DNA of 64,000 nucleotides from Planktothricoides raciborskii GIHE-MW2 (GTDB lineage Bacteria > Cyanobacteriota > Cyanobacteriia > Cyanobacteriales > Laspinemataceae), in NCBI RefSeq assembly GCF_040564635.1, contig NZ_CP159837.1:577001-641000 (forward strand). Direction: 5' to 3'. The translations under genes were made by a program, and so were the position numbers. Under the pieces are notes generated by a model. That model had not been told where the DNA came from and made no database searches. It saw only the letters and a list, made by a program, of their open reading frames with translations. Below, in pieces: positions 1-64,000 of the stretch. How positions within the stretch are numbered: the first letter of the stretch is position 1; the number at the start of each line of letters is the position of its first letter.

Positions 1-40
1 GATTGGTTGTTTCTAATTCATTTGGATCGGCGGGTGGCAT
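1..40 (-). CDS. Possible 5' end of a gene running off the window
   Basis: An ATG at 38-40 on the minus strand opens a frame that reads MPPADPNELETTN up to the window edge. It lies downstream of secF in the same direction. Only 13 codons are visible, there is no clear ribosome binding site, and no family can be assigned, so this is a weak call. Confidence 0.25.
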   Translation of the reverse strand, partial: MPPADPNELETTN

Positions 41-180
41 GAGCTTTTTTTGAGAACAAAAGAAGTAGGGGCGGTGGGTTACGGCCTGAGAATACGATTC
101 ACTCGCAGTAGCGCGGCGCGATCCGCTTGCGGAGGGTGAGGGAATCGCCACCTTGAGCATCTCTAGGCACCTGGGTTCTG

Positions 181-216
181 GATTCCCCTTTCTCTCGCTA
201 GGAAGAAAGGGGAGTC
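181..216. repeat. 13-bp inverted repeat downstream of secF
   Basis: Arms at 181-193 and 204-216 pair over 13 positions with one wobble, around a 10-base loop. It may act as a terminator for secDF, but no T-run follows on the minus strand, so it could equally be one of the dispersed palindromes seen elsewhere in the window. Confidence 0.5.
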
Positions 217-248
217 AATTCCTCCGAAAATATCGAGTTTTTTTAGAC

Positions 249-1289
249 TTAAAAATCAGACTCATTGGAGTCAAGGGACGAGTCGGAGGTTGATAAGCCT
301 TCGGCAGATGCGGTCATGGGTTGATGCGAACGCGCATCCGCGCCGCTTCGCGAACGCGCATCCGCGCCGCTTCGCGAACGCGTCTCGCGCCACCAAGCCA
401 GCATGGTACTGGCAACAAAAATACTAGAATAAGCACCAGCAATAAACCCAATAATCAGTGCCAGGGCAAAATATTTCAGGGTTTCACCCCCAAACCAGAA
501 AATCGCCAACAATGGCAAAGTTGTGGTTAAGCTAGTGTTAATCGATCGCGTCAAAGTTTGATTCACCGCATCGTTGACACTTTTATTGATATCTTGCTGC
601 GGTTTTTCTTTTAAAATTTCCCGGATGCGATCGTAAATCACCACCGTATCATTCACCGAAAAACCGATAATCGTCAACAGCGCCACAATAAATAGACTAT
701 CGACTTCGACACCAGCGACTAAGCCCAAAAGCGAGAACCCCCCGACCGTGACCAAAACATCATGGATCAGAGCAACGATCGCAAAAAAGGCATAATCGAA
801 CTGAAAGCGAATACTTAGATAGACAATAATCCCAAACAAGGACAATAGGAGGGCCAAAATTCCAGAGGCAAACAGTTGTTTTCCAATGGTCGGGCCAACG
901 GTATCAATCTGAGTTTTCTGGGGATCAAATTTTCCCAAAGCTTGGCTTAAGGCCGCTTCTAACTCGGTGCGTTGATCCACATTCAAATCAGATGTTCTAA
1001 TCGATATGGCGCGTTTTTGTTCGCCGAGAATTTGAATGCTGCTATTGGCTAATCCTTGAGCATCCATGACTTGTCGCACTGTGCCGAGTTCAATGGGGCG
1101 ATCGCAAGAACCCGGTTGACGACAGTCGAGTTCTAGCTGCAACCGCGTCCCACCGACAAAATCCAAACTAGGGCGCAAAGGGGCCCCAATTTGTTGCCAC
1201 GAAATCAGCATTGAAAGCAAACCAATAATGATGGCGGTTCCGGAAATGAACCACCACAAGGTTCGCCGTTTAATCACATTTAATTTCAT
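249..1289 (-). CDS. secF: Protein translocase subunit SecF
   Basis: SecF acts with SecD in the inner and thylakoid membranes, using the proton gradient to help SecYEG-SecA export proteins. The sequence has an N-terminal membrane segment, a periplasmic region containing [11 protein letters not shown], and a C-terminal bundle of about five membrane helices with [16 protein letters not shown], the SecF signature. I prefer the ATG at 1287-1289, which overlaps the secD stop (TGATG); a GTG one codon upstream also fits. About 346 residues is normal for the family. Oddly, the C-terminal tail after STMLAWWRE contains RSRSGADA twice, encoded by a GC-rich tandem repeat at 326-382. It is probably translated together with secD. 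Confidence 0.95.
326..382. repeat. 24-bp GC-rich tandem repeat inside secF
   Basis: Two exact 24-bp copies (326-349 and 350-373) and a partial third copy (374-382) of a unit starting GCGAACGCGCATCCGCG. It keeps the reading frame and adds about 19 residues to the cytoplasmic tail of SecF. Related GC-rich palindromes occur near 7147-7170 and 45935-45965. Confidence 0.85.
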
Positions 1290-2719
1290 CACTGCATCTC
1301 GGCTTCATATTTTGTTACAGAGGACAAGTTCGGGCAGAACAATTCTGGTTTGCGTAATTCATTAAAGGTAATGGCCGTAAACATCAGGGTACGACTGCAA
1401 GTAATGGCCGTAAACATACTCACCGCCACCCCGATCGCGAGAGTCAACGCAAAACCTTTCACCAAACCTGCCCCTAACCAAAATAGTGCCCCGCAGGCAA
1501 TCAGGGTGGTCACATTGCTATCCAAAATACTAGAAAAAGCGCGGTAGAATCCAGACTCTACCGAACGATACAAGCTTTTACCGGCTCGCAATTCTTCTCT
1601 AGTCCGCTCAAAAATCAGCACATTCGCATCCACCGCCATGCCAATACTGAGGATAAATCCCGCAATTCCCGGTAAGGTCAGGGTGACTTCGAGTAAAGCA
1701 AAACTGGCCAAAGTCAGCAGGGCATAAATCATCAAAGCGATATCGGCAATTAACCCAGGCAGGCGATAATAAACCACCATAAAAACCAAGACCAACAACA
1801 AGCCAACCACACCAGCATAAATACTGCTTTGGATACTATCTCGACCCAGGGTTGCGCCCACGGTCCGGTTTTCGACAATTTCCACCGGCACGGGTAAAGC
1901 CCCACCGCGCAACTGCACCGCTAGGTCATTGGCCGTTTCCACGGTAAAATTACCGCTAATTTCCGCTGCCCCCCCGGAAATCCCGGTTTCTGCGTATTGG
2001 GCATCAACCACGGGGGCACTCAGGAGGCGATCGTCTAGGAAAATGCCCAGGCGCCTACCTGTTCCCGCGATATTTTTGGTCAGTTCCGCAAACAGCTTGC
2101 CACCTTCCGCATCAAACCGAATGCCAACACCCCAACTACCCGACTGATTCGTTGGTTGTGGATCGGCATTTTTCAGGTTTTTCCCGGTTAGACCTGTGCG
2201 TTGAAACAGTTGATCGATTAACTCATCAACCTGTGCTTGCTTTTCTTTAACTTTTGCTTCTAAGAGTTGCTTTTCCTCCTCCGAAGCACTCTGACTCGCT
2301 ACAACCTGGTCTAGCAATAATTGCTGTAACTCTTGCTGTCTGACCTCAAGTTGAGCGTTGACTTCAGGATTGCGAGTTTCCTCACGAAAGTCTAGCTGGG
2401 CAGTACCACCGAGTACCCGTTCCGCTTGGGCGGGATCGCTGACTCCAGGCAACTGCACCAAGATTTGATCCGTGCCGATAGTTTGCACGAGGGGTTCGGA
2501 AACACCCAAAGCATCTACCCGGTTTCTCACGACACTGAGAACCGCTTCGGTTTCTCTGACGGTAATTTCGGGGATATCTTCGGAAGGTCGCAACTGGATA
2601 GTTAGCTGGGCACCCCCTTGGAGATCCAATCCCAACCGGATGGGATCTTGTACCAGCACCGTCACAGCAGCGATGACCAGAACCAAAATTAACAGTAATA
2701 AAGAACGCTGCTTTTGCAT
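1289..2719 (-). CDS. secD: Protein translocase subunit SecD
   Basis: SecD is the large partner of SecF in the export-stimulating SecDF complex. The sequence shows an N-terminal membrane helix followed by [11 protein letters not shown], a large periplasmic domain that includes a coiled, Glu/Gln-rich stretch (about residues 120-175), and a C-terminal membrane domain with [20 protein letters not shown]. Its length of 476 residues is typical for cyanobacteria. The stop overlaps the secF start. Upstream pdhB ends only 27 bp away in the same direction, so pdhB-secD-secF may be one transcript. Near the C-terminus the motif MFTAIT occurs twice, 11 residues apart, which reflects a 33-bp in-frame duplication at 1368-1417. 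Confidence 0.95.
1368..1417. repeat. In-frame 17-bp direct repeat in secD
   Basis: The sequence GTAATGGCCGTAAACAT occurs at 1368-1384 and again at 1401-1417, a spacing of exactly 33 bp. It duplicates MFTAIT in the last membrane helix or tail of SecD without breaking the frame. Confidence 0.85.
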
Positions 2720-2746
2720 AGTTTTACCTGCATTGTTTTACCTGGA

Positions 2747-3730
2747 TTAAACCTGCAAACCAACCATTTTTCTAACAGCTTCAACAATTTGCGGGGGTTG
2801 CACGATGGTCAGTCTTTCCAGAGTGCCATTATAAGGAGTCGGCACGTCCACAGAGGACAACCGCACCACTGGGGCATCTAACTCATCAAAAAAGTGATCG
2901 TTAATGGATGCAATTAATTCGGCGGCAATGCCTCCAGTTTTCATGCACTCTTCCACAATAATCACCCGATGGGTTTTGCGGATCGAGTTGCCAATGGTTT
3001 CCATGTCCAAAGGCTTCAAAGAAATTAGATCGATAACTTCTGGTTGTATTCCTTCTTTAATCAGCGTTGGCACCGCTTGCATGACATGATGACGCATCCG
3101 AGAGTAGGTCAAAATTGTCACATCAGCCCCTTTATGAACCATTTCTGCTTTATCCAGAGGTAGCAGATATTCTTCCGTTGGCAGCTTTTCTTTTAGGTTG
3201 TAAAGCAGCACGTGCTCAAAGAATAGGACGGGGTTATCATCACGGATGGCACTTTTCAGTAACCCTTTGCCATTGTAAGGGGTCGAACAAGCCACAATTT
3301 TTAGACCGGGCACCGCTTGGAAATACGCCTCAAGACGCTGGGAATGTTCTGCCCCCAACTGTCTGCCGACTCCACCTGGGCCACGAATCACCATCGGAAT
3401 TTTATAGTTTCCACCGGAAGTGTAGCGTAACATCCCCGCGTTGTTGGCAATTTGGTTAAATGCCAGCAGTAAAAAGCCCATGTTCATGCCTTCTACTATG
3501 GGACGCAACCCTGTGAGGGCGGATCCTACTGCCATCCCTGTAAAACTATTTTCCGCGATCGGCGTGTCCAGCACTCGCAGATCGCCATATTTTTTGTAGA
3601 GGTCTTTCGTCACTTTGTAGGAGCCACCGTAGTGACCCACATCTTCACCGAGAACATACACTGAGGGGTCACGAGCCATTTCTTCATCAATAGCTTCCCG
3701 AAGTGCGTTAAAAAAGAGCGTTTCTGCCAT
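2747..3730 (-). CDS. pdhB: Pyruvate dehydrogenase E1 component, beta subunit
   Basis: This is the beta subunit of the thiamine-diphosphate E1 enzyme, which with PdhA decarboxylates pyruvate and passes the acetyl group to E2 lipoamide. The protein starts [18 protein letters not shown], followed by [17 protein letters not shown] and [18 protein letters not shown], which are E1-beta signatures, and ends with the C-terminal transketolase domain ([20 protein letters not shown]). The frame could open two codons earlier at TTG, but the ATG at 3728-3730 gives the usual N-terminus. Its length of 327 residues is normal. The alpha subunit and E2/E3 genes are not in the window. It lies 27 bp upstream of secD on the same strand. 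Confidence 0.96.
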
Positions 3731-3810
3731 TGTCAAAGCTTATATGGGTCAAACAACAATATTACCCTGAGATAATTCAGATTTGGGAAGGAAGTAGAAA
3801 TTATTTTTGT

Positions 3811-3930
3811 TTTATTTGTTATTTGTTATTTGTTGTTTGTTATTTGTTGGGTAGGGATTCTTTGGTTGTTGGTTGTTGGGTAGGGATTCTTTGGTTGTTG
3901 ATTGTTGGTTGTTGGTTGTTTGTTGTTCTC
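3811..3930. repeat. TTGTT-rich short tandem repeat tract
   Basis: A run of TTATTTG, TTGTTGG and TTGATTG heptamers, with a duplicated GGGTAGGGATTCTTTGG, sits upstream of pdhB. It is followed by a pyrimidine-rich CTCCTCTGCTCC tract. This is the complement type of the AACCAACAATC heptamers at 9275-9456. The frames crossing it give low-complexity Asn/Gln products and are not genes. Confidence 0.8.
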
Positions 3931-4042
3931 CTCTGCTCCTCTGCTCCCCCGCTCCCCGGTCGGTGAGCGAAGCCTGTCCTGATCGCAGCCGAAGGGCCGA
4001 ACCGCCGCTCCCTACACCCCACACCCTACACTCCAAATAACT

Positions 4043-4069
4043 AGGGGATTGACTTGACGCCAATCCCCT
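4043..4069 (-). terminator. Perfect 9-bp hairpin, likely terminator
   Basis: Arms AGGGGATTG (4043-4051) and CAATCCCCT (4061-4069) pair perfectly around a 9-base loop. The hairpin lies about 120 bp past the stop of the small gene at 4186-4341, and on the minus strand it is followed by TAGTTATTT. A terminator is plausible but not certain. Confidence 0.5.
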
Positions 4070-4185
4070 TGTAAAGCGATTATGTGAAAATTCTGATTAG
4101 TCAAATTTCACTTATGTGAAAGGAACTTCAACTATTTTTAATAAGATACTAAATAGCTGTTATCTTTTAGCTGTTAGATTACAGC

Positions 4186-4341
4186 TTAGTTGAAGTAGCT
4201 GGCCTCGGCTTCCAGTAGACGAATTAATTGTTGATCGCCTTTGCTCCGGGCAATTTCTAGCCGGTGCTGTAAGTTTTTTTGGATGTTCTCACGATGCACG
4301 GCGGCGGTTTGTTTGACAATTTTGTGACGTTCTTTGTTCAT
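4186..4341 (-). CDS. Conserved cyanobacterial 51-residue protein
   Basis: A short gene: ATG at 4339-4341, stop at 4186-4188, 51 residues, beginning MNKERHKIVKQTAAVH and ending LIRLLEAEASYFN. It is strongly charged, has no signal peptide or membrane segment, and looks alpha-helical throughout. From memory, very similar small proteins occur across cyanobacteria, but I know of no function. The normal amino-acid composition, the clean start and stop, and the hairpin downstream support a real gene. There is no strong ribosome binding site, only an A-rich leader. Confidence 0.75.
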   Translation of the reverse strand: MNKERHKIVKQTAAVHRENIQKNLQHRLEIARSKGDQQLIRLLEAEASYFN

Positions 4342-4490
4342 GGTGGACTTTTTTTTTACTAAATTTCAAGTATGGCTTACATTTCTCTAACATAGCATGA
4401 TTCTGCGGAAAGTGTAGCAAAATTTACTAAAATTTAAATAAATCTGAAAATGGGCAATGCCAAATCTCTTTTGAGCAACCAATTGCTAAT

Positions 4491-5285
4491 ATGCAATATT
4501 TATCTTTAATCACCCTTTTAACGGATTTTGGTCAGAGTGATGTTTATGTTGGGGTGATGAAGGGGGCGATCGCCAACATTAATCCCCACATTCAGGTGAT
4601 TGACCTAACTCACGATATCCCTCCGCAAGATGTGGCAGCGGGTCGGTTTTGTCTGATGAGTGCTTATCCTTATTTTCCCAAAGGGACTGTCCATGTGGCG
4701 GTGGTGGATCCAGGGGTGGGCAGTCGGCGACGAGCGATCGCCCTTCAATTAGATCGCGGCTTTCTGGTTGGGCCAGATAACGGGTTATTCAGTGGGCTGA
4801 GTATTTCGACGGTTTTAGCGGCGGTGGAATTGACTAACCCAGAATATTGGCGCACCCCTGAACCGAGTGCAACGTTTCACGGTCGAGATATTTTTGCCCC
4901 AGTGGGCGCTCATTTAGCCTCTGGGGTGCCGATCGCCCACCTGGGAAAAACTATCGATCCAGCCACTCTCGTGCAATTAGCGATCGCCCCTTATACTCAC
5001 ACCCCCGAAGAAATTATCGGCTGTATTCAATATTGCGATCGCTTTGGCAACCTAGTCACAAATATTCCCGGTGAGTTAATCCCAGGAAAAAATTGGACTG
5101 TTTCTATCAATGATGTCACCATGAAATCCGGTAATACCTATAGTGATGTTCCCCCTGGAAGTGCGATCGCCTTAGTGGGCAGTCATGGCTGGGTGGAAAT
5201 TGCCGTAAATGGTGGCAGTGCGGCCATCAAACTTAACTTAAAAGTCGGCGCAACCGTGAAAATAATTTATAGTTATTTAAATTAA
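4491..5285 (+). CDS. SAM hydrolase / hydroxide adenosyltransferase family (DUF62)
   Basis: This belongs to the fluorinase/chlorinase superfamily, whose common bacterial members split S-adenosylmethionine with hydroxide to adenosine and methionine. Visible signatures are LITLLTDFGQSDVYVGVMKG at the N-terminus, IDLTHDIPPQDV, VVDPGVGSRRRA, VGPDNGLF and TFHGRDIFAPVGAHLA, and a C-terminal barrel domain with YCDRFGNLVTNIP. Its length of 264 residues is usual. A halogenating member would need different halide-site residues and a biosynthetic neighbourhood, neither of which is seen, so the hydrolase role is more likely. It is transcribed alone. Confidence 0.88.
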   Translation: MQYLSLITLLTDFGQSDVYVGVMKGAIANINPHIQVIDLTHDIPPQDVAAGRFCLMSAYPYFPKGTVHVAVVDPGVGSRRRAIALQLDRGFLVGPDNGLFSGLSISTVLAAVELTNPEYWRTPEPSATFHGRDIFAPVGAHLASGVPIAHLGKTIDPATLVQLAIAPYTHTPEEIIGCIQYCDRFGNLVTNIPGELIPGKNWTVSINDVTMKSGNTYSDVPPGSAIALVGSHGWVEIAVNGGSAAIKLNLKVGATVKIIYSYLN

Positions 5286-5296
5286 GATTAATACAA

Positions 5297-5391
5297 TAGA
5301 CAAGAATGCTTTCCCAAGCTAAAAAGCCGATGGCGGATCCACCGCCATCGGTTGGTGGGATCGATCCTTATGAAAGCCAGAATTGTCTAAT
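5297..5391. repeat. Degenerate copy of the 7.1-kb MITE-like element
   Basis: The right end (ATGAAAGCCAGAATTGTCTAAT, 5370-5391) matches the right end of the element at 7093-7209. The left end starts TAGACAA but has then diverged. Inside is a perfect 10-bp hairpin (5327-5336 with 5342-5351), CCGATGGCGG against CCGCCATCGG, which may serve as a terminator for the flanking convergent genes. Confidence 0.65.
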
Positions 5392-5415
5392 AATCAAATA
5401 ATCAAAAACAAATAA

Positions 5416-6066
5416 CTAATCCTGGTAATTTTCAAACCAAGTCACATAAGTATCAATTAACTCATAATTAGCGGTGATAGGTTCAGCCTCTTCTAGCTGG
5501 CATAAAGGCAGAGTAAAAACTTTTTTATCGCTTAATCGTTCCACTTCTGCCATAATTCCTTGAGATTCAGAAACTTCTTTAACTAGATCGATGAGTTGAA
5601 AACGATCCATATAGGAAGCATTAATTTTGCGCTGTTTTTCATGTTGTTTGGGGGTGCCAGGGCCAAAAATATAATATTCTTCCCACTCAAATTCTTGATT
5701 TCCGGTCAGAATACAAGGGGTTTGAATTGATTTATTTAAATAAGCTAAATATTTTTGTAGATTTAACCAATTTACTTTAATTTTTTGAGAAGATAAAATA
5801 GAAATTATCTTCGGTTCTAATTCGGCAAAATCTACATCTTCATATTCATAGTCGTCGTAGTCTTCTCCATCCCAAGTTTCGTCTTCCTCTATAACCATTC
5901 TAAAATCTTCAAGTTTCTGGAGAAAATTCTGTAGTTGATGTTCGATCATCTCAGGCGAAATTCTCTCGGAAATTCGACTGCCAAAGAGTCCCTCATCAAG
6001 TTTAATTAAACAAGGAAGGTCTGGTTGAGAGAGACTTTTTTTATCCGGTTGATTAGATTTGGACAT
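5416..6066 (-). CDS. Acidic hypothetical protein
   Basis: I do not recognise this 216-residue protein with confidence. It is soluble, with no signal peptide or membrane segment, and has a very acidic stretch around residues 60-85 (EEDETWDGEDYDDYEYEDVD). The C-terminal half (VERLSDKKVFTLPLCQLEE, then NYELIDTYVTWFENY) resembles, from memory, a small C-terminal module of cyanobacterial calcium-binding-type hypothetical proteins; this is a weak impression. The frame is open throughout, with a start at 6064-6066. It lies convergent to the SAM hydrolase-like gene and divergent from the DUF2301 gene. Confidence 0.7.
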   Translation of the reverse strand: MSKSNQPDKKSLSQPDLPCLIKLDEGLFGSRISERISPEMIEHQLQNFLQKLEDFRMVIEEDETWDGEDYDDYEYEDVDFAELEPKIISILSSQKIKVNWLNLQKYLAYLNKSIQTPCILTGNQEFEWEEYYIFGPGTPKQHEKQRKINASYMDRFQLIDLVKEVSESQGIMAEVERLSDKKVFTLPLCQLEEAEPITANYELIDTYVTWFENYQD

Positions 6067-6152
6067 CGATCATTCCTCGGTGCTGACTGTGATAAGACAT
6101 AAGTGGGATCTGCTTTTCAGGATCCTCGTAGTTCTAGAGATGAGATAAAACG

Positions 6153-6818
6153 ATGACGAACCATAACAAGTTCCTGGCTGAACCTGAAATTTACCAAGGA
6201 CAGTTTGGTGAATTTACGATTACACCAGGCGATCGCCTGGGGGTGAAAATCTACCGCAGTGGCTTGATGGTGGCAGCAGTTTGTTTTGCCATTAGTACCA
6301 CATTGGTGGTATGGCCTTACACCACAGAGGGCTTTACGAATCTACTGACCCCTCTTTATGCTTGCTTTTGCCTAGGTTTAGGGGTGAGTTTGGTGATGAT
6401 CCATATCTACCTTGCCATCCTACACCGTCTGTTGCAAGTATTTTGGTTGATCGGTGCCGGGACAGCGGTGTGGATCTGTTTAACCAGTAGTGACCCCTTG
6501 GCGATCGCAGTTTACAACGATCCGATCGCATTATTCGGCATTGGACCGACCTTTGCCGCGTTGACCGGGATCTATTTTAAAGAAGCCTTTTGTTTTAATC
6601 GCCTAGAAACCAAAATACTAACCCCTTTAGTCCCAGTGTTAATCTTAGGACATTTGCTTGGTTGGCTATCACCCTACTCAGAAAAACTCATGGTGGTAAT
6701 TTGGGCGATCCTCTTTCTGGTTTTTGCCATCCGCAAATTGTTTCAAAACATTCCTGATGATATTGGGGATAAAAGTGTGTTTGCTTATTTGAAAAATAAG
6801 CCTTCGGTGCAAGCTTAA
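6153..6818 (+). CDS. DUF2301 integral membrane protein
   Basis: A 221-residue membrane protein. After a soluble N-terminus with YQGQFGEFTITPGDRLGVK it has about six hydrophobic segments (starting near residues 36, 64, 93, 126, 157 and 180). The N-terminal motif and overall layout match the DUF2301 family shared by cyanobacteria and chloroplast-bearing eukaryotes, whose function is unknown. The start ATG at 6153 follows a short leader divergent from the acidic hypothetical gene. There is no operon partner. Confidence 0.8.
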   Translation: MTNHNKFLAEPEIYQGQFGEFTITPGDRLGVKIYRSGLMVAAVCFAISTTLVVWPYTTEGFTNLLTPLYACFCLGLGVSLVMIHIYLAILHRLLQVFWLIGAGTAVWICLTSSDPLAIAVYNDPIALFGIGPTFAALTGIYFKEAFCFNRLETKILTPLVPVLILGHLLGWLSPYSEKLMVVIWAILFLVFAIRKLFQNIPDDIGDKSVFAYLKNKPSVQA

Positions 6819-6896
6819 GGGTTGCCAGAGTCCCATCAAAAATCGAAATCGTTTCCACATCACCCGGACGGGACGGACTCATAACCTGTACATCCA

Positions 6897-6924
6897 CTAG
6901 GGGCAACGGATGAATTGCCCCTAG
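6897..6924. terminator. 10-bp perfect hairpin after the DUF2301 gene
   Basis: CTAGGGGCAA pairs perfectly with TTGCCCCTAG around an 8-base loop, about 80 bp past the stop codon, and ATTTATGGTT follows. It may be a terminator or a dispersed palindrome. Confidence 0.45.
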
Positions 6925-6950
6925 ATTTATGGTTAAATTTGACTCGGAAG

Positions 6951-7064
6951 AGAAACCCGGTTTCTGAGGCCATGAAGATCACCAAAGAAACCGGGTTTTT
7001 GCCCTTGCGATCGCGCTAATGAGAGGCTATTTTATTTTCGGATAACTGGAGAAACCGGGTTTCT
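6951..7064. repeat. Three copies of the AGAAACCCGGTTTCT palindrome
   Basis: Copies lie at 6951-6965, 6986-7000 (imperfect) and 7050-7064, in both orientations. The same palindrome recurs at 14381-14395, 14431-14445, 43842-43873, 50714-50728, 50764-50778, 60495-60509 and 60545-60559. Adjacent inverted copies could form hairpins. No coding frame crosses it. Confidence 0.9.
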
Positions 7065-7092
7065 GGTGAGTATCCCACCGTTAACCTTGATA

Positions 7093-7209
7093 TTAGACAA
7101 TTCTGGCAAAATTATAAAAAGCTGATGGCGGTGGATCCTCATATATCCGCAACGCGTTGCGCGAAGGGTTGGGGAGATCGACTTCGGCATGAAAGCCAGA
7201 ATTGTCTAA
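7093..7209. mobile_element. 117-bp MITE-like element with perfect 15-bp ends
   Basis: Perfect inverted ends: TTAGACAATTCTGGC at 7093-7107 and its complement GCCAGAATTGTCTAA at 7195-7209. There is no coding capacity. The interior shares GATGGCGG...GGATCC with the 5.3-kb copy and carries an extra GC-rich palindrome (CCGCAACGCGTTGCGCGAAG, 7148-7167). It was probably moved by a transposase encoded elsewhere. Confidence 0.75.
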
Positions 7210-7256
7210 TAAACAAATATAAAATAAAAATTGTTATTGACTAAATCGAGAATTTC

Positions 7257-8060
7257 ATGTCACTTTTGCCGCAAAAAATATCCTTGCTATGTCCCACCAG
7301 GCAAAGACCCAGCCAAGCCCTACGCTTAATTTTAACGGTATTAGAAACAGCCCAAATTCCCCAAAGAGTCGAAGTTTTGTTTTACCTAGATGCGGATGAC
7401 CCCACCAGAGAAGACTATGTAAAACAATTTCAGAATCAAGCTTTGGCTTTAAAAACATTAAGCCGTTGTTTATTTGTAGTTGGCGATCCGATTGGGATTT
7501 CTAAGGGTTGGAATGAATTAGCCCAACAGTCTCAAGGAGATTTATTAATTATGGCGGCGGACGATCAAATTTATAATACCCCTGGCTGGGATACTCGCTT
7601 GGACCAAGAAGTACAAAAATATCGCGATCGCATTTTTTGTATGTGGTTTAACGAGGGACATTGGGGGGCCAAACTTTGTACATTTCCCATTGTCAGCCGT
7701 CAATGGTATTCAACCCTCGGCTACTTTACCACGGGAATGTTTGAATGTTTATATGATGACTTATGGATTACAGATTTAGCCAAACGAGTCAATCGCCTGC
7801 ATTACATCCCCGATATTTTAACGGAACATTTCCACTGGAGTTATGGCAAATCCGCAATAGATCCCACCTATCAACGCAAACAAGTAGACCCCCAAGGACA
7901 ATTAAAACCGGCGGTTAAACGGGACATGGACTTATTTTTAAGAACCGGACATTATCGGGAAGCGGATGCCCGAAAATTAGCCGCCGTCATGGAAGGGAAA
8001 GTGGAACTTAATGATGGTTTAGCATTAATACAAAAACCCAGTATTTTGCCGGGGATTTAG
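7257..8060 (+). CDS. GT2-like glycosyltransferase
   Basis: A 267-residue soluble protein with a GT-A type N-terminal fold. KISLLCPTRQRPSQALRLI is a typical nucleotide-binding first strand, FYLDADDPTRED is a D-D motif, and LLIMAADDQIY corresponds to the DxD metal/nucleotide-sugar site. The second half (TTGMFECLYDDLWITDLA, PDILTEHFHW) looks like an acceptor domain with a candidate catalytic Asp in YDDLW. The substrate is unknown. It stands alone, starting just after the 7.1-kb MITE-like element, and ends before a strong hairpin. Confidence 0.75.
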   Translation: MSLLPQKISLLCPTRQRPSQALRLILTVLETAQIPQRVEVLFYLDADDPTREDYVKQFQNQALALKTLSRCLFVVGDPIGISKGWNELAQQSQGDLLIMAADDQIYNTPGWDTRLDQEVQKYRDRIFCMWFNEGHWGAKLCTFPIVSRQWYSTLGYFTTGMFECLYDDLWITDLAKRVNRLHYIPDILTEHFHWSYGKSAIDPTYQRKQVDPQGQLKPAVKRDMDLFLRTGHYREADARKLAAVMEGKVELNDGLALIQKPSILPGI

Positions 8061-8093
8061 TCACTGGATCAACCGGAATAAACCAACACAAAA

Positions 8094-8127
8094 AGAAACG
8101 ACACCTGAAAAATCAGATGTCGTTTCT
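8094..8127. terminator. Bidirectional terminator hairpin
   Basis: AGAAACGACA pairs with TGTCGTTTCT (with CTGA/TCAG inside), and T-rich sequence follows on the plus strand and A-rich sequence precedes it. It lies between the convergent glycosyltransferase and PEP-CTERM genes. A near twin lies at 9462-9493 beside the next PEP-CTERM gene. Confidence 0.7.
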
Positions 8128-8202
8128 GTTAATTCTGTTGATTTATTGTAGGGGCGTAATGTTTACGCCCTAGCCTTATCTTAAAGGATTCATCCATTAG
8201 AA

Positions 8203-8712
8203 TTACTGGGCAGATTTCTTGGCGTTACGCTTCTTCTGGAAGTAACCACCAAATCCCAGGGCTAAACCAGAACCCAACAAGGTCAGAGGTTCAGGAACTT
8301 CTTTTTGGTACACACTCAGGTGAGACAGTCCGGGTTGCTGTCCGCCTTTGTTCAGCAGACCCAGGGTAGACCAATTAATTGTGGAAATGTCATCGGTTTC
8401 AAACAGGAGATAACCATCGGCAGCCTTGACAGAGAAAGCACCTGCACCACTCAACCCAGTTAACCATGTACCAGTTAGGCTACCCTCACCACCTGAAGAG
8501 AAGGTGCCAAGCCCTTCATCGGATTTGCCCGCGAGAGTCCAAGCGGGACCAAGGATAGAATCCAGGTTCGTGATACCTGTACCTTGAGCACCTGTATCGT
8601 TGCCGTCGTAAGTACCAATCAAAGTAGCAGCAGAAGCACCGAGAGCGGACATGGACAGGATACCAGCGGTTAATACAGAGGTGCCGATCGCCGTTGCAAA
8701 TAAGTTTTTCAT
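8203..8712 (-). CDS. PEP-CTERM surface protein (paralog 1)
   Basis: A 169-residue exported protein. The N-terminus MKNLFATAIGTSVLTAG ending ALGASA is a signal peptide. The C-terminus holds VPEPLTLLGSGLALGFGG followed by a basic tail (QKKRNAKKSAQ), the tripartite PEP-CTERM signal cleaved by an exosortase. The middle part, rich in Gly, Ser and Thr, is of unknown function. It is a clear paralog of the protein at 9545-10174: the last 30 residues and SxxSTLGLLNKGGQQPGLSHLS-type stretch are shared. The ribosome binding site TTGGAGAG precedes the ATG. A structured leader (8811-8916) lies upstream. No exosortase gene is visible in the window. Confidence 0.88.
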   Translation of the reverse strand: MKNLFATAIGTSVLTAGILSMSALGASAATLIGTYDGNDTGAQGTGITNLDSILGPAWTLAGKSDEGLGTFSSGGEGSLTGTWLTGLSGAGAFSVKAADGYLLFETDDISTINWSTLGLLNKGGQQPGLSHLSVYQKEVPEPLTLLGSGLALGFGGYFQKKRNAKKSAQ

Positions 8713-8810
8713 AGTTCTTGCTCTCCAATTTAACTTGTTTTTCTTTGCGTTTCTGAGGAAACGTTTCTACTAATCCGTTCCCCGGTGAAATAAGTCCTGG
8801 TTTTTATACT

Positions 8811-8916
8811 TAGAAGCTCAATATCTATCTCAGGCTTCTACAGAATTTGAAGAGAGAATGGAACTATGATGTGTAGTCAATTGCATTCGGCTCATCAAGG
8901 AATAGATTCTCTCTTC
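8811..8916 (-). promoter_or_regulatory. Structured 5' leader shared by two PEP-CTERM genes (copy 1)
   Basis: Two stems are visible: GAAGAGAGAAT/ATTCTCTCTTC (8849-8859 with 8906-8916) and TAGAAGC/GCTTCTA (8811-8817 with 8834-8840). The big loop holds, on the plus strand, TTGCATTCGGCTCAT. The copy at 10276-10372 keeps the loop and both stems through paired base changes, and lies at the same distance from its gene. I know no named riboswitch class that matches. Confidence 0.6.
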
Positions 8917-9046
8917 CTATCGCTCCTCTATAATACCGTAGTTTTGCGGATATAGTATAAAGTTTTGATGAAGAATTCCTAGAATTTACTTAAAGATTCT
9001 GTAAAGCTACTCCCTAACCAGGGGGAGCGGGGATGCGGAGGAAGAG

Positions 9047-9165
9047 AGGGTGTAGGGTGTAGGGTGTAGGGTGTAGGGGCAAGAGAGGGTGTAGGGTTTA
9101 GGGTGTAGGGTTTAGGGTGTAGGGAATAGTGAGTAGTGAATAGTGAATAGTGAATAGTGGTATTT
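9047..9165. repeat. Telomere-like GGGTGTA and TAGTGAA tandem repeats
   Basis: Runs of GTGTAGG/GTTTAGG heptamers (9047-9123) are followed by AATAGTG heptamers (9127-9160). There is no coding value. Confidence 0.85.
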
Positions 9166-9169
9166 CATT

Positions 9170-9270
9170 TGTACGGGCGTCCTTGCGAAGCATAATCCGT
9201 CAGGCCTTATGGCCATTCGCCCGTACGACTTTTACTTGTACGGGCGAATGGCCATTCGCCCGTACGACTT
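9170..9270. repeat. Palindromic TACGGGCGAATGGCCATTCGCCCGTA element
   Basis: TGTACGGGCG and its complement occur repeatedly; 9239-9264 is a perfect palindrome centred on GGCC. A partly rearranged copy lies just to the left (9172-9230). It is a dispersed-repeat type with no gene. Confidence 0.75.
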
Positions 9271-9274
9271 TCCC

Positions 9275-9456
9275 CAACCAACAACAACCAACCAACAATC
9301 AACAACCAACAATCAACAATCAACAACCAACCAACAACAACCAACCAACCAACAATCAACAATCAACAATCAACAACCAACAACAAACAACAAACAACAA
9401 ACAACAACCAACCAACAATCAACAACCAACAATCAACAATCAACAATCAACAACCA
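9275..9456. repeat. AACCAACAATCAACA heptamer tract
   Basis: About 180 bp made of CAACCAA, CAATCAA and CAACAAA heptamers. Two frames stay open across it (9150-9461 and 9209-9475), giving Asn/Gln/Thr-only products; these are artefacts of the repeat. Confidence 0.9.
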
Positions 9457-9461
9457 AATAA

Positions 9462-9493
9462 AAAGCCACACCTGAATCATCAGATGTGGCTTT
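9462..9493. terminator. Terminator hairpin, twin of the one at 8094
   Basis: AAAGCCACA pairs with TGTGGCTTT, with CCTGA/TCAG inside, downstream of the second PEP-CTERM gene. It uses the same CCTGA-loop-TCAG core as 8094-8127, so the gene-terminator pair was probably duplicated together. Confidence 0.7.
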
Positions 9494-9544
9494 ATGAATT
9501 TGTTTAAGAACGTAGTGTTATCTTAAAGGATTCATCCATTAGAA

Positions 9545-10174
9545 TTACTTAGCAGATTTCTTAGCATTCCGCTTCTTCTGGAACATTCCACCAAATCCCA
9601 GGGCTAAACCAGAACCCAACAAGGTCAGAGGTTCGGGAACTTCTTTTTGAAGACCACCAGTGTAGAGGGTCAAGTGAGACAGACCAGGAGTATTGCCACC
9701 ATTGTTGATCAGACCCAAGGTTGTCCACTGTTTAGTAGCTTGTGCTGCACTGTCAAAGTAGAACAGGTTGTAAGCGTCGGAGGCTTTCACTCCCAGGGCA
9801 AACGGTCCAGTGATTCCTGAGAAATTAAATGTTCCAGAAGTAGTGCCGCCAGTCAGGGTAAGTATTCCGCTCTCATTCGTCTTGTTGTCAGCGTCCCATT
9901 TATCTGCTTTTGTCCAGGTGCCACCCCATTCAGTCGCCAATGTCTTCAATGTATTTTCCAGACCGACGCCATCATCGTTACCAGATAATTGACCCAGACA
10001 GCCACTAGCACCAAAAGTGGCGATCGCATCTACACACTGTCCAAGAACTGCTGCGCCATCGGGTTTGCCACCACCAACATCAGCAGGCTTCCCAGCGAAA
10101 GCTGGTGTAGCGACTGCGCTGAGAACGATACCAGTGGAAACGAGAGTGCCGGTGAGTAAAGTGGTAAATTTCAT
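9545..10174 (-). CDS. PEP-CTERM surface protein (paralog 2)
   Basis: A 209-residue exported protein. The signal peptide is MKFTTLLTGTLVSTGIVLSA ending TPAFA. The C-terminus VPEPLTLLGSGLALGFGG plus FQKKRNAKKSAK is almost identical to paralog 1 at 8203-8712. The central part has a GKPADVGGGKPDG segment, two Cys (GQCVDA, SGCLGQ) that could form a disulfide, and a Gly/Thr-rich beta region with WTTLGLINNGG. A strong ribosome binding site (AAAGGAGAC) precedes the ATG. Upstream lies the second copy of the structured leader (10276-10372), so both paralogs probably share regulation. The function is unknown; sorting to the outer surface by exosortase is the family expectation. Confidence 0.88.
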   Translation of the reverse strand: MKFTTLLTGTLVSTGIVLSAVATPAFAGKPADVGGGKPDGAAVLGQCVDAIATFGASGCLGQLSGNDDGVGLENTLKTLATEWGGTWTKADKWDADNKTNESGILTLTGGTTSGTFNFSGITGPFALGVKASDAYNLFYFDSAAQATKQWTTLGLINNGGNTPGLSHLTLYTGGLQKEVPEPLTLLGSGLALGFGGMFQKKRNAKKSAK

Positions 10175-10275
10175 AGTTTTAGATGTCTCCTTTGTGAGTG
10201 AGTTTCGTTTTATTGTTGAGTTCCCTGACGGATAAATCCAGATGGTAAGAATTCTGGTTTTTTCTAGTAATTTGT

Positions 10276-10372
10276 TAAGAAGTTGAGAGTTAACTCAGAC
10301 TTCTTAGAAGAGAGGTGAAATAATTATCTTCGTCAGTTGCTTTCGGCTCACTCAGGAACCTGTCCTCTCTTC
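10276..10372 (-). promoter_or_regulatory. Structured 5' leader shared by two PEP-CTERM genes (copy 2)
   Basis: Stems GAAGAGAGG/CCTCTCTTC (10307-10315 with 10364-10372) and TAAGAAGT/ACTTCTTA (10276-10283 with 10299-10306). Compared with copy 1, A-T becomes G-C in the first stem and two pairs are exchanged in the second. The loop keeps CAGTTGC-TTTCGGCTCA-CTCAGGAA on the plus strand. Confidence 0.6.
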
Positions 10373-10543
10373 ATGTTTTTAATATAACCTGTTTTTTTGG
10401 GATTGTCTGTAAAGTTACCATAAAGATTTTTGGTGGGTTTTTTGGTGTTTTTTAAAGAACGGCTAAAATTTTTTTGATAGTGAATAAAAAATGTTGACAA
10501 TCTGCAAAACTTTTGATATAAATAGAAGTTTTTGATAATTTTT

Positions 10544-10816
10544 TCCGTATTTATACCCACATTCCGCACATCTTCATATATCGTTACATATCTTAACTCT
10601 ATTCAGGATGTTTTTACGAAAAACTGCCATTACAGGAATACTTAATAATAAAACTTCTTAATAGCTAATTTTTATGAGAAAATTTATTACAATTATTCAT
10701 ATTATGGGCAATGAATCCTGATAACTAGAATGCTTACAGGATAAAGATTACAAGCGATATATTAGTAAAAATAATTCATTAAATGTTAAGAAGTGCGGAA
10801 TGTGGATTTATACGGA
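10544..10816. mobile_element. 273-bp element with about 30-bp imperfect inverted ends
   Basis: The left end at 10544-10574 and the complement of the right end at 10788-10816 share TCCGTAT..., then CCACATTCCGCAC (10557-10569, 10793-10805), then TCTT. The interior is AT-rich and non-coding. The same terminal sequence CCCACATTCCGCACTTC also sits at 22547-22563 next to an IS66 remnant. It is probably a MITE or an IS deletion product. Confidence 0.55.
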
Positions 10817-10888
10817 TATGCTGGCCGATGGATCCCGTTTTTGGTGCTCCCGCGATCGCCTTAAAAATGTAGGTAGGGGTAGGTAGGG

Positions 10889-10918
10889 GTAGGGTGGGCA
10901 AGATTTTGCCCACCCTAC
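10889..10918. repeat. Perfect 13-bp hairpin of the GTAGGGTGGGCA family
   Basis: GTAGGGTGGGCAA (10889-10901) pairs with TTGCCCACCCTAC (10906-10918). Relatives with the same core lie at 59919-59939 and 59959-59979. It follows two AGGTAGGGGT copies. It shows that the GTG start at 10894 for the next frame is not real. Confidence 0.8.
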
Positions 10919-10938
10919 ATGAATTGCAAGGAACTAAG

Positions 10939-12738
10939 ATGACGGAGATAGCTTCGATCACTGTAGGCGCTGAAGGGATAGCCGATATGAAACCGAGCAT
11001 AGAATCTGATGGGACTGGGATGAAGGGATGGCAGTCTCGACTATTTAATCGATCCATTTTATTTAAATCTGTATTATGGGCGGGGGTTATGCTCTCCTCT
11101 CATTTGAGTATGGCCCCAGTTTGGGCAGCAGAACGTTTGACCGTGCGGATCGGGCCAATTGAACGGTCGATCCAGGTGTCACATTTGGAAAAATTTGTGG
11201 AAACCGGCAAACTTTCCGACGATCTAGAACTGTTTGAACCATTGCTGGGTGAGACTTTGCGAGAAGCTTTGGGCAGTCGCTTGGACATTGACCCGAATAT
11301 TGCGGATACGATTTTTGATGACCTGTTGGCGACTCCTGCTGGCGATCGCCTCTTGAAAGCTTTGATGCTGGCTTTGCCGGAAAATACCGTTGAGGAAATT
11401 AAAGCAGCGTTGAAACTAGCAATTGAAAGTGTCAATGGCTTAAGTCTGATCGGCATTTTCAAGGCATTTCCCGCTGAAAATATTACCGTAGATTTAACCG
11501 GGGCGATCGCTGTAGCCACTCGCTTAAATACTCCTTATTGGGAAACCCAAATTTTGAGTTCTTTGCTGAAAAAAGAACTCACCGTAGAAACCTCGGATAT
11601 TTTGCCTAATTTCGATCCAGCGGCGGTGGGTAGCTTTAGCCCACAACAGCAAACTCTGAGTTTTGTCGATCGCGATCGCCAACGTGCGATCGCCGTGGAT
11701 ATTTACTGGGGAACCCAAACCTTATTATTAGAGAGAAACCGCCCACCAGCCAACGACTACCCCTTAGTAGTCATGTCTCACGGCTTTGGCAGCGATCGCA
11801 CCTTCTTAACTTACTTAGCCCGTCACTTAGCCAGTCATGGCATCACCGTAGTCAGCTTAGAACACCCAGGCAGTAACCGGGAATGGTTAACGAATTTACC
11901 GACCACCATTAACCCCAGTCAACTTTTGCCTGCCAATGAACTAATCGATCGCCCCTTAGACGTAACTTTTCTCTTAAACGAATTAGAAAAATTAAACCAA
12001 AATCAACGGGGAGCAAATTCTGCCCAACCGTTGCCAGCTTTTAATACTAATAAAGTAGTCGCGATCGGACATTCTTTGGGCGGCTATACCGTATTAGCCC
12101 TAGCTGGGGCAGAAATCAACTTTGAAGACTTACAGAAATATTGCCAACGTCGGCAGGTGGTCGGTAGAGCCCCAGCGGACTGGCTACAATGTGCGCCCGT
12201 GGCCGAGAAGTTGCCCAAAGGCCCGAAAAAAAGAAACTTAGGCGATCGGCGGGTTGTCGGTGCGATCGGGCTTAACCCGGTAATTGGGCAGATTTTTGGG
12301 GAAAAAGGACTGAAAGAAGTCAACACCCCCACCTTACTCTTAGCAGGCACCAACGATCCTTGGACACCGGCAGTCACCCATCAATTGCGACCCTTTTTAG
12401 ACTTGCCCCAACCCAAATATCTGGTGACGGCGATCGATGGAACCCACTACAGCGCCACGGATCCAGACAGCCCCAACCCGATCAAAAACGACAGTATCTT
12501 TGAAAACGAAATCAGCGAAACTGAAAGCGCATCCGAACGGCAGCTAGTCCGGGGAATTACCCTTGCCTTTATCCAGCAGCAGACCTCCGAAGCCAAAACC
12601 TACAAACCCTTTCTCAGCGCCACTTATGCCCAATCACTCTCTACCGACGGCTTGCCCTTGCGCTTAAACACGGAAATACCCTCTCGGTTAGCACTTTGGC
12701 TGAAAAATCGGGAAGAAGTGATTGGGAATATTCCTTAG
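10939..12738 (+). CDS. Exported alpha/beta hydrolase with DUF1400 N-terminal domain
   Basis: An N-terminal DUF1400 domain (AERLTVRIGPIERSIQVSHL onward, about residues 65-190) is followed by an alpha/beta hydrolase related to dienelactone hydrolase / PAF-acetylhydrolase lipases: VVMSHGFGSDRTF (oxyanion region), VVAIGHSLGGYT (nucleophile Ser), LAGTNDPWTP (acid Asp) and IDGTHYS (His). This cyanobacterial family is a predicted lipase or esterase. The ATG at 10939 has AAGGAACT upstream; a hydrophobic segment ending MAPVWAAERL is a late signal peptide, so initiation at 11020 is also possible. It is followed at once by a dprA fragment. Confidence 0.85.
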   Translation: MTEIASITVGAEGIADMKPSIESDGTGMKGWQSRLFNRSILFKSVLWAGVMLSSHLSMAPVWAAERLTVRIGPIERSIQVSHLEKFVETGKLSDDLELFEPLLGETLREALGSRLDIDPNIADTIFDDLLATPAGDRLLKALMLALPENTVEEIKAALKLAIESVNGLSLIGIFKAFPAENITVDLTGAIAVATRLNTPYWETQILSSLLKKELTVETSDILPNFDPAAVGSFSPQQQTLSFVDRDRQRAIAVDIYWGTQTLLLERNRPPANDYPLVVMSHGFGSDRTFLTYLARHLASHGITVVSLEHPGSNREWLTNLPTTINPSQLLPANELIDRPLDVTFLLNELEKLNQNQRGANSAQPLPAFNTNKVVAIGHSLGGYTVLALAGAEINFEDLQKYCQRRQVVGRAPADWLQCAPVAEKLPKGPKKRNLGDRRVVGAIGLNPVIGQIFGEKGLKEVNTPTLLLAGTNDPWTPAVTHQLRPFLDLPQPKYLVTAIDGTHYSATDPDSPNPIKNDSIFENEISETESASERQLVRGITLAFIQQQTSEAKTYKPFLSATYAQSLSTDGLPLRLNTEIPSRLALWLKNREEVIGNIP

Positions 12739-12753
12739 TACACAGAAACCGGG

Positions 12754-13183
12754 TAATTCAAGGTTGAAACAACATTTAAAGCATTCAGCCCCACCGATTT
12801 TATACGGAGTCGGCAATCAAGCATTGTTGAACAGCGGCGGGTTAGCGATCGTTAGTTCTCGTGAGGTGGATCCAACTGGGCTGGATTACACCCAGAAAGT
12901 AGCGCAAATTTCCGCTCATCAAGGCATTCAGTTGGTTTCCGGGGGAGCCAAAGGGGTCGATCGCGCGGCGATGTTGGCAGCGGTGGAAACTGGGGGCACG
13001 ACGGTGGGAATGTTGGCTCATCCCTTGAGCAAAGAAGCGGTCTCTTCGGCTTATCGTTCAGCAATTCAAGACGGACGATTGACTCTGGTTTCTGCTTACG
13101 ACCCAAATGCGGGCTTCAATGTTGGCAATGCTATGGGACATGACATGACACCATCATCGTCAGATCAGAGTTTGATCAGATAG
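12754..13183 (+). pseudogene. dprA (DNA-processing protein A) fragment
   Basis: The frame encodes the Rossmann core of the DprA/Smf family that loads RecA on incoming single-stranded DNA: APPILYGVGNQALLNSGG, QLVSGGAKGVDRAAM, GTTVGMLAHPL and GFNVGNAMG. A full protein is about 290-380 residues; here the N-terminal part is absent and homology stops after NAMG, where the expected RNKYIYALAD-type continuation is replaced by unrelated HDMTPSSSDQSLIR. The left break coincides with half of an AGAAACCCGGTTTCT palindrome (12743-12753). I read it as a decayed gene, although the remaining frame is open. Confidence 0.8.
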
Positions 13184-13325
13184 TGCCACCCCACTGCTTC
13201 AGGTCAACTGACAGATGATTTGGATTCTGTCCAAGGGCGATCGCCCCCCTCCGATCCTTGGCTTTTCTGAAAGTCTGGGATTTTTTTAACCCCCAACAGG
13301 GGGCGGGGCGATCGGGCAAAAAAAG

Positions 13326-13446
13326 GTCAGGATAAATACACAGTGTCATCTTTTCCCCTTCCTCCCAGCTTCACAAAAATCGCTGCTTTTATGAACCTTG
13401 TGTGAAGTTAGGAGCCTTCTGGCATTTTGGCAACATGAGTCATTTT
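13326..13446 (+). repeat. Direct repeat copy 1 upstream of a PEP-CTERM gene
   Basis: About 120 bp, related to 13556-13675: both run from GTCAGG(A/G)TAAATACA to TTTTGGCAACATGAGTCATTTT. The central stem is shortened here: CTTCACA pairs with TGTGAAG, but part of the left arm is deleted. Confidence 0.75.
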
Positions 13447-13555
13447 TGTCCGATGATCTGGATCAGGACGGACAAATCGCCTGTGTATATAGTTCTGTAG
13501 AACAGCTAGAACCCTTCTACATTGGGAACTCGATGCCAAAATTCAGCCAAGTCTT

Positions 13556-13675
13556 GTCAGGGTAAATACAGATGAGAATCTTTTCAGCTTTACACAAGCT
13601 TCATAAAACTCGCTACTTTTATGAAGCTTGTGTAAAGTTAGGATCATTCTGCCATTTTGGCAACATGAGTCATTT
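13556..13675 (+). promoter_or_regulatory. Direct repeat copy 2 with a perfect 21-bp hairpin
   Basis: The arms at 13588-13608 and 13617-13637 are perfect complements over 21 bp (CTTTACACAAGCTTCATAAAA) around the loop CTCGCTAC. It lies about 50-170 bp before the ATG of the PEP-CTERM gene at 13724. It may be an operator, a leader structure, or a mobile palindrome. Confidence 0.65.
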
Positions 13676-13723
13676 TACTCAGGTTAGATTGGTTTTGTCA
13701 TGTAGAGTTTATGGTGCAAAGCT

Positions 13724-14317
13724 ATGTACTCAAGCACAAAATTAGCTCTTTCTAGCGTCATTATTGGAAGTCTTTTAGCTTCGATAATTCAACCGGCACA
13801 AGCAGCAGGTATTTCGTTCACGCCCACTGGGACCCAGTTAGATGGTGATGCAATTTTAGATATAGAAACAACGGTTGGAGCGCGTCAACCATTTACTGTA
13901 AATATTGATCAAGCAGGTTTAGCCGTTGGAGATACATTTGAATTTCAGGTGGGTTGGGATTCAAATGAATTAGACAACAAAGCAATGGGGTTTCAGTCTT
14001 CTGATCTTTCTGTGACTCTTTGGAATAGTAAAGAACAGGGTCAATACCAATTCATAAATTATAAATATGTAGCCAATGGCTCACCAAACCAAAAGATAGA
14101 ATTTGATTTTCAAGTTGCTCCAGGATTGAGTAATAACGGGCAACGAGATTTCTGGGTTAGTTTATTAGATGGCAATCTAATAAATTCTAACTTATTTACA
14201 TCTACCTATCAAGAGGTAGAAGTTCAGCCTGTACCAGAACCAATAACAGGTGTGATTCTAGGTGGTTTAGCTGCTGGTGCTGTAATGATGAATCGCAAAA
14301 AAAATAAGACGGCTTAA
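13724..14317 (+). CDS. PEP-CTERM surface protein, possible cohesin-like
   Basis: A 197-residue exported protein. The signal peptide is MYSSTKLALSSVIIGSLLAS ending PAQAAG. The C-terminus has QPVPEPITGVILGGLAAGAV and a basic tail MNRKKNKTA, the PEP-CTERM sorting signal. The middle (FTVNIDQAGLAVGDTFEFQV, FWVSLLDGNL) has the alternating beta pattern and the xVGDTFxxxV element of secreted cohesin-like domains, but this is only a resemblance. It is not a close paralog of the two PEP-CTERM genes at 8-10 kb and has a different upstream element. It is monocistronic and convergent with the antitoxin-like gene. Confidence 0.82.
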   Translation: MYSSTKLALSSVIIGSLLASIIQPAQAAGISFTPTGTQLDGDAILDIETTVGARQPFTVNIDQAGLAVGDTFEFQVGWDSNELDNKAMGFQSSDLSVTLWNSKEQGQYQFINYKYVANGSPNQKIEFDFQVAPGLSNNGQRDFWVSLLDGNLINSNLFTSTYQEVEVQPVPEPITGVILGGLAAGAVMMNRKKNKTA

Positions 14318-14380
14318 TGATTAACTACGTTATTCAGCTAATCATTGACCAGTACATCGAGGTATTGCTCCCTCCCCCCA

Positions 14381-14445
14381 AGAAACCGAGTTTCTGTTGC
14401 GGTTTTCTGAGAGAATTTTTGCATCCTGAAAAGAAACCCGGTTTC
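14381..14445. repeat. Two AGAAACC-GGTTTCT palindromes
   Basis: Copies at 14381-14395 (with GAG in the centre) and 14431-14445 lie between convergent genes, in inverted orientation. See 6951-7064. Confidence 0.85.
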
Positions 14446-14450
14446 TGTTC

Positions 14451-14735
14451 TCAATATTCAGAACGATATGCCTCAACTTCCGCCTGAATTTCCTCTTCTG
14501 AAATGGGAGCCAATTCATTGAACTTCGACAGTTTATCTGCGGTAGCAAAAAAACGTTTAATTCGCTCGTCTTGTGAGATGAATTCTTGAGATTTATCGGG
14601 GGATTTCCGGTTGATGACGATGATATCGTCATTCCACGCCATCCATAACTCTGGGGTATTTTTCAGGCTTTCTCTAAGTTCATCCGGTAATAATAATCTC
14701 CCATCCTCTAAAATATCGATCTTTTGTAATTGCAT
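14451..14735 (-). CDS. Orphan antitoxin-like protein
   Basis: A 94-residue soluble protein starting MQLQKIDILEDGRLLLPDE. The N-terminal half looks like a small beta-rich AbrB/SpoVT-type DNA-binding domain (DILEDGRLLLPDELRESL). The C-terminal tail ISEEEIQAEVEAYRSEY is typical of cyanobacterial type II antitoxins that cap a PIN or RelE-like toxin. The ATG at 14733-14735 has a very strong ribosome binding site (TAGGAGGAAAG), so the longer open frame to 14858 is not used. No toxin gene follows; the downstream 100 bp hold only palindromic repeats. It could be a solitary regulator or the remnant of a pair. Confidence 0.7.
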   Translation of the reverse strand: MQLQKIDILEDGRLLLPDELRESLKNTPELWMAWNDDIIVINRKSPDKSQEFISQDERIKRFFATADKLSKFNELAPISEEEIQAEVEAYRSEY

Positions 14736-14891
14736 GATATTCTTTCCTCCTAATTGAAACGTCAGACGGTCTGCTGTCGGGAGCGATCGCGATCGAAAAA
14801 AGCAACTTAACAAATATGATAGTTTTAGCCTAGCACTGTAAGGTGCGTTACGCTCCACTTCGTTGCGCTAACACACCCTACCGTCTATCCC

Positions 14892-17800
14892 CTAACTGGC
14901 ATTTTCTGGTAAAGCCTCTTGCATTTTGCTGAACCAATCAATCAAATAGTCTAATTGTTGATCGATCGCGAAAATGCCCAAGCCGCGCACCGTCACTTTC
15001 CCCGGACTATAAACAAATCGAGCATGGACTGTTTTTGGTAAATTCTCTTTTAACAAGTTCCAAGCGGGTTCTAGCATAGGCGTTTCTAACACGACGTGCT
15101 GTTTGCCTTCGGGAATAATCCGAGAAAAGCCAATTCTTTTGGCTAATTGTTTCAACTCAACCACGCGGAAAAGTTGCTGGGCGCTGGGAGGAATAGGGCC
15201 ATAGCGATCGCTCCATTCAGCGGCAATTAAACTCAGTTGTTTTTTAGATTCGGCGGAAGTTAATGCCCGATAAGCGCTAATTTTTTGCTCCAAATCTTGA
15301 ATATAATCTGCCGGAATAAACGCCATCACGGGTAATTTAATTTCCGTATCTTCCACTTGGGGAATTTCTTGACCGCGAATTTCCCGAATCGCTTCTTCCA
15401 ACATTTCCATATATAAGTCAAAGCCAATCACATTCACTTGCCCTGACTGTTCTGCCCCTAATAAATTGCCGACGCCGCGAATTTCCATATCGCGCATGGC
15501 CAATTGATAACCTGACCCTAACTGGGTAAATTCTTGAATCGCCCGCAAGCGTTTTGTCGCTGCTTCTGTGAGGGAACCAATGCCAGATTCTGGATAAAAC
15601 ATCCAGGCATGGGCTTGAATTCCAGAGCGTCCCACCCGACCCCGAAGTTGATATAATTGAGCCAGCCCAAAGCGGTGGGCATCTTCAATTAAGATGGTAT
15701 TCACGCGGGTTATATCTAATCCCGATTCGATGATAGTCGTACAGACTAAAATATCCGCTTCACCGGCACTGAAACTGAGCATAATTGATTCTAATTCTTC
15801 CGCTTCCATTTGCCCATGAGCGATCGCAATTTTGGCACTGGGAACCATCTGCTTTAACCTTGCCCCAACTTCTTCAATTCCTTCAATTCTGGGGACTACA
15901 TAAAATATCTGTCCCCCTCGGTCTAATTCTTGACGAATCGCCGATCGCACACTTTCTGCATTATAAGGAGATAAATGAGTTTGAATTGGTCTGCGCGACG
16001 GGGGTGGCGTCATAATTAAGCTCATTTCTCGAATTCCTGATAAAGACATATATAATGTCCGGGGAATGGGAGTAGCGCTTAAAGTCAACACATCCACTTC
16101 AGTTTTTAGGGACTTTATTTTTTCTTTTTGGTTCACCCCAAAGCGCTGTTCTTCATCAATCACTAACAGTCCTAAATCCCGAAACTTCACGGATTTACTT
16201 AGAAGTTGCTGGGTGCCGACGATCACATCTAATTGACCCGTTTTTAAGCGTTCGAGAATATCCCTTTTTTCGGCATCGCTGCGAAACCGATTGAGTAATC
16301 CTACATAAATCGGATAGGGGGCAAATCGTTCTTTTAAGGTATGATAATGTTGTTGAGTTAAAATCGTCGTAGGGGCTAACATTACCACTTGTTTACCCGC
16401 AGTCACCGCTTTAAAAATAGCGCGAATTGCTACCTCGGTTTTGCCAAAGCCCACATCGCCACAAACTAGCCGATCCATTGGGCGATCGCTTTCTAAATCG
16501 CGCTTCACATCTTGAATTGCTTTTAACTGATCGGGGGTAGGTTGATAGGCAAAAGAATCCTCTAACTCTCCTTGCCACGGCATATCGGGGGGATAAGCAA
16601 AACCTTTTTGCTCGGATCTTTTCGCATAAAGCTGTAATAAATCAACCGCCAGTTTTTTAATAGACTTACGGACTTTATTTCTGGTATTTTCCCAAGCTTT
16701 ACCCGTGAGTTTATTTAACTGCGGTTCCTTATTTTCGGTGGTTCTAAACCGAGACAGGGATCCCATTTGATCCACCGGAACTCGCAACAAACCATCGGCA
16801 TATTTTACCACTAAATATTCCCGGTTTTCCAGGGTTTCTAATTTGAGAAATTTACCGATGCCATGATTGCGGTGAACCACATAATCTCCCGGACGAAGTT
16901 TATTCGGATCTACTTGCTTAGAAGTGGCTTGTCTGCGTTTGCGAACATAAGTCGAAGTAGCCAGAGTATGTTGCCCATAAAATTCTCGGTCAGTGATGAC
17001 CACTAAGCGAAAAGTGGGCAAGATAAATCCGGCCATTTCCGCTAATCCGCTATATTTTAGGCCAACCGGAATCCGCTGAGTGTCGATTAGTTTTTCAATT
17101 GCTCGATAATCACAAGGATTAGGAATAAATTGTCCCGGACAATCATGTTCTTGGAGTAAAGAAACGGAACGAGACGGCTGGGCAGAAACCAGAAAAACGG
17201 CAAATTGTCGGCTAATTTCATCCCGTACCATTCCCGCTAGTTTAGCAAATTGGTGGGGTAACACCGGCACCGGACGACTGGCTAAGTTGATGGCAGGAAT
17301 TTCCGCATTTTTTAGGTCTTTTTCTAGTTCTGAAAGGTAGAGGATATTCCGCCGTTGCGTATCCGCTAGGGATTCGCTAAAATATCGATGAATTTTGGGT
17401 ATTTTGCTGGTTATTTGGCTGGCTAATTCGCTGGGTAATTGGCCGATATTTTTTAAGGCTTGATTTTGAATTTGCCAATGTTCTTCTACATGATCTAACC
17501 AGCGATCGCTGTGGGCGGCACATTGTTCCGGTTCATCCAAGGCAACCAGGGTATTTTCTGGCAGATAATCTAGTAAAGAAGCGGGTTGGGGAAAGGCTAA
17601 TCCTAAAAGCGAACGCCCCCTAGGAAGTTGATTTAAAGTTTTGAGGGTTTTGACATTTTCTAGGTCTGGTTCCCAGGTGGTGACAGGAAAATCTGGGGGT
17701 AAATTTCCGAGGATAATGGTACTAAAAGAAGTGGGGGTCAAAATTAGTTGGTCAATTTTATCTAAAGACCGTTGACTAGAGGGGTCAAATTCCCGCATTT

Positions 17801-18431
17801 TTTCTAATTCATCCCCAAACCACTCTAGTCTCACTGGCAACTCCGCTGCCACGGGAAAAATATCCACAATATCTCCCCGTCTACTCCATTGTCCTTCGGT
17901 TTCTACTAAAGTCACCCGGTCATATCCGAGTTTGACCAAAGTTTCATCCACGGTTTTTGATGACCAACTCATGCCTATCTGAAATGTTAGGCAATATTCA
18001 GCAAACTTTTCCACTGGGGGCAAGTGAGTTTGCAGCGATCGCTCAGTGCTGACAATGGCGATTTTTTTTGTCTGATTAGCATCCAGAGAATGCTTAACTT
18101 TCAACAAATCCGACAACACTTGCATTTGTCCCCAAGTCAACTCCTCGGACTCAAAAGACTCATAAGGAGAAGCTTCAGAAGTGGGATAAAAATGCACCGC
18201 ATCCCAACCCATTGCTTCCAGTTGGGTTGCCCAGCGCCCCGCTTCTTCCAAAGTAGCGGTAATTAAGAATAAATGTTGTTGCTGCTGTTGGGCTAAGGCT
18301 GAGGCTACCAAACCCTTGGGCAACCGACCGACTCCATTTAACTGAAGTTGGTGATGCCGTTGCAGTTTCGCCAGCAGTTCACTGGTGAGAGGCGATCGGG
18401 CGATCGCCCGAATAATCGAAGAAAATTGCAT
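14892..18431 (-). CDS. mfd: Transcription-repair coupling factor Mfd
   Basis: Mfd removes RNA polymerase stalled at DNA lesions and recruits UvrA. The 1179-residue protein has all the expected parts in order: a UvrB-like N-terminal region ([29 protein letters not shown]), the RNA-polymerase-interacting CarD-like domain ([17 protein letters not shown], about residue 510), the RecG-like helicase with Walker [13 protein letters not shown] (about residue 655), [12 protein letters not shown] and [10 protein letters not shown], the second helicase half (LRGRVGRSG), and the C-terminal TRCF domain. It has full length and no damage. It stands alone and marks the left edge of the conserved backbone before the biosynthetic island. 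Confidence 0.97.
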
Positions 18432-20605
18432 AATTCTCGGAAATCTGAAATTTGACTAAAGGTCTTTGTTTATTCTGCATCTCTGCGGTCAAAATTTACA
18501 CCCAAAATTTAAACCACAGAGACACAGAGAACACCGAGAGAGTTTAAATGACCTGAGTTCGATGTTAAAAGGCTCAAAGTGATTAATACTAAGATTATTC
18601 TCAATAAATAGTGCTTATTGAGAATAATGATTCATGCTAAATAGTTCTCAAAACATTAATTTTTTGAAATGTATTTACTATTAAGTAATATTGATGTTTA
18701 ATTGACAATTAAGCTAAAAAAAACGGTTTTCAATTTCATTGTCATCGAATACATTTAGTAAATTTTAGATCATCAACGGTGATCGAGTTTGTTTTTAGAC
18801 CATTTTCAAGTTCATATTAGGCTGCAAACAGCATAAATTTTGAACATTTTCACAAAAATATATTCAGTTATCCCGATCGTAGGAGGAGGGTAAATGTCAA
18901 TAATCGGATTTTCTATCTAGTGAACATAATTTGTCAACACATACAAGCATAGCGTAATGTATTTAATAACTTATTTCCCCATTTTTCCGGAATAGAAAAT
19001 AGTTGTAAAATTAGTTTACGGGGCGACAAAATAAGCTACAAGACAGACTCCATAAGCCTCATAGCTCTTAGACATTGTTGATACTACTTAGCTTTATTGC
19101 GATTTAATTTCATTAATTAGGTGATTAAATCCATACAAACATCCTTGAAATTGACCCAAGACCATATAATCCGATATACAAACTACTATGTCTCCGTTCC
19201 GTTCTACCATTTTCTTTAGTCCGATCAATATATTTATGTATTACCTTTGATTTGTTGACCCTGAATTGTCGCCAAAAAGTAAGCAGTAACTATGAGTAAA
19301 AATAAATAAATCGTTAATTAGATTATTTTTCTATAAATCATATAATTTTTTTTGAATTGTTAAACATTTATTCAAAATAAAATTTTTGTTTATAGGCAGA
19401 AATAGCCAATTATAACCCCTCAAAATTTGTTAAGATAAACCATCCTTCTTTCGGTGCTACCCCGTTGATTTTACGTTTCCATTTACATACAAGCAAGGTT
19501 AAAGCTTATAAAAACGCGATTTTTTCTGGCATTAACACCTTTAATAAAAATAATAATATTGGGGCTAATTACAGATTATTTAATTACTAAAAAAAAATAT
19601 ATAGATTTTAAAATTATACAAATTCGTTATTTTTTTATCAAAAGTACACGACCAAGGATTCAAGGTAATTAGCGAGTTTGACAGAACAAAATTCTCTATC
19701 ACCTAATACACATATTTTTTTCAATTTTCAAAAAGTGGCATTACTTGAGACTTTTTGTTGCTCATCTATGTTACTTCTACCTAATTTAGGCAATAATTTA
19801 AAATGGATTGGAAATGCTATTTTATCCCAAATGATACTCAGCATAAATAAATTTATCCGACTCCAATTAGTTCTAGCAATGGCTAGATAGATGATTTTTT
19901 ATTTTGTAAATTATCTTGCTTAATATATATTGATAAGCATTTTGTAATGATAAAAAATTTTTTTTAATTTGGTAATGAGAAAAATATTTGTATTCTTTTT
20001 ATTGTAATCTCAAATTTAATTGGTAACGGTATCCCATTAGCTAACCTTTCTAAATTCACATTTTTAATTGACTGTAAGATGTTCACCAAAATTTGGAAAA
20101 ACAGGTATTATGCTAGACTCAATTGACTTTTTAAGTGCTTTTGATAGAATAAAGGTATCATTTTGATTAAATAGGTCTTATTAAAAATACTTGACCGACT
20201 TTTTTTTACCATAAATCGTTGTTGACACTGTCTTGCTTTCAGCCTTATTTGTCGCACCGTCAGTAAAATTAGATAATCGATGAGACTGGCATAAGAGGAT
20301 GTTTTAAAAGTCAAAGTTAGTAAATTAGGACTTACGGCACAAATAGGTAGCGGGCGTAGCCCATGCCCAGCCACGCGACAATTCAAATCAAACCAAGCAC
20401 ATAGGAAAGGAATACTTGGCTTGGTCGTTTGAGTTGCTGAATTAAATAATTAGACAACAAATTATGCTTGATTTGATAATTTGTCCAGTTTGATAGGCTA
20501 AATTCTTTAATCTAATCCAAACCAATATTGCACAAGCAATATGATTTTTTTGAAGCCTAGCTTTACGACATTGACAAGAGTCAATGCCAGTTATTTGTTT
20601 AATCA
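18432..20605. other. 2.2-kb AT-rich stretch without a supportable gene
   Basis: Only short frames occur (for example 19678-19890, TTG start, and 20108-20386), with no ribosome binding site, family motif or normal composition. At 18515-18545 there is a CACAGAGACACAGAGAACAC dispersed repeat. ACCTGAGTTCGAT (18551-18563) matches the MITE end at 43080. TAGGACTTACG near 20325 resembles CAGGACTTACG near 43222. A GC-rich palindromic scrap lies at 20347-20380. I think it is eroded mobile DNA. Confidence 0.6.
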
Positions 20606-22387
20606 TTAACATTCAACAGTTGTGAAACTTGCATATCGACCACCGGCAAGAATGAGATCGTTATGAGTGCCAGTTTCTACGACTTTACCTTTCTCTAAAA
20701 CAACGATTAAATCAGCATTCTGGATTGTAGACAGTCGATGGGCAATAATTAAGCTAGTACGCTTCTCTAACATGGTCGCTACAGATTGTTGAATCATGCG
20801 CTCTGACTCGGTATCAAGAGCCGAAGTTGCTTCATCAAGAATTACAAACTCAGGGTTTTTGAGTAGAACTCTAGCAATAGCAATACGCTGTTTTTGTCCC
20901 CCAGATAGTTTGACTCCTCGCTCACCAATAATTGAATTGTATCCATTGGGTAATTCCATAATAAAGTCATGAGCATAGGCTGCTTTGGCAGCAGCTTCAA
21001 TTTCCTCATCGCTTGCGTCTAGTTTACCGTAAGCAATGTTATCTCGCACCGTACCATAAAGAAGTAAATTTTCTTGGGAAACAATTCCAATATGCTCTCG
21101 TAGAGACTTCAAAGAGATATCTCGTAAATCATAATCATCAATTAAAACTCGACCTTTTTGAGGATCGTAAAAACGAGCTGCAAGTTTAGCGATCGTACTT
21201 TTTCCTGCGCCTGAAGATCCCACTAAAGCCACTTTCATCCCAGGTTGAATATCTAAGTTTAGGCTATGGATAATCGTTTGATTGGCTTCATAGCCAAATT
21301 CAATTCCTTCAAATTTCAGGCGTCCTCGTACTAATTTGAGATTAATGGCATCCTCTTTTTCCTTAATCTCTGGTTCTAAAGCTAACACTTCAAAAATTCG
21401 TTCTGCTCCCACCATTGCTTTTTGGATGATATCGATCAATCCATTAAAACGTTCAAAAGGCTTGGTTATTATATTAACATACATTAAAAATGTTGTTAAT
21501 TCTCCTATTGTTAACCTTCCCAGCATGACTTCCCAAGATCCGAAAACTAACACCAGGATACTAGAAAGATTATTCAAGATGTTCAAAATTGGTGAGACTA
21601 ATGACCAGCGACGAATAGCTCGGAGATTACTATCCATATAGTTATGGCTACACTCAGCAAAACGGTCTATTTCATACTTCTCATTTCCAAAGGATTTGAT
21701 CGCTTGAATAGTAGAAATAGTATCTTGCAGAATATTACTAACTTCCGCCGCTTGAGTTTCGAGTTCTCGGTAAGCAACTTCTAGCTTGTTTTTACTTAGC
21801 CGCATGATATAGACAATTAATGGCCATGTAACAATCACTAAAATTGCTAGTTGCCAATCCATAGTTAGCATATAAACTATTAATACTAAAATGGAAGCAA
21901 TGTCTATGACCAGTTCAGCCAGATGTGAGGAGAATAAATTTCCAACCGCATCAACATCTCGCACTAAGTAACTCATCAAATTCCCAGTTCGATTGTGGAC
22001 AAAAAAGCCCGTGGATAAATTTTGAATATGATTGTATAAGTCTGTGCGAATGCTATTGATTACTTTTTGGGCAAAAAAATTAATCAAATACACGCGCAAT
22101 GAATTAAAAAGTCCAAACAAGACGTAAAAACATAGAATACCTACGGCTAGTAAAGGTAATAATTGAAATTGTTTCTGCGGAATGAGAACATCAATGGCAT
22201 AGCGACTTACTTGGGGAATCAAAAACTTGAGAAATGCAAAAATAAATGCACTCATAATAGCCATCATAAACGGGGTTTTATGCCTAATACCATATTCAAA
22301 TAGCTGCTGATATGAAGTTTTGCGTTCCACTAAATTTAGACTGTCTGTCTGACGATTATTCATCAAAGTAATAGGGGTAACTTGCAT
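20606..22387 (-). CDS. ABC exporter, fused membrane and ATPase domains
   Basis: A 593-residue type IV (MsbA-like) half-transporter that works as a homodimer exporting lipids or amphiphilic compounds. About six membrane helices cover residues 35-330, then the nucleotide-binding domain has Walker A LVGSSGAGKST (about residue 390), signature LSGGQKQRIA, Walker B FVILDEATSALD and the H-loop IAHRLST. Its position as the last gene of the cluster, in the same direction, suggests it exports the cluster product. A 557-bp gap containing an IS66 remnant separates it from the glycosyltransferases, so it may have its own promoter. Confidence 0.92.
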   Translation of the reverse strand: MQVTPITLMNNRQTDSLNLVERKTSYQQLFEYGIRHKTPFMMAIMSAFIFAFLKFLIPQVSRYAIDVLIPQKQFQLLPLLAVGILCFYVLFGLFNSLRVYLINFFAQKVINSIRTDLYNHIQNLSTGFFVHNRTGNLMSYLVRDVDAVGNLFSSHLAELVIDIASILVLIVYMLTMDWQLAILVIVTWPLIVYIMRLSKNKLEVAYRELETQAAEVSNILQDTISTIQAIKSFGNEKYEIDRFAECSHNYMDSNLRAIRRWSLVSPILNILNNLSSILVLVFGSWEVMLGRLTIGELTTFLMYVNIITKPFERFNGLIDIIQKAMVGAERIFEVLALEPEIKEKEDAINLKLVRGRLKFEGIEFGYEANQTIIHSLNLDIQPGMKVALVGSSGAGKSTIAKLAARFYDPQKGRVLIDDYDLRDISLKSLREHIGIVSQENLLLYGTVRDNIAYGKLDASDEEIEAAAKAAYAHDFIMELPNGYNSIIGERGVKLSGGQKQRIAIARVLLKNPEFVILDEATSALDTESERMIQQSVATMLEKRTSLIIAHRLSTIQNADLIVVLEKGKVVETGTHNDLILAGGRYASFTTVEC

Positions 22388-22546
22388 ACAAAACCTTGAG
22401 AAACTGGATGAACTTACACTTGACCAATATTATATGGTATGAAGTAGTGTTTCAGGCGAGATTGCCTCTCCTATTAATCAACTTGAGTAGAAGGGCGCTA
22501 CTGTTAGCATTACTACAGCATATGTCAATAATATATCACAATCAAA

Positions 22547-22736
22547 CCCACATTCCGCACTTCAACTTGACGAAAACCCTTGGGCAGTTAAAGGTATCAA
22601 AAAATGGTTGTGGGTGATGACCAATCCTCAATTCTGTTTGTTCCATGCTGGTGATACTCGCTCTCGTGCCGATTTAGAAAGCATTTTAGGCAATAAGTAT
22701 CGTGGTGTTATCAGCAGGGCGTGCAATAACTTTTAA
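22547..22736 (+). pseudogene. IS66-family transposase fragment
   Basis: From about 22566 the plus strand reads LDENPWAVKGIKKWLWVM, then FCLFHAGDTRSRADLESILG and NKYRGVIS, the catalytic-core signature of IS66 transposases (first Asp of the DDE triad in LDE, RSRAxLExxLG). The frame is cut after about 55 codons at a TAA (22734-22736). Just left of the homology is CCCACATTCCGCACTTC (22547-22563), the terminal sequence of the 10.5-kb element, so one mobile element may have broken another. No intact IS66 gene is present. Confidence 0.75.
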
Positions 22737-22944
22737 CCGCAAGAACAATGGAAAAAATTCTTGCCCACGCCCAACAACTAATCTATACCCTTTGGTAGGT
22801 TTAAAGTTTCCAGTTTCTGTCTCCTGGTATTACCTCAAGCGAGATAATGGCAGGCTCTAAAAACGGTTTATTCTTTCTACCAAGCCTCTCAAAGCCAGCA
22901 CTATCAATTACCCTATTCCCTTTTGCCTTTTATAACAACAATTT

Positions 22945-24252
22945 TCAAGGCCTATCTACTGAATTATATGAATTTTTGTCTTGACTGATGACTTCTTGAA
23001 AAAAAGGATCTAAATCAGAAGTTAAGATCGAGTATAAATTTTTTAAATTTAAAAACCTCGTCATTTGGTGGTGAGAAGGATAGGTAGTATTTTTAAATTC
23101 TTGGAATCTGGCTAGTGCAAATTGCCAAATCCTATTAGCACGAATATCCCAAGTAAAATTCTGTACATCTTGAAAAGCTCGTTCAGCAATAGTAGTTGCT
23201 AAATGTGAATTTTCAAACAAATCAACTATCGCTTTTTGGAAAGAAATAGGATTGTCTGGATCTGCCAAGACTGCATTTTCTCTATCTCGCAATACGGTCA
23301 TAATATTTGGTAAAGCGGAAGCAACGATGGGTTTACCAACCGCCATATACTCAAAAAGTTTGAGCGGACTTGTAACTTCAGCTAAATTCCAAGATTGGCT
23401 AGTGGGCAAAATCAGAATATCTGCTGCATATAGGTATGGGACTAATTCAGATTGAGGTAAGTGACCGATAAGGGACACATTTAATAAGCCTTCTTTTTGA
23501 AGATTCTTTTTAACTCGATTAACATCAGTTGACCATCCTCCAAGTAATAAAAATTGGCAGTCTGGCATGAGACGAGCTAGGTTTAAAATTGTGGGAATTC
23601 CTTTAGAGTCATACAAATGACCGGAGTAAAGGATGATTTTTGCTTCTGTTGCCAGAGAGAGATTCTGCCGAGCCAAATTTTTGTCTAGAACAGGCAGAAA
23701 ACTGTTTAAGTCTACACCACTGTGAGCCATCAATAACTTGTCAGTATCTAAACCAAGCTGAATATAGTTTTCTGCTAATTGGGATGAGATAGTCACAACA
23801 CCAATTAAGTTTCGATCTTTCAATAATTTGGCTCGCAAAGAATCTTTTTCGATCGGTTCGTGGCATTCCCAAATAACGGGTTTACCGATTTTAAGCAGTA
23901 ATTCCACAATTTCAGATGTGCGAGTATAAACTAACGAATCTTCTTTAAAAAGACTATAGATAACAGCCAGCTTATAATACAGTACATTTCTATAGTTTTG
24001 AGGAAGCAGCAACTGGGATTGGAGGTGTACTGGTAAGCGGACTAACTTATAGCATTCTTTGAGTCCGTACCAGTCCTGGAACTCAGCATCCATTCCTTGA
24101 CCCATTGACAAAAGATCGCCGCTGGTGACTAATTCAAAATCTTTGATTTTTCGTGAAAAAGCTTGCGCCATTTTCGCAATTTGTACTGTGTGAGCCCATT
24201 GTGAAGGTAAGTTTCCTGGAGATAAATAGATGAGTGATTTTGAAAAAGCCAT
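22945..24252 (-). CDS. GT4-type glycosyltransferase
   Basis: A 435-residue GT-B fold enzyme. The N-terminal domain opens with SLIYLSPGNLPSQWAHTVQ. The C-terminal domain has ILYSGHLYDSKGIPTILNLA (phosphate-binding region), LLLGGW, LPQSELVPYLYAADILILPT and the donor-binding acidic motif SPLKLFEYMAVGKPIVAS, all typical of glycosyltransferase group 1. It presumably transfers a sugar from a nucleotide donor to the cluster product or to a surface glycan; the substrate cannot be read. It ends the main co-directional run; the GT8-like gene lies 23 bp upstream. Confidence 0.88.
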   Translation of the reverse strand: MAFSKSLIYLSPGNLPSQWAHTVQIAKMAQAFSRKIKDFELVTSGDLLSMGQGMDAEFQDWYGLKECYKLVRLPVHLQSQLLLPQNYRNVLYYKLAVIYSLFKEDSLVYTRTSEIVELLLKIGKPVIWECHEPIEKDSLRAKLLKDRNLIGVVTISSQLAENYIQLGLDTDKLLMAHSGVDLNSFLPVLDKNLARQNLSLATEAKIILYSGHLYDSKGIPTILNLARLMPDCQFLLLGGWSTDVNRVKKNLQKEGLLNVSLIGHLPQSELVPYLYAADILILPTSQSWNLAEVTSPLKLFEYMAVGKPIVASALPNIMTVLRDRENAVLADPDNPISFQKAIVDLFENSHLATTIAERAFQDVQNFTWDIRANRIWQFALARFQEFKNTTYPSHHQMTRFLNLKNLYSILTSDLDPFFQEVISQDKNSYNSVDRP

Positions 24253-24275
24253 TCGTTAAGTATTTTGGATTTTTG

Positions 24276-25127
24276 TTAATTTAGGATTGTTTTGCTGGGA
24301 GGAAGGTATGAGCGCAGATATCCAAGAGCTTGGTGAGTAGCATCGGGCATAAACTTCTCTGCGGCTTGACGGAAAATATTCCACTTGGAGGTGACAGAAT
24401 GATAAGAGTGAACGATCCTAATGTCTTTTTCCTCTAACATTGTAGCATCGATTTGGTTTAACTCAAGAGGCCAAGAATCGGTGAGCAAATCAAGTGGATA
24501 ATTATATTGACGTGGAAGATGAACAATCTCTGTTTTCGTTTTTTGGATAGCTCTGCACAAAGCCAGTTGGTCTTGCTGCTGAAAAACTCTCCATTCTTGT
24601 TTCCATGTGTCAAAGAGAGTTTGAGTCTGGAGACCTTTTTTCCAAAGGATCACGCCTCCATTATATTGAATAGAATCAGGAAAGCAGATTTTTAGGGTAT
24701 AGTCAATCTCTTGTTGTGCAATATGTTTGCATTGAGAAACTTGAGGGAATCTATCTGGTGAAATGAGGATATCTCCCAACTCTAACAAACTCCAAATTTT
24801 GTCAATCGGTTTGACTGGAAGAACATCTGCATCTAAATACAAGGTTTCATCAAACAAGCTTAAATCATTTAAACTAATTTTCAGCCATCTTGAAACTATG
24901 GCATTCTCAAGTCTCTCTTCTTCAGAAACAGCAATGGATTTGATAAAAATATTAATTTTGGCTAACTGCGCTTGCAGTTGAGGACAGTCTAGATTGGATA
25001 AGATGACTATCTCTACGTCAGGGGATACCTGATGCAGCGCACAAGCACTAATAACCGCTAATTCTAAATAAGACCAAGCGTCAATCGCGCAATAGATGAC
25101 ACCTCGTCTGGGTTTGGTGATGTTCAT
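24276..25127 (-). CDS. GT8-like glycosyltransferase
   Basis: A 283-residue GT-A enzyme. RGVIYCAIDAWSYLELAVIS is the donor-binding start, LFDETLYLDADVLPVKPI contains the DxD metal site, IQYNGGVILWKK and QQQDQLALCRAI are typical of retaining GT8 / nucleotide-diphospho-sugar transferases, and HLPRQYNYP lies in the C-terminal part. There is no membrane segment. It is the middle of three consecutive glycosyltransferase genes (23 and 54 bp gaps), so these are almost certainly co-transcribed and may build a short glycan together. Confidence 0.82.
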   Translation of the reverse strand: MNITKPRRGVIYCAIDAWSYLELAVISACALHQVSPDVEIVILSNLDCPQLQAQLAKINIFIKSIAVSEEERLENAIVSRWLKISLNDLSLFDETLYLDADVLPVKPIDKIWSLLELGDILISPDRFPQVSQCKHIAQQEIDYTLKICFPDSIQYNGGVILWKKGLQTQTLFDTWKQEWRVFQQQDQLALCRAIQKTKTEIVHLPRQYNYPLDLLTDSWPLELNQIDATMLEEKDIRIVHSYHSVTSKWNIFRQAAEKFMPDATHQALGYLRSYLPPSKTILN

Positions 25128-25181
25128 AAATTAGTTTTAGTGATAGTTGAATTGATTCAACAATAATTACCTGTAATATTT

Positions 25182-26696
25182 TTAGCTTTGAAGATAACGG
25201 GGTTGATACAATGCTAAACCAAGGACATCTAGGATTCTGATCGACCAGTAAATCGCAGCAGCAAATAAAATGCTATGTTCTGGAATTGTTCCGGAGATGG
25301 AAACTCGAAGAATACCGATGAATAATAGAATTAAAAGGACAATATGCCATCGACAATAGCGAAGATAGGATTGATGTTGAGCAGTCTTTCGAGTGACTAT
25401 ATATTTAGGTTTTTTATCTTTCCCATTCACAATGGCAACCCAAATCATTTTCAGATTAGCAAACAGCAAAGCAAATTCCAAAGTTTTGTGCTTCCAAGCA
25501 AAAACCACGTTTCCTTTGAGGACAGATAACTCAAAAAGAGCGATAAATGCGATCGCCATAAAGGTAATTGGCGGTACACTCAAAAACATTGGTTCTCCAA
25601 CTATTAAAGAAATGGCAATGGTCACATTGAAGAGAAATACTGATGTGGGATAGAGTAGTTCTTTGATTCCTTTTGTACAAAAAGCTAGGCGTTGCTTCAG
25701 ACTTAGCCCTGACAAATCGGCAAAAAACACTAATCGCAAGGCATCTAAAGACCAAACAGAACGTTGCTTCAAGAAGTTTTCCAGATCATTCACAGGTGCT
25801 TGAGTCGAGACACCCACTACATCAAGTGCTTGGGAAGTCCAACCTTTTTGGAGAATATGAACGGTTGTCGTTACATCTTCGACTATATTCCAAGCATCAA
25901 ATCCGCCTGCATCTACCAGTGCTTGCTGACGATAAACAACTCCCGATCCTAACGAAAATACACCACCTAGAGTAATCTTTCCTGGTAAAACATAAGATTG
26001 TAAAAAGACTTCCTGGGTATCAAATGGATCGGATTCATCTATCAGTTTTGTTTCTTTATAAGTTTGCACTAAACCTACAGTAGGTTCATCGATTAAATAG
26101 GTCATACATTTTCTAAGAAACTGACTATCTCCGACACAATCATCACAATCTCGCGTTTCTATATATTCTATCTGGGGGAAACGATGGTAAACCTCCTGCC
26201 AAGCTGCATTGAGGGCGCCAGCTTTTCCTTCTCCTTGACGAGCAGGAGAGCTTTTAGGGGGTGGTAAAATGTGATAACAGGAGAGTTGTGGATAGGCAGA
26301 CTGCACGACAGTTATCAATGTGGCAATATCTTCTCGGTGAGCATCATTAGCAATGAACAGCTTGATCTTATCAAGAGGATAATCCTGTTGGATTACGCTG
26401 TCTAGGGTCACTTTCAACAAATTAATATCTTCGTTATAAATAGGAATAATAATGGCGACTTCTGGAGTGTCAGGACTTAATTGATCTACTCTTATGGGAT
26501 TGCTGCTATGAAGATTGACGATGATAAAATAAGTAAAAAATATCGCGCCAATAACCACTGCAAATGCACAAAGATAGGCGAATATGGCATAGTGAAAGTT
26601 GAGATGAGACAGGAGTGAACAGGAGGCTGAAACCAGCAATACGATCGCCGATGTTCCCGCAATTTTGAGCATTATATTATAGGATGAATTGTTCAT
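25182..26696 (-). CDS. Membrane GT2 glycosyltransferase
   Basis: A 504-residue processive-type family 2 glycosyltransferase. Two N-terminal membrane helices (residues 8-60) are followed by the cytosolic domain: VAIIIPIYNEDINLLKVTLD, KLFIANDAH, the DCDD metal site (ETRDCDDCVGDSQFL), IVEDVTTTVHILQKGW (the E-D catalytic base region) and KQRSVWSLDALR, a variant of the Q-x-x-RW acceptor motif. Three or more C-terminal membrane helices follow. The layout is that of cellulose/hyaluronan-synthase-like or glycolipid-forming enzymes. The neighbouring genes suggest a glycosylated lipid or polyketide. Confidence 0.88.
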   Translation of the reverse strand: MNNSSYNIMLKIAGTSAIVLLVSASCSLLSHLNFHYAIFAYLCAFAVVIGAIFFTYFIIVNLHSSNPIRVDQLSPDTPEVAIIIPIYNEDINLLKVTLDSVIQQDYPLDKIKLFIANDAHREDIATLITVVQSAYPQLSCYHILPPPKSSPARQGEGKAGALNAAWQEVYHRFPQIEYIETRDCDDCVGDSQFLRKCMTYLIDEPTVGLVQTYKETKLIDESDPFDTQEVFLQSYVLPGKITLGGVFSLGSGVVYRQQALVDAGGFDAWNIVEDVTTTVHILQKGWTSQALDVVGVSTQAPVNDLENFLKQRSVWSLDALRLVFFADLSGLSLKQRLAFCTKGIKELLYPTSVFLFNVTIAISLIVGEPMFLSVPPITFMAIAFIALFELSVLKGNVVFAWKHKTLEFALLFANLKMIWVAIVNGKDKKPKYIVTRKTAQHQSYLRYCRWHIVLLILLFIGILRVSISGTIPEHSILFAAAIYWSIRILDVLGLALYQPRYLQS

Positions 26697-26735
26697 TTGA
26701 TGGCGATAAGGGTGATGAAATTTACCAAATATTCA

Positions 26736-27644
26736 TTATGTTAATTGTTTTGAGTTTTTATACCCATATAAATCGGCAAGAGATTGATTTATTTTACAAT
26801 TAATAGCTTGAATTTCTTCGGAACTCAAATACTCAACAAAACCCCCAACTGTTCCTTTTCGCGTCTTATAAGATTCTGGATCATTCTTATCAGTTGCTTT
26901 TAAACTGTATGAATTTGCCATTTCTGCTGTTTCCATCTGACGCATATTATCAAAGGAAGCATAGTTAACTGCTTCATCCAAAACTTCATACTTGATATTG
27001 GCGATGCCTAAAAACTCAATAATGCGACGAAGTTCTCCGTGAGGATTTTGGTGAATATCTTCATACCGAGTCAAAAGAAACTCTCGAGGCACATCTTTAT
27101 TTTTTGCCCAAATATTGTAGAAGTTAATAATGGTATCTATACTGCCCACTTCTTCATTCAAATAAGAGGATAAATCCCCCTCATAAGGGTTGAGTCTTTC
27201 CTGATAGTCTTGGAGGTGTGGAGTTTCTGTTAAAGAATTGAGCCAAAACTGAACTCTTTTCTTTTGTTCAAAATAAGTTGAAACAACTAAATCTCTAGGG
27301 TCTCTTACCAAAAAGATGACTTTTGTATTTTGGTAGTGTGTTTTAGTTTTCATTAACTCATTAGGCTTTTTCCAGTGGGGATCGTCGTCATGGGTAAACT
27401 GAATCTTTGGCAGTGAGGGATGTAATTTTGCTAAGGGAAATTTACTGTCTAGTAGAGTATCTAAAAGATTCGTGTTGGATATACCTAAATGACCCACGAT
27501 TGCCTGCCCTATCATTAACTTGAGCCAAGTACGCCCGCATTTAGGAAATGAAATGATATAAGTGTCTACAGTCGGATCTACAGTGAACATATCAAATGAA
27601 CGCTTTTGGGAGTGTTTTATCCAATTTTTCTGGCTATTTTCCAC
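26736..27644 (-). CDS. Sulfotransferase (PAPS-dependent)
   Basis: This enzyme transfers sulfate from PAPS to a hydroxyl or amine. It shows the 5'-phosphosulfate loop FPKCGRTWLK (residues 33-42), the 3'-phosphate motif LVRDPRDLVVSTYF (about residues 112-125), the catalytic-His candidate in IQFTHDDDPH, and a C-terminal RKGTVGGF, a variant of the RKGxxGDWK loop. Its length of 302 residues is normal for soluble sulfotransferases. The frame starts with GTG at 27644; an ATG 18 codons later is possible. It sits between the EctC-like and glycosyltransferase genes, consistent with late tailoring. No PAPS-synthesis gene is in the window. Confidence 0.9.
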   Translation of the reverse strand: MENSQKNWIKHSQKRSFDMFTVDPTVDTYIISFPKCGRTWLKLMIGQAIVGHLGISNTNLLDTLLDSKFPLAKLHPSLPKIQFTHDDDPHWKKPNELMKTKTHYQNTKVIFLVRDPRDLVVSTYFEQKKRVQFWLNSLTETPHLQDYQERLNPYEGDLSSYLNEEVGSIDTIINFYNIWAKNKDVPREFLLTRYEDIHQNPHGELRRIIEFLGIANIKYEVLDEAVNYASFDNMRQMETAEMANSYSLKATDKNDPESYKTRKGTVGGFVEYLSSEEIQAINCKINQSLADLYGYKNSKQLT

Positions 27645-27790
27645 TGTCGAAATGAAATCTGATAGCGGTAACCAGGAAGAAATCTGGTTTCTGTGAAGGG
27701 AGTCTCAAAAACGATTGTACCGATTCAATCAGAAACCCGATTTCTTGGGTCTTCCGGTTAATTAAATTAATAACCTATGACCTACCTAAT

Positions 27791-28174
27791 TTACATGGCA
27801 TAACTGGAACTGAACTCAGTTGATAATTTGTGAGATTCATGACCTTGAAGGGGTGGATTAAAAACACAAATCAGACGCATCTGAGTTTTGGCCCGCAAAT
27901 AATGCGCTTCCCGTCGATCCAGAGCATACATCGTCCCTGGTTCAATGGGGTAAACAATTCCATCAGATTGTACTTCGCCTTCTCCCTCAATGCAGTAACA
28001 AGCTTCTAAATGATTAGTGTATTCTAACAGAGATTCTGTTCCGGCATCAATTATGGTATCCGTCAGGGAATAGCCCATGCCATCTCTAGCTAACAAAAAT
28101 CTCCGACTTTGGCCATTACCCCAAGCAATATCTCGCTCAGAGTTAATAATTTCGCTTAATTTTCTGATAATCAT
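27791..28174 (-). CDS. Ectoine synthase (EctC)-like cyclase
   Basis: A 127-residue cupin matching ectoine synthase along its whole length: YTNHLEACYCIEGEGEV, PIEPGTMYALDRREAHYLRA and ICVFNPPLQGHE. The three iron ligands of EctC are conserved as Glu57, Tyr83 and His91. EctC closes N-gamma-acetyl-diaminobutyrate into the cyclic amidine ectoine with loss of water. EctA, EctB and EctD are all absent here, so ectoine itself is unlikely from this operon alone; the protein may close a similar amidine or lactam ring in the cluster product. A good ribosome binding site (TAGGAGATAA) precedes the ATG. It lies 69 bp after the Rieske gene. Confidence 0.88.
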   Translation of the reverse strand: MIIRKLSEIINSERDIAWGNGQSRRFLLARDGMGYSLTDTIIDAGTESLLEYTNHLEACYCIEGEGEVQSDGIVYPIEPGTMYALDRREAHYLRAKTQMRLICVFNPPLQGHESHKLSTEFSSSYAM

Positions 28175-28243
28175 ATGATTTATCTCCTAAAAAACGGCAC
28201 TGAAAATTAGCCTGTACTAGCAAGCTATGGTGTAGCTAATGGT

Positions 28244-29311
28244 TCAGATATATTCTGACAAAACATTCTGGAAGTGAGCAACGCCTAACTCATGATCCTG
28301 GGCTAATTGCACCACTTGATAGGCGCGTGAGTTGATACCAGCCTGAATTTGCCGACAGATTGAAAAATCCTCTTCCATCAGCACGTCAAACCCCTTACGA
28401 AACTCGTTCTTTCGATAGGGAATATCTGCAAATTGAGTAGGAGATTGATAAATAATAATCTCCACTCGGGTATGTTTTGCATCTATAGGGATGAGATGAA
28501 AAACAGAGAGAAACTTTTTGTGCGGGTTCAACATCATGTTGGGAAATATGTAACCCTGATGAGAACTTTTACCGGATTCGGAAAAGCTAGTAAAAAATTC
28601 TCCTCCCTGATTATTGGTATAGGGAACCTTAATGCGGAGGTGACGACCAGTGGGTAAGCTGCGGATATTGTCGCTGTCGTAAACTGTGCCAAAACCCTGA
28701 CTGTGGACTGCCTCAAAATGGTAATCTTCGACGTAATTTTCCACAATCAATTTCCAGTTAATAGGTTGGTCATAGAACCAACGATCAACCTCTCTTAAAT
28801 TGTTCCAATCCTGATCGTAATTTTCCAAAAAAGCGGGCATTTCGGCTAAGTAGTCTTCCAGAGATTCTGCCTCAGCATTGGGATTTACAAAAATAAATCC
28901 TCCCCAGGTTCCTACTTGTGCTGGAACTAGGCGAATTTTAGATTTGTCAAAATTAGGAAAAAGCTTAGGCTTAGTAATTCCTAGTAGATGACCGTCTAAA
29001 TTATAAGTCCAAGCATGATAGGGACAGGTAATTTTGTGATGAGCGCAACTCCCCTCCCCCTCTAATAACTTTGCTCCACGATGGGGACATAAATTGTGCA
29101 TAGCTTTTAAAGACCCATCGGTTGCCCGCACGACAAAAATTGGCTCTTCTCCTAAAGTATAGGTGAGATAATCTCCAGGTTCAGGAATAGTTTCTTGCCG
29201 ACCTACTAATTGCCAGGTGTTACGCCAAAGGGTTTTCATTTCCTTGGCAAAAATCTCTGCATCAGTATAATATTGGGAAGGAAGCCCCAAGTGCTTAGTT
29301 TGTAACAGCAT
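28244..29311 (-). CDS. Rieske non-heme iron oxygenase, alpha subunit
   Basis: A 355-residue oxygenase. The Rieske 2Fe-2S centre is CPH (Cys75, His77) and CPYH (Cys96, His99). The mononuclear iron site is in NWKLIVENYVEDYHFEAVH (His-His) with a distal Asp near DFSICRQIQ. These enzymes hydroxylate or demethylate small molecules and need a reductase and ferredoxin from elsewhere. The family includes aromatic-ring dioxygenases, choline monooxygenase and the saxitoxin tailoring enzymes SxtT/SxtH; the substrate here cannot be told. The ribosome binding site is AGGAGATAAC. The spacing to its neighbours (33 and 69 bp) puts it in the operon. Confidence 0.92.
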   Translation of the reverse strand: MLLQTKHLGLPSQYYTDAEIFAKEMKTLWRNTWQLVGRQETIPEPGDYLTYTLGEEPIFVVRATDGSLKAMHNLCPHRGAKLLEGEGSCAHHKITCPYHAWTYNLDGHLLGITKPKLFPNFDKSKIRLVPAQVGTWGGFIFVNPNAEAESLEDYLAEMPAFLENYDQDWNNLREVDRWFYDQPINWKLIVENYVEDYHFEAVHSQGFGTVYDSDNIRSLPTGRHLRIKVPYTNNQGGEFFTSFSESGKSSHQGYIFPNMMLNPHKKFLSVFHLIPIDAKHTRVEIIIYQSPTQFADIPYRKNEFRKGFDVLMEEDFSICRQIQAGINSRAYQVVQLAQDHELGVAHFQNVLSEYI

Positions 29312-29344
29312 CTTTTGTTATCTCCTGACAAATATTTCAATTGA

Positions 29345-30373
29345 CTAAGCATCTTCTGAAGAATTAATATAAGATGGTAGATTATTGTCTTTTTCCTTAA
29401 AAGTAGAAGAGCTAGTAATAGTTAAAGAAAGTCCTATAATTACTACGAAAAATGCGAATGAATTAGACCAGCTTACTGTTTCTAAAAACATGATTCTAGC
29501 CAGGATTGCGGTGGTAAATGGTGTTAGTAAAAAAACCAGCGCTACGAAGGCCGAGGAAAGTTTTTTCAGGCTATACAAAAGCATTCCTTGCCCAAGCAAA
29601 CCGGCAACCGACATACTGAAAATTGGTAGCCAACTTTGCCCCGAGGTGGGAAACAAACTTTCGTGATTTATTGCCAGCACCACTAAGGTCAATGGTATGC
29701 CACAGCTAAAGCATCCCAGCAATACGGTGTCTGTGTTCCAATGATTGCGGAGTTTTTCTGCTCCCAATAAATAGGCTGATAAAAAAAGTGCTGAAACAAG
29801 GGCTAATAAGTCACCTTGTAATTTATCAATGCCGATCTGAAAGTCATTAAATCCGACGATCAATAATCCTGAAACCGCGATCGCACATCCGATCAGAAAA
29901 CGTCTGTCAAAGCGATGCTTAAATAATAGCCATCCCCCAAAAACTGTAAAAACAGGAGTCAGATTATTAATCAATTCGCAATTAGCTACAGTCGTTTGAA
30001 TTAAAGACCAAGCTAAACTCAGCAGCATTGCCGCTAAAAAAGTTCCTGTCAGCAGTAACAACCCCAGCAATTGCATCAGGGAAAGGGCAGGTTTTGGTAG
30101 GAGTTGAGATGGCTCTAACTTCGGCTTGAATTGCCGATATAAAGCCTGGATTCCACTTGCCAAACCAAGAATAATCGTGGTCAGAAAAAACCGATCAAAG
30201 ATAGTGGTTTCTGCACTAATCTCCAAAGCCCCCCATTTCGTAAAAACAGGAACAAAAGAAAACGATATCAATCCTCCTAACAAAGAGAGAAAAGACCACA
30301 ATTTTTCTGATTTTAACAGCAACTTTTGGGGTATCTCATCGGATACAGCAGAGATATGAGGGAAAGAATTCAC
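29345..30373 (-). CDS. DMT-superfamily (EamA) exporter
   Basis: A 342-residue protein with ten predicted membrane helices in two EamA repeats (WSFLSLLGGLISFSFVPVFT in the first, LQGDLLALVSALFLSAYLLG in the second). DMT permeases export amino acids, metabolites and small toxins; the saxitoxin cluster carries one (SxtPER). A GTG start at 30373 with AGGGAGG about 20 bases upstream is the best available. Together with the ABC exporter it gives the cluster two candidate export routes. Confidence 0.88.
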   Translation of the reverse strand: MNSFPHISAVSDEIPQKLLLKSEKLWSFLSLLGGLISFSFVPVFTKWGALEISAETTIFDRFFLTTIILGLASGIQALYRQFKPKLEPSQLLPKPALSLMQLLGLLLLTGTFLAAMLLSLAWSLIQTTVANCELINNLTPVFTVFGGWLLFKHRFDRRFLIGCAIAVSGLLIVGFNDFQIGIDKLQGDLLALVSALFLSAYLLGAEKLRNHWNTDTVLLGCFSCGIPLTLVVLAINHESLFPTSGQSWLPIFSMSVAGLLGQGMLLYSLKKLSSAFVALVFLLTPFTTAILARIMFLETVSWSNSFAFFVVIIGLSLTITSSSTFKEKDNNLPSYINSSEDA

Positions 30374-30401
30374 GGTTTCACGCTAGGGAGGAAATAAGGA
30401 T

Positions 30402-31493
30402 TTAAAGAGTGCAAATTTGCTTCTGAGCTTCCGGTAAAAAGAAATGCTCGAAATCAATATAACGATTTTTGTAGCACCAACTACACTCTTTGAAATATGG
30501 TGCATCAGGGCAACGGTGGGAAAGATGTTCCTGACGTAAAGTTTGCCATTTCTCCCCATTCCAAACTTGCTCGAAAGAAGATTCATTAATATGACCGAGA
30601 TGGTAAATTTCTGAACCCGTTCCAATCAAGTGATCGCAGAAACTAATAAACCCGTCATATTTAAACGATACATAACTCCAAGGATGTAAACAAGCAGAAG
30701 TATCGTCGGTTTTTTGGGGGAGAGTACCAACCTGCGTAGAGGCAGCAACTTTCACCCCGTGTAGGCGACTGCGTTCTTGCATTTTCTTAAGAGTGTCATC
30801 CACCTCCCGATCGTGATTGTGCAAACTTAAAGGTGAATTAGGGGAGGCATGAACGGAGGACAGGCGAATTTCTTGAATGCCAATCTCCGCCGCAAAATCA
30901 ATCAAATCGGGTAAGGATTTTAGGGCTGGATACTGTACAGTGGTGTTCAGATTAATCCGCTCGGTTGAACCCCAACGTTCGCGATAACCCGTCGCCAACT
31001 TTCGCAAATTTCTTTCTACTTTGGTAAGATTACCGCCACGACGCAAGTGAGCAAAAATTTCTGGATCGGCACTATCCACCGAAATCGACAGATAACAACC
31101 TTTTTCGATCAGCAAATCAAGTACATCATCCCGTTGGAAAGACATATTGCTGACAAAACGAATTGCCACCCCATAGTTAGCCGTTGTTTCGATGTATTTG
31201 CAAATATCCGGTATGATTAGGCTTTCGCCATCTCCCCGCAAATCCACCATTTGGGCTGTGGGAAAAAGTTCAGCCGCAATTTTTTCATAAATTTCTGCCG
31301 ACATCATCCGCGAGGAAATGGTGATGACTTCGGGACGACACATGGTGCAATGCAAATTGCAACCCTGGGTCAATTCCACCATTACATACAAGGGAAGACT
31401 TTTCAGATAGGTTTTGCCCTGGCGATATTCTTCCAGATTCAAAACCCGATTTTCTTCACGACGAGTTAAGGTTCGGTTATCTTCACACAACAT
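30402..31493 (-). CDS. Radical SAM / SPASM-type enzyme
   Basis: A 363-residue radical SAM protein. ELTQGCNLHCTMCRPEV holds the CxxxCxxC cluster (Cys45, Cys49, Cys52) for the 4Fe-4S that cleaves SAM. RGDGESLIIPDI is the SAM-binding GGE-type motif and SISVDSADPEIF follows. The C-terminal third has ACLHPWSYVSFKYDGFISFC and later Cys residues (RCPDAPYFKECSWC), a SPASM-like auxiliary cluster region. Family members modify peptides, sugars or small metabolites by radical chemistry; no precursor peptide gene is nearby. It sits between the PhyH-type and DMT genes with 37- and 28-bp gaps. Confidence 0.9.
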   Translation of the reverse strand: MLCEDNRTLTRREENRVLNLEEYRQGKTYLKSLPLYVMVELTQGCNLHCTMCRPEVITISSRMMSAEIYEKIAAELFPTAQMVDLRGDGESLIIPDICKYIETTANYGVAIRFVSNMSFQRDDVLDLLIEKGCYLSISVDSADPEIFAHLRRGGNLTKVERNLRKLATGYRERWGSTERINLNTTVQYPALKSLPDLIDFAAEIGIQEIRLSSVHASPNSPLSLHNHDREVDDTLKKMQERSRLHGVKVAASTQVGTLPQKTDDTSACLHPWSYVSFKYDGFISFCDHLIGTGSEIYHLGHINESSFEQVWNGEKWQTLRQEHLSHRCPDAPYFKECSWCYKNRYIDFEHFFLPEAQKQICTL

Positions 31494-31530
31494 ATTTCAA
31501 GCAATCCTGGGTTAAATTAATCCTATAATC

Positions 31531-32472
31531 CTATACTTCTAGGTTAGCAAAAGGGCTTTCTTTGCCGCTATAGTCGTCTTCTAGGCTAATATACCAATCT
31601 TGCTTTTTGAATATTCCCAGTCCTCCATCACCTGTTTCTCCTTCTTCGTTGGGATGAAAATGGTGTTGTTCAAATACGGATGAGTAGTTACCATCCTTAA
31701 TCGTAGAATCAGGTAATTTTTCAATTGGTTTGTATTGGTGATGTTCCTGTCCTTCCACCCAGAAAGGTACATTAGAAACGGCATTGTAATGGCAATGAAT
31801 TACGGTACGAGGGGAACCGGTACGATTGGGGCCGGAACAGTGCAGGGTATTACCGTGAAAAAACATCACATCCCCCGGTTCCATCTCACAATCAACAACC
31901 TCTAAACGCTTAATAATTTCCTTGACACGTTTCGGATCGGCGAATACGGCTTGATCTCCCCGAGCCATATCAAATCGGCTAGCCAGATGAGAACCCTTCA
32001 CCATTTGAATACAGCCATTTTCTTTAGTGTTGGCAGTAATGGCAATTGTACAAGTGGCAAAGTGAGGAAATAGACAACCATTGTGATACCAAAAAGCGCA
32101 ATCCTGATGCCAATCCACAGTCCCTTCACAGTAGGGATCTTTTTTGAGAATTTTAGAATGCCAGTGGTAACACTCTTCTCCTAAAAGAGCTTCGGCTCCA
32201 TCTACCACCCGAGCAAGTCTCGGCACAACTCCTAAATAGCTTTGTTGTAAATCCGTCCAAGTAGTTACTTTATAAACCTTGCCAAAGGTATCAACAATGC
32301 TGGTTTGATAGCCCATAACATTTGGGTCTTCTTCGCAAGCTTTCCGCATTGGTTCAATTTCATCCAAATCGAAAAAGCCTCGGATAATTAGAAACCCATC
32401 TTTGTGATATTGAGCAATCTGCTCTGGCGTAAGAGATCGAGTTGTACGAATTTCGGCCTTAGATGTCAACAT
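31531..32472 (-). CDS. Phytanoyl-CoA dioxygenase (PhyH) family oxygenase
   Basis: A 313-residue Fe(II)/2-oxoglutarate oxygenase. The iron-binding HxD is in VDWHQDCAFW (about residue 119) and the distal His in HGNTLHCSGPNRTG (about residue 208), with Arg in PRTVIHCHYN to bind 2-oxoglutarate. These enzymes hydroxylate, desaturate or halogenate small molecules; relatives work in saxitoxin (SxtS) and cylindrospermopsin (CyrI) synthesis. The ribosome binding site is AGGGAGCC. It follows the PKS by 79 bp and probably acts on the released polyketide. Confidence 0.92.
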   Translation of the reverse strand: MLTSKAEIRTTRSLTPEQIAQYHKDGFLIIRGFFDLDEIEPMRKACEEDPNVMGYQTSIVDTFGKVYKVTTWTDLQQSYLGVVPRLARVVDGAEALLGEECYHWHSKILKKDPYCEGTVDWHQDCAFWYHNGCLFPHFATCTIAITANTKENGCIQMVKGSHLASRFDMARGDQAVFADPKRVKEIIKRLEVVDCEMEPGDVMFFHGNTLHCSGPNRTGSPRTVIHCHYNAVSNVPFWVEGQEHHQYKPIEKLPDSTIKDGNYSSVFEQHHFHPNEEGETGDGGLGIFKKQDWYISLEDDYSGKESPFANLEV

Positions 32473-32551
32473 GGCTCCCTAAAATTTGTTTATTGGTCAT
32501 CCCAATTTTCGGTTAAAACGATACATTTGTCAACTAGATTGTTACTTTTCT

Positions 32552-35500
32552 TTACTTGAGTTGCCGAGCCAGAAATTGAACATGGGGTTCCTTAATCATT
32601 GTGAAATGATTACCAGGGATAACATGAAGTTGAATCGGTTTCGTAGAAACCTGTTGCCAACCCCAGGAAGGGTCTTTCTCAGTGGTGATGGCATCGGGGA
32701 GAAAATCAAGCTGCCCTATTTCCTTGGCTCTCAACAAAGTAATAGAAACCTCGCACTTGGGTGGAATATAGGCTGTATCCGCAATCATATTTGCGCGATA
32801 CACCGAGAAAATTTGTTGTAATTCTACTTCAGTCAGCTTTTGACCAATTTGTTGTAATTGATCTAGTAATACCCTCAATTGCTCCTCTAGCTTTAACGTG
32901 CGTAAACTTTCTGGTGAAATTACTAAACGCTCACCACTGCCACCCCCATAAATTTCTGCCAGCTTGGTGATGTATTCAGCATTATCCCAAGTTCCAATCT
33001 GGCGATCGCTCCCTATCAATGCCGCTGGAATATCCATGATTGCCAGGAAAGATACTGCTTGCCCCTGATCCTGAAGTTGTCGAGCCATCTCAAAAGCCAC
33101 TTTTCCACCAAAGGAATGTCCAGCCAATTTATAGGGACCTTGGGGTTGAATTTTTTGGATGGCTTGGATATGGTGATCCGCAATTTCAGTCATTACAGTT
33201 AAAGGTTGCTCCCCTGTTACCAATCCCAAAGAACGCAATCCATAAAAAGGTTGATCTGCACCCAGGTAACGTGCCAAACCATAGAAATCAAACACGCTTC
33301 CCAAAATACCAGATACACAGAATAAAGGTGTTTTTGTGCCTTGGGTTTGAATGGCAATAATCGTAGAGTGATGCTGAGAACTATTCCCCTGATTTGCCCC
33401 CGGTAAAACTGCTTGACTATCCTTACCTTGAGTCAGAGAAACGCTATTAACCTCTTCAGAAGTCACAAAATCCTTAGACAAATAATCAACCAGTGCCTCA
33501 ACAGTAGGATACTCAAACAGCAACGCTGAACTTAAGGAAACTCCTAAACTAGATTGCAACAAACTCAAAAATTCGATCGCCATCAAAGAGTCTAGTCCCA
33601 AATCTACCAGCCGTTCCCCTGTAGATAACTGCTGAGGATTTTTTATCCCAAGAATTTTTGCTGCTTGGCTACATAAATGGCTTGTTAAAGCGGCTTTCCG
33701 TTCCGCAAAAGGCAGAGTTTCTAAATGTTTATGAAACTCGATAACAGATTGCTGGCCAACTTTTAATTCTAAGCTCTGCTGCAATTGGGAAAATATTGGA
33801 GTAATTGCCGTTTGTCTTTCCCAGAATCGCGTCCAATTCATCGGCATAACTCCCACCTGCACAGGTGATTCCATCAGCAGCATTTCTAGTATTTCTAACC
33901 CCTGTTGAGGGTAAATGCTATCTTCACCTTTTTGGCTCAGGCGATCGCCTAGTTGCAGTTTGGCTGTCATCCCCACTTCTGCCCAAGGTCCCCAATTAAT
34001 GCTTAAACCGGCTAATCCTTGGCTGCGTCGATAGGATGCTAAAGCATCGAGAAAAGCATTTGCCGCCGCATAATTTCCTTGCCCTGGGGCTCCTAATAAA
34101 GATGCACTGGAAGAAAACATGACAAAGAAATCTAACGACTCGTGCTGACTAAGATTATGAAGATTCCAAGCACCCTGAACTTTAGGAGCCATTACCTTTG
34201 TAAATCGTTGCCAAGTTTGTTGTTGAATTAATCCATCATCCAACACACCAGCGGCATGAATAATTCCCCGCAAAGGCGGAAGGTTTTCGTTTATGTAGGA
34301 GAATACCTTTGTCATTTCGACCCAATTGGATACATCCGCTGGCATGATGGTGACAGAGGTTCCTGCTTGTTCAATCTCAGCAATTTGAGCAGCGTTTTCT
34401 TGTTGTACCCCACTTCGTCCGAGCAAAATTAAATGACGTGCCCCCTGCTCTACTAACCAACGAGCAACTAACAATCCTAATCCGCTACAACCACCTGTAA
34501 TTAGATAGCTGCCATTAGCTTGTACAATACCTGTTTGCCAGTTCAAAATTATCTTACCAATGTGTTTCGCCTGCTGCATATAACGAAACGCATTGACCGC
34601 GGATTGAATAGGAAAAACTGTGTTGGTTAGAGGTTTGAGCTTGTGATTTTCAAACTGTTGCACAAGATGACGCAACATTAACTGAATTGTGGCTGATTCT
34701 TCTTGGCAAGCTTTAGCAGTATCCACTTTAAAATAGGACACATCTGGTCGGAACTGCGCCATTTGCTCATAACTCCAGATATCCCGCTTGGCAAGTTCCA
34801 GAAAACATCCGTTTTCAGCTAATACACTTAAACTCTTGGCAATAAAACCCTCGCCGGTAAGAGAATTGAGAATAATATCAACCCCTTTTCCTTGGGTAAC
34901 TGCCATAATTTCCTCGGCAAAATCCAGCGTCCGAGAATTCATTACTGCTTTCACGCCCAATGCTTTTAGACTGTCCCATTTACTAGGACTAGCGGTGACA
35001 AAAACCTCTGCACCAGCTTGTAAGGCTAACTGCACCGCAGCCTGACCAACTCCTCCAGCACCGGCATGAATTAATACCCGTTTTCCTGAAGTAATTTTAG
35101 CTAAATGATGCAAACTCCAGTATGCCGTGAGAAAAGATTCTGGAATTGTTGCTGCTTCTTCAAAAGATAGAACTTTAGGGACTGGTACAACTAAGTTGGC
35201 ATTTACTGTTACATATTGACTGAAGCTACCAGTGGCGATCGCCATGACTGAATCGCCAATTTCTAAGTTAGTAACACCGGCACCTTGAGCAACAATTTTT
35301 CCCGCACATTCAATTCCTAAAGGAGGTTCACCAGGATACATCTCCAAGACATTCAAAACATCAATAAAATTGAGTCCTGCGGCATGAACTAAAATTTCTA
35401 CTTCTGTATCTGCCGGTAATTGACGGTTGATAGTTTCTAGCTTGAGATTATCTGGGGTTCCCCGATCAGCAATAGTCAGGCGGAAGGGCTGTTTTGGTAT

Positions 35501-38500
35501 TTCCAATATGGCGCTATCTGATGCCTTAGCGGTTTGATAGCGAACCAACCGGGCAACATAGCGTTCATGGTTGCGATAGGCAATTTGGTCTTCAATAATA
35601 TCTGTCGATAACAGGGGGAATACTTCCGCAAATAAAGCTTGAGCAGACTCGTTAGTTGTTGCTTGGGGATCTAAATCGATCCGCATCACTTTTAAGTCTG
35701 GATGCTCTAAGGGAATTGTTTTACCCATACCCCACAGCAAAGAAGGAACTAGCGCCTGTATTGACTGTTCTTGAATCGACTGGGCACCTTGAGTAACTAT
35801 CCACAACGGGGGACGGGTATTATTTTTTACTAGAGCTTGTACCAGGTGTAATGCACTGCCACAACTGAATAAAGCCGTTTGTTCTAAGGTTTCTGAGGTT
35901 AGGTTTATTGATTGTTCTAATCCCCAAGTATGAACGATTCCATCAATCAAGGGCAAGGATGATAAGAGTTGCTGAAAATGTTCTGGACAAGCGGGATTAA
36001 TTCGGTATTCTTGTGCAGAGATGTTTTGGTATTCCTCACCGGCCAAAACCAGAATACAAATTTCGCCTTGAGCACGCAATAAAGTAGCTAATTCTTGACT
36101 TTGGGGAGAATCAGCAAAGATTAACCAATGGCGAGGTTGATTTGTTTTGCTGATAGCAGACTGCCGTTTTTGTTGCTGCCATTCGATTTGATATAGGCAA
36201 TCTTGCTCTGGATTTTCAGTTTTGCCTAGCATGGTTTGCCGGCGCACCCGTTTTAGTTGTAGTCCCTGAACTTCTACAATTACTTGCCCATGAGAATCTA
36301 ACAATTTAATATCAGCTTTCAGGATGTCTGTCTCTTCAGATTCTTGTGGATGTAATTGAGCATAACACCACATTTTAGCGCTGGGTTTTTGCCAAAATTC
36401 TAACTTTTCAAAAACCACTGGCACATAGGTTTCTTCTCGCTCTTCTAACAAAGTTGCATCTAACACTTGCAGACAGGTATCTAATAACACTGGGTGGACT
36501 TGATAGCTGTCTAAGTCTAAGGTTAGAGATTCTGGTAAAACGATGTAACCAAGTGCTGTATTTTGATTGCGCCATACCTGGTCAACGGCGCGGAAACTAG
36601 CACCATAGTCTATTTGCTGATCTTGAAATTTTTGGTAAAGATCGCGCACAGCAATTTCTTCTGTTATTTGCTGTTTTAACTCAATTAAATTCAACAATTC
36701 TGGCGTTTTTGGTGCTTCTAAGTAGAGTTTACCTGTGGCATGAATCAGCCAAGAAGGTTGTTTTTGGCTATCTTCCCCAGACTCTAAACTAAAAACTTGG
36801 AATTTGTAAGCTTTATTTGCTTCTGGTTGCAACACCATCTGTAGGGTTTTGGCTTCATTTTCTGATAGAACCAGCGCCTTTTGGATGGTAACACCTTCTA
36901 AGCGAATACTTTGAGGAGATTGGGTGATATTTTTCGCTGCTGCTAAAGCCATTTCTAAATAAGCAGTTCCCGGCAAAATTATGCTATCAAACACGCGATG
37001 ATCGCCTAACCAAGCTGGGAAATACTTACTAATTTGTCCTTGAAAACGTAACTCCTGAGTTCCCGCCAAGGATAGGGCAACACCTAATAAAGGATGCTGG
37101 GAATTATCAGAGTTAAAGCTGGGTATTTGAGAGATAGCTGGTGCATCTATCCAATAGCGACGTCGTTGGAAGGGATAGGTGGGTAAAACAACCCGTTTTC
37201 TGACAAAATCCCGGTCAAAACCCTGCCAATCAATTTTTACACCATGCAGATAAAGTTCGGCTAAACTGGTGAGTAACGCTTGCCAATCTTCTTTTTCTGG
37301 ACGCAAACTTGGCAACCACAAACCAGAATCATCTGTCGGTAAACACTGACGACCCATACCTAATAAAATGGGTTTGGGTCCAATTTCTATAAATATTTCC
37401 ACTCCCTGCTGTGCCAAAGATTGCATACCGGCAGCAAATTTCACAGGTTGAAGGATATGTTGACACCAATAGTCAATGTTTGTGATAGCATCTGTAATTA
37501 CTTCTCCTGTAACATTGCTAATTACAGGAATCTGGGGGTATGAAAAAGTTACTTGTTGCGCTATTTGCTTAAACTCACCTATAATTGGCTCCATTAAAGG
37601 CGAGTGAAAAGCATGAAAAACTCGTAAATTTTTGGTTTTTATACCTTGGGTTTCTAGGGTTTGACAAATTGTTTGAATGGCTTCTCTTTCCCCAGAAATC
37701 ACTACACTTTGAGGAGCATTACTGGCTGCTAAAGAAACTTTTTCTGTTGCAGAAATAACTGATAATACTTCTTGTTCAGAAGCTAAAACCGCCACCATTT
37801 CTCCGTTTTGAGGTAAGGCTTGCATCAGCCTACCCCTATGAGCAATTAGCTTTAATCCATCTTCTAAGCTAAAGACTCCAGCGATAGTTGCAGCTACATA
37901 TTCACCAACACTATGCCCCATGAGGATATCGGGTTTAATGCCCCAGGATTGCCACAACTGAGCTAAGGCATATTCCACCGCAAATAAGGCCGGTTGTGTG
38001 TAGGCTGTGTTATCTAATTTTGACTGGTTATCAGAGAATAATACCTCCAATAAAGAAACGTCTAAGTATTCTTTTAAAATATCGTTGCAGCGGTCTAAAT
38101 TTTGCCGAAAAGTTGGCTGTGTTTCGTAGAGTTGGCGACCCATATTCAGATATTGGGAACCTTGTCCTGTGAATAAAAAACCAAGTTTTTTGGCAGTTCC
38201 GTTTTTGACCGAATCAGCTTGGGAGAAATGCAAATCTTGATGTTGCAATTGTGATTGCAAATTCTCTATTGAGTCGGCAACGATTGCTAATCGGTGCTGA
38301 AAATGTTTGCGTCCTGTATTGGCAGTAAAGCAAATATCTCCTAGTTCTACATGAGAATTGCTGCCTAAATAATCTACATACTTTTCCACTAAATCCTTTA
38401 GAGCAGCTTCGGTTTTAGCGGAGAGGGTTAATAAATGAGTCGGTCTTTCGGTAAAATACGGTTGGCTAGTTGGGGGAGCTTCTTCTAAAACGACATGACA

Positions 38501-39847
38501 ATTAGTGCCACCCATACCAAAGGAACTAACTCCGGCACGACGTGGGAAGTCGTTTTTATTCCATTCTACTAACTCGGTATTGACGTAGAAAGGGCTATTA
38601 GCAAAATCAATATTAGGATTGGGTTGGTTAAAGTTTAAGCTGGGAGGAATGGCACCATTTTTTAGGGCTAATATTGTCTTAATTAGACCAGCAATTCCCG
38701 CAGCATCATCTAAATGTCCGATATTAGTTTTCACTGAACCAATGGCACAGAATCCATTTTTAGCTATCGGTTCATCTGTACTTTGGTGAAAAGCTTGGGT
38801 GAGGGCAGTAATTTCAATCGGATCGCCGAGAGCAGTGCCGGTGCCGTGAGTTTCTACATAACTTATTGTATTAGCATCAATTTGCGCTACGGCTAAGGCT
38901 TCAGAAATTACAGCTACCTGTCCTTGAATACTGGGGGCAGTATAACTCATTTTATGAGTTCCATCGTTATTGACTGCCGTTCCTTTAATCACTGCATAAA
39001 TGCGATCGCCATCTGCAATGGCTTTACTCAGTAATTTCAGGACAACCACACCAGCACCATTACCAAAAACGGTTCCTTTAGCATCAGCATCAAAGGCTCG
39101 ACAATGCCCATCTGGTGATAAAATCATTCCTTCCCGATAGAGATAGCCTACCCGATGGGGAACAAAGATAGAAACACCGCCAGCTAAGGCTACATCACAT
39201 TCACCGCAATGTAAACTTTGACAAGCTAAATGTACAGCCACTAATGAGGTAGCACAGGTTGTTTGTACACTGACACTTGGACCTGTTAAACCTAATTTGT
39301 AGGAAACGCGCATCGGTAAATGATCGCCGCCATTTCCCTGTTCTAAATGTAAATCGTTAGCGGCTCTAAATAGTCTATGGCTAAGATAGGGTTTTGCGGG
39401 GGAAAATCCTTGGCTAGGACAAACATTATTAATTAAATAGGTACTCAGACTTGAACCGGCATAAACACCAAATAATTCTTGTTGGTGATTTTCGGAATTA
39501 TAACCAGCGTTTTCTAATGCTTCCCAAGCACATTCTAGGAAAATTCGCTGTTGGGGATCTATAATCGCAGCTTCTTTAGCACTGTACCCAAAAAAGTCAG
39601 CATCAAACTTGTCAATTTGGGAGAGTACCCCCCCAGCTTTGATGTAATTGGGATGCTTCAACAAGTTAGGATCGATAAAGTCTAATTCTGAGTCGGAGAA
39701 AAAGGAAATGGATTCGACTCCATTGCACAAATTTTTCCAAAAATCATCAATATTCTCTGCCCCAGGAAAGCGACAGGACATACCAAGGATCGCGATCGCA
39801 GGTTGATGCAACGGCTCCCTATCCTGATTATTTAGAATAAAATTCAT
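32552..39847 (-). CDS. Type I polyketide synthase, KS-AT-DH-ER-KR-ACP-TE
   Basis: A 2431-residue complete reducing module with its own release domain. KS: Cys198 (VQTTCATSLVAVH), His334 (VETHGTGTALGD), His378 (TNIGHLDD). AT: Ser646 (GHSVGEY) and HAFH at 745-748, predicting malonyl-CoA. DH: His950 (LGDHRVFDSIILPG), Asp1123. ER: about 1460-1770 with HAGAGGVGQAAV. KR: about 1775-1960 (LITGGCSGLGLLVA, Tyr1926). ACP: Ser2087 (DLGLDSLMA). TE: Ser2245 (AGHSFGGK), Asp2272, His2414. There is no methyltransferase domain. All active-site residues are present, so full reduction to a methylene is expected. The VQTxC context of the KS resembles ketosynthases that accept aminoacyl chains from NRPS carriers, fitting the A-PCP gene upstream. 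Confidence 0.95.
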   Translation of the reverse strand: MNFILNNQDREPLHQPAIAILGMSCRFPGAENIDDFWKNLCNGVESISFFSDSELDFIDPNLLKHPNYIKAGGVLSQIDKFDADFFGYSAKEAAIIDPQQRIFLECAWEALENAGYNSENHQQELFGVYAGSSLSTYLINNVCPSQGFSPAKPYLSHRLFRAANDLHLEQGNGGDHLPMRVSYKLGLTGPSVSVQTTCATSLVAVHLACQSLHCGECDVALAGGVSIFVPHRVGYLYREGMILSPDGHCRAFDADAKGTVFGNGAGVVVLKLLSKAIADGDRIYAVIKGTAVNNDGTHKMSYTAPSIQGQVAVISEALAVAQIDANTISYVETHGTGTALGDPIEITALTQAFHQSTDEPIAKNGFCAIGSVKTNIGHLDDAAGIAGLIKTILALKNGAIPPSLNFNQPNPNIDFANSPFYVNTELVEWNKNDFPRRAGVSSFGMGGTNCHVVLEEAPPTSQPYFTERPTHLLTLSAKTEAALKDLVEKYVDYLGSNSHVELGDICFTANTGRKHFQHRLAIVADSIENLQSQLQHQDLHFSQADSVKNGTAKKLGFLFTGQGSQYLNMGRQLYETQPTFRQNLDRCNDILKEYLDVSLLEVLFSDNQSKLDNTAYTQPALFAVEYALAQLWQSWGIKPDILMGHSVGEYVAATIAGVFSLEDGLKLIAHRGRLMQALPQNGEMVAVLASEQEVLSVISATEKVSLAASNAPQSVVISGEREAIQTICQTLETQGIKTKNLRVFHAFHSPLMEPIIGEFKQIAQQVTFSYPQIPVISNVTGEVITDAITNIDYWCQHILQPVKFAAGMQSLAQQGVEIFIEIGPKPILLGMGRQCLPTDDSGLWLPSLRPEKEDWQALLTSLAELYLHGVKIDWQGFDRDFVRKRVVLPTYPFQRRRYWIDAPAISQIPSFNSDNSQHPLLGVALSLAGTQELRFQGQISKYFPAWLGDHRVFDSIILPGTAYLEMALAAAKNITQSPQSIRLEGVTIQKALVLSENEAKTLQMVLQPEANKAYKFQVFSLESGEDSQKQPSWLIHATGKLYLEAPKTPELLNLIELKQQITEEIAVRDLYQKFQDQQIDYGASFRAVDQVWRNQNTALGYIVLPESLTLDLDSYQVHPVLLDTCLQVLDATLLEEREETYVPVVFEKLEFWQKPSAKMWCYAQLHPQESEETDILKADIKLLDSHGQVIVEVQGLQLKRVRRQTMLGKTENPEQDCLYQIEWQQQKRQSAISKTNQPRHWLIFADSPQSQELATLLRAQGEICILVLAGEEYQNISAQEYRINPACPEHFQQLLSSLPLIDGIVHTWGLEQSINLTSETLEQTALFSCGSALHLVQALVKNNTRPPLWIVTQGAQSIQEQSIQALVPSLLWGMGKTIPLEHPDLKVMRIDLDPQATTNESAQALFAEVFPLLSTDIIEDQIAYRNHERYVARLVRYQTAKASDSAILEIPKQPFRLTIADRGTPDNLKLETINRQLPADTEVEILVHAAGLNFIDVLNVLEMYPGEPPLGIECAGKIVAQGAGVTNLEIGDSVMAIATGSFSQYVTVNANLVVPVPKVLSFEEAATIPESFLTAYWSLHHLAKITSGKRVLIHAGAGGVGQAAVQLALQAGAEVFVTASPSKWDSLKALGVKAVMNSRTLDFAEEIMAVTQGKGVDIILNSLTGEGFIAKSLSVLAENGCFLELAKRDIWSYEQMAQFRPDVSYFKVDTAKACQEESATIQLMLRHLVQQFENHKLKPLTNTVFPIQSAVNAFRYMQQAKHIGKIILNWQTGIVQANGSYLITGGCSGLGLLVARWLVEQGARHLILLGRSGVQQENAAQIAEIEQAGTSVTIMPADVSNWVEMTKVFSYINENLPPLRGIIHAAGVLDDGLIQQQTWQRFTKVMAPKVQGAWNLHNLSQHESLDFFVMFSSSASLLGAPGQGNYAAANAFLDALASYRRSQGLAGLSINWGPWAEVGMTAKLQLGDRLSQKGEDSIYPQQGLEILEMLLMESPVQVGVMPMNWTRFWERQTAITPIFSQLQQSLELKVGQQSVIEFHKHLETLPFAERKAALTSHLCSQAAKILGIKNPQQLSTGERLVDLGLDSLMAIEFLSLLQSSLGVSLSSALLFEYPTVEALVDYLSKDFVTSEEVNSVSLTQGKDSQAVLPGANQGNSSQHHSTIIAIQTQGTKTPLFCVSGILGSVFDFYGLARYLGADQPFYGLRSLGLVTGEQPLTVMTEIADHHIQAIQKIQPQGPYKLAGHSFGGKVAFEMARQLQDQGQAVSFLAIMDIPAALIGSDRQIGTWDNAEYITKLAEIYGGGSGERLVISPESLRTLKLEEQLRVLLDQLQQIGQKLTEVELQQIFSVYRANMIADTAYIPPKCEVSITLLRAKEIGQLDFLPDAITTEKDPSWGWQQVSTKPIQLHVIPGNHFTMIKEPHVQFLARQLK

Positions 39848-39898
39848 TGCTGCTTAATTTTTAGTAGTGTTGGCAAATTGAAATTAAAGTCAAGAATT

Positions 39899-40861
39899 TT
39901 AATTGATTTGTGTGTTTGAGGAAATTCGGTTAATAGTGGTTAAGGGGGATACAAGTTGCCCAACAACTGATTGGGAAAGCTGTTCTGAATCTGACAAACC
40001 AAACTGCCAATCACGAGAACTACCAAGCGGTTTCTCAAAAGTGCCAAACAGGATATCCCAGAAGGGAAACATATCTGCCAGGTTAGCATCATAACGGCAA
40101 TGTACTGTATGATGCCAAGCATGAAAGTTAGGAGTGGCAATTAAATAAGCCCACCAAGGAAACGTTTCTTTCATATTGGGAAAGTCTACGTTGAAATGGG
40201 GCAGGATGCCACCAAATACCATCCGAATACTTAGACCAATTACTAATGCTTCATTACTAACTCCTAGAAGATAGGCTAGACCAATATCTGAAGCTAGATG
40301 CCCTAGATTAAACACGGGATGGTCGCGGCTTCCAGTAATGCAATTGAGTTCGGTAACTCCATGATGCACTTTATGAAACCGCCAAAAAAATAGCAAGGAA
40401 TGATCTAATCTGTGAAAAGCATACCTTTTCAAGTCTTCTATGAGTAAATAAGTAACAATTTGTAACAATAGGGGTGCAGCGAGAGCAGTCAATCCCCACT
40501 GTCCTGTCCCTGACGGAAACTGTTGGAGAAAGGCACTCAAGAAACTGATTTGAAGGGCGATCGCTATCATCCCTGAAAAGGCATTAATTCCTAAAGTTAG
40601 CAATGCCTCTTTGGATATCCAATTATTGTTTTGTCTGCTCCAGAACGATTCCAAAAACAAACCAATTGTCAAAATACCTAGGCGTACCCAATCATGTAGG
40701 AATAGGGCTGTAGTTAATAGCAATAGTATTCCAGTTATAGCTAGCCAGGGGCTTGCTTTAGGCCATTTTTTGGCTGTCAATTCTGAACACAAACAGATGC
40801 CAAAAAGACTAAACAGTAATGCCAGATTAATTAATGTTTCTCCAGTGAAGCTTAAGAGCAT
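39899..40861 (-). CDS. Sterol desaturase / fatty acid hydroxylase family enzyme
   Basis: A 320-residue membrane di-iron enzyme. After four hydrophobic segments come the His boxes: AFHRLDH (His150, His154), FHKVHH (His163, His166, His167) and NFHAWHHTVH (His247, His250, His251, His254). The family hydroxylates or desaturates lipids and small molecules (sterol desaturases, carotene hydroxylases, SxtD in saxitoxin clusters). AAAGGAT lies just before the ATG. It is only 16 bp past the A-PCP gene and 51 bp before the PKS, so translational linkage is likely. It is predicted to oxidise the starter or the chain. Confidence 0.9.
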   Translation of the reverse strand: MLLSFTGETLINLALLFSLFGICLCSELTAKKWPKASPWLAITGILLLLTTALFLHDWVRLGILTIGLFLESFWSRQNNNWISKEALLTLGINAFSGMIAIALQISFLSAFLQQFPSGTGQWGLTALAAPLLLQIVTYLLIEDLKRYAFHRLDHSLLFFWRFHKVHHGVTELNCITGSRDHPVFNLGHLASDIGLAYLLGVSNEALVIGLSIRMVFGGILPHFNVDFPNMKETFPWWAYLIATPNFHAWHHTVHCRYDANLADMFPFWDILFGTFEKPLGSSRDWQFGLSDSEQLSQSVVGQLVSPLTTINRISSNTQIN

Positions 40862-40877
40862 ATCCTTTGTTTTATTC

Positions 40878-42911
40878 TCATCTGTGACGCTGGCGATGTG
40901 CTTGTCGGACTTGCCGTTGGTGAGAGGCCATTGAGTAACAATTCCTCTGGTTTAAAGCCCATTTTGTTACTTGTTGCTGTGCTTTTTCTTCACTTAATTC
41001 TGCGGCTAATTTTTGAATGGTGGGATATTGGAATAAAGTGGTAATTGTTGTGAGCCGATTATGAAAAATTTCTACAAGTTTTTCATAAACTTGCATGAGT
41101 AACAAAGAAGTACCACCCAAATCAAAAAAATTCTGAGTGATGGATACTGCTTCCAATTGTAAAATATCTTGCCAGACCTGAGCAATCTGTTTTTCTGTCT
41201 CAGTTTGTGGCAAAACTATTTCACTTGTCAACAAGGGCAGCGATCGCTTAGGAACAGGAAAATTACGCCGATCTAGTTTGCCGGTGGGAGTAAGGGGCAT
41301 CTCCTCCAAAAACACTATAGCCGTCGGCACCATATAATCAGGCAAATTGGATCGTAAATGACGATGTAGGATTAATTCTAGGTCATTAGTAACTGCCTCG
41401 TTTAAGGGGACAACATAAGCTACTAAACGCTTATTACCGGGTACATCTTCTCGCAGAATTACTGCACACTCCCGCACCATCGGATGTTGAGATAACAACC
41501 CTTCAATTTCCCCTAATTCAATGCGAAATCCTCGCAACTTCACTTGACGATCGGCACGTCCCAAGTGCTGAATATTACCATCTGGCAAATAGCGAGCTAA
41601 ATCTCCGGTTTTGTAAAGACGACCAGGGCCAAAGGGATTAGCAATAAACCGCTCCTGGGTGAGGTCAGGACGGTTAAAATAACCTCTAGCAATTCCTTCG
41701 CCACCAATGTACAATTCCCCTTCAGCGCCGATGGGTACTAATTGATAAGAGCGGTCTAATATATAAATTTGAGTATTGTGGATGGGACGACCAATTGGGG
41801 GTAGAGTCTGCCAATCTTGGACGTTATTTGATAGGGTAAAAGCTGTCACATCTTGGCATTCTGTGGCTCCATAATGGTTGTGCAAAATGCAGCCGCTTTT
41901 CTGGAAGAATTCAGCGATCGCCGGCACAATCAGCAATTGTTCCCCCGCTGTCATTACTTCCCGCAGCGGTAGGGATCTACCTTTAGCAATTTTTGCTAAT
42001 TGCTGAAGTGCGGCAAAAGGCAAATAAATTTTTTCAACACCTTGGGTCAATATAACATTGAATAAAGCTTCGGGGTTGCGTCGCTGCTCTTCGGAAATCA
42101 ACACTAATGTTCCGCCAGAACACCAGGTAGAAAAAATTTCATGGAAGGAGATATCAAAACTTAGGGGAGCAAATTGTAGCGTTTTGGCGGGAGTGACCCG
42201 ATTATGCATATGCCAGTCAATTAGATTAACCAGTGGTAGATGTTCCATCATCACCCCTTTGGGTTTGCCGGTGGAACCAGAGGTGTAAAGAACGTAGGCT
42301 AAGTTATGTGGCTGAACTGAACTAACTGGATTGTCCTTACTTATTTGTGATATTTTATCCCATTCGCGATCTAAATCAACGACAGTATATCCCTGAGCCA
42401 CAGGGGCAATTTCTGAGTAAGTTTCTAACAATTTTCCGGTAGTTAATAGCAGATACACCTGGGCATCTGCCAACATATAGGCAAGGCGATCTGGGGGATA
42501 GGAGGGATCGAGGGGAACATAAGCGGCACCTGCTTTGAGAACCGCTAATAGTGCTACAACCATTTCTAGGGAGCGCTCAATACAAATCCCTACTAAAGTT
42601 TCTGGTTTAACTCCTAATCTCTGTAGGTGATGAGCAAGTTGATTAGCTCGTTGATTCAGTTGTTGATAAGTTAGTTTTTCATGGCCGAATACTACTGCCG
42701 TTGTATCTGGCGTTTGTTGCGCTTGTTCCTCGAACCAATGATGAATACACCAGTCTCGCCTGTAATCAGTTTCGGTATGATTCCAGGCTTCTAATAATTT
42801 TTGTCCCTCAGTGTTAATCAAGACAGGTAAAACAGGAATTTCTTCCTTGTAGTTAACTATGCCTTGTTCACCAAAGTTGGGCGGCAATAAATTCGCCATT
42901 ACTACTACCAT
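40878..42911 (-). CDS. NRPS adenylation domain plus peptidyl carrier protein
   Basis: This activates an amino (or related) acid with ATP and loads it on its own carrier; there is no condensation domain. Core motifs are LTYQQLNQRANQLA (A1), LKAGAAYVPLD (A2), LAYVLYTSGSTGKPKGV (A3), FDISFHEIFSTW (A4), NHYGATEC (A5, with Ala in place of the usual Pro), YKTGDLARYLPDG (A7), GFRIELGEIE (A8) and LTPTGKLDRR (A10). The carrier motif FFDLGGTSLL puts the phosphopantetheine Ser near residue 602. A basic tail ends the protein. Pocket residues I can place are Asp-Ile-His (235, 236, 239), and His, Asp, Val near 322-331; I do not recognise this specificity. The start is uncertain (42911 or 42899). It is the first gene of the operon. 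Confidence 0.9.
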   Translation of the reverse strand: MVVVMANLLPPNFGEQGIVNYKEEIPVLPVLINTEGQKLLEAWNHTETDYRRDWCIHHWFEEQAQQTPDTTAVVFGHEKLTYQQLNQRANQLAHHLQRLGVKPETLVGICIERSLEMVVALLAVLKAGAAYVPLDPSYPPDRLAYMLADAQVYLLLTTGKLLETYSEIAPVAQGYTVVDLDREWDKISQISKDNPVSSVQPHNLAYVLYTSGSTGKPKGVMMEHLPLVNLIDWHMHNRVTPAKTLQFAPLSFDISFHEIFSTWCSGGTLVLISEEQRRNPEALFNVILTQGVEKIYLPFAALQQLAKIAKGRSLPLREVMTAGEQLLIVPAIAEFFQKSGCILHNHYGATECQDVTAFTLSNNVQDWQTLPPIGRPIHNTQIYILDRSYQLVPIGAEGELYIGGEGIARGYFNRPDLTQERFIANPFGPGRLYKTGDLARYLPDGNIQHLGRADRQVKLRGFRIELGEIEGLLSQHPMVRECAVILREDVPGNKRLVAYVVPLNEAVTNDLELILHRHLRSNLPDYMVPTAIVFLEEMPLTPTGKLDRRNFPVPKRSLPLLTSEIVLPQTETEKQIAQVWQDILQLEAVSITQNFFDLGGTSLLLMQVYEKLVEIFHNRLTTITTLFQYPTIQKLAAELSEEKAQQQVTKWALNQRNCYSMASHQRQVRQAHRQRHR

Positions 42912-43079
42912 ACAGTGAACAATCTTTAGACTAAGTTTTGTTTTTTTATTGTTGTCTTTTTGTGAGTAAAGCACAATGTAACGTTTTTGTCAACACCAAT
43001 TCTAAACTTTTGCATAGTCTCTTTTGAGTTTTTCATGGTTTTTTCTTTTATCTGGAGCCAGAAAGGTAGCCCAGAAACC

Positions 43080-43214
43080 ACCTGAGTTCGATACCCCTAC
43101 CCGATCTATATTGTCAATAATCAACAATTATTGACAGTATTTTCTCTTGGATTGCAAGTCTCTAACTCTCTTACAACCTGCTTTATAGCTGATTTTCTTA
43201 CGTCGAACTCAGGT
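43080..43214. mobile_element. 135-bp MITE-like element at the right edge of the cluster
   Basis: Perfect 12-bp inverted ends ACCTGAGTTCGA (43080-43091) and TCGAACTCAGGT (43203-43214), with a second perfect palindrome inside (TGTCAATAAT 43112-43121 with 43127-43136). It has no coding capacity. The end plus one base (ACCTGAGTTCGAT) also occurs at 18551-18563, on the other side of the cluster, in the same orientation. Confidence 0.65.
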
Positions 43215-43306
43215 TAAATGAATCAGGACTTACGCAAAGCTTCTGTAGGGTGCCGTTCCGTGCGGCAACGCACCAATATATTGGTGCGAATCAGACAATA
43301 GCGCGG

Positions 43307-43768
43307 TTACACCGTTTCCGGCAGCAAGCAGACCACCCGGAACCCGAAGAATTCATACTTACGGGCGGGGTTGCCTTGGCAGCGATAGGCGGAACGACAG
43401 TTTACCGGATAGTCGAACCACGAACCACCCCGTAGTACATTCCTGATTTTTTCCTGACGTTTTTCCGTAGTTTCATCAGTCGGTACAGCAAGATAATTAT
43501 GATAACTATCTTGCCAAATATCTTGGCACCATTCCCAAATATTTCCATGCATATCGTAGAGTCCAAAAGCATTCGGTGGAAAAGTGCCAACCTCGGTAGT
43601 TTTGCCTCGATAAAGTCCTTTTGACCCGTCACCATAAGTGTAGTTGCCATTGTAATTGGCTAGATCGGTGGTAATAGTTTCGCCAAAATAAAATGGGGTT
43701 TTTTTGCCATCAAAGCTGGAGAAATTCCTGGTAAATTCAAAAAATCTGGGGAAAGCTCGTAGCCGCAA
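43307..43768 (-). pseudogene. FGE-sulfatase domain fragment
   Basis: The C-terminal half of a formylglycine-generating-enzyme-type (SUMF1) domain: TPFYFGETITTDLANYNG, GTFPPNAFGLYDMHGNIWEW, NVLRGGSW and CRSAYRCQGNPARKYEFFGF. In cyanobacteria this domain usually ends large proteins with kinase, caspase-like or NACHT domains. Here the N-terminal half of the domain is missing: the homology begins at TPFYFGE, and the 22 codons before it (LRAFPRFFEFTRNF...) are unrelated. With no full-length domain it is probably a relic left at the island edge, though the remaining frame is open. Confidence 0.8.
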
Positions 43769-43841
43769 TTAGAACAAAACTGGGCTGATTTCTTAATATT
43801 GGTGGTTTCGCAAGCCACCAATCCAATTCATTACTTCATTA

Positions 43842-43873
43842 AGAAACCCGGTTTCTTCAAGAAACCGGGTTTC
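43842..43873. repeat. Inverted pair of AGAAACCCGGTTTC palindromes
   Basis: AGAAACCCGGTTTCT (43842-43856) and AAGAAACCGGGTTTC (43859-43873) lie back to back, 15 bp past the thiC stop. They could form a long hairpin and act as the thiC terminator. The GGTGGTTTCGCAAGCCACC hairpin at 43801-43819 lies just beyond. Confidence 0.75.
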
Positions 43874-43887
43874 GGCGGTGTAGCTAA

Positions 43888-45357
<1,470 letters not shown>

Positions 45358-45430
45358 TTAATTTCGGATTGTAGCATCGACTGTGGACTGGGTGAGAATC
45401 GTCCCCAATATTTTCATATTTCGTTACGGT

Positions 45431-45712
45431 CTGGTGGGGAGCGGGGGAGCGGGGTGTGGGAGGTGTGGGGCCGCCATCGGTGTGGGGTGTGGGGTGTGGG
45501 GTGTGGGGTGTGGGGGGAAGAGAGAAAAGAGAATAGAGAAAAGAGAATAGAGAATTTTCCTATGCATCCTATGCATCCTATGCATCCTATGCATCCTATG
45601 CATCCTCTTCCCCTACACCCTACACCCTACACCCTACACCCTCTCGAACCCTACACCCTACACCCTACACCCTACACCCTACACCCTACACGACGGCGGC
45701 TTCCCCCCACAC
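45431..45712. repeat. Cluster of four tandem-repeat types
   Basis: In order: GGGGTGT heptamers (45479-45515), AGAGAATAGAGAAA units (45521-45553), five copies of a 9-bp CTATGCATC unit (about 45559-45604), and CCCTACA heptamers (45611-45690). An open frame (45454-45729) crosses them and would give Met-His-Pro and Thr-Leu-His-Pro repeats; it is an artefact. Confidence 0.9.
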
Positions 45713-45814
45713 CCTACTTGATCTCCTAGCAGATTTGGCGATAAAATAAAGTTTTAAACTCATGCGATCGCACAAATTCTCTAAAATTCTCTAGAATGGG
45801 GTTAAACTCTAAGC

Positions 45815-46036
45815 GTGCTATTAACGGATAATTTACCTTTAATCGTCTGTTTAACGGTGCTTCACTGTGCGGTGGGTACGGCTGCGGGGTTGTTGGCCAA
45901 ACGTAAAGGGAAAAATTTTCCTCTGTGGCTGTTGTAATGCCATCCGGCACGCTGCGCGAACGGTTTGATTGGCGGAACTTTTGCCTTAATTGCCGCTTTT
46001 TTCGTGCCAAGTAAACAGCCCCAAGAAAAATATTGA
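45815..46036 (+). pseudogene. Small membrane protein gene broken by a GC-rich repeat
   Basis: One frame reads VLLTDNLPLIVCLTVLHCAV, GTAAGLLAKRKGKNFPLWLL, a TAA (45935-45937), CHPARCANG, and then GLIGGTFALIAAFFVPSK QPQEKY to a TGA. Without the insert (about 45935-45964, TGCCATCCGGCACGCTGCGC-type) the two halves join smoothly as ...LWLL-GLIGGTFALIAAFF, a two-helix hydrophobic protein with a dibasic loop. The frame is kept across the insert. I infer a recent repeat insertion that introduced a stop. Confidence 0.6.
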
Positions 46037-46059
46037 ACAGTCATAAGAGAAATCTATAA

Positions 46060-46557
46060 ATGTTTCACAAAAATTTAAACAGTATTACCGAACGTCTAGG
46101 CAATAGTCTCAAGCGAGATGTGCTGGTGCAAAAAACTTTATATGATATTCGGGATTTTTTGCAAGTAGATCGGATTGTTTTGTATTATTTTTATCGGCAG
46201 TGGAAGGGTCAAGTAACTGCTGAATCTTTGCGCGATCCAGAATTGTCTATTTTTGGCTCTACCGGCGCCGATGATTGTTTTAATGATGAATATGCAGCCC
46301 TATACCAAGCGGGAAGATATCGGGCGATCGCTGATGTTGAAATCGAGCCAATTCACGAATGTCATCTAGATTTTCTCCTCAGTATTCAGGTGAAAGCCAA
46401 TTTAGTAGTGCCGGTTTTGGTGCATCAAAATCTTTGGGGTTTGCTAATTGCCCATGATTGTCAAAAACCCCATTATTGGTCAAATTCGGAAATAGAATTT
46501 ATGCAAACACAAGCGCATATGTTGGCCATGAGTCCGGTACTGGTAAATCAGTCATAA
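46060..46557 (+). CDS. Single-domain GAF photosensor, DXCF-type cyanobacteriochrome
   Basis: A 165-residue protein that is one GAF domain. YDIRDFLQVDRIVLYYF is the phytochrome-like start, DDCF at residues 71-74 matches the DXCF motif whose Cys (Cys73) forms the second bilin link in blue-absorbing cyanobacteriochromes, and Cys101-His102 (HECHLDFLL) is the canonical chromophore Cys-His pair, followed by VKANLVVPVL and LWGLLIAHDC. A covalently bound phycocyano- or phycoviolobilin is therefore expected. There is no output domain, so it would have to signal through a partner protein or act as a light-harvesting or decoy protein. The flanking genes give no clue. Confidence 0.85.
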   Translation: MFHKNLNSITERLGNSLKRDVLVQKTLYDIRDFLQVDRIVLYYFYRQWKGQVTAESLRDPELSIFGSTGADDCFNDEYAALYQAGRYRAIADVEIEPIHECHLDFLLSIQVKANLVVPVLVHQNLWGLLIAHDCQKPHYWSNSEIEFMQTQAHMLAMSPVLVNQS

Positions 46558-46574
46558 TCATTAAATATCCTTAA

Positions 46575-47609
46575 TTAATCTATTACTTGCTGTGGGAATT
46601 TTTGGAAAAAATTAAATACATTCGGTAATTGTTGGCTGAGAAAATCCGCATCATGTCCCGCTGAGGCGATCGCATGATATTCTATGGTGATATTCTCCCC
46701 ATGATGCTGCACCAATGCCTCATAAAATAGACGACTTTGTTCCGGGGGAACGATCGCATCATCGGTCCCATGAGCCAAATATAATGGCATCATCCATTCC
46801 GGCGATCTCCTTTGAGGATTATCGCGACCCGTCCACCGTTCGGGAAACTGATAAAATGAACCATAAACCGCAGTCATTAAGTTATCATTGGGCAGATTTT
46901 CTTGACTAAAATCTCCGGCCAAACTCGCACCAGCCACAAATAATCCGGGATTTTCTAAGGCAATTAAAGCCACCCCTCTGCCCCCGGTAGAAAATCCTAG
47001 CAAGGTATTATGAGAACCGGGTTTTAATAGGTGATGTCGCTGTTGCATTGTGGGAATAAAGCGTTCTTGGATAAACTTGCCTCCGGGTAAAGAATTCCAC
47101 CTCATTTCTGTTTCTGGATAATAGGCACTTTCATAAATAGTCGTCAACATTTCTGGTAAAATTAAGGCATATCCATATTGATTGGCATATTCCGCCAACG
47201 GAGTATCTTCTACCCATCTAGTGCGGGGATAATTCCAACCGGGCAATACTAAAACCACGGGTAAAATTTGATGGCTATCAGAATTTTTGTTATAGTTGGG
47301 AGGAATATATAAATCATAAGGGACATCATCCACCATGAGATTTTTATTCCAGCCCGTTGTGGCTTCAGTGAGTTCTATTTTATGTAAATCTGCGGGATTT
47401 TCCCGGATAGGTTTTGGTGAATTTTCTCTGGTTGGCGAAATCATGGGCTGAATTTGTTGGTTAGTGGTCGATGTGGGGGCATTTTTCGCCACCTCAAATT
47501 GCGAACAAGCGGTGATCACAAAAAAGCATAGCCAGCTAATTCCTAAATAGTGAATTCCCTTGACCGAAAAATGTCTTAGAAGCGATCGCCGCTTTGAATA
47601 GTGATTCAC
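46575..47609 (-). CDS. Lipoprotein alpha/beta hydrolase (esterase)
   Basis: A 344-residue exported esterase-type protein. A signal peptide with lipobox VITAC (Cys35) predicts a lipid-anchored protein, and a Ser/Thr/Pro-rich linker follows. The catalytic domain has VVLVLPGWNYPRTRW (oxyanion loop), LLGFSTGGRGVAL (nucleophile Ser in GFSTG), YLAHGTDDAIVPP (acid Asp) and ASAGHDADF (His). It resembles the esterase D / feruloyl-esterase / PHB depolymerase group. The substrate is unknown. The GTG start at 47609 is the only one giving the signal peptide. It is convergent with the GAF gene. Confidence 0.82.
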   Translation of the reverse strand: MNHYSKRRSLLRHFSVKGIHYLGISWLCFFVITACSQFEVAKNAPTSTTNQQIQPMISPTRENSPKPIRENPADLHKIELTEATTGWNKNLMVDDVPYDLYIPPNYNKNSDSHQILPVVLVLPGWNYPRTRWVEDTPLAEYANQYGYALILPEMLTTIYESAYYPETEMRWNSLPGGKFIQERFIPTMQQRHHLLKPGSHNTLLGFSTGGRGVALIALENPGLFVAGASLAGDFSQENLPNDNLMTAVYGSFYQFPERWTGRDNPQRRSPEWMMPLYLAHGTDDAIVPPEQSRLFYEALVQHHGENITIEYHAIASAGHDADFLSQQLPNVFNFFQKFPQQVID

Positions 47610-47649
47610 AGTGGTTTAACCTTTGTTTTGCTTCTGCTGATGTGGCACA

Positions 47650-47687
47650 CTGAAAAAAGATCCTGAAAAAAGATCCTGAAAAAAGAT
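47650..47687. repeat. Three 13-bp direct repeats
   Basis: CTGAAAAAAGATC occurs three times in a row (the last lacks one base) in the divergent promoter region between the esterase and coiled-coil genes. It might be a regulatory array or replication slippage. Confidence 0.7.
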
Positions 47688-47916
47688 AAATATCCGGCTG
47701 AAGTCTTCGATCTGTTAGCGGTCACGCGCTGATGTTTCAGCCTGAATTTATCCTAAATTTATATTGTCCACCATTTAGCCTTATTTTAGCCATGTTAGCC
47801 ATGTTATGTAGGGATGTCATTTCATCAAGGTGCGATCGCCCGTTTAAAATTAACCTGAAAATCAACGGCGGACATTCATCCGGCTGTATGCTGCACCGTT
47901 TGACCATGTATCGCTT

Positions 47917-48789
47917 ATGATTGCTAGAAAGGCTCATCTAGATATTCTGATTAAAATTATGCAAAATACCGAATCATCTTTGAACAGTTTTACTAACCGT
48001 CTCCAGGAACTCGGAGAACACCATTGGCTAGACTTAGCGGAATATGGTTCAATTGGGGCATCGGCGATCGGTTCTATCGTCGCTGGGTTATCTGGACAAA
48101 TGTTATTTTCCGCCACGCCGATCGTTTTTGCCTTAACCTTGAATGTATTAAATCGCCATCGGGTTGAGTTGCAAACCAGAGTGCAAAATACCGCCACGAT
48201 CGCGGAGATGAATCAAATCGTTGATTCTTTGCAAAATACCGTCCAGTCCTTACCCCCTGCCCATAGATTTCAAGACTTAGAAGGAACGGTGACTAGAATT
48301 AGTGAAACCGTCGCTAACATCGAAGAATTTTTAGAGAAAACCTCCCCCCAAACAGGCCCAATGGATTTAATCACCATTCAGAAAGAATTTGCTATATTAC
48401 GCCGGGGAATTATGCGCTTGCGCGACCATACAGAAGCCACTTTAGGCAATGTTCAACAAAGCATGATTAATGATATTTATGGACTCCGGCAGGCGATCGC
48501 TTCCTTGCAGGTTTCTCAAAATCAGGGTGTTTCTTCCGTAGCAATTCAGACGGAAGTTGCCCAACTCACTCAGGGCTTTAGCGAGTTACAAACGCAACTG
48601 CAAAAAATCGGCAATTTTCCAGCAACTCAAACCGTGGATATTGAACCATTGCAGCAACAAATCCTGGAACTTCAGCAACAAGTTTGCCAACTGCAACAAC
48701 AAAATAAAGAAATTGTCAAACCCTATCTCAACCGCTTAACTCGCGCCGTGAAACACTTAAATAAACAGACCGTTAACTCCCGTCCGTAA
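47917..48789 (+). CDS. Coiled-coil membrane protein of unknown function
   Basis: I do not recognise this 290-residue protein. It has a hydrophobic hairpin around residues 45-80 (IGASAIGSIVAGLSGQMLF, IVFALTLNVL), then long heptad-rich regions (about 85-140 and 150-285) ending in Gln-rich QQQILELQQQVCQLQQQ. The topology is that of a membrane-anchored scaffold or tether. Initiation could also be at the ATG 14 codons downstream (47959). It is divergent from the esterase gene. Confidence 0.7.
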   Translation: MIARKAHLDILIKIMQNTESSLNSFTNRLQELGEHHWLDLAEYGSIGASAIGSIVAGLSGQMLFSATPIVFALTLNVLNRHRVELQTRVQNTATIAEMNQIVDSLQNTVQSLPPAHRFQDLEGTVTRISETVANIEEFLEKTSPQTGPMDLITIQKEFAILRRGIMRLRDHTEATLGNVQQSMINDIYGLRQAIASLQVSQNQGVSSVAIQTEVAQLTQGFSELQTQLQKIGNFPATQTVDIEPLQQQILELQQQVCQLQQQNKEIVKPYLNRLTRAVKHLNKQTVNSRP

Positions 48790-49458
48790 TCTGTTCCAGA
48801 TTACCTTGATTGGCAAATACAGCCAATTAAGCCAATAAATGAAGCCAATAAATGAAGCCAATAAATATTCAATTTTAACCAGTAAATTAACGGCGGTTTT
48901 ATATGGCAATTTAAGATATAGATAAATACCTGGCGATCGCCCCTGAGTTGCAATTAATTCAAACTCCCAAAAAAATATCCGACAAAAATATCCCTGATAT
49001 CAAATCCGCTTTTCAAAAATAAACCACACCCGTCGGGGGTTAAAACCCCCGCCTCATAGCGCAAGCAACAACCCCGTCGGGGATTAAAATCCCGGCGTCA
49101 TAGCGCAAGCAAGCAAGCGACAACCGTCGGGGGTTAAAACCCCCGCCTCATAGCGCAAGTCGGTTAAAACCGACTGAAATGCTTTTAATACCATTTACAA
49201 AAATTATTGCTACAATTGCGAGATTTATTTGAGTTGATGTAGGGGCGATCCGATGGCGGTGGTCGCCCCGTGAACCTACTGTTGCATTAATTTTTGTAAA
49301 TTTTATAATATAAGCATCAAGAGTCGGTTTTAACCGACTTTAGCTATTAGCCAGGGAATTTATTCCCTGGCGGTTATTTGGGTGATTAGAGAATTTATTA
49401 CCTGGCGGTTATTTGGGTGATTAGAAAATTCATTCCCTGGCGGTTAAAAACCTCCCAT
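48790..49458. repeat. Repeat-rich intergenic region
   Basis: No gene is seen. It contains three GCCAATAAATGAA units (48825-48866); three related GTCGGGGGTTAAAACCCCCG-CCTCATAGCGCAAGC units with no spacers (49028-49160); GTCGGTTAAAACCGAC-type palindromes (49160-49175, 49322-49340); a GGGGCGA...TCGCCCC hairpin (49242-49269); and three TTCCCTGGCGGTTATTTGGG units (about 49362-49446). It is the 3' region of the aminotransferase gene. Confidence 0.8.
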
Positions 49459-50625
49459 TTACCCTTTGACAATTGTTTGTAAACCAGCTACTAATCGCCC
49501 AATGCCTTCGGCGGCAGTTTCGGTTTGTAATGCCCCATAAGCCACCCGCAGATAACACCCTTTTTCAACCCCAAAAGTTGTCCCTGGCAGCACGGCAACT
49601 CTATAGTCACGAATCAACCTTTCTACTACAGTCATCGGGTCAAGATTTGTGTCAATTTTTAACAGAAAATAAAAAGCACCTTGGGCAGGTGGTACAATAC
49701 AAAAATCTTGGATTTTGGCGAATTCAGTTAAGGCAATTTGGCGGGCATTAGCGATCGCCTCTAAATGCTGGTGACAATAGTTTACCCCTGCTTGCAGCGC
49801 CCCCATTGCGGCATATTGAGAAATCACTGGGGCACAAATTAAATTAGTATCTTGGATTTTTTGCACCGAAAGTAATAGCTTTTCGGGAATCACCATATAA
49901 CCAATTCGCCAACTGGCAAATCCGTAAGCTTTGGACAAAGAATAAAGGGAAATTGTCCAATCTTGACCATCCGCAATGGCACCGGGAGAAAAGTGTTTTA
50001 CTCCGTCATAGGTAAAATATTCATAAGCTTCATCGCTAATATGATAAATGCCATTTTCGCGACAAATTTGATTAATTTCTCGTAAGGCCGATTCGGGGTA
50101 AACTGCCCCGGTGGGATTATTGGGAGAAATCGTCACGATCGCCCGCGTTTTATCGGTAATTGCCGCCCGAATTGCATCGGGACGCAACTGATAATTTTCG
50201 TCGGTACTGACCAAAACCGCCCGACAAGAAGCGATCGCGATCGCCATTTCGTGATTAAAATAATAGGGAGTTTGCAGAATAATTTCATCACCGGGAGAAG
50301 CGATCGCCAAAACCGCATTGATAAACCCCATATTTCCCCCAGCAGTCACCACAATTGCCCGACCCGTCATGTCCATATCATTCTCTGCGGACAACTTATG
50401 CGCGATCGCATCATGCAAAGCCGGAATTCCCACCACCGCCTTATACTTATGATTATCGCGATCGGCAAAAAACTGACTAATTTGGGATTCCACCTCTGAC
50501 GGTGGATCGTAATATACCACCCCTTGCGCCAGAGAAATCGTCCCAGGCGATCGGCGAATCAACTCCCCCACCACCGGAATAATCGGTGATTGTACCGCTT
50601 GCATTCTCGGCGTTTCTATATACAT
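49459..50625 (-). CDS. Class I/II PLP-dependent aminotransferase
   Basis: A 388-residue fold-type I aminotransferase. The PLP lysine is Lys232 (SLYSLSKAYGFASWRIGY), with Asp198 and Tyr201 (ISDEAYEYF), Asn in SPNNPTGAV, and the substrate-carboxylate Arg240 region. It matches the aspartate/aromatic aminotransferase-like group widespread in cyanobacteria; the exact substrate is unclear. Its start region (50532-50554) has been copied to 60408-60430 next to the second CHAT protein gene. It stands alone. Confidence 0.88.
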   Translation of the reverse strand: MYIETPRMQAVQSPIIPVVGELIRRSPGTISLAQGVVYYDPPSEVESQISQFFADRDNHKYKAVVGIPALHDAIAHKLSAENDMDMTGRAIVVTAGGNMGFINAVLAIASPGDEIILQTPYYFNHEMAIAIASCRAVLVSTDENYQLRPDAIRAAITDKTRAIVTISPNNPTGAVYPESALREINQICRENGIYHISDEAYEYFTYDGVKHFSPGAIADGQDWTISLYSLSKAYGFASWRIGYMVIPEKLLLSVQKIQDTNLICAPVISQYAAMGALQAGVNYCHQHLEAIANARQIALTEFAKIQDFCIVPPAQGAFYFLLKIDTNLDPMTVVERLIRDYRVAVLPGTTFGVEKGCYLRVAYGALQTETAAEGIGRLVAGLQTIVKG

Positions 50626-50784
50626 AATCTATTCACTAAGCTACTCAATATCTGCGATCGTATCAATATCTGCGATCGATGTTTACCGTCATCTCATCCG
50701 TTGCCACCAAAAGAGAAACCGGGTTTCTGTTTGGCGATCGGAGTTAAGTTCAGAATCCCCCAAAGAAACCCGGTTTCTGGTCTT

Positions 50785-53700
50785 CTACCACGGAGAACCA
50801 ATCATCGTAAACCCAGACCAAAAATAAGGATGGGACAAATTCATATTTTGTAACCGCACCAACTCTGGGGGCAAAGTATTCTCATCAAAAGCCTTAGAAC
50901 CGCGCAATTCATTGCCTTCCACTTGCACTTGATTATGAATCATTGCCACTTGTGCTTGACGCAAAGCCTCAGCCTTAATTGGGGCAGAATGAAGAAACTG
51001 ATAAAACTCGGTCATTAAGCCCAAAGTCCCTTCATCACTCACATACCAAAGAGAAGCCAAAGCAGATTTTACCCCGGTACGAACCGCCAACCCAGCAAAT
51101 CCTAACTCCGCCATTTCATCACCCACTGCGGTGCGACAAGCGGACAAAACCAGCAACTCAGTAGCGGGATTATTTAGCCCCAAATCGCGCAAATCGTCTA
51201 AGGGCAACTTATCATTCCAGAAATAAATGTATGTTTGGCTATTTTCCCCTGGGGTAAAATCAGCATGAGTGGCTAAATGGACAATCTCATAGCCATGATG
51301 TTCTCGTTCTTGCTGCAAATTTTCTCGCGTAAAATCCTGATTGAACAACTGAGTTCCTCGCCAAAGATTCTGGGTAATTAAATTCAACTCCAAAGATACT
51401 CCAGGTAAAGGATCTACATCCGGGAAGGTATCCGCCCCCATTGCCAAAACTTTTTTGCCTTGCAGTGGTTGATAATGAGCATCCATCAAGCTAACTGAAG
51501 GAATCAAACTCAGGCTATATTTTTCTACCAAAAACTGTTCACCATCATATAAAGCAGCAATGGGTAAACCCCGCAAACCGGCATCCATACTAAATAATAT
51601 AGTATCAATTTCTGCTGCTTGTAATTGGGGTTCAATGGGGGCAATTAGCCACTGATAAAGTTGTTGGGCTGAAGCTAAATAACTGTTGCTACGCCGTTGA
51701 CGCGGATCGGTAATTTCATTGCGAAACTCTTGCACTTGTTTGGTTAAAGCTTGACGATTTGCTTCGGGAACCGCTGCCCGAATTGGCGACCCATCAGCGG
51801 TGAATAATATCAGTTCTAATTGGTCGTCATAAGCGGTGACATAAACTACCGCAGGCTGGGTGCCCGTTTGCTCGGCCATGCTGCCTAAAATTTCTCGCGC
51901 TGAAGCAGTGGTAATCACCTGATTTTCGGCAGAACTGCCCAAAAAATCAGCAAATTCACTGGTGCGACTTTCTTCTATGGTTGAGATGCGATCTTCGATG
52001 GAAGTTTCCAGAATATTGCTAGTGAATACTTGCAGATTGTCTAGGTTTTGTGGTAAGTTAATTTCTGAATCACTATCATTAATATTCTGGTGATTTTCTG
52101 GATTAAATACCGGATTAAGACTTAGGTTATCTTGGGAAATAGAATTAGTTAATCCTGAATTGGTATTTTCAGAATTTAATCCCCCTTGATGAATATTGAT
52201 TTCCCCAGTGTCCGTGTAAATTTCTCCCGTATTCACAACTCCTTCGGCGCTATTTACGGTAATATCCCCACTAGAAATTGCCCCAGTAGAAGTAATTGAA
52301 CCAGTATTAATATCGTCTTGTGCATTGAGAGTAACATCCCCGGCAATTCCGGTTTCGGCGCTGGTTTCAATATCTCCCGTAGAAATTGCCCCTTCAGTGC
52401 TAGTAGCAGAAATATCCCCGCTATTAGTACCGCCTATGGAACTAATATCTCCAGTATTAATATCTTGATTTGCTGTCAAATCCACATCACCAGAGTTGCC
52501 GGTTTCTGCCACAGTTTCCAGGTTGGCTGTATTAATATTTCCCGTATCGCTGGTGACAGAAATATCGCCACTATCTATGGCTGCGATCGAGCTAATATTT
52601 AGAGTGTAAATATCGTTATTTGCCCGCACAGCAATATTGCCACTATTGCCATTTTCTGCAACTGTAGCAATATTCCCAGTAGTAACAGAACCGGCATTAC
52701 TGTTGACTAAAATATTACCACTATTTTGGCCTGCTTGGGAGGTAATATTTCCGGTAGCAACATCATTTTGGGCTGTTACAGTCACATCGCCACTATTGCC
52801 ATTTTGGGCAACTGTAGCAATATTACCAGTAGTAGCAGAACCAGCGTTACTACTGACTAAAATATTACCACTATTTTGGCCTGCTTGGGAGGTAATATTT
52901 CCGGTAGCAACATCATTTTGGGCATTCACCGCGACATCGCCACTATTGCCATTTTGGGCAACTGTAGCAATATTCCCAGTAGTAGCAGAACCGGCATTAC
53001 TGTTGACCGAAATATTACCACTATTTTGGCCTGCTTGGGAGGTAATATTTCCGGTAGCAACATCATTTTGGGCTGTTACAGTCACATCGCCACTATTGCC
53101 ATTTTGGGCAACGGTTGCCACATTCCCAGTAGTGGTAGAACCTTCTTGGCTACTTACGGAAATATCGCCACTATTTTCACCGGCTTGGGAGGTAATATCA
53201 CCAGTTATAACATCATCTTGACCATCAACCGTAATATCACCAGAATCTCCTTGTGTAGCCTGAGAAGTAATATTTTTCGTAATCACGGAACCGTCTTCAG
53301 CGACTACGGTAATATTTCCCGAACCATCTTCACCAGCCGAAGTAAGATTGGCGGTTTGGATATTTCCAGAAGTGCCAAAACTGTTGATATTAATATCACC
53401 ACTGGTGCCATTGGGGGCGATGGTTTCTAGGGAAGCAGTATTAACGCTACTGTCACCACTAATAATGGTAATATCCCCACTTTCAACCGGGCCGAATGTG
53501 CGGATATTTTGGGTATTGACGCTACTATCTGCGTGCAGGTAAACATCGCCACCTGTTCCGGTTTCTGAATAGGTTTCTAAATCTCCGGCAGTGGTGTCAA
53601 TATTGCCATAACTGCGAATGGTAATATCGCCCCCTTCTGTTTGTCCCGCAGACCGGATGCCATGGCGGTTGGTATCGCCGCCCAAAGTGGTATTGCCACT

Positions 53701-56700
53701 GGTGGTAATTTGCACGTCACCGGCATTACTTTCTTGAGAAAAAGAGTGAATGGTTGCTTCACCAATATCGAAGTTGCCACCGGATTCTATGGCGATATTT
53801 CCCCCTTGTTGATTTCCCCAAGCACTGATATGAGAGGTATTGATATCATTGGCAGCTTCTAGGGTGACGTTCCCCGCATTTCCCGCTTGGGAAAATGACA
53901 AGATTGCCCCGGTATTAATCGCGCCATTGTTGCTAGTCAGGTCAACATTCCCCGTTCCTTGGGGTCCAAAGGCACTGATATGAGAGGTGGTAATATCTCC
54001 AGGGGCAGAAAGGCTGACGTTGCCACCCGTCCCCCCGCGAGAATAGGCGGATAAATTAGCCGAATTGTTCTCAAATATTGATGCAGTTTCTAATACAGAT
54101 ACATCGTCAGTGGGATCGATTTGGGCTTCTGCCGACAAATCGCCAACGGTGGTATTAATGGCCCCATTATGGCTGGTGATGGTGATATCTCCGCCCTGAG
54201 AGGATGCCGCAGAACCAGCAGAGGAAACCACAAAACCCGTGCGAATGTCGCTACTGGCATTTAAATTAATATGACCGGCACTGCCGCCAACAGACCGAGA
54301 GTTTAAAATCCCGGCGCTGGTATTAATGGCGCTATTGGTGCTTTCTAGGGTGATATCACCAGCATTGCCTGTGCTGTCGGGAATTTCTTCTGAACTTGGC
54401 GGTAGGAGAATATTCGTAGGCTCAAAACCCGACGAAGCAAAAATATCACTCGTCCGAATTTCACCGGGACTTCGCAAGACTACAGACCCGCCATTCCCAT
54501 AGGAAGAATAAGCGTCTAAACGCCCCTGGGTGGTATCGATGAAACCAGTATCGCTGGTTAAAGTGATATCACCGCCACCAGTGCCACCAAAGGATGCAAT
54601 CCCCGCTGTTTGAATGCTGCTTTCGGCAGTTAAGCTTACCGAACCTGCCTGTCCTTGCCAAGCGATCGCACTGATTTGTCCTTCAGAAGTATTAACGGCA
54701 CCGTGATTGCTGGTGACAGTGATATCGCCACCTCGCGTATTACCCTGTGATTCAATGGCACGTACCCGAATATCCTCAGCCGCAGTGACGGCGATCGCAC
54801 CGGCATTACCATTGAAAGACTTAGCCCAGAGTAAATCAGTGGTAATCTCTCCTGTGTTGCTGGTGAGGGTAATGCTGCCGCCATCAAACGCGGCATCAGT
54901 CCAGATCCGACCATCAATGGCAATATCGCCCTCAGCGGTCATGGTGACATCACCGCCATCTCCGACCAAACCAGTGGAGTCAATACCACCTGTCACCGTA
55001 ATTTCTCCTTCAGCGGTCATGGTGACAGCCCCTCCGTCACCACCGGAGCCAAACGACTGAATATCATTTGCAGTAATATTGCCCGCTGCGGTCATGGTGA
55101 CAACACCACCATTTCCTTGACTTGTATAAGAACTAAGATTTCCCGTGGCATGAATAGCACCATCCTCACTGGTCAGGGTAATATTGCCCGCATTGCCGGA
55201 ACTTACCAAGGTGGAAATATCTTCGTTAACGGTAATATTTCCGGCGGCAGTCAGGGAGACGGCGCCGCCCCCAGATGTAGAAATCCCGGAGAGGTTATTA
55301 CTGGCACCCCCCACGGTGACAGCCCCATTAGGCGAGTGGAAATATGCCCCACCACTGCCAGCGGATGCTTCTAAGTTATTTAGGGTAATGTTAATTGGGT
55401 CGGTCGCAGTGCCTATTCCCCCACTGCCATAAGTTTGGAAAGTTCCCCCATTGGCAGTAATTAGCGAATTCCGATCGGCGGAGAAAATATTGCCTCCGGG
55501 ACTGATTACGGTGACGGTGCCGCTGGTGTTGAGATTTGCCAGAGTGATGTTGCCGACTTCAGCTAAGGTGCCCAGTTGCAGCAGGATATTGCCACTGCCG
55601 GAGTTGAGGCTGGTGCCGGGAGCCATTGTGATATTGCCGGTTCCAGGTTGGCGATGATTCAAGTCTGCTCCATTGTGGTTGGCTTCCAGGGTAATATTAC
55701 CGTTGTTGCCAGAGGTGTCGATGTTGGCATTAATATTAATATTGCGCCCTGCGGCTAATGCTAAAGATTCAATGGAGTTGGCGACGATCGCTTCATTAAC
55801 ATTAATGTCGTTATGGGCTTGAATGGATATTTGACCCGTTTGACTATTTATATTATCGGCATCAGCGGTGGCCGACACGGATGGGTTATTCTCCCAGATA
55901 TTGTCAGTTCCCCCATCATTAATTGAGATATTTTGTGGGCCGTTCAATTCGCCAATGGTAATGTTGCCAATATGAGCGGCGATCGTAATATTTCCATTTA
56001 CGCCATTTTCCGATATAGCCTGAGCGTTAAGAGTCCCGGCACTGGTGTCAATATCGCCGAAATTAGTGGTAAGAGCAATGTTGCCACCTTGTTCAAAACC
56101 AGCAGAGATGACGTTTCCAGTGGCGATCGCATTTCCTGCGGTTAGAGTAATATCGCCCCCCGTACCATTGGGTGAAGAGCTACTCATCAGTGAGTTATAA
56201 ATACTATTGCCACTACTTAACTGAATATTGCCTCCCGAGTTATCGCCTTCAGATGAAATAATATTTGTCTGAATATTCCCCAGAGCATTTAAAGTCACCG
56301 CACCCCCATCTCCTGTCAAAGAAGAAGAGTCAAGCTTATTAGTATTAATGCCACCGTTTTCGCTAGTCAGAGAAATATCTCCCCCTGCACCGCTACCATC
56401 GGAACTAGATGAAATAGTATATACCTGAATATCTTCAGCGGCATTTAGAGTCACAGATCCCCCATCTCCGGCCACAGAATAAGAATTTAGATCGGACAAG
56501 GAAACATCTATCCCACCGTTTTGGCTAGTCAAAGAAATATCTCCTCCTTTACCACTACCCTCGGAATAAGAAGAAATATCAAAAGACTGAATATTACCGA
56601 AAGCATTTAGGGTGACATTACCCCCATTTCCAGCTACAGAATAAGCGTCAAACCAATTAGCACTAATACCACCGTTTTCGCTAGTCAGAGAAATATCACC

Positions 56701-59700
56701 CCCGGCACCACTTCCCTCGGAATTAGATAAAATCCAACTTGTCTGAATATTGTTTTCAGCATTCAGAGTCACGGCACCTCCGTCTCCTGCCTCAGAATAA
56801 GATTCAACCCAGTTACTACTAATACCACCGTTTTCGCTAGTCAGAGAAACTTCTCCCCCTTGACCACTCCCATAGGAAGAAGAATAAATCGAATCTGCCT
56901 GAATATTTTCAAAGGCATTCAGGAGTACAGAACCACCATCTCCTGCGATCGAATAAGATTCGAGCAAACTAACATCAATGGCACCATTTTGGCTGGTCAG
57001 AGAAATATCTCCCCCTTGACCAATATCACCAACAGCAGATAAAATCCATTCTGCTTGAATACCATCCAATGCATCCAGAATAACAGAACCTCCATTTCCG
57101 CCAACAGAAGAAGAATTAATCCACAAAGAATTAGTCCCAATTCCACCACTGTAGCTGGTAATAGAAATATCTCCTCCTTCACCGTTACCCTCAGAATAAG
57201 AGTAAATCGACTCTGCCTGAATATTACCTTCAGCATTCAGAGTGACAGTACCCCCATCTCCTGCCAAAGATAAAGAGTAGAACAAAACAACATCAATGCC
57301 ACCGTTTTCGCTCGTGACAGAAATATCTCCTCCCCGACCGCTACTTTGGGAGTAAGATGAAATTTCATAACCTTGAATATCTCCAAAAGCATCCAGGGTA
57401 ATCAAACCTCCATCTCCTTCCACCGACGCAGAACCCAGCAAGTTAACATAAATGCCACCGTTTTCGCTCGTGACAGAAATATCTCCTCCCCGACCGCTAC
57501 TTTGGGAGTAAGATGAAATTTCATAACCTTGAATATCACCGAAAGCATTTAAAGTGACAAAACCGGCATTGCCTGCCACGGAATGAGTATCCAAGACTGC
57601 ATAACTCGCGGCAATCCCTCCCTGACTACTTGCTAGGGTAATACTGCCCGAATTTCCAGAATTTGTTGCAGTAGAAATACCCTCATTAACCGTAATATTT
57701 CCCACCGCTTCCAGTCTGAAATCTCCCCCATCAGTGATAGACATTCCGGTTAACTCATCAGTCACACCGCCAATCGTCACATCGCCATTGGGCACATTAA
57801 AAAATGCCCCACCACTGCCAGCCGTTGCTTCTAAGTTATTCGCTTCCAGACGCAAAGGTTCGGTTTCTAAACCAATACCTCCTGCCCCTACAGTTTGCAG
57901 TTGAACCGCACTGGCATTAATTAAAGAATCGTTATTAACCTGAGTAATATTTCCGCCATTAGCATTGACATTAACTAGACCGCCCTGCACTTGGTCAAGG
58001 GTAATATTTCCCACTTGTCCCAATTGACCTAAACTTATTTCAACATTACCTTGTCCAGCATTCAACGTTGTGCCAGATGCCATATTGATATTGGCTGCAC
58101 CGGCATCCCGTTGAGCCACATTAGCGCTATCATTATTGCCTTTTAAAATAATATTGCCATTACTGCCAGATGTGTCAATATTTGCGTTGACATTAATACT
58201 CCGTCCAGCCCGCATTTCTAAACTGGAAACCGACCCAGTAACGATATCTTCACTGACCGCAATATCGTTGTTAGCTTCCAGAATCACCTCACCACTTAAC
58301 CCGGTGATATCATCCGCATCAAAGGTGACTGTTGCCGAGGGATTTTCATTAAAATTATCATTGGCGGCTAAAATATCTGAACCACTATTAGCAATGGTGA
58401 TATTTTTTGGATCGAAGAGGATAGTTCCAGGAATTCCTTGACTGGCACTGACATCCACATTTCCCCGGAATATTAAAGTATCTTTTCCAGATATTTCTAC
58501 AAATCCGCCATTGCCACTATTTACCCCACCTGTAGCGGTAATATTGCCACTAAATTGGTTAATTCCGTCAGCCCAAACTATTACTCGACCGCCATTTCCT
58601 TGGTCTTGACTGTTGGCGGAAATTGAGGAGTTTCTGTCTACAAAAGTTTGTGAGGCATTGGGGACTATGCCGTTGCCTTGGTAGTCTCCACCGATTAATA
58701 CTGTGCCGCCATTATTGATGCCATTGGCGTTAATCTCTGTGCCGATTAATGCTATTTTTTCGCCGAAAATATTGACCTGACCGCCGGTTTCTGCTGCTAC
58801 ATTTATTTCACCAGCAGGTAACACTAACCCGGTATCAGTATTCGGGTCTATGGTGACTGCTGAACTGGTTAAAGTAATGGTGCCATCAGCATTATGTTGC
58901 ACTTGAGTGGCGTCAAGAATTTGACTGCCTCCGGTCAATAGTTCTGGTAGAGATAAAGGATTAATCACTCCTTGATTTAATCCCGGTGTGGCGATATCTA
59001 AACTTAGGATATTCCCCGGTTGACTAATTCTAACGATGCTTTCCCCAGGGACGGCAGCAATACTAATATTTCCTCCGGGAACGTTGAGATTTCCACTGTT
59101 GAGAATGCCGCCACCTAATAAGGTTAAATTTTGCCCGGAATTTAAGGTTAAGTCGCCAAAGTTAACTACCCATCCTGGTTGGGCTAAATCAAAGCTAAAA
59201 TCAATGGGATTGCCGACTAGGTTTGCCCAGTTATTGTCGCCAATAGATTGGAACCAATTGTTATTGCCAAAGCCAATAGATGTGGCGGTGGTAGCGGTAA
59301 AATCTGCGGGTACATTTAGGCTGGCATTTGGCCCAAAGAGAATTCCCGCTGGGTTCATTAAGAATAAGTTAGAATTGCCGCCTGTGACTTGCAATATGCC
59401 ATTAATTATGGAGGCATTACCGCCGACTACTCGCCCTAAAATGTTGTTGATTTCTGGGGATGATTGAAAGTTGGCAGTTTGCCCAGTATTAACCCCAAAT
59501 TGGTCAAAACTATGAAATAAGTTTGCTCCATTTGATGAGGTTTGACCGCCAGTAATATTGATGATATTATCTTGTTGATTAACTATGGTGCCGGTGCCAT
59601 CGGCTGCGGGGGTGATGGGTTGGGCATTCACCGGAATGGTCAGGGTTGTGGAAGCAATAATAACCCCTGAGATTAGCTTGATTTTGGCTTGATTTTGGTA

Positions 59701-59706
59701 GTTCAT
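50785..59706 (-). CDS. Giant hemagglutinin-type TPS protein with C-terminal CHAT protease
   Basis: A 2973-residue exported protein. The signal peptide ends TLTIPVNA. Residues 30-180 form the two-partner-secretion domain (FHSFDQFGVNTGQTANF, NLFLMNPAGILFGPNASLNV) used to thread through a TpsB/FhaC-type pore. The middle is a beta-helix of repeats: nine about 52-residue GDISLTSENGG units (about 55.9-57.6 kb) and several near-identical 50-residue units (52.6-53.2 kb). The C-terminus is a CHAT caspase-like domain with His2814 (HLATHADF) and Cys2857 (LVLSACRTA), preceded by a conserved linker (SRTSEFADFLGSSAE). This architecture recurs in cyanobacteria; its role is unknown. No TpsB gene is in the window. 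Confidence 0.92.
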   Translation of the reverse strand: MNYQNQAKIKLISGVIIASTTLTIPVNAQPITPAADGTGTIVNQQDNIINITGGQTSSNGANLFHSFDQFGVNTGQTANFQSSPEINNILGRVVGGNASIINGILQVTGGNSNLFLMNPAGILFGPNASLNVPADFTATTATSIGFGNNNWFQSIGDNNWANLVGNPIDFSFDLAQPGWVVNFGDLTLNSGQNLTLLGGGILNSGNLNVPGGNISIAAVPGESIVRISQPGNILSLDIATPGLNQGVINPLSLPELLTGGSQILDATQVQHNADGTITLTSSAVTIDPNTDTGLVLPAGEINVAAETGGQVNIFGEKIALIGTEINANGINNGGTVLIGGDYQGNGIVPNASQTFVDRNSSISANSQDQGNGGRVIVWADGINQFSGNITATGGVNSGNGGFVEISGKDTLIFRGNVDVSASQGIPGTILFDPKNITIANSGSDILAANDNFNENPSATVTFDADDITGLSGEVILEANNDIAVSEDIVTGSVSSLEMRAGRSINVNANIDTSGSNGNIILKGNNDSANVAQRDAGAANINMASGTTLNAGQGNVEISLGQLGQVGNITLDQVQGGLVNVNANGGNITQVNNDSLINASAVQLQTVGAGGIGLETEPLRLEANNLEATAGSGGAFFNVPNGDVTIGGVTDELTGMSITDGGDFRLEAVGNITVNEGISTATNSGNSGSITLASSQGGIAASYAVLDTHSVAGNAGFVTLNAFGDIQGYEISSYSQSSGRGGDISVTSENGGIYVNLLGSASVEGDGGLITLDAFGDIQGYEISSYSQSSGRGGDISVTSENGGIDVVLFYSLSLAGDGGTVTLNAEGNIQAESIYSYSEGNGEGGDISITSYSGGIGTNSLWINSSSVGGNGGSVILDALDGIQAEWILSAVGDIGQGGDISLTSQNGAIDVSLLESYSIAGDGGSVLLNAFENIQADSIYSSSYGSGQGGEVSLTSENGGISSNWVESYSEAGDGGAVTLNAENNIQTSWILSNSEGSGAGGDISLTSENGGISANWFDAYSVAGNGGNVTLNAFGNIQSFDISSYSEGSGKGGDISLTSQNGGIDVSLSDLNSYSVAGDGGSVTLNAAEDIQVYTISSSSDGSGAGGDISLTSENGGINTNKLDSSSLTGDGGAVTLNALGNIQTNIISSEGDNSGGNIQLSSGNSIYNSLMSSSSPNGTGGDITLTAGNAIATGNVISAGFEQGGNIALTTNFGDIDTSAGTLNAQAISENGVNGNITIAAHIGNITIGELNGPQNISINDGGTDNIWENNPSVSATADADNINSQTGQISIQAHNDINVNEAIVANSIESLALAAGRNININANIDTSGNNGNITLEANHNGADLNHRQPGTGNITMAPGTSLNSGSGNILLQLGTLAEVGNITLANLNTSGTVTVISPGGNIFSADRNSLITANGGTFQTYGSGGIGTATDPINITLNNLEASAGSGGAYFHSPNGAVTVGGASNNLSGISTSGGGAVSLTAAGNITVNEDISTLVSSGNAGNITLTSEDGAIHATGNLSSYTSQGNGGVVTMTAAGNITANDIQSFGSGGDGGAVTMTAEGEITVTGGIDSTGLVGDGGDVTMTAEGDIAIDGRIWTDAAFDGGSITLTSNTGEITTDLLWAKSFNGNAGAIAVTAAEDIRVRAIESQGNTRGGDITVTSNHGAVNTSEGQISAIAWQGQAGSVSLTAESSIQTAGIASFGGTGGGDITLTSDTGFIDTTQGRLDAYSSYGNGGSVVLRSPGEIRTSDIFASSGFEPTNILLPPSSEEIPDSTGNAGDITLESTNSAINTSAGILNSRSVGGSAGHINLNASSDIRTGFVVSSAGSAASSQGGDITITSHNGAINTTVGDLSAEAQIDPTDDVSVLETASIFENNSANLSAYSRGGTGGNVSLSAPGDITTSHISAFGPQGTGNVDLTSNNGAINTGAILSFSQAGNAGNVTLEAANDINTSHISAWGNQQGGNIAIESGGNFDIGEATIHSFSQESNAGDVQITTSGNTTLGGDTNRHGIRSAGQTEGGDITIRSYGNIDTTAGDLETYSETGTGGDVYLHADSSVNTQNIRTFGPVESGDITIISGDSSVNTASLETIAPNGTSGDININSFGTSGNIQTANLTSAGEDGSGNITVVAEDGSVITKNITSQATQGDSGDITVDGQDDVITGDITSQAGENSGDISVSSQEGSTTTGNVATVAQNGNSGDVTVTAQNDVATGNITSQAGQNSGNISVNSNAGSATTGNIATVAQNGNSGDVAVNAQNDVATGNITSQAGQNSGNILVSSNAGSATTGNIATVAQNGNSGDVTVTAQNDVATGNITSQAGQNSGNILVNSNAGSVTTGNIATVAENGNSGNIAVRANNDIYTLNISSIAAIDSGDISVTSDTGNINTANLETVAETGNSGDVDLTANQDINTGDISSIGGTNSGDISATSTEGAISTGDIETSAETGIAGDVTLNAQDDINTGSITSTGAISSGDITVNSAEGVVNTGEIYTDTGEINIHQGGLNSENTNSGLTNSISQDNLSLNPVFNPENHQNINDSDSEINLPQNLDNLQVFTSNILETSIEDRISTIEESRTSEFADFLGSSAENQVITTASAREILGSMAEQTGTQPAVVYVTAYDDQLELILFTADGSPIRAAVPEANRQALTKQVQEFRNEITDPRQRRSNSYLASAQQLYQWLIAPIEPQLQAAEIDTILFSMDAGLRGLPIAALYDGEQFLVEKYSLSLIPSVSLMDAHYQPLQGKKVLAMGADTFPDVDPLPGVSLELNLITQNLWRGTQLFNQDFTRENLQQEREHHGYEIVHLATHADFTPGENSQTYIYFWNDKLPLDDLRDLGLNNPATELLVLSACRTAVGDEMAELGFAGLAVRTGVKSALASLWYVSDEGTLGLMTEFYQFLHSAPIKAEALRQAQVAMIHNQVQVEGNELRGSKAFDENTLPPELVRLQNMNLSHPYFWSGFTMIGSPW
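52640..53230. repeat. 150-bp near-identical tandem repeats in the TPS-CHAT gene
   Basis: About four copies of a 150-bp unit encoding GNIATVAQNGNSGDVTVTAQ and NDVATGNITSQAGQNSGN. Copies differ by only a few bases, a sign of recent duplication or gene conversion. The plus-strand frames across this region are shadows. Confidence 0.9.
55900..57650. repeat. Nine degenerate 52-residue repeats in the TPS-CHAT gene
   Basis: Unit consensus: GDISLTSENGGI, about 12 variable residues, then AGDGGSVTLNA-xGNIQ, then ISSYSEGSGxG. The unit is older and more diverged than the 150-bp array, except for two adjacent units near 57.4 kb that share long identical stretches. Confidence 0.8.
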
Positions 59707-60565
59707 CTGGTTGATATTTCCTGATTTTTGCCGATTTTATTGGCTCGGATTGGGATTGTTTTGACTAATTTTTTAGCCAAAAAAGAGACTGGTGAACGGC
59801 AATTTGTCACCGAAAAAATTTAAGAATAAACGACAGGTATAGCGGTTACGATCTGGATGAATTACAGAGGTTTTCTGGATTCCCGCCTGCGCGGGAATGA
59901 CAGAGAATGCAGCAGATTTGTAGGGTGGGCATTGCCCACAATGAAACATATATAGATTTGTAGGGTGGGCATTGCCCACAGTGAAACATATATAGCAGTT
60001 AAATCCAAGATTGGCCTAAGTCCAATTGATTTAAATGCTTTTGGCAGCGGATTAATCGATTTTTTTTCGCTTTTTAGTCAGTAGCCGGATTAGTTGCGAT
60101 CGCTTTTTGATTAAATAATCAGTTAAAAATAGTAGATTCCCCCGATCGCGGGTACAAGAAACGCGGGTTGTGTATCCAGGAAAGTCTCAGAAAGGCTTTT
60201 TTTGATGGTCAATGGGTCGATCGCGTCAACCGGCCTTAAATCACAGCTAATTGGTAGTAGCTAATAGGCAGTTAAGATAATAGTCGTTTATACTTATAAT
60301 AACTCTACAAAATTCGAGCGTCAAAGGTTAAAATTTTATTAAATGTTTTGGCTCGATGCGGCTTGAGTTCTCTTGCTGGCGCTTTCTTGCTAAGGCCAGT
60401 TGCCCCTGAGAAATCGTCCCAGGCGATCGGGGGAATATCTGCGATCGCTGTTGACCGTTGCCCCATCCGTTGCCAAATCCGGGGCAACCAACAGAGAAAC
60501 CGGGTTTCTGTTTGGAGATCGGAGTTAAGTTCAGAATTCCCCAAAGAAACCCGGTTTCTGGTCTT
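59707..60565. other. Region between the two TPS-CHAT genes
   Basis: About 860 bp with no gene I can support. Nearest the start of the gene at 59706 it should hold that gene's promoter. Two exact-length 40-bp direct repeats with a TAGGGTGGGCATTGCCCACA core lie at 59915-59994. A TTCCCGCCTGCGCGGGAA palindrome lies at 59879-59896. The right part (60408-60565) is a copy of 50532-50784, including AGAAACCGGGTTTCT palindromes at 60495 and 60545. Confidence 0.75.
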
Positions 60566-63500
60566 CTACCACGGAGAACCAATCATCGTAAATCCAGACC
60601 AGAAATAAGGATGGGACAAATTCATATTCTGCACTCGCACCAACTCTGGGGGCAAAGTAGCCTCATTTAACTGCTTAGACCCAGGCAATTCACTACTAGA
60701 AAACTGTAATTGATTATGAATCATTGCCACTTGTGCTTGACGCAAAGCCTCAGCCTTAATTGGGGCAGAATGGAGAGATTCATAAAACTCCACCATAAAA
60801 CCCAAAGTAGCCGTATCATCGATAGACCATAGACTTGCCAAAGCGGATTTTACCCCGGTACGAACCGCCAAACCAGCAAATCCTAACTCGGCAATTTCAT
60901 CACCCACTGCGGTGCGACAAGCGGACAAAACTAATAACTCAGTAGCAGGATGATTCAGCCCCAAATCACGCAAATCATCTAAGGGCAACTTATCATTCCA
61001 GAAGTAAATAAATGTTTGGTTATTTTGCCCTGGGGTAAAATCAGCATGAGTGGCTAAATGGACAATATCATAGCCATGATGTTCTCGTTCTTCCTGCAAA
61101 TTTTCTCTCGTAAACTCCTGATTGAACAACTGAGTTCCTGGCCAAAGATTCTGGGTAATTACATTTAACTCCACAGCGACTCCAGGTAAAGGATTCATAT
61201 CCGGGAAAGTATTCGCCCCCATTGCCAAAACCTTTGTCCCTTGCAGGGATTGATAGCGGGCATCCATCAAGCTAACTGAAGGAATCAAACTCAGGCTATA
61301 TTTTTCTACCAAAAACTGTTGACCATCATGTAAAGCAGCAATGGGTAAACCCCGTAAACCCGAATCCATACTGAATAATATAGTATCAATTTTTGCTGCT
61401 TGTAATTCGGACTCAATGGGGGCAATTAGCCATTGATAAAGTTGTTGGGCTGAAGCTAAATAACTGTTGCTACGCCGTTTAGCCGGATGAGTAATTGCTT
61501 CGCGAAACTCTGTCACTTTTTGCATCAAAGCTTGACGATTTGCTTCGGGAACTGCTGCCCGAATTGGCGACCCATCAGCGGTGAATAATATCAGTTCTAA
61601 TTGATCGTCATAAGCGGTGACATAAACCACCGCAGACTGGGTGCCCGTTTGCTGGGCCATGCTGCCTAAAATTTCTCGCGCTGAAGCGGTGGTAATCACC
61701 TGATTTTCGGCAGAACTGCCCAAAAAATCAGCAAATTCACTGGTGCGACTTTCTTCTATGGTTGAGATGCGATCGTCTATAGAAGTTTGGATCGCATTGC
61801 TAGTTAATACTGGAATATTTTCGAGAATTTGTTGAGCCGGTTTCTGAGAATTATTTTCGGTAAAATTATTATGATTTTCATGGTTCAAAATTGTAGTTAA
61901 TTCAGAAAAATTTAGCGGCAAATTATTCAAACTTACTAAATTTGCTGGATTGTCTTTTGAATCATTCAGCCCGTCTTGATTAATATTAATTTTTCCCGTA
62001 TCGGTGGAAATTTCTCCAGTTTTTACAACCCCTTCGGTACTATTCAGGGTAATATCCCCACTCTCAATTTCACCGCTAGAAGTAATATCGCCAGTATTAA
62101 TATCGTCTTGGGCATTCAGGGTAATATCTCCGGCAATTCCTTGGTGGGCAATAGTTTCAATATTTCCCGTAGAAATAGATCCTTCGTTACTGGTAGCAGC
62201 AATATCACCACTATTGTTGCCCGCGATCGAGCTAATATCTCCGGTATTAATATCTTGACTAGCCGTTAAATCAACATCACCTGAATTGCCAGTTTCTGCT
62301 ACAGTTTCCAGGTTGGCTGTGGTGACACTTCCCGTTGCGCTGCTCACAGAAATATTCCCACTATTCTCATTACCAAGCGAGCTAATATTTAGGGTGTAAA
62401 TATCGTTATTTGCCCGCAGGACAATATTGCCACTGCTGCCATTTTCGGCAACCGTGGCCACATTCCCAGCAGTAGCAAAACCGGCGTTACTATTGACAGA
62501 AATATTGCCACTATTTTGACTAGCTTGGGAGGTAATATTTCCGGTTTGTACATTATCTTGAGCCGCCACCGTGACATCGCCACTATTGCCATTTTGGGCA
62601 ACGGTTGCCACATTACCAGTGGTGAGAGAACCCTCATCACTATTCACAGAAATATCGCCACTATTTTGACTAGCTTGGGAGGTAATATTTCCGGTTTGTA
62701 CATTATCTTGAGCCGCCACCGTGACATCGCCACTATTGCCATTTTGGGCAACGGTTGCCACATTACCAGTGGTGACAGAACCCTCATCACTATTAACAGA
62801 AATATCGCCACTATTTTGACTAGATTGAGAGGTAATATCACCAGTTTGTACATTATTTTGGGCAGCCACATTGACATCGCCACTGTTGCCATTTTCGGCA
62901 GTGGTTGTGACATCACCAGTGGTGACAGAACCCTCATAACTATTCACGGAAATATCGCCACTATTATCATCACCCTCAGAGGTAATATCACCAGTTTCAA
63001 CATCATCTTCAGCAATAACAGTAATATCACCAGAATCTCCATCTGTAGCAGTCGAAGCAATATTTTCTGTAATCACAGAACCATCTTCAGCCACTACGGT
63101 AATATTTCCCGAACCGTCCTCACCGGCAGAGACCAATTCCGCAGTTTGAATATTGCCTTCGGTGCCATAAGTGTTGATTTGAATATTGCCGGAAGTGCCA
63201 TTGGGGGCAACGGTTTCTACCAAGCCAGTCTTCACCAGATTTTCACAGCTAAGAATGATCAGATCGCCGCTTTCAATTAGACCGAATGTGCGAATATTTC
63301 TGAGGACGACACTGCCGTTAGCCTTTAAGGAAACATCGCCACCAATACCACTATCTGAAAAAGTTTCAATATTTCCCAGACTGTTAATATTGCCCAAACT
63401 GAAAATACTAATATCACCGCCTTCGGTGTATCCCGCAGAGCGAATGGCATGGCGATTTTCATCACCGCCTAGGTTCGTATCGCCACGGGTGGTAATTGTG

Positions 63501-64000
63501 ACATTCCCCGCATGACCGACTTGAGAAAAAGATTGAATCGTTGCGGAACCAATATTGAAACTAGGAGTGGGTTCTGTACCCAGAAGATTTACGCATTCAC
63601 AGGGATTATCATTATTGAGTTGACCAGCAATATTACCCGCATCAATGATAATATTTCCTCCTTGTTGATTTCCCCAAGCACTAATATGAGAGGTACTAAT
63701 ATTACCCGCAGCATTCAGAGTAACATCACCAGCATTGTTCAATTGGGAAAAAGAGAAGATTACCCCGGTATTAATTGCGCCATTGTTACTGATGATATTG
63801 ACATTGCCACTGCTTTGTGACCCAAAAGTGCTGATGTGAGAGGTGGTAATATCACCATTCGCTTTGAGAATTACATTGCCCCCTGTACCGCTGTGAGCAT
63901 AAGATGCAAGATTAGCTTGGGCATTGTTAAATATTGATGCGACTTCAACAGAAGATACGTCATCGATGGGACTAATTTGGGCTTCCCCAGATAAGTTGCC
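60566..64000 (-). CDS. Second TPS-CHAT giant protein, 5' end outside the window
   Basis: A paralog of the gene at 50785-59706. The frame is open right up to the window edge: upstream of the TTG at 63742 it continues as GNLSGEAQISPIDDVSSVEV, matching GDLSAEAQIDPTDDVS in the first protein, so 63742 is not its start. The visible 1144 codons hold beta-helix repeats with a 50-residue period (GNVATVAQNGNSGDVTVAAQ) and the CHAT domain with HLATHADF and LVLSACRTA intact. The C-terminal 400 residues are nearly the same as in the first paralog, while the linker near residue 590 of the open frame (LNDSKDNPANLVSLNNL) is unlike it. The copy has a unique CECVNLLGTEPTPSF insert near 63600. Confidence 0.92.
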   Translation of the reverse strand, partial: GNLSGEAQISPIDDVSSVEVASIFNNAQANLASYAHSGTGGNVILKANGDITTSHISTFGSQSSGNVNIISNNGAINTGVIFSFSQLNNAGDVTLNAAGNISTSHISAWGNQQGGNIIIDAGNIAGQLNNDNPCECVNLLGTEPTPSFNIGSATIQSFSQVGHAGNVTITTRGDTNLGGDENRHAIRSAGYTEGGDISIFSLGNINSLGNIETFSDSGIGGDVSLKANGSVVLRNIRTFGLIESGDLIILSCENLVKTGLVETVAPNGTSGNIQINTYGTEGNIQTAELVSAGEDGSGNITVVAEDGSVITENIASTATDGDSGDITVIAEDDVETGDITSEGDDNSGDISVNSYEGSVTTGDVTTTAENGNSGDVNVAAQNNVQTGDITSQSSQNSGDISVNSDEGSVTTGNVATVAQNGNSGDVTVAAQDNVQTGNITSQASQNSGDISVNSDEGSLTTGNVATVAQNGNSGDVTVAAQDNVQTGNITSQASQNSGNISVNSNAGFATAGNVATVAENGSSGNIVLRANNDIYTLNISSLGNENSGNISVSSATGSVTTANLETVAETGNSGDVDLTASQDINTGDISSIAGNNSGDIAATSNEGSISTGNIETIAHQGIAGDITLNAQDDINTGDITSSGEIESGDITLNSTEGVVKTGEISTDTGKININQDGLNDSKDNPANLVSLNNLPLNFSELTTILNHENHNNFTENNSQKPAQQILENIPVLTSNAIQTSIDDRISTIEESRTSEFADFLGSSAENQVITTASAREILGSMAQQTGTQSAVVYVTAYDDQLELILFTADGSPIRAAVPEANRQALMQKVTEFREAITHPAKRRSNSYLASAQQLYQWLIAPIESELQAAKIDTILFSMDSGLRGLPIAALHDGQQFLVEKYSLSLIPSVSLMDARYQSLQGTKVLAMGANTFPDMNPLPGVAVELNVITQNLWPGTQLFNQEFTRENLQEEREHHGYDIVHLATHADFTPGQNNQTFIYFWNDKLPLDDLRDLGLNHPATELLVLSACRTAVGDEIAELGFAGLAVRTGVKSALASLWSIDDTATLGFMVEFYESLHSAPIKAEALRQAQVAMIHNQLQFSSSELPGSKQLNEATLPPELVRVQNMNLSHPYFWSGFTMIGSPW
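62507..62990. repeat. 150-bp tandem repeats in the second TPS-CHAT gene
   Basis: Three units with a 150-bp period; two successive ones (about 62507-62656 and 62657-62806) differ by only a few bases. The unit is homologous to that of 52640-53230 but differs in sequence, so each array has been homogenised separately. Confidence 0.85.

Follow-up and report, generated by a model that had tools for sequence, protein, structure and literature searches.

Results

Thirteen minus-strand genes in the window

In the window, by which we mean the whole 64,000-nt stretch of DNA that was analysed, thirteen ORFs lie on the minus strand between positions 20606 and 42974, with gaps of 16-79 bp apart from one of 146 bp and one of 557 bp, as originally predicted. 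The end first proposed, 42911, corresponds to an internal ATG of the A-PCP ORF, whose longest form begins at a GTG at 42974. Pfam confirmed the predicted families for twelve genes, while the gene called GT8 gave a sub-threshold match only.

The first gene (40878..42974) encodes an A-PCP loading enzyme, a stand-alone NRPS adenylation domain plus carrier (AMP-binding, 6e-90; PP-binding, 8e-10). It is followed by a membrane di-iron hydroxylase of the fatty-acid-hydroxylase/sterol-desaturase superfamily (39899..40861; FA_hydroxylase, 9e-22), with the His boxes HRLDH, HKVHH and HAWHH, and by a single-module PKS with the Pfam-supported order KS-AT-DH-ER-KR-ACP-TE (32552..39847), whose catalytic motifs are present in all four orthologs, that of the AT reading H[AG]FHSP. 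Next come a PhyH-family Fe(II)/2-oxoglutarate dioxygenase (31531..32472; PhyH, 6.5e-33), whose solved relatives include a leucine hydroxylase (5nch, the best), EctD and MysH, and a radical SAM/SPASM enzyme (30402..31493; Radical_SAM, 7e-11; SPASM, 8e-10) with a CNLHCTMC motif, for which a sequence search returned no PDB relative at 0.001.

Further along lie an EamA-family exporter (29345..30373; EamA, 1.4e-23), a Rieske oxygenase (28244..29311; Pfam) of the carnitine/glycine-betaine monooxygenase type, which aligns to carnitine monooxygenase over residues 10-354 (1.6e-47), an orphan EctC-type cyclase (27791..28174; Ectoine_synth, 4.4e-46), a PAPS sulfotransferase (26736..27644; Sulfotransfer_1, 5e-27) and a membrane GT2 glycosyltransferase (25182..26696; Pfam), which is CelA-like and has QRSVW at the usual place of QxxRW in all four orthologs. 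No reductase for the Rieske oxygenase was found among the genes scanned with Pfam. The remaining genes are the weakly assigned GT8-like gene (24276..25127; Glyco_transf_8, E=0.0022, below the Pfam cut-off), which has no PDB relative by sequence, a GT4 glycosyltransferase (22945..24252; Glycos_transf_1, 1.7e-20) and, 557 bp away, an MsbA-like ABC exporter (20606..22387; Pfam) whose membership is uncertain; predictions of promoters and terminators in the 557-bp gap stayed at chance level.

Conservation and limits of the cluster

When other cyanobacteria were searched for the same gene order, the nine genes from A-PCP to GT2 were found collinear in Anabaena sp. UHCC 0187. Dolichospermum sp. UHCC 0259 and a further Nostocales genome, G069, carry the block minus the radical SAM gene only. 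Since the A-PCP to GT2 block recurs in identical order in three Nostocales genomes, the cluster is far beyond chance; joining an A-PCP, a KS-AT-ACP core whose motifs are intact and tailoring genes in a single conserved block, it is a hybrid NRPS/PKS cluster. The predicted 22-kb cluster is therefore real, but its boundaries do not hold: the GT8-like, GT4 and ABC genes have no match, and the sulfotransferase no ortholog, in the three Nostocales clusters, so that the shared cluster spans about 25182-42974. Likewise, of the three glycosyltransferases and two exporters initially proposed, GT2 and EamA are conserved, whereas the other three genes are, like the sulfotransferase, local; the Nostocales relatives have an APS kinase, other sulfotransferases and a MATE/flippase gene (Polysacc_synt/MATE).

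No protein of the cluster is better conserved than EctC (87-88% identity), which, together with the Rieske oxygenase and PhyH (86%), is 86-88% identical to its Nostocales orthologs, compared with 71-72% for the housekeeping Mfd protein. The corresponding values are 74-75% for GT2, 73-74% for the di-iron hydroxylase, every His-box histidine of which is kept in the three Nostocales orthologs, and 72% for EamA. The cluster is patchily spread and common to a few distant relatives. In Planktothricoides sp. SR001 (contig NZ_LIUQ01000040.1) all 13 proteins are 99.4-100% identical and in the same order, with no difference seen. Two other cyanobacterial Rieske relatives (47-48%; genomes G381 and G032) were dropped, as the 20 kb extracted in each case contained no cluster gene besides the Rieske one.

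The secondary-metabolite clusters named in the available excerpt of the SR001 genome paper are those for 2-MIB and a cyanobactin only (PMC5460452). No description of the present cluster appeared among the search listings of the open-access literature, and looking there for EctC together with a PKS, for products containing ADPC and for endopyrrole brought up no relevant match. Cispentacin was considered for the type-II KS side group and set aside.

An APS kinase is present in all three Nostocales clusters, identified by Pfam in UHCC 0259 and by orthology in the other two. The window sulfotransferase is not orthologous to those adjoining these clusters (27.6% identity to that of UHCC 0259, no blastp match to that of UHCC 0187), and the sulfotransferases also differ between the relatives, the one in G069 being split by a transposase gene. 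Sulfation of the product, as first suggested, gains support because the Nostocales versions carry their own APS kinase and sulfotransferases, even if one of these is broken. The cluster product is probably sulfated.

An orphan EctC

The window EctC keeps the iron ligands and most substrate residues, including E57, Y84 and H92. It does not show the Trp-21/Asn-38 pair of canonical ectoine synthase, having W18, G21 and T38 instead, with its Trp three residues upstream of the Trp-21 column; a Trp shifted by two is described for some orphan EctC proteins in the accessible part of PMC6344544. In the EctC tree, a 98/92 split separates the window protein from the crystallised and the ect-operon enzyme, the ect-operon row (L128) being a long branch flagged by the tool and the canonical side also including rows without a demonstrated ect neighbourhood, such as L063. 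Of the EctC proteins from the five Bradyrhizobium loci described below, the three included in the tree are on the same side of this split as the window protein. The window gene is thus an orphan EctC, located outside any ect cluster and set apart from ect-operon EctC in the tree.

EctA and EctB were over the cut-off in none of the six genomes with the code/EctC pairing described below, the window genome included, and were found in the control G015; in the canonical pathway, EctC is accompanied by EctA plus EctB. Below the cut-off, EctB-type aminotransferases occur in all six genomes (the highest, in Mycetohabitans, scoring 372.9 bits where 552.2 are required), and four of the six also have EctA-type fragments (22-25 bits). 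Given these matches, and the Asn-38 that Mycetohabitans EctC keeps, a diaminobutyrate-type route may still operate, most readily in Mycetohabitans.

Pairing of EctC with an A-domain code

The pocket code of the A-PCP, DIHYMAHDV, is rare and proline-like plus an acid. It is identical in UHCC 0259, in UHCC 0187 and, by alignment, in G069. Beyond the window cluster, we found two further cases of exact code/EctC pairing: in Iningainema tapete, a different NRPS with DIHYMAHDV is divergently transcribed from the EctC gene, and in Mycetohabitans endofungorum an NRPS with DIHYIAHDV starts about 225 bp after it. In the sequence compared around these two systems, none of the other tailoring genes of the window was matched. 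A second I. tapete A domain, on another contig, is 57.5% identical to that of the window and has DVQFIAHVV; we take DVQxIAHVV to be a proline code. A-domain codes predict substrates imperfectly.

Of 386 cyanobacterial genomes, 3 contain the FDISFHE pattern, and these are three of the four with EctC over the cut-off; this co-occurrence is not independent, since all three carry the window cluster. The pattern was found once each in four of five chosen genomes and in 1 of 349 genomes of the Mycetohabitans order, namely the seed genome itself, and a reversed control pattern gave one match in the cyanobacterial set (G174) and one among the five (G004). A whole-domain tree groups the Mycetohabitans A domain with the remaining A domains of the same NRPS (82/99). 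Its pocket segment, however, most resembles those of the cyanobacterial DIHY domains, at 55-62% compared with 50.5% for the nearest proline-code one. The A-domain pockets may be homologous rather than convergent.

Elsewhere, five Bradyrhizobium loci have EctC 1.3-3.6 kb upstream of a proline-like A domain (DVQFYAQVI), and one of the eight EctC loci with an NRPS-type A domain, that of Lentzea, has a non-proline code (DVPFLALEV). Eleven further EctC loci gave weaker AMP-ligase matches; codes were read for six, none of the DIHY type.

Discussion

The pathway first outlined for this cluster is partly supported: an amino acid is probably held on the A-PCP, the single PKS module is fully reducing and ends in a TE, there are several oxygenases, and sulfation is probable. 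Its late ring closure by EctC is not our favoured step. Because the A-domain code is paired with EctC also where the window's PKS is lacking, EctC may well act before loading. We infer that the orphan EctC makes the A-domain substrate, most likely the glutamine-derived cyclic amidine ADPC, which the A domain would load through a proline-type pocket with Asp at code position 330 placed for the amidinium. The PKS would then add one malonyl unit and reduce it fully to a reduced C2 unit, and the TE would free the acid or close a bicyclic lactam. Hydroxylation would be carried out by the membrane di-iron hydroxylase, the PhyH dioxygenase and the Rieske oxygenase, sulfation by the sulfotransferase and export by EamA with MATE or ABC, while the radical SAM enzyme and GT2 may be optional or late. 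The product would be a small, polar, sulfated, nitrogen-rich alkaloid-like acid or lactam, a reading to which, each of its chemical steps being deduced from sequence, we assign a probability of about 0.48.

H. elongata EctC makes ADPC from glutamine (PMC6344544, PMC5924519), with an equilibrium towards glutamine and a very low efficiency (PMC5924519). Loading would consequently have to pull the reaction. If, on the other hand, the A domain loads proline or another ordinary amino acid and the PKS extends it, EctC could act on the released product and condense an amine there with an amide or ketone. Closure of amidine rings is indeed known of EctC-type enzymes, and the gene sits mid-cluster, adjoining the Rieske gene and far from A-PCP. 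We nevertheless regard this late closure as unlikely, since two NRPS systems combine the A-domain code with EctC although the window's other tailoring genes are unmatched in the sequence compared there. Moreover, the only cluster-like companion of a second EctC in UHCC 0187 is an EamA gene, the neighbours being otherwise of housekeeping type, and a late step specific to the PKS would not predict this. An EamA gene also adjoins the Cyanothece EctC, and both cases would be expected if EctC uses a common metabolite.

Two other explanations seem improbable to us. In one, EctC synthesises ectoine or is a leftover gene with no bearing on the cluster product, which would agree with its retained iron ligands and substrate residues and with the sub-threshold EctB-type aminotransferases; in the part of PMC5924519 available, both options are left open for solitary EctC proteins, a competent synthase being favoured for that of P. 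syringae. Ectoine production as the main reading was rejected for want of EctA or EctB over the cut-off, and the high conservation of EctC and its place in the tree also speak against this alternative. We likewise give little credence to a sulfated, glycosylated cell-surface lipid or polysaccharide with a lipid-like anchor made by the PKS and A-PCP. The CelA-like GT2 with the nearby GT4 and weak GT8 genes, the flippase in the relatives and the relatedness of the di-iron hydroxylase to the ornithine-lipid hydroxylase OlsE would suit such a product, but GT2 lacks the Arg of the QxxRW motif in all four orthologs. To our knowledge, surface-glycan loci do not usually contain an NRPS-type A domain for an amino acid, a TE-bearing PKS module, a Rieske oxygenase or EctC.

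Returning to EctC acting before loading, we tentatively propose, at somewhat less than an even chance, that orphan EctC proteins form an amino-acid-supplying family. They would provide cyclic amidine, proline-like residues, such as ADPC from glutamine, for dedicated proline-family A domains (DIHYxAHDV in cyanobacteria and Mycetohabitans, DVQFYAQVI in Bradyrhizobium), and the product of the cluster, such a residue extended by a polyketide unit, would represent a new class of sulfated bicyclic amidine alkaloids. What solitary EctC proteins do is treated as unsettled in PMC5924519; if our proposal is true, orphan EctC genes would predict amidine-containing natural products. For bloom-forming cyanobacteria, the cluster points to a probably sulfated small metabolite common to Planktothricoides and an Anabaena strain that was reported without any known BGC (PMC7232259).

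Comparison with known systems

The 'Ectoine-like 1' cluster of Pseudomonas Ps663 (PMC8719888) likewise has an ectoine synthase near an AMP-dependent ligase and a transporter and is said to differ from ectABC; PKS, Rieske, PhyH and sulfotransferase genes are not mentioned in the part of that paper at hand. Canonical ectABC shares with the window the EctC family (4e-46, iron ligands kept), but the window genome is without EctA/EctB at the cut-off and its EctC is changed at W21 and N38.

In filamentous cyanobacteria, ana clusters have a proline-type A domain and carrier that feed a PKS, together with a prolyl-carrier dehydrogenase. The window likewise has an A domain and carrier that would feed a PKS, but DIHYMAHDV is not a proline code. 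Among the genes scanned with Pfam there is only one PKS module and no acyl-CoA-dehydrogenase gene, the absence on which we rejected an anatoxin type.

Saxitoxin (sxt) clusters are defined by an amidinotransferase and a carbamoyltransferase. Neither these nor an SxtA-type start was found among the genes scanned with Pfam, and the carnitine-monooxygenase-type Rieske protein matches SxtT at 6.6e-7 only, over the Rieske domain (residues 30-118); a saxitoxin-like membership was rejected on this Rieske subtype and the absent defining genes. The sxt clusters combine Rieske and PhyH oxygenases, a sterol-desaturase-like enzyme, a sulfotransferase, an APS kinase and EamA and MATE exporters around a small nitrogenous core, and it is in these shared tailoring families that the likeness to the window cluster lies.

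Results

The cluster comprises 13 genes on the minus strand (20606-42974), and the original prediction that their gaps measure 16-79 bp, two of 146 and 557 bp excepted, was borne out when we recomputed them from the ORF coordinates; the wider gaps separate the sulfotransferase (ST) from EctC and the ABC transporter from GT4, respectively. The gene families it had named were likewise supported by Pfam, with the GT8 call sub-threshold (E = 0.0022). The PKS has the domain order KS-AT-DH-ER-KR-ACP-TE, and all catalytic motifs sought are present in the window copy and in three orthologs. Its AT carries in each of them the H[AG]FHSP motif, usual for malonyl-CoA. After its carrier domain, the A-PCP ends in a conserved basic tail (40878-40960, end RQAHRxRxR), found in 4/4 orthologs, which perhaps serves to dock it to the PKS. 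Because QRSVW replaces the usual QxxRW of GT2 (25182-26696) in all four orthologs, this protein may not be a processive synthase. Upstream of the operon and adjoining ThiC, a short FGE-sulfatase-type gene (43307-43768) aligns only with the second half of its Pfam model, starting at position 130 out of 255, and is perhaps a remnant.

The genome bearing the window is a single contig of 7.2 Mb. All 13 proteins are 99.4-100% identical in Planktothricoides sp. SR001, and no PKS match at E <= 1e-300 was found in G391, a 95% complete genome of the same genus. Three Nostocales genomes (Dolichospermum sp. UHCC 0259, Anabaena sp. UHCC 0187 and G069) share the order A-PCP, hydroxylase, PKS, PhyH, (radical SAM), EamA, Rieske, EctC, GT2, the radical SAM gene occurring among them in UHCC 0187 only (83% identical to the window's). 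Identity to the window reaches 86-88% for EctC, PhyH and Rieske and 71-75% for PKS, A-PCP, hydroxylase, EamA and GT2, compared with 71-72% for the housekeeping protein Mfd. Searched against 386 genomes of the phylum, the Rieske protein matched five at E <= 1e-60, its own included; the cluster is present in two of the others (G069 and G077), and none was seen within the 20 kb read in the remaining two. We infer that this patchy distribution suggests horizontal transfer. In G069 (L101:766-1941, L101:8557-11580) a transposase gene lies between PKS and PhyH, a second transposase gene splits the sulfotransferase and radical SAM is missing; the cluster may be decaying there.

The other end of the cluster is variable. 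The window's GT8, GT4 and ABC proteins have no match, and its ST no ortholog, in the three Nostocales clusters, which instead encode downstream of GT2 a Polysacc_synt/MATE-family transporter and an APS kinase (recognised by Pfam in UHCC 0259, 85-100% identical in the others). The sulfotransferase of UHCC 0187 belongs to Sulfotransfer_3, and fragments of it persist in UHCC 0259 and G069; UHCC 0259 has a sulfotransferase of 245 aa, whose G069 counterpart is interrupted by the second transposase gene, so that sulfation may have been lost in G069. Because non-orthologous sulfotransferases and PAPS supply occur together, the product is likely sulfated.

The A-domain code is usually read at ten positions, of which we took nine by alignment. 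The window, UHCC 0259 and UHCC 0187 have DIHYMAHDV, and the aligned G069 residues are identical. The same code was found in an Iningainema tapete NRPS that adjoins, and diverges from, the gene of an EctC sharing 74% identity with that of the window, and DIHYIAHDV in the first A domain of a Mycetohabitans endofungorum NRPS with EctC ~225 bp upstream. On another contig, I. tapete has an A domain 57.5% identical to the window's with DVQFIAHVV, which we take to be a proline code. Judged against it, the EctC-associated code reads as proline-like, but with His replacing Gln at 239 and Asp replacing Val at 330.

The sequence pattern FDISFHE occurs in 3/386 cyanobacterial genomes (reversed control: one, G174), and these are three of the four genomes with EctC above the Pfam cut-off; the fourth, G015, has an ect-type operon. 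All three contain this one cluster and do not count as independent cases. Among five genomes chosen by locus, four carry the pattern once each, inside the cluster or beside EctC, and a Cyanothece MAG lacks it (reversed control: one match, in I. tapete). Within the order to which Mycetohabitans belongs (349 genomes), only the seed genome has it.

We then consider EctC loci more widely, in the best 80 of 273 relatives, a sample hence biased towards the window's type. Eight of these 80 have an A domain at >= 40% identity, >= 350 residues and E <= 1e-40. Two of the eight show the DIHY code, five are from Bradyrhizobium (L072, L074, L077, L078, L080) and one is from Lentzea, whose DVPFLALEV is a misfit to the pairing. 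The Bradyrhizobium loci have a proline-like DVQFYAQVI A domain 1.3-3.6 kb downstream of EctC, and Cys at EctC position 38. At loci L002-L004 the A-PCP lay outside the stretch taken and was located by separate comparison. Eleven further loci of the 80 gave only weaker AMP-ligase matches (~27-32%), with no DIHY-like code in the six whose codes were read.

The iron ligands E57, Y84 and H92 are intact in 80/80 of these best relatives. The window's EctC has Gly in the Trp-21 column, Trp three residues earlier and Thr at Asn-38. Trp-18 with Gly-21 occurs in 72 of the 80, Trp at 21 in six, and neither in two (in L014 the residue is X). As the Mycetohabitans EctC has Trp-18 and pairs with an A domain while keeping Asn-38, the pairing does not depend on Thr-38. 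Czech et al. (PMC6344544) report no variation at Trp-21 among 437 EctC proteins encoded in ect clusters, and a shift of this residue by two positions in some orphans. A tree of 30 EctC sequences has a split (98/92) with the crystallised and the ect-operon enzyme on one side; the ect-operon sequence forms a flagged long branch, and this canonical side also takes in sequences from neighbourhoods not demonstrably of the ect type. One group (86/88) unites the window, UHCC 0259, Iningainema, Gloeothece, Cyanothece and the second UHCC 0187 EctC, with Mycetohabitans placed elsewhere.

Discussion

What we observed is gene content, motifs, conservation and pairing, and nothing beyond. In the proposed model, EctC would cyclise glutamine to ADPC, a cyclic amidine, which the A-PCP would load and the PKS extend by one reduced C2 unit. 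The TE would free 3-(5-amino-3,4-dihydro-2H-pyrrol-2-yl)propanoate (C7H12N2O2) or the bicyclic lactam (C7H10N2O). The three oxygenases would hydroxylate, the sulfotransferase and perhaps GT2 would decorate, and EamA together with MATE or ABC would export the product.

Solitary EctC proteins have an unsettled function according to PMC5924519, which considers that they may be competent ectoine synthases. None of the six genomes with the pairing has EctA or EctB models over the cut-off, the control G015 being positive; all six have sub-threshold EctB-type aminotransferases (at most 372.9 of 552.2 bits, in Mycetohabitans), and four have weak EctA-type fragments below cut-off. Because EctA and EctB stay below cut-off, a dedicated source of ectoine precursor is not seen in the window's genome. 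Formation of ADPC from glutamine has been described as a side reaction of the H. elongata EctC (PMC6344544), with an equilibrium towards glutamine and very low efficiency (PMC5924519).

Orphan EctC genes also occur in other settings. A recurring cluster with AMP ligase, acyl-CoA dehydrogenase, KS and tryptophan-pathway-like genes was seen at L131 (Aliiroseovarius crassostreae plasmid; TrpD), L132 (Streptomyces sp. NBC_01351 plasmid; TrpF, TrpC, TrpA), L035 (TrpD, TrpF, TrpA types) and L017 (TrpF, TrpA, TrpD and TrpC types plus a PLP enzyme); L131 and L132 include a carrier protein, and KS is absent from the ten genes scanned in L017. Speculatively, oxidation of ADPC could there give an aminopyrrole acid that is used in the manner of anthranilate. 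The second EctC of UHCC 0187 (L127:9129-10648; neighbours RsgA GTPase and GH57 branching enzyme) and that of Cyanothece UBA12306 (L014:8896-10327; Na:alanine symporter gene upstream) directly follow an EamA exporter, which suggests that they use a common metabolite and that the product is exported. On a Gloeothece verrucosa PCC 7822 plasmid (L129:13799-20110), EctC follows a fatty acid desaturase gene and precedes GNAT, tryptophan 7-halogenase and HpaB-type monooxygenase genes.

Our searches of an open-access literature library, varied in aim, gave no account of the cluster among the matches listed. The SR001 genome paper mentions 2-MIB and cyanobactin clusters (PMC5460452), and UHCC 0187 encodes no known BGC according to a Nostocales survey (PMC7232259). 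We regard the cluster as a new form of hybrid NRPS/PKS pathway, in which the role proposed for an orphan EctC is the part likely to surprise the specialist.
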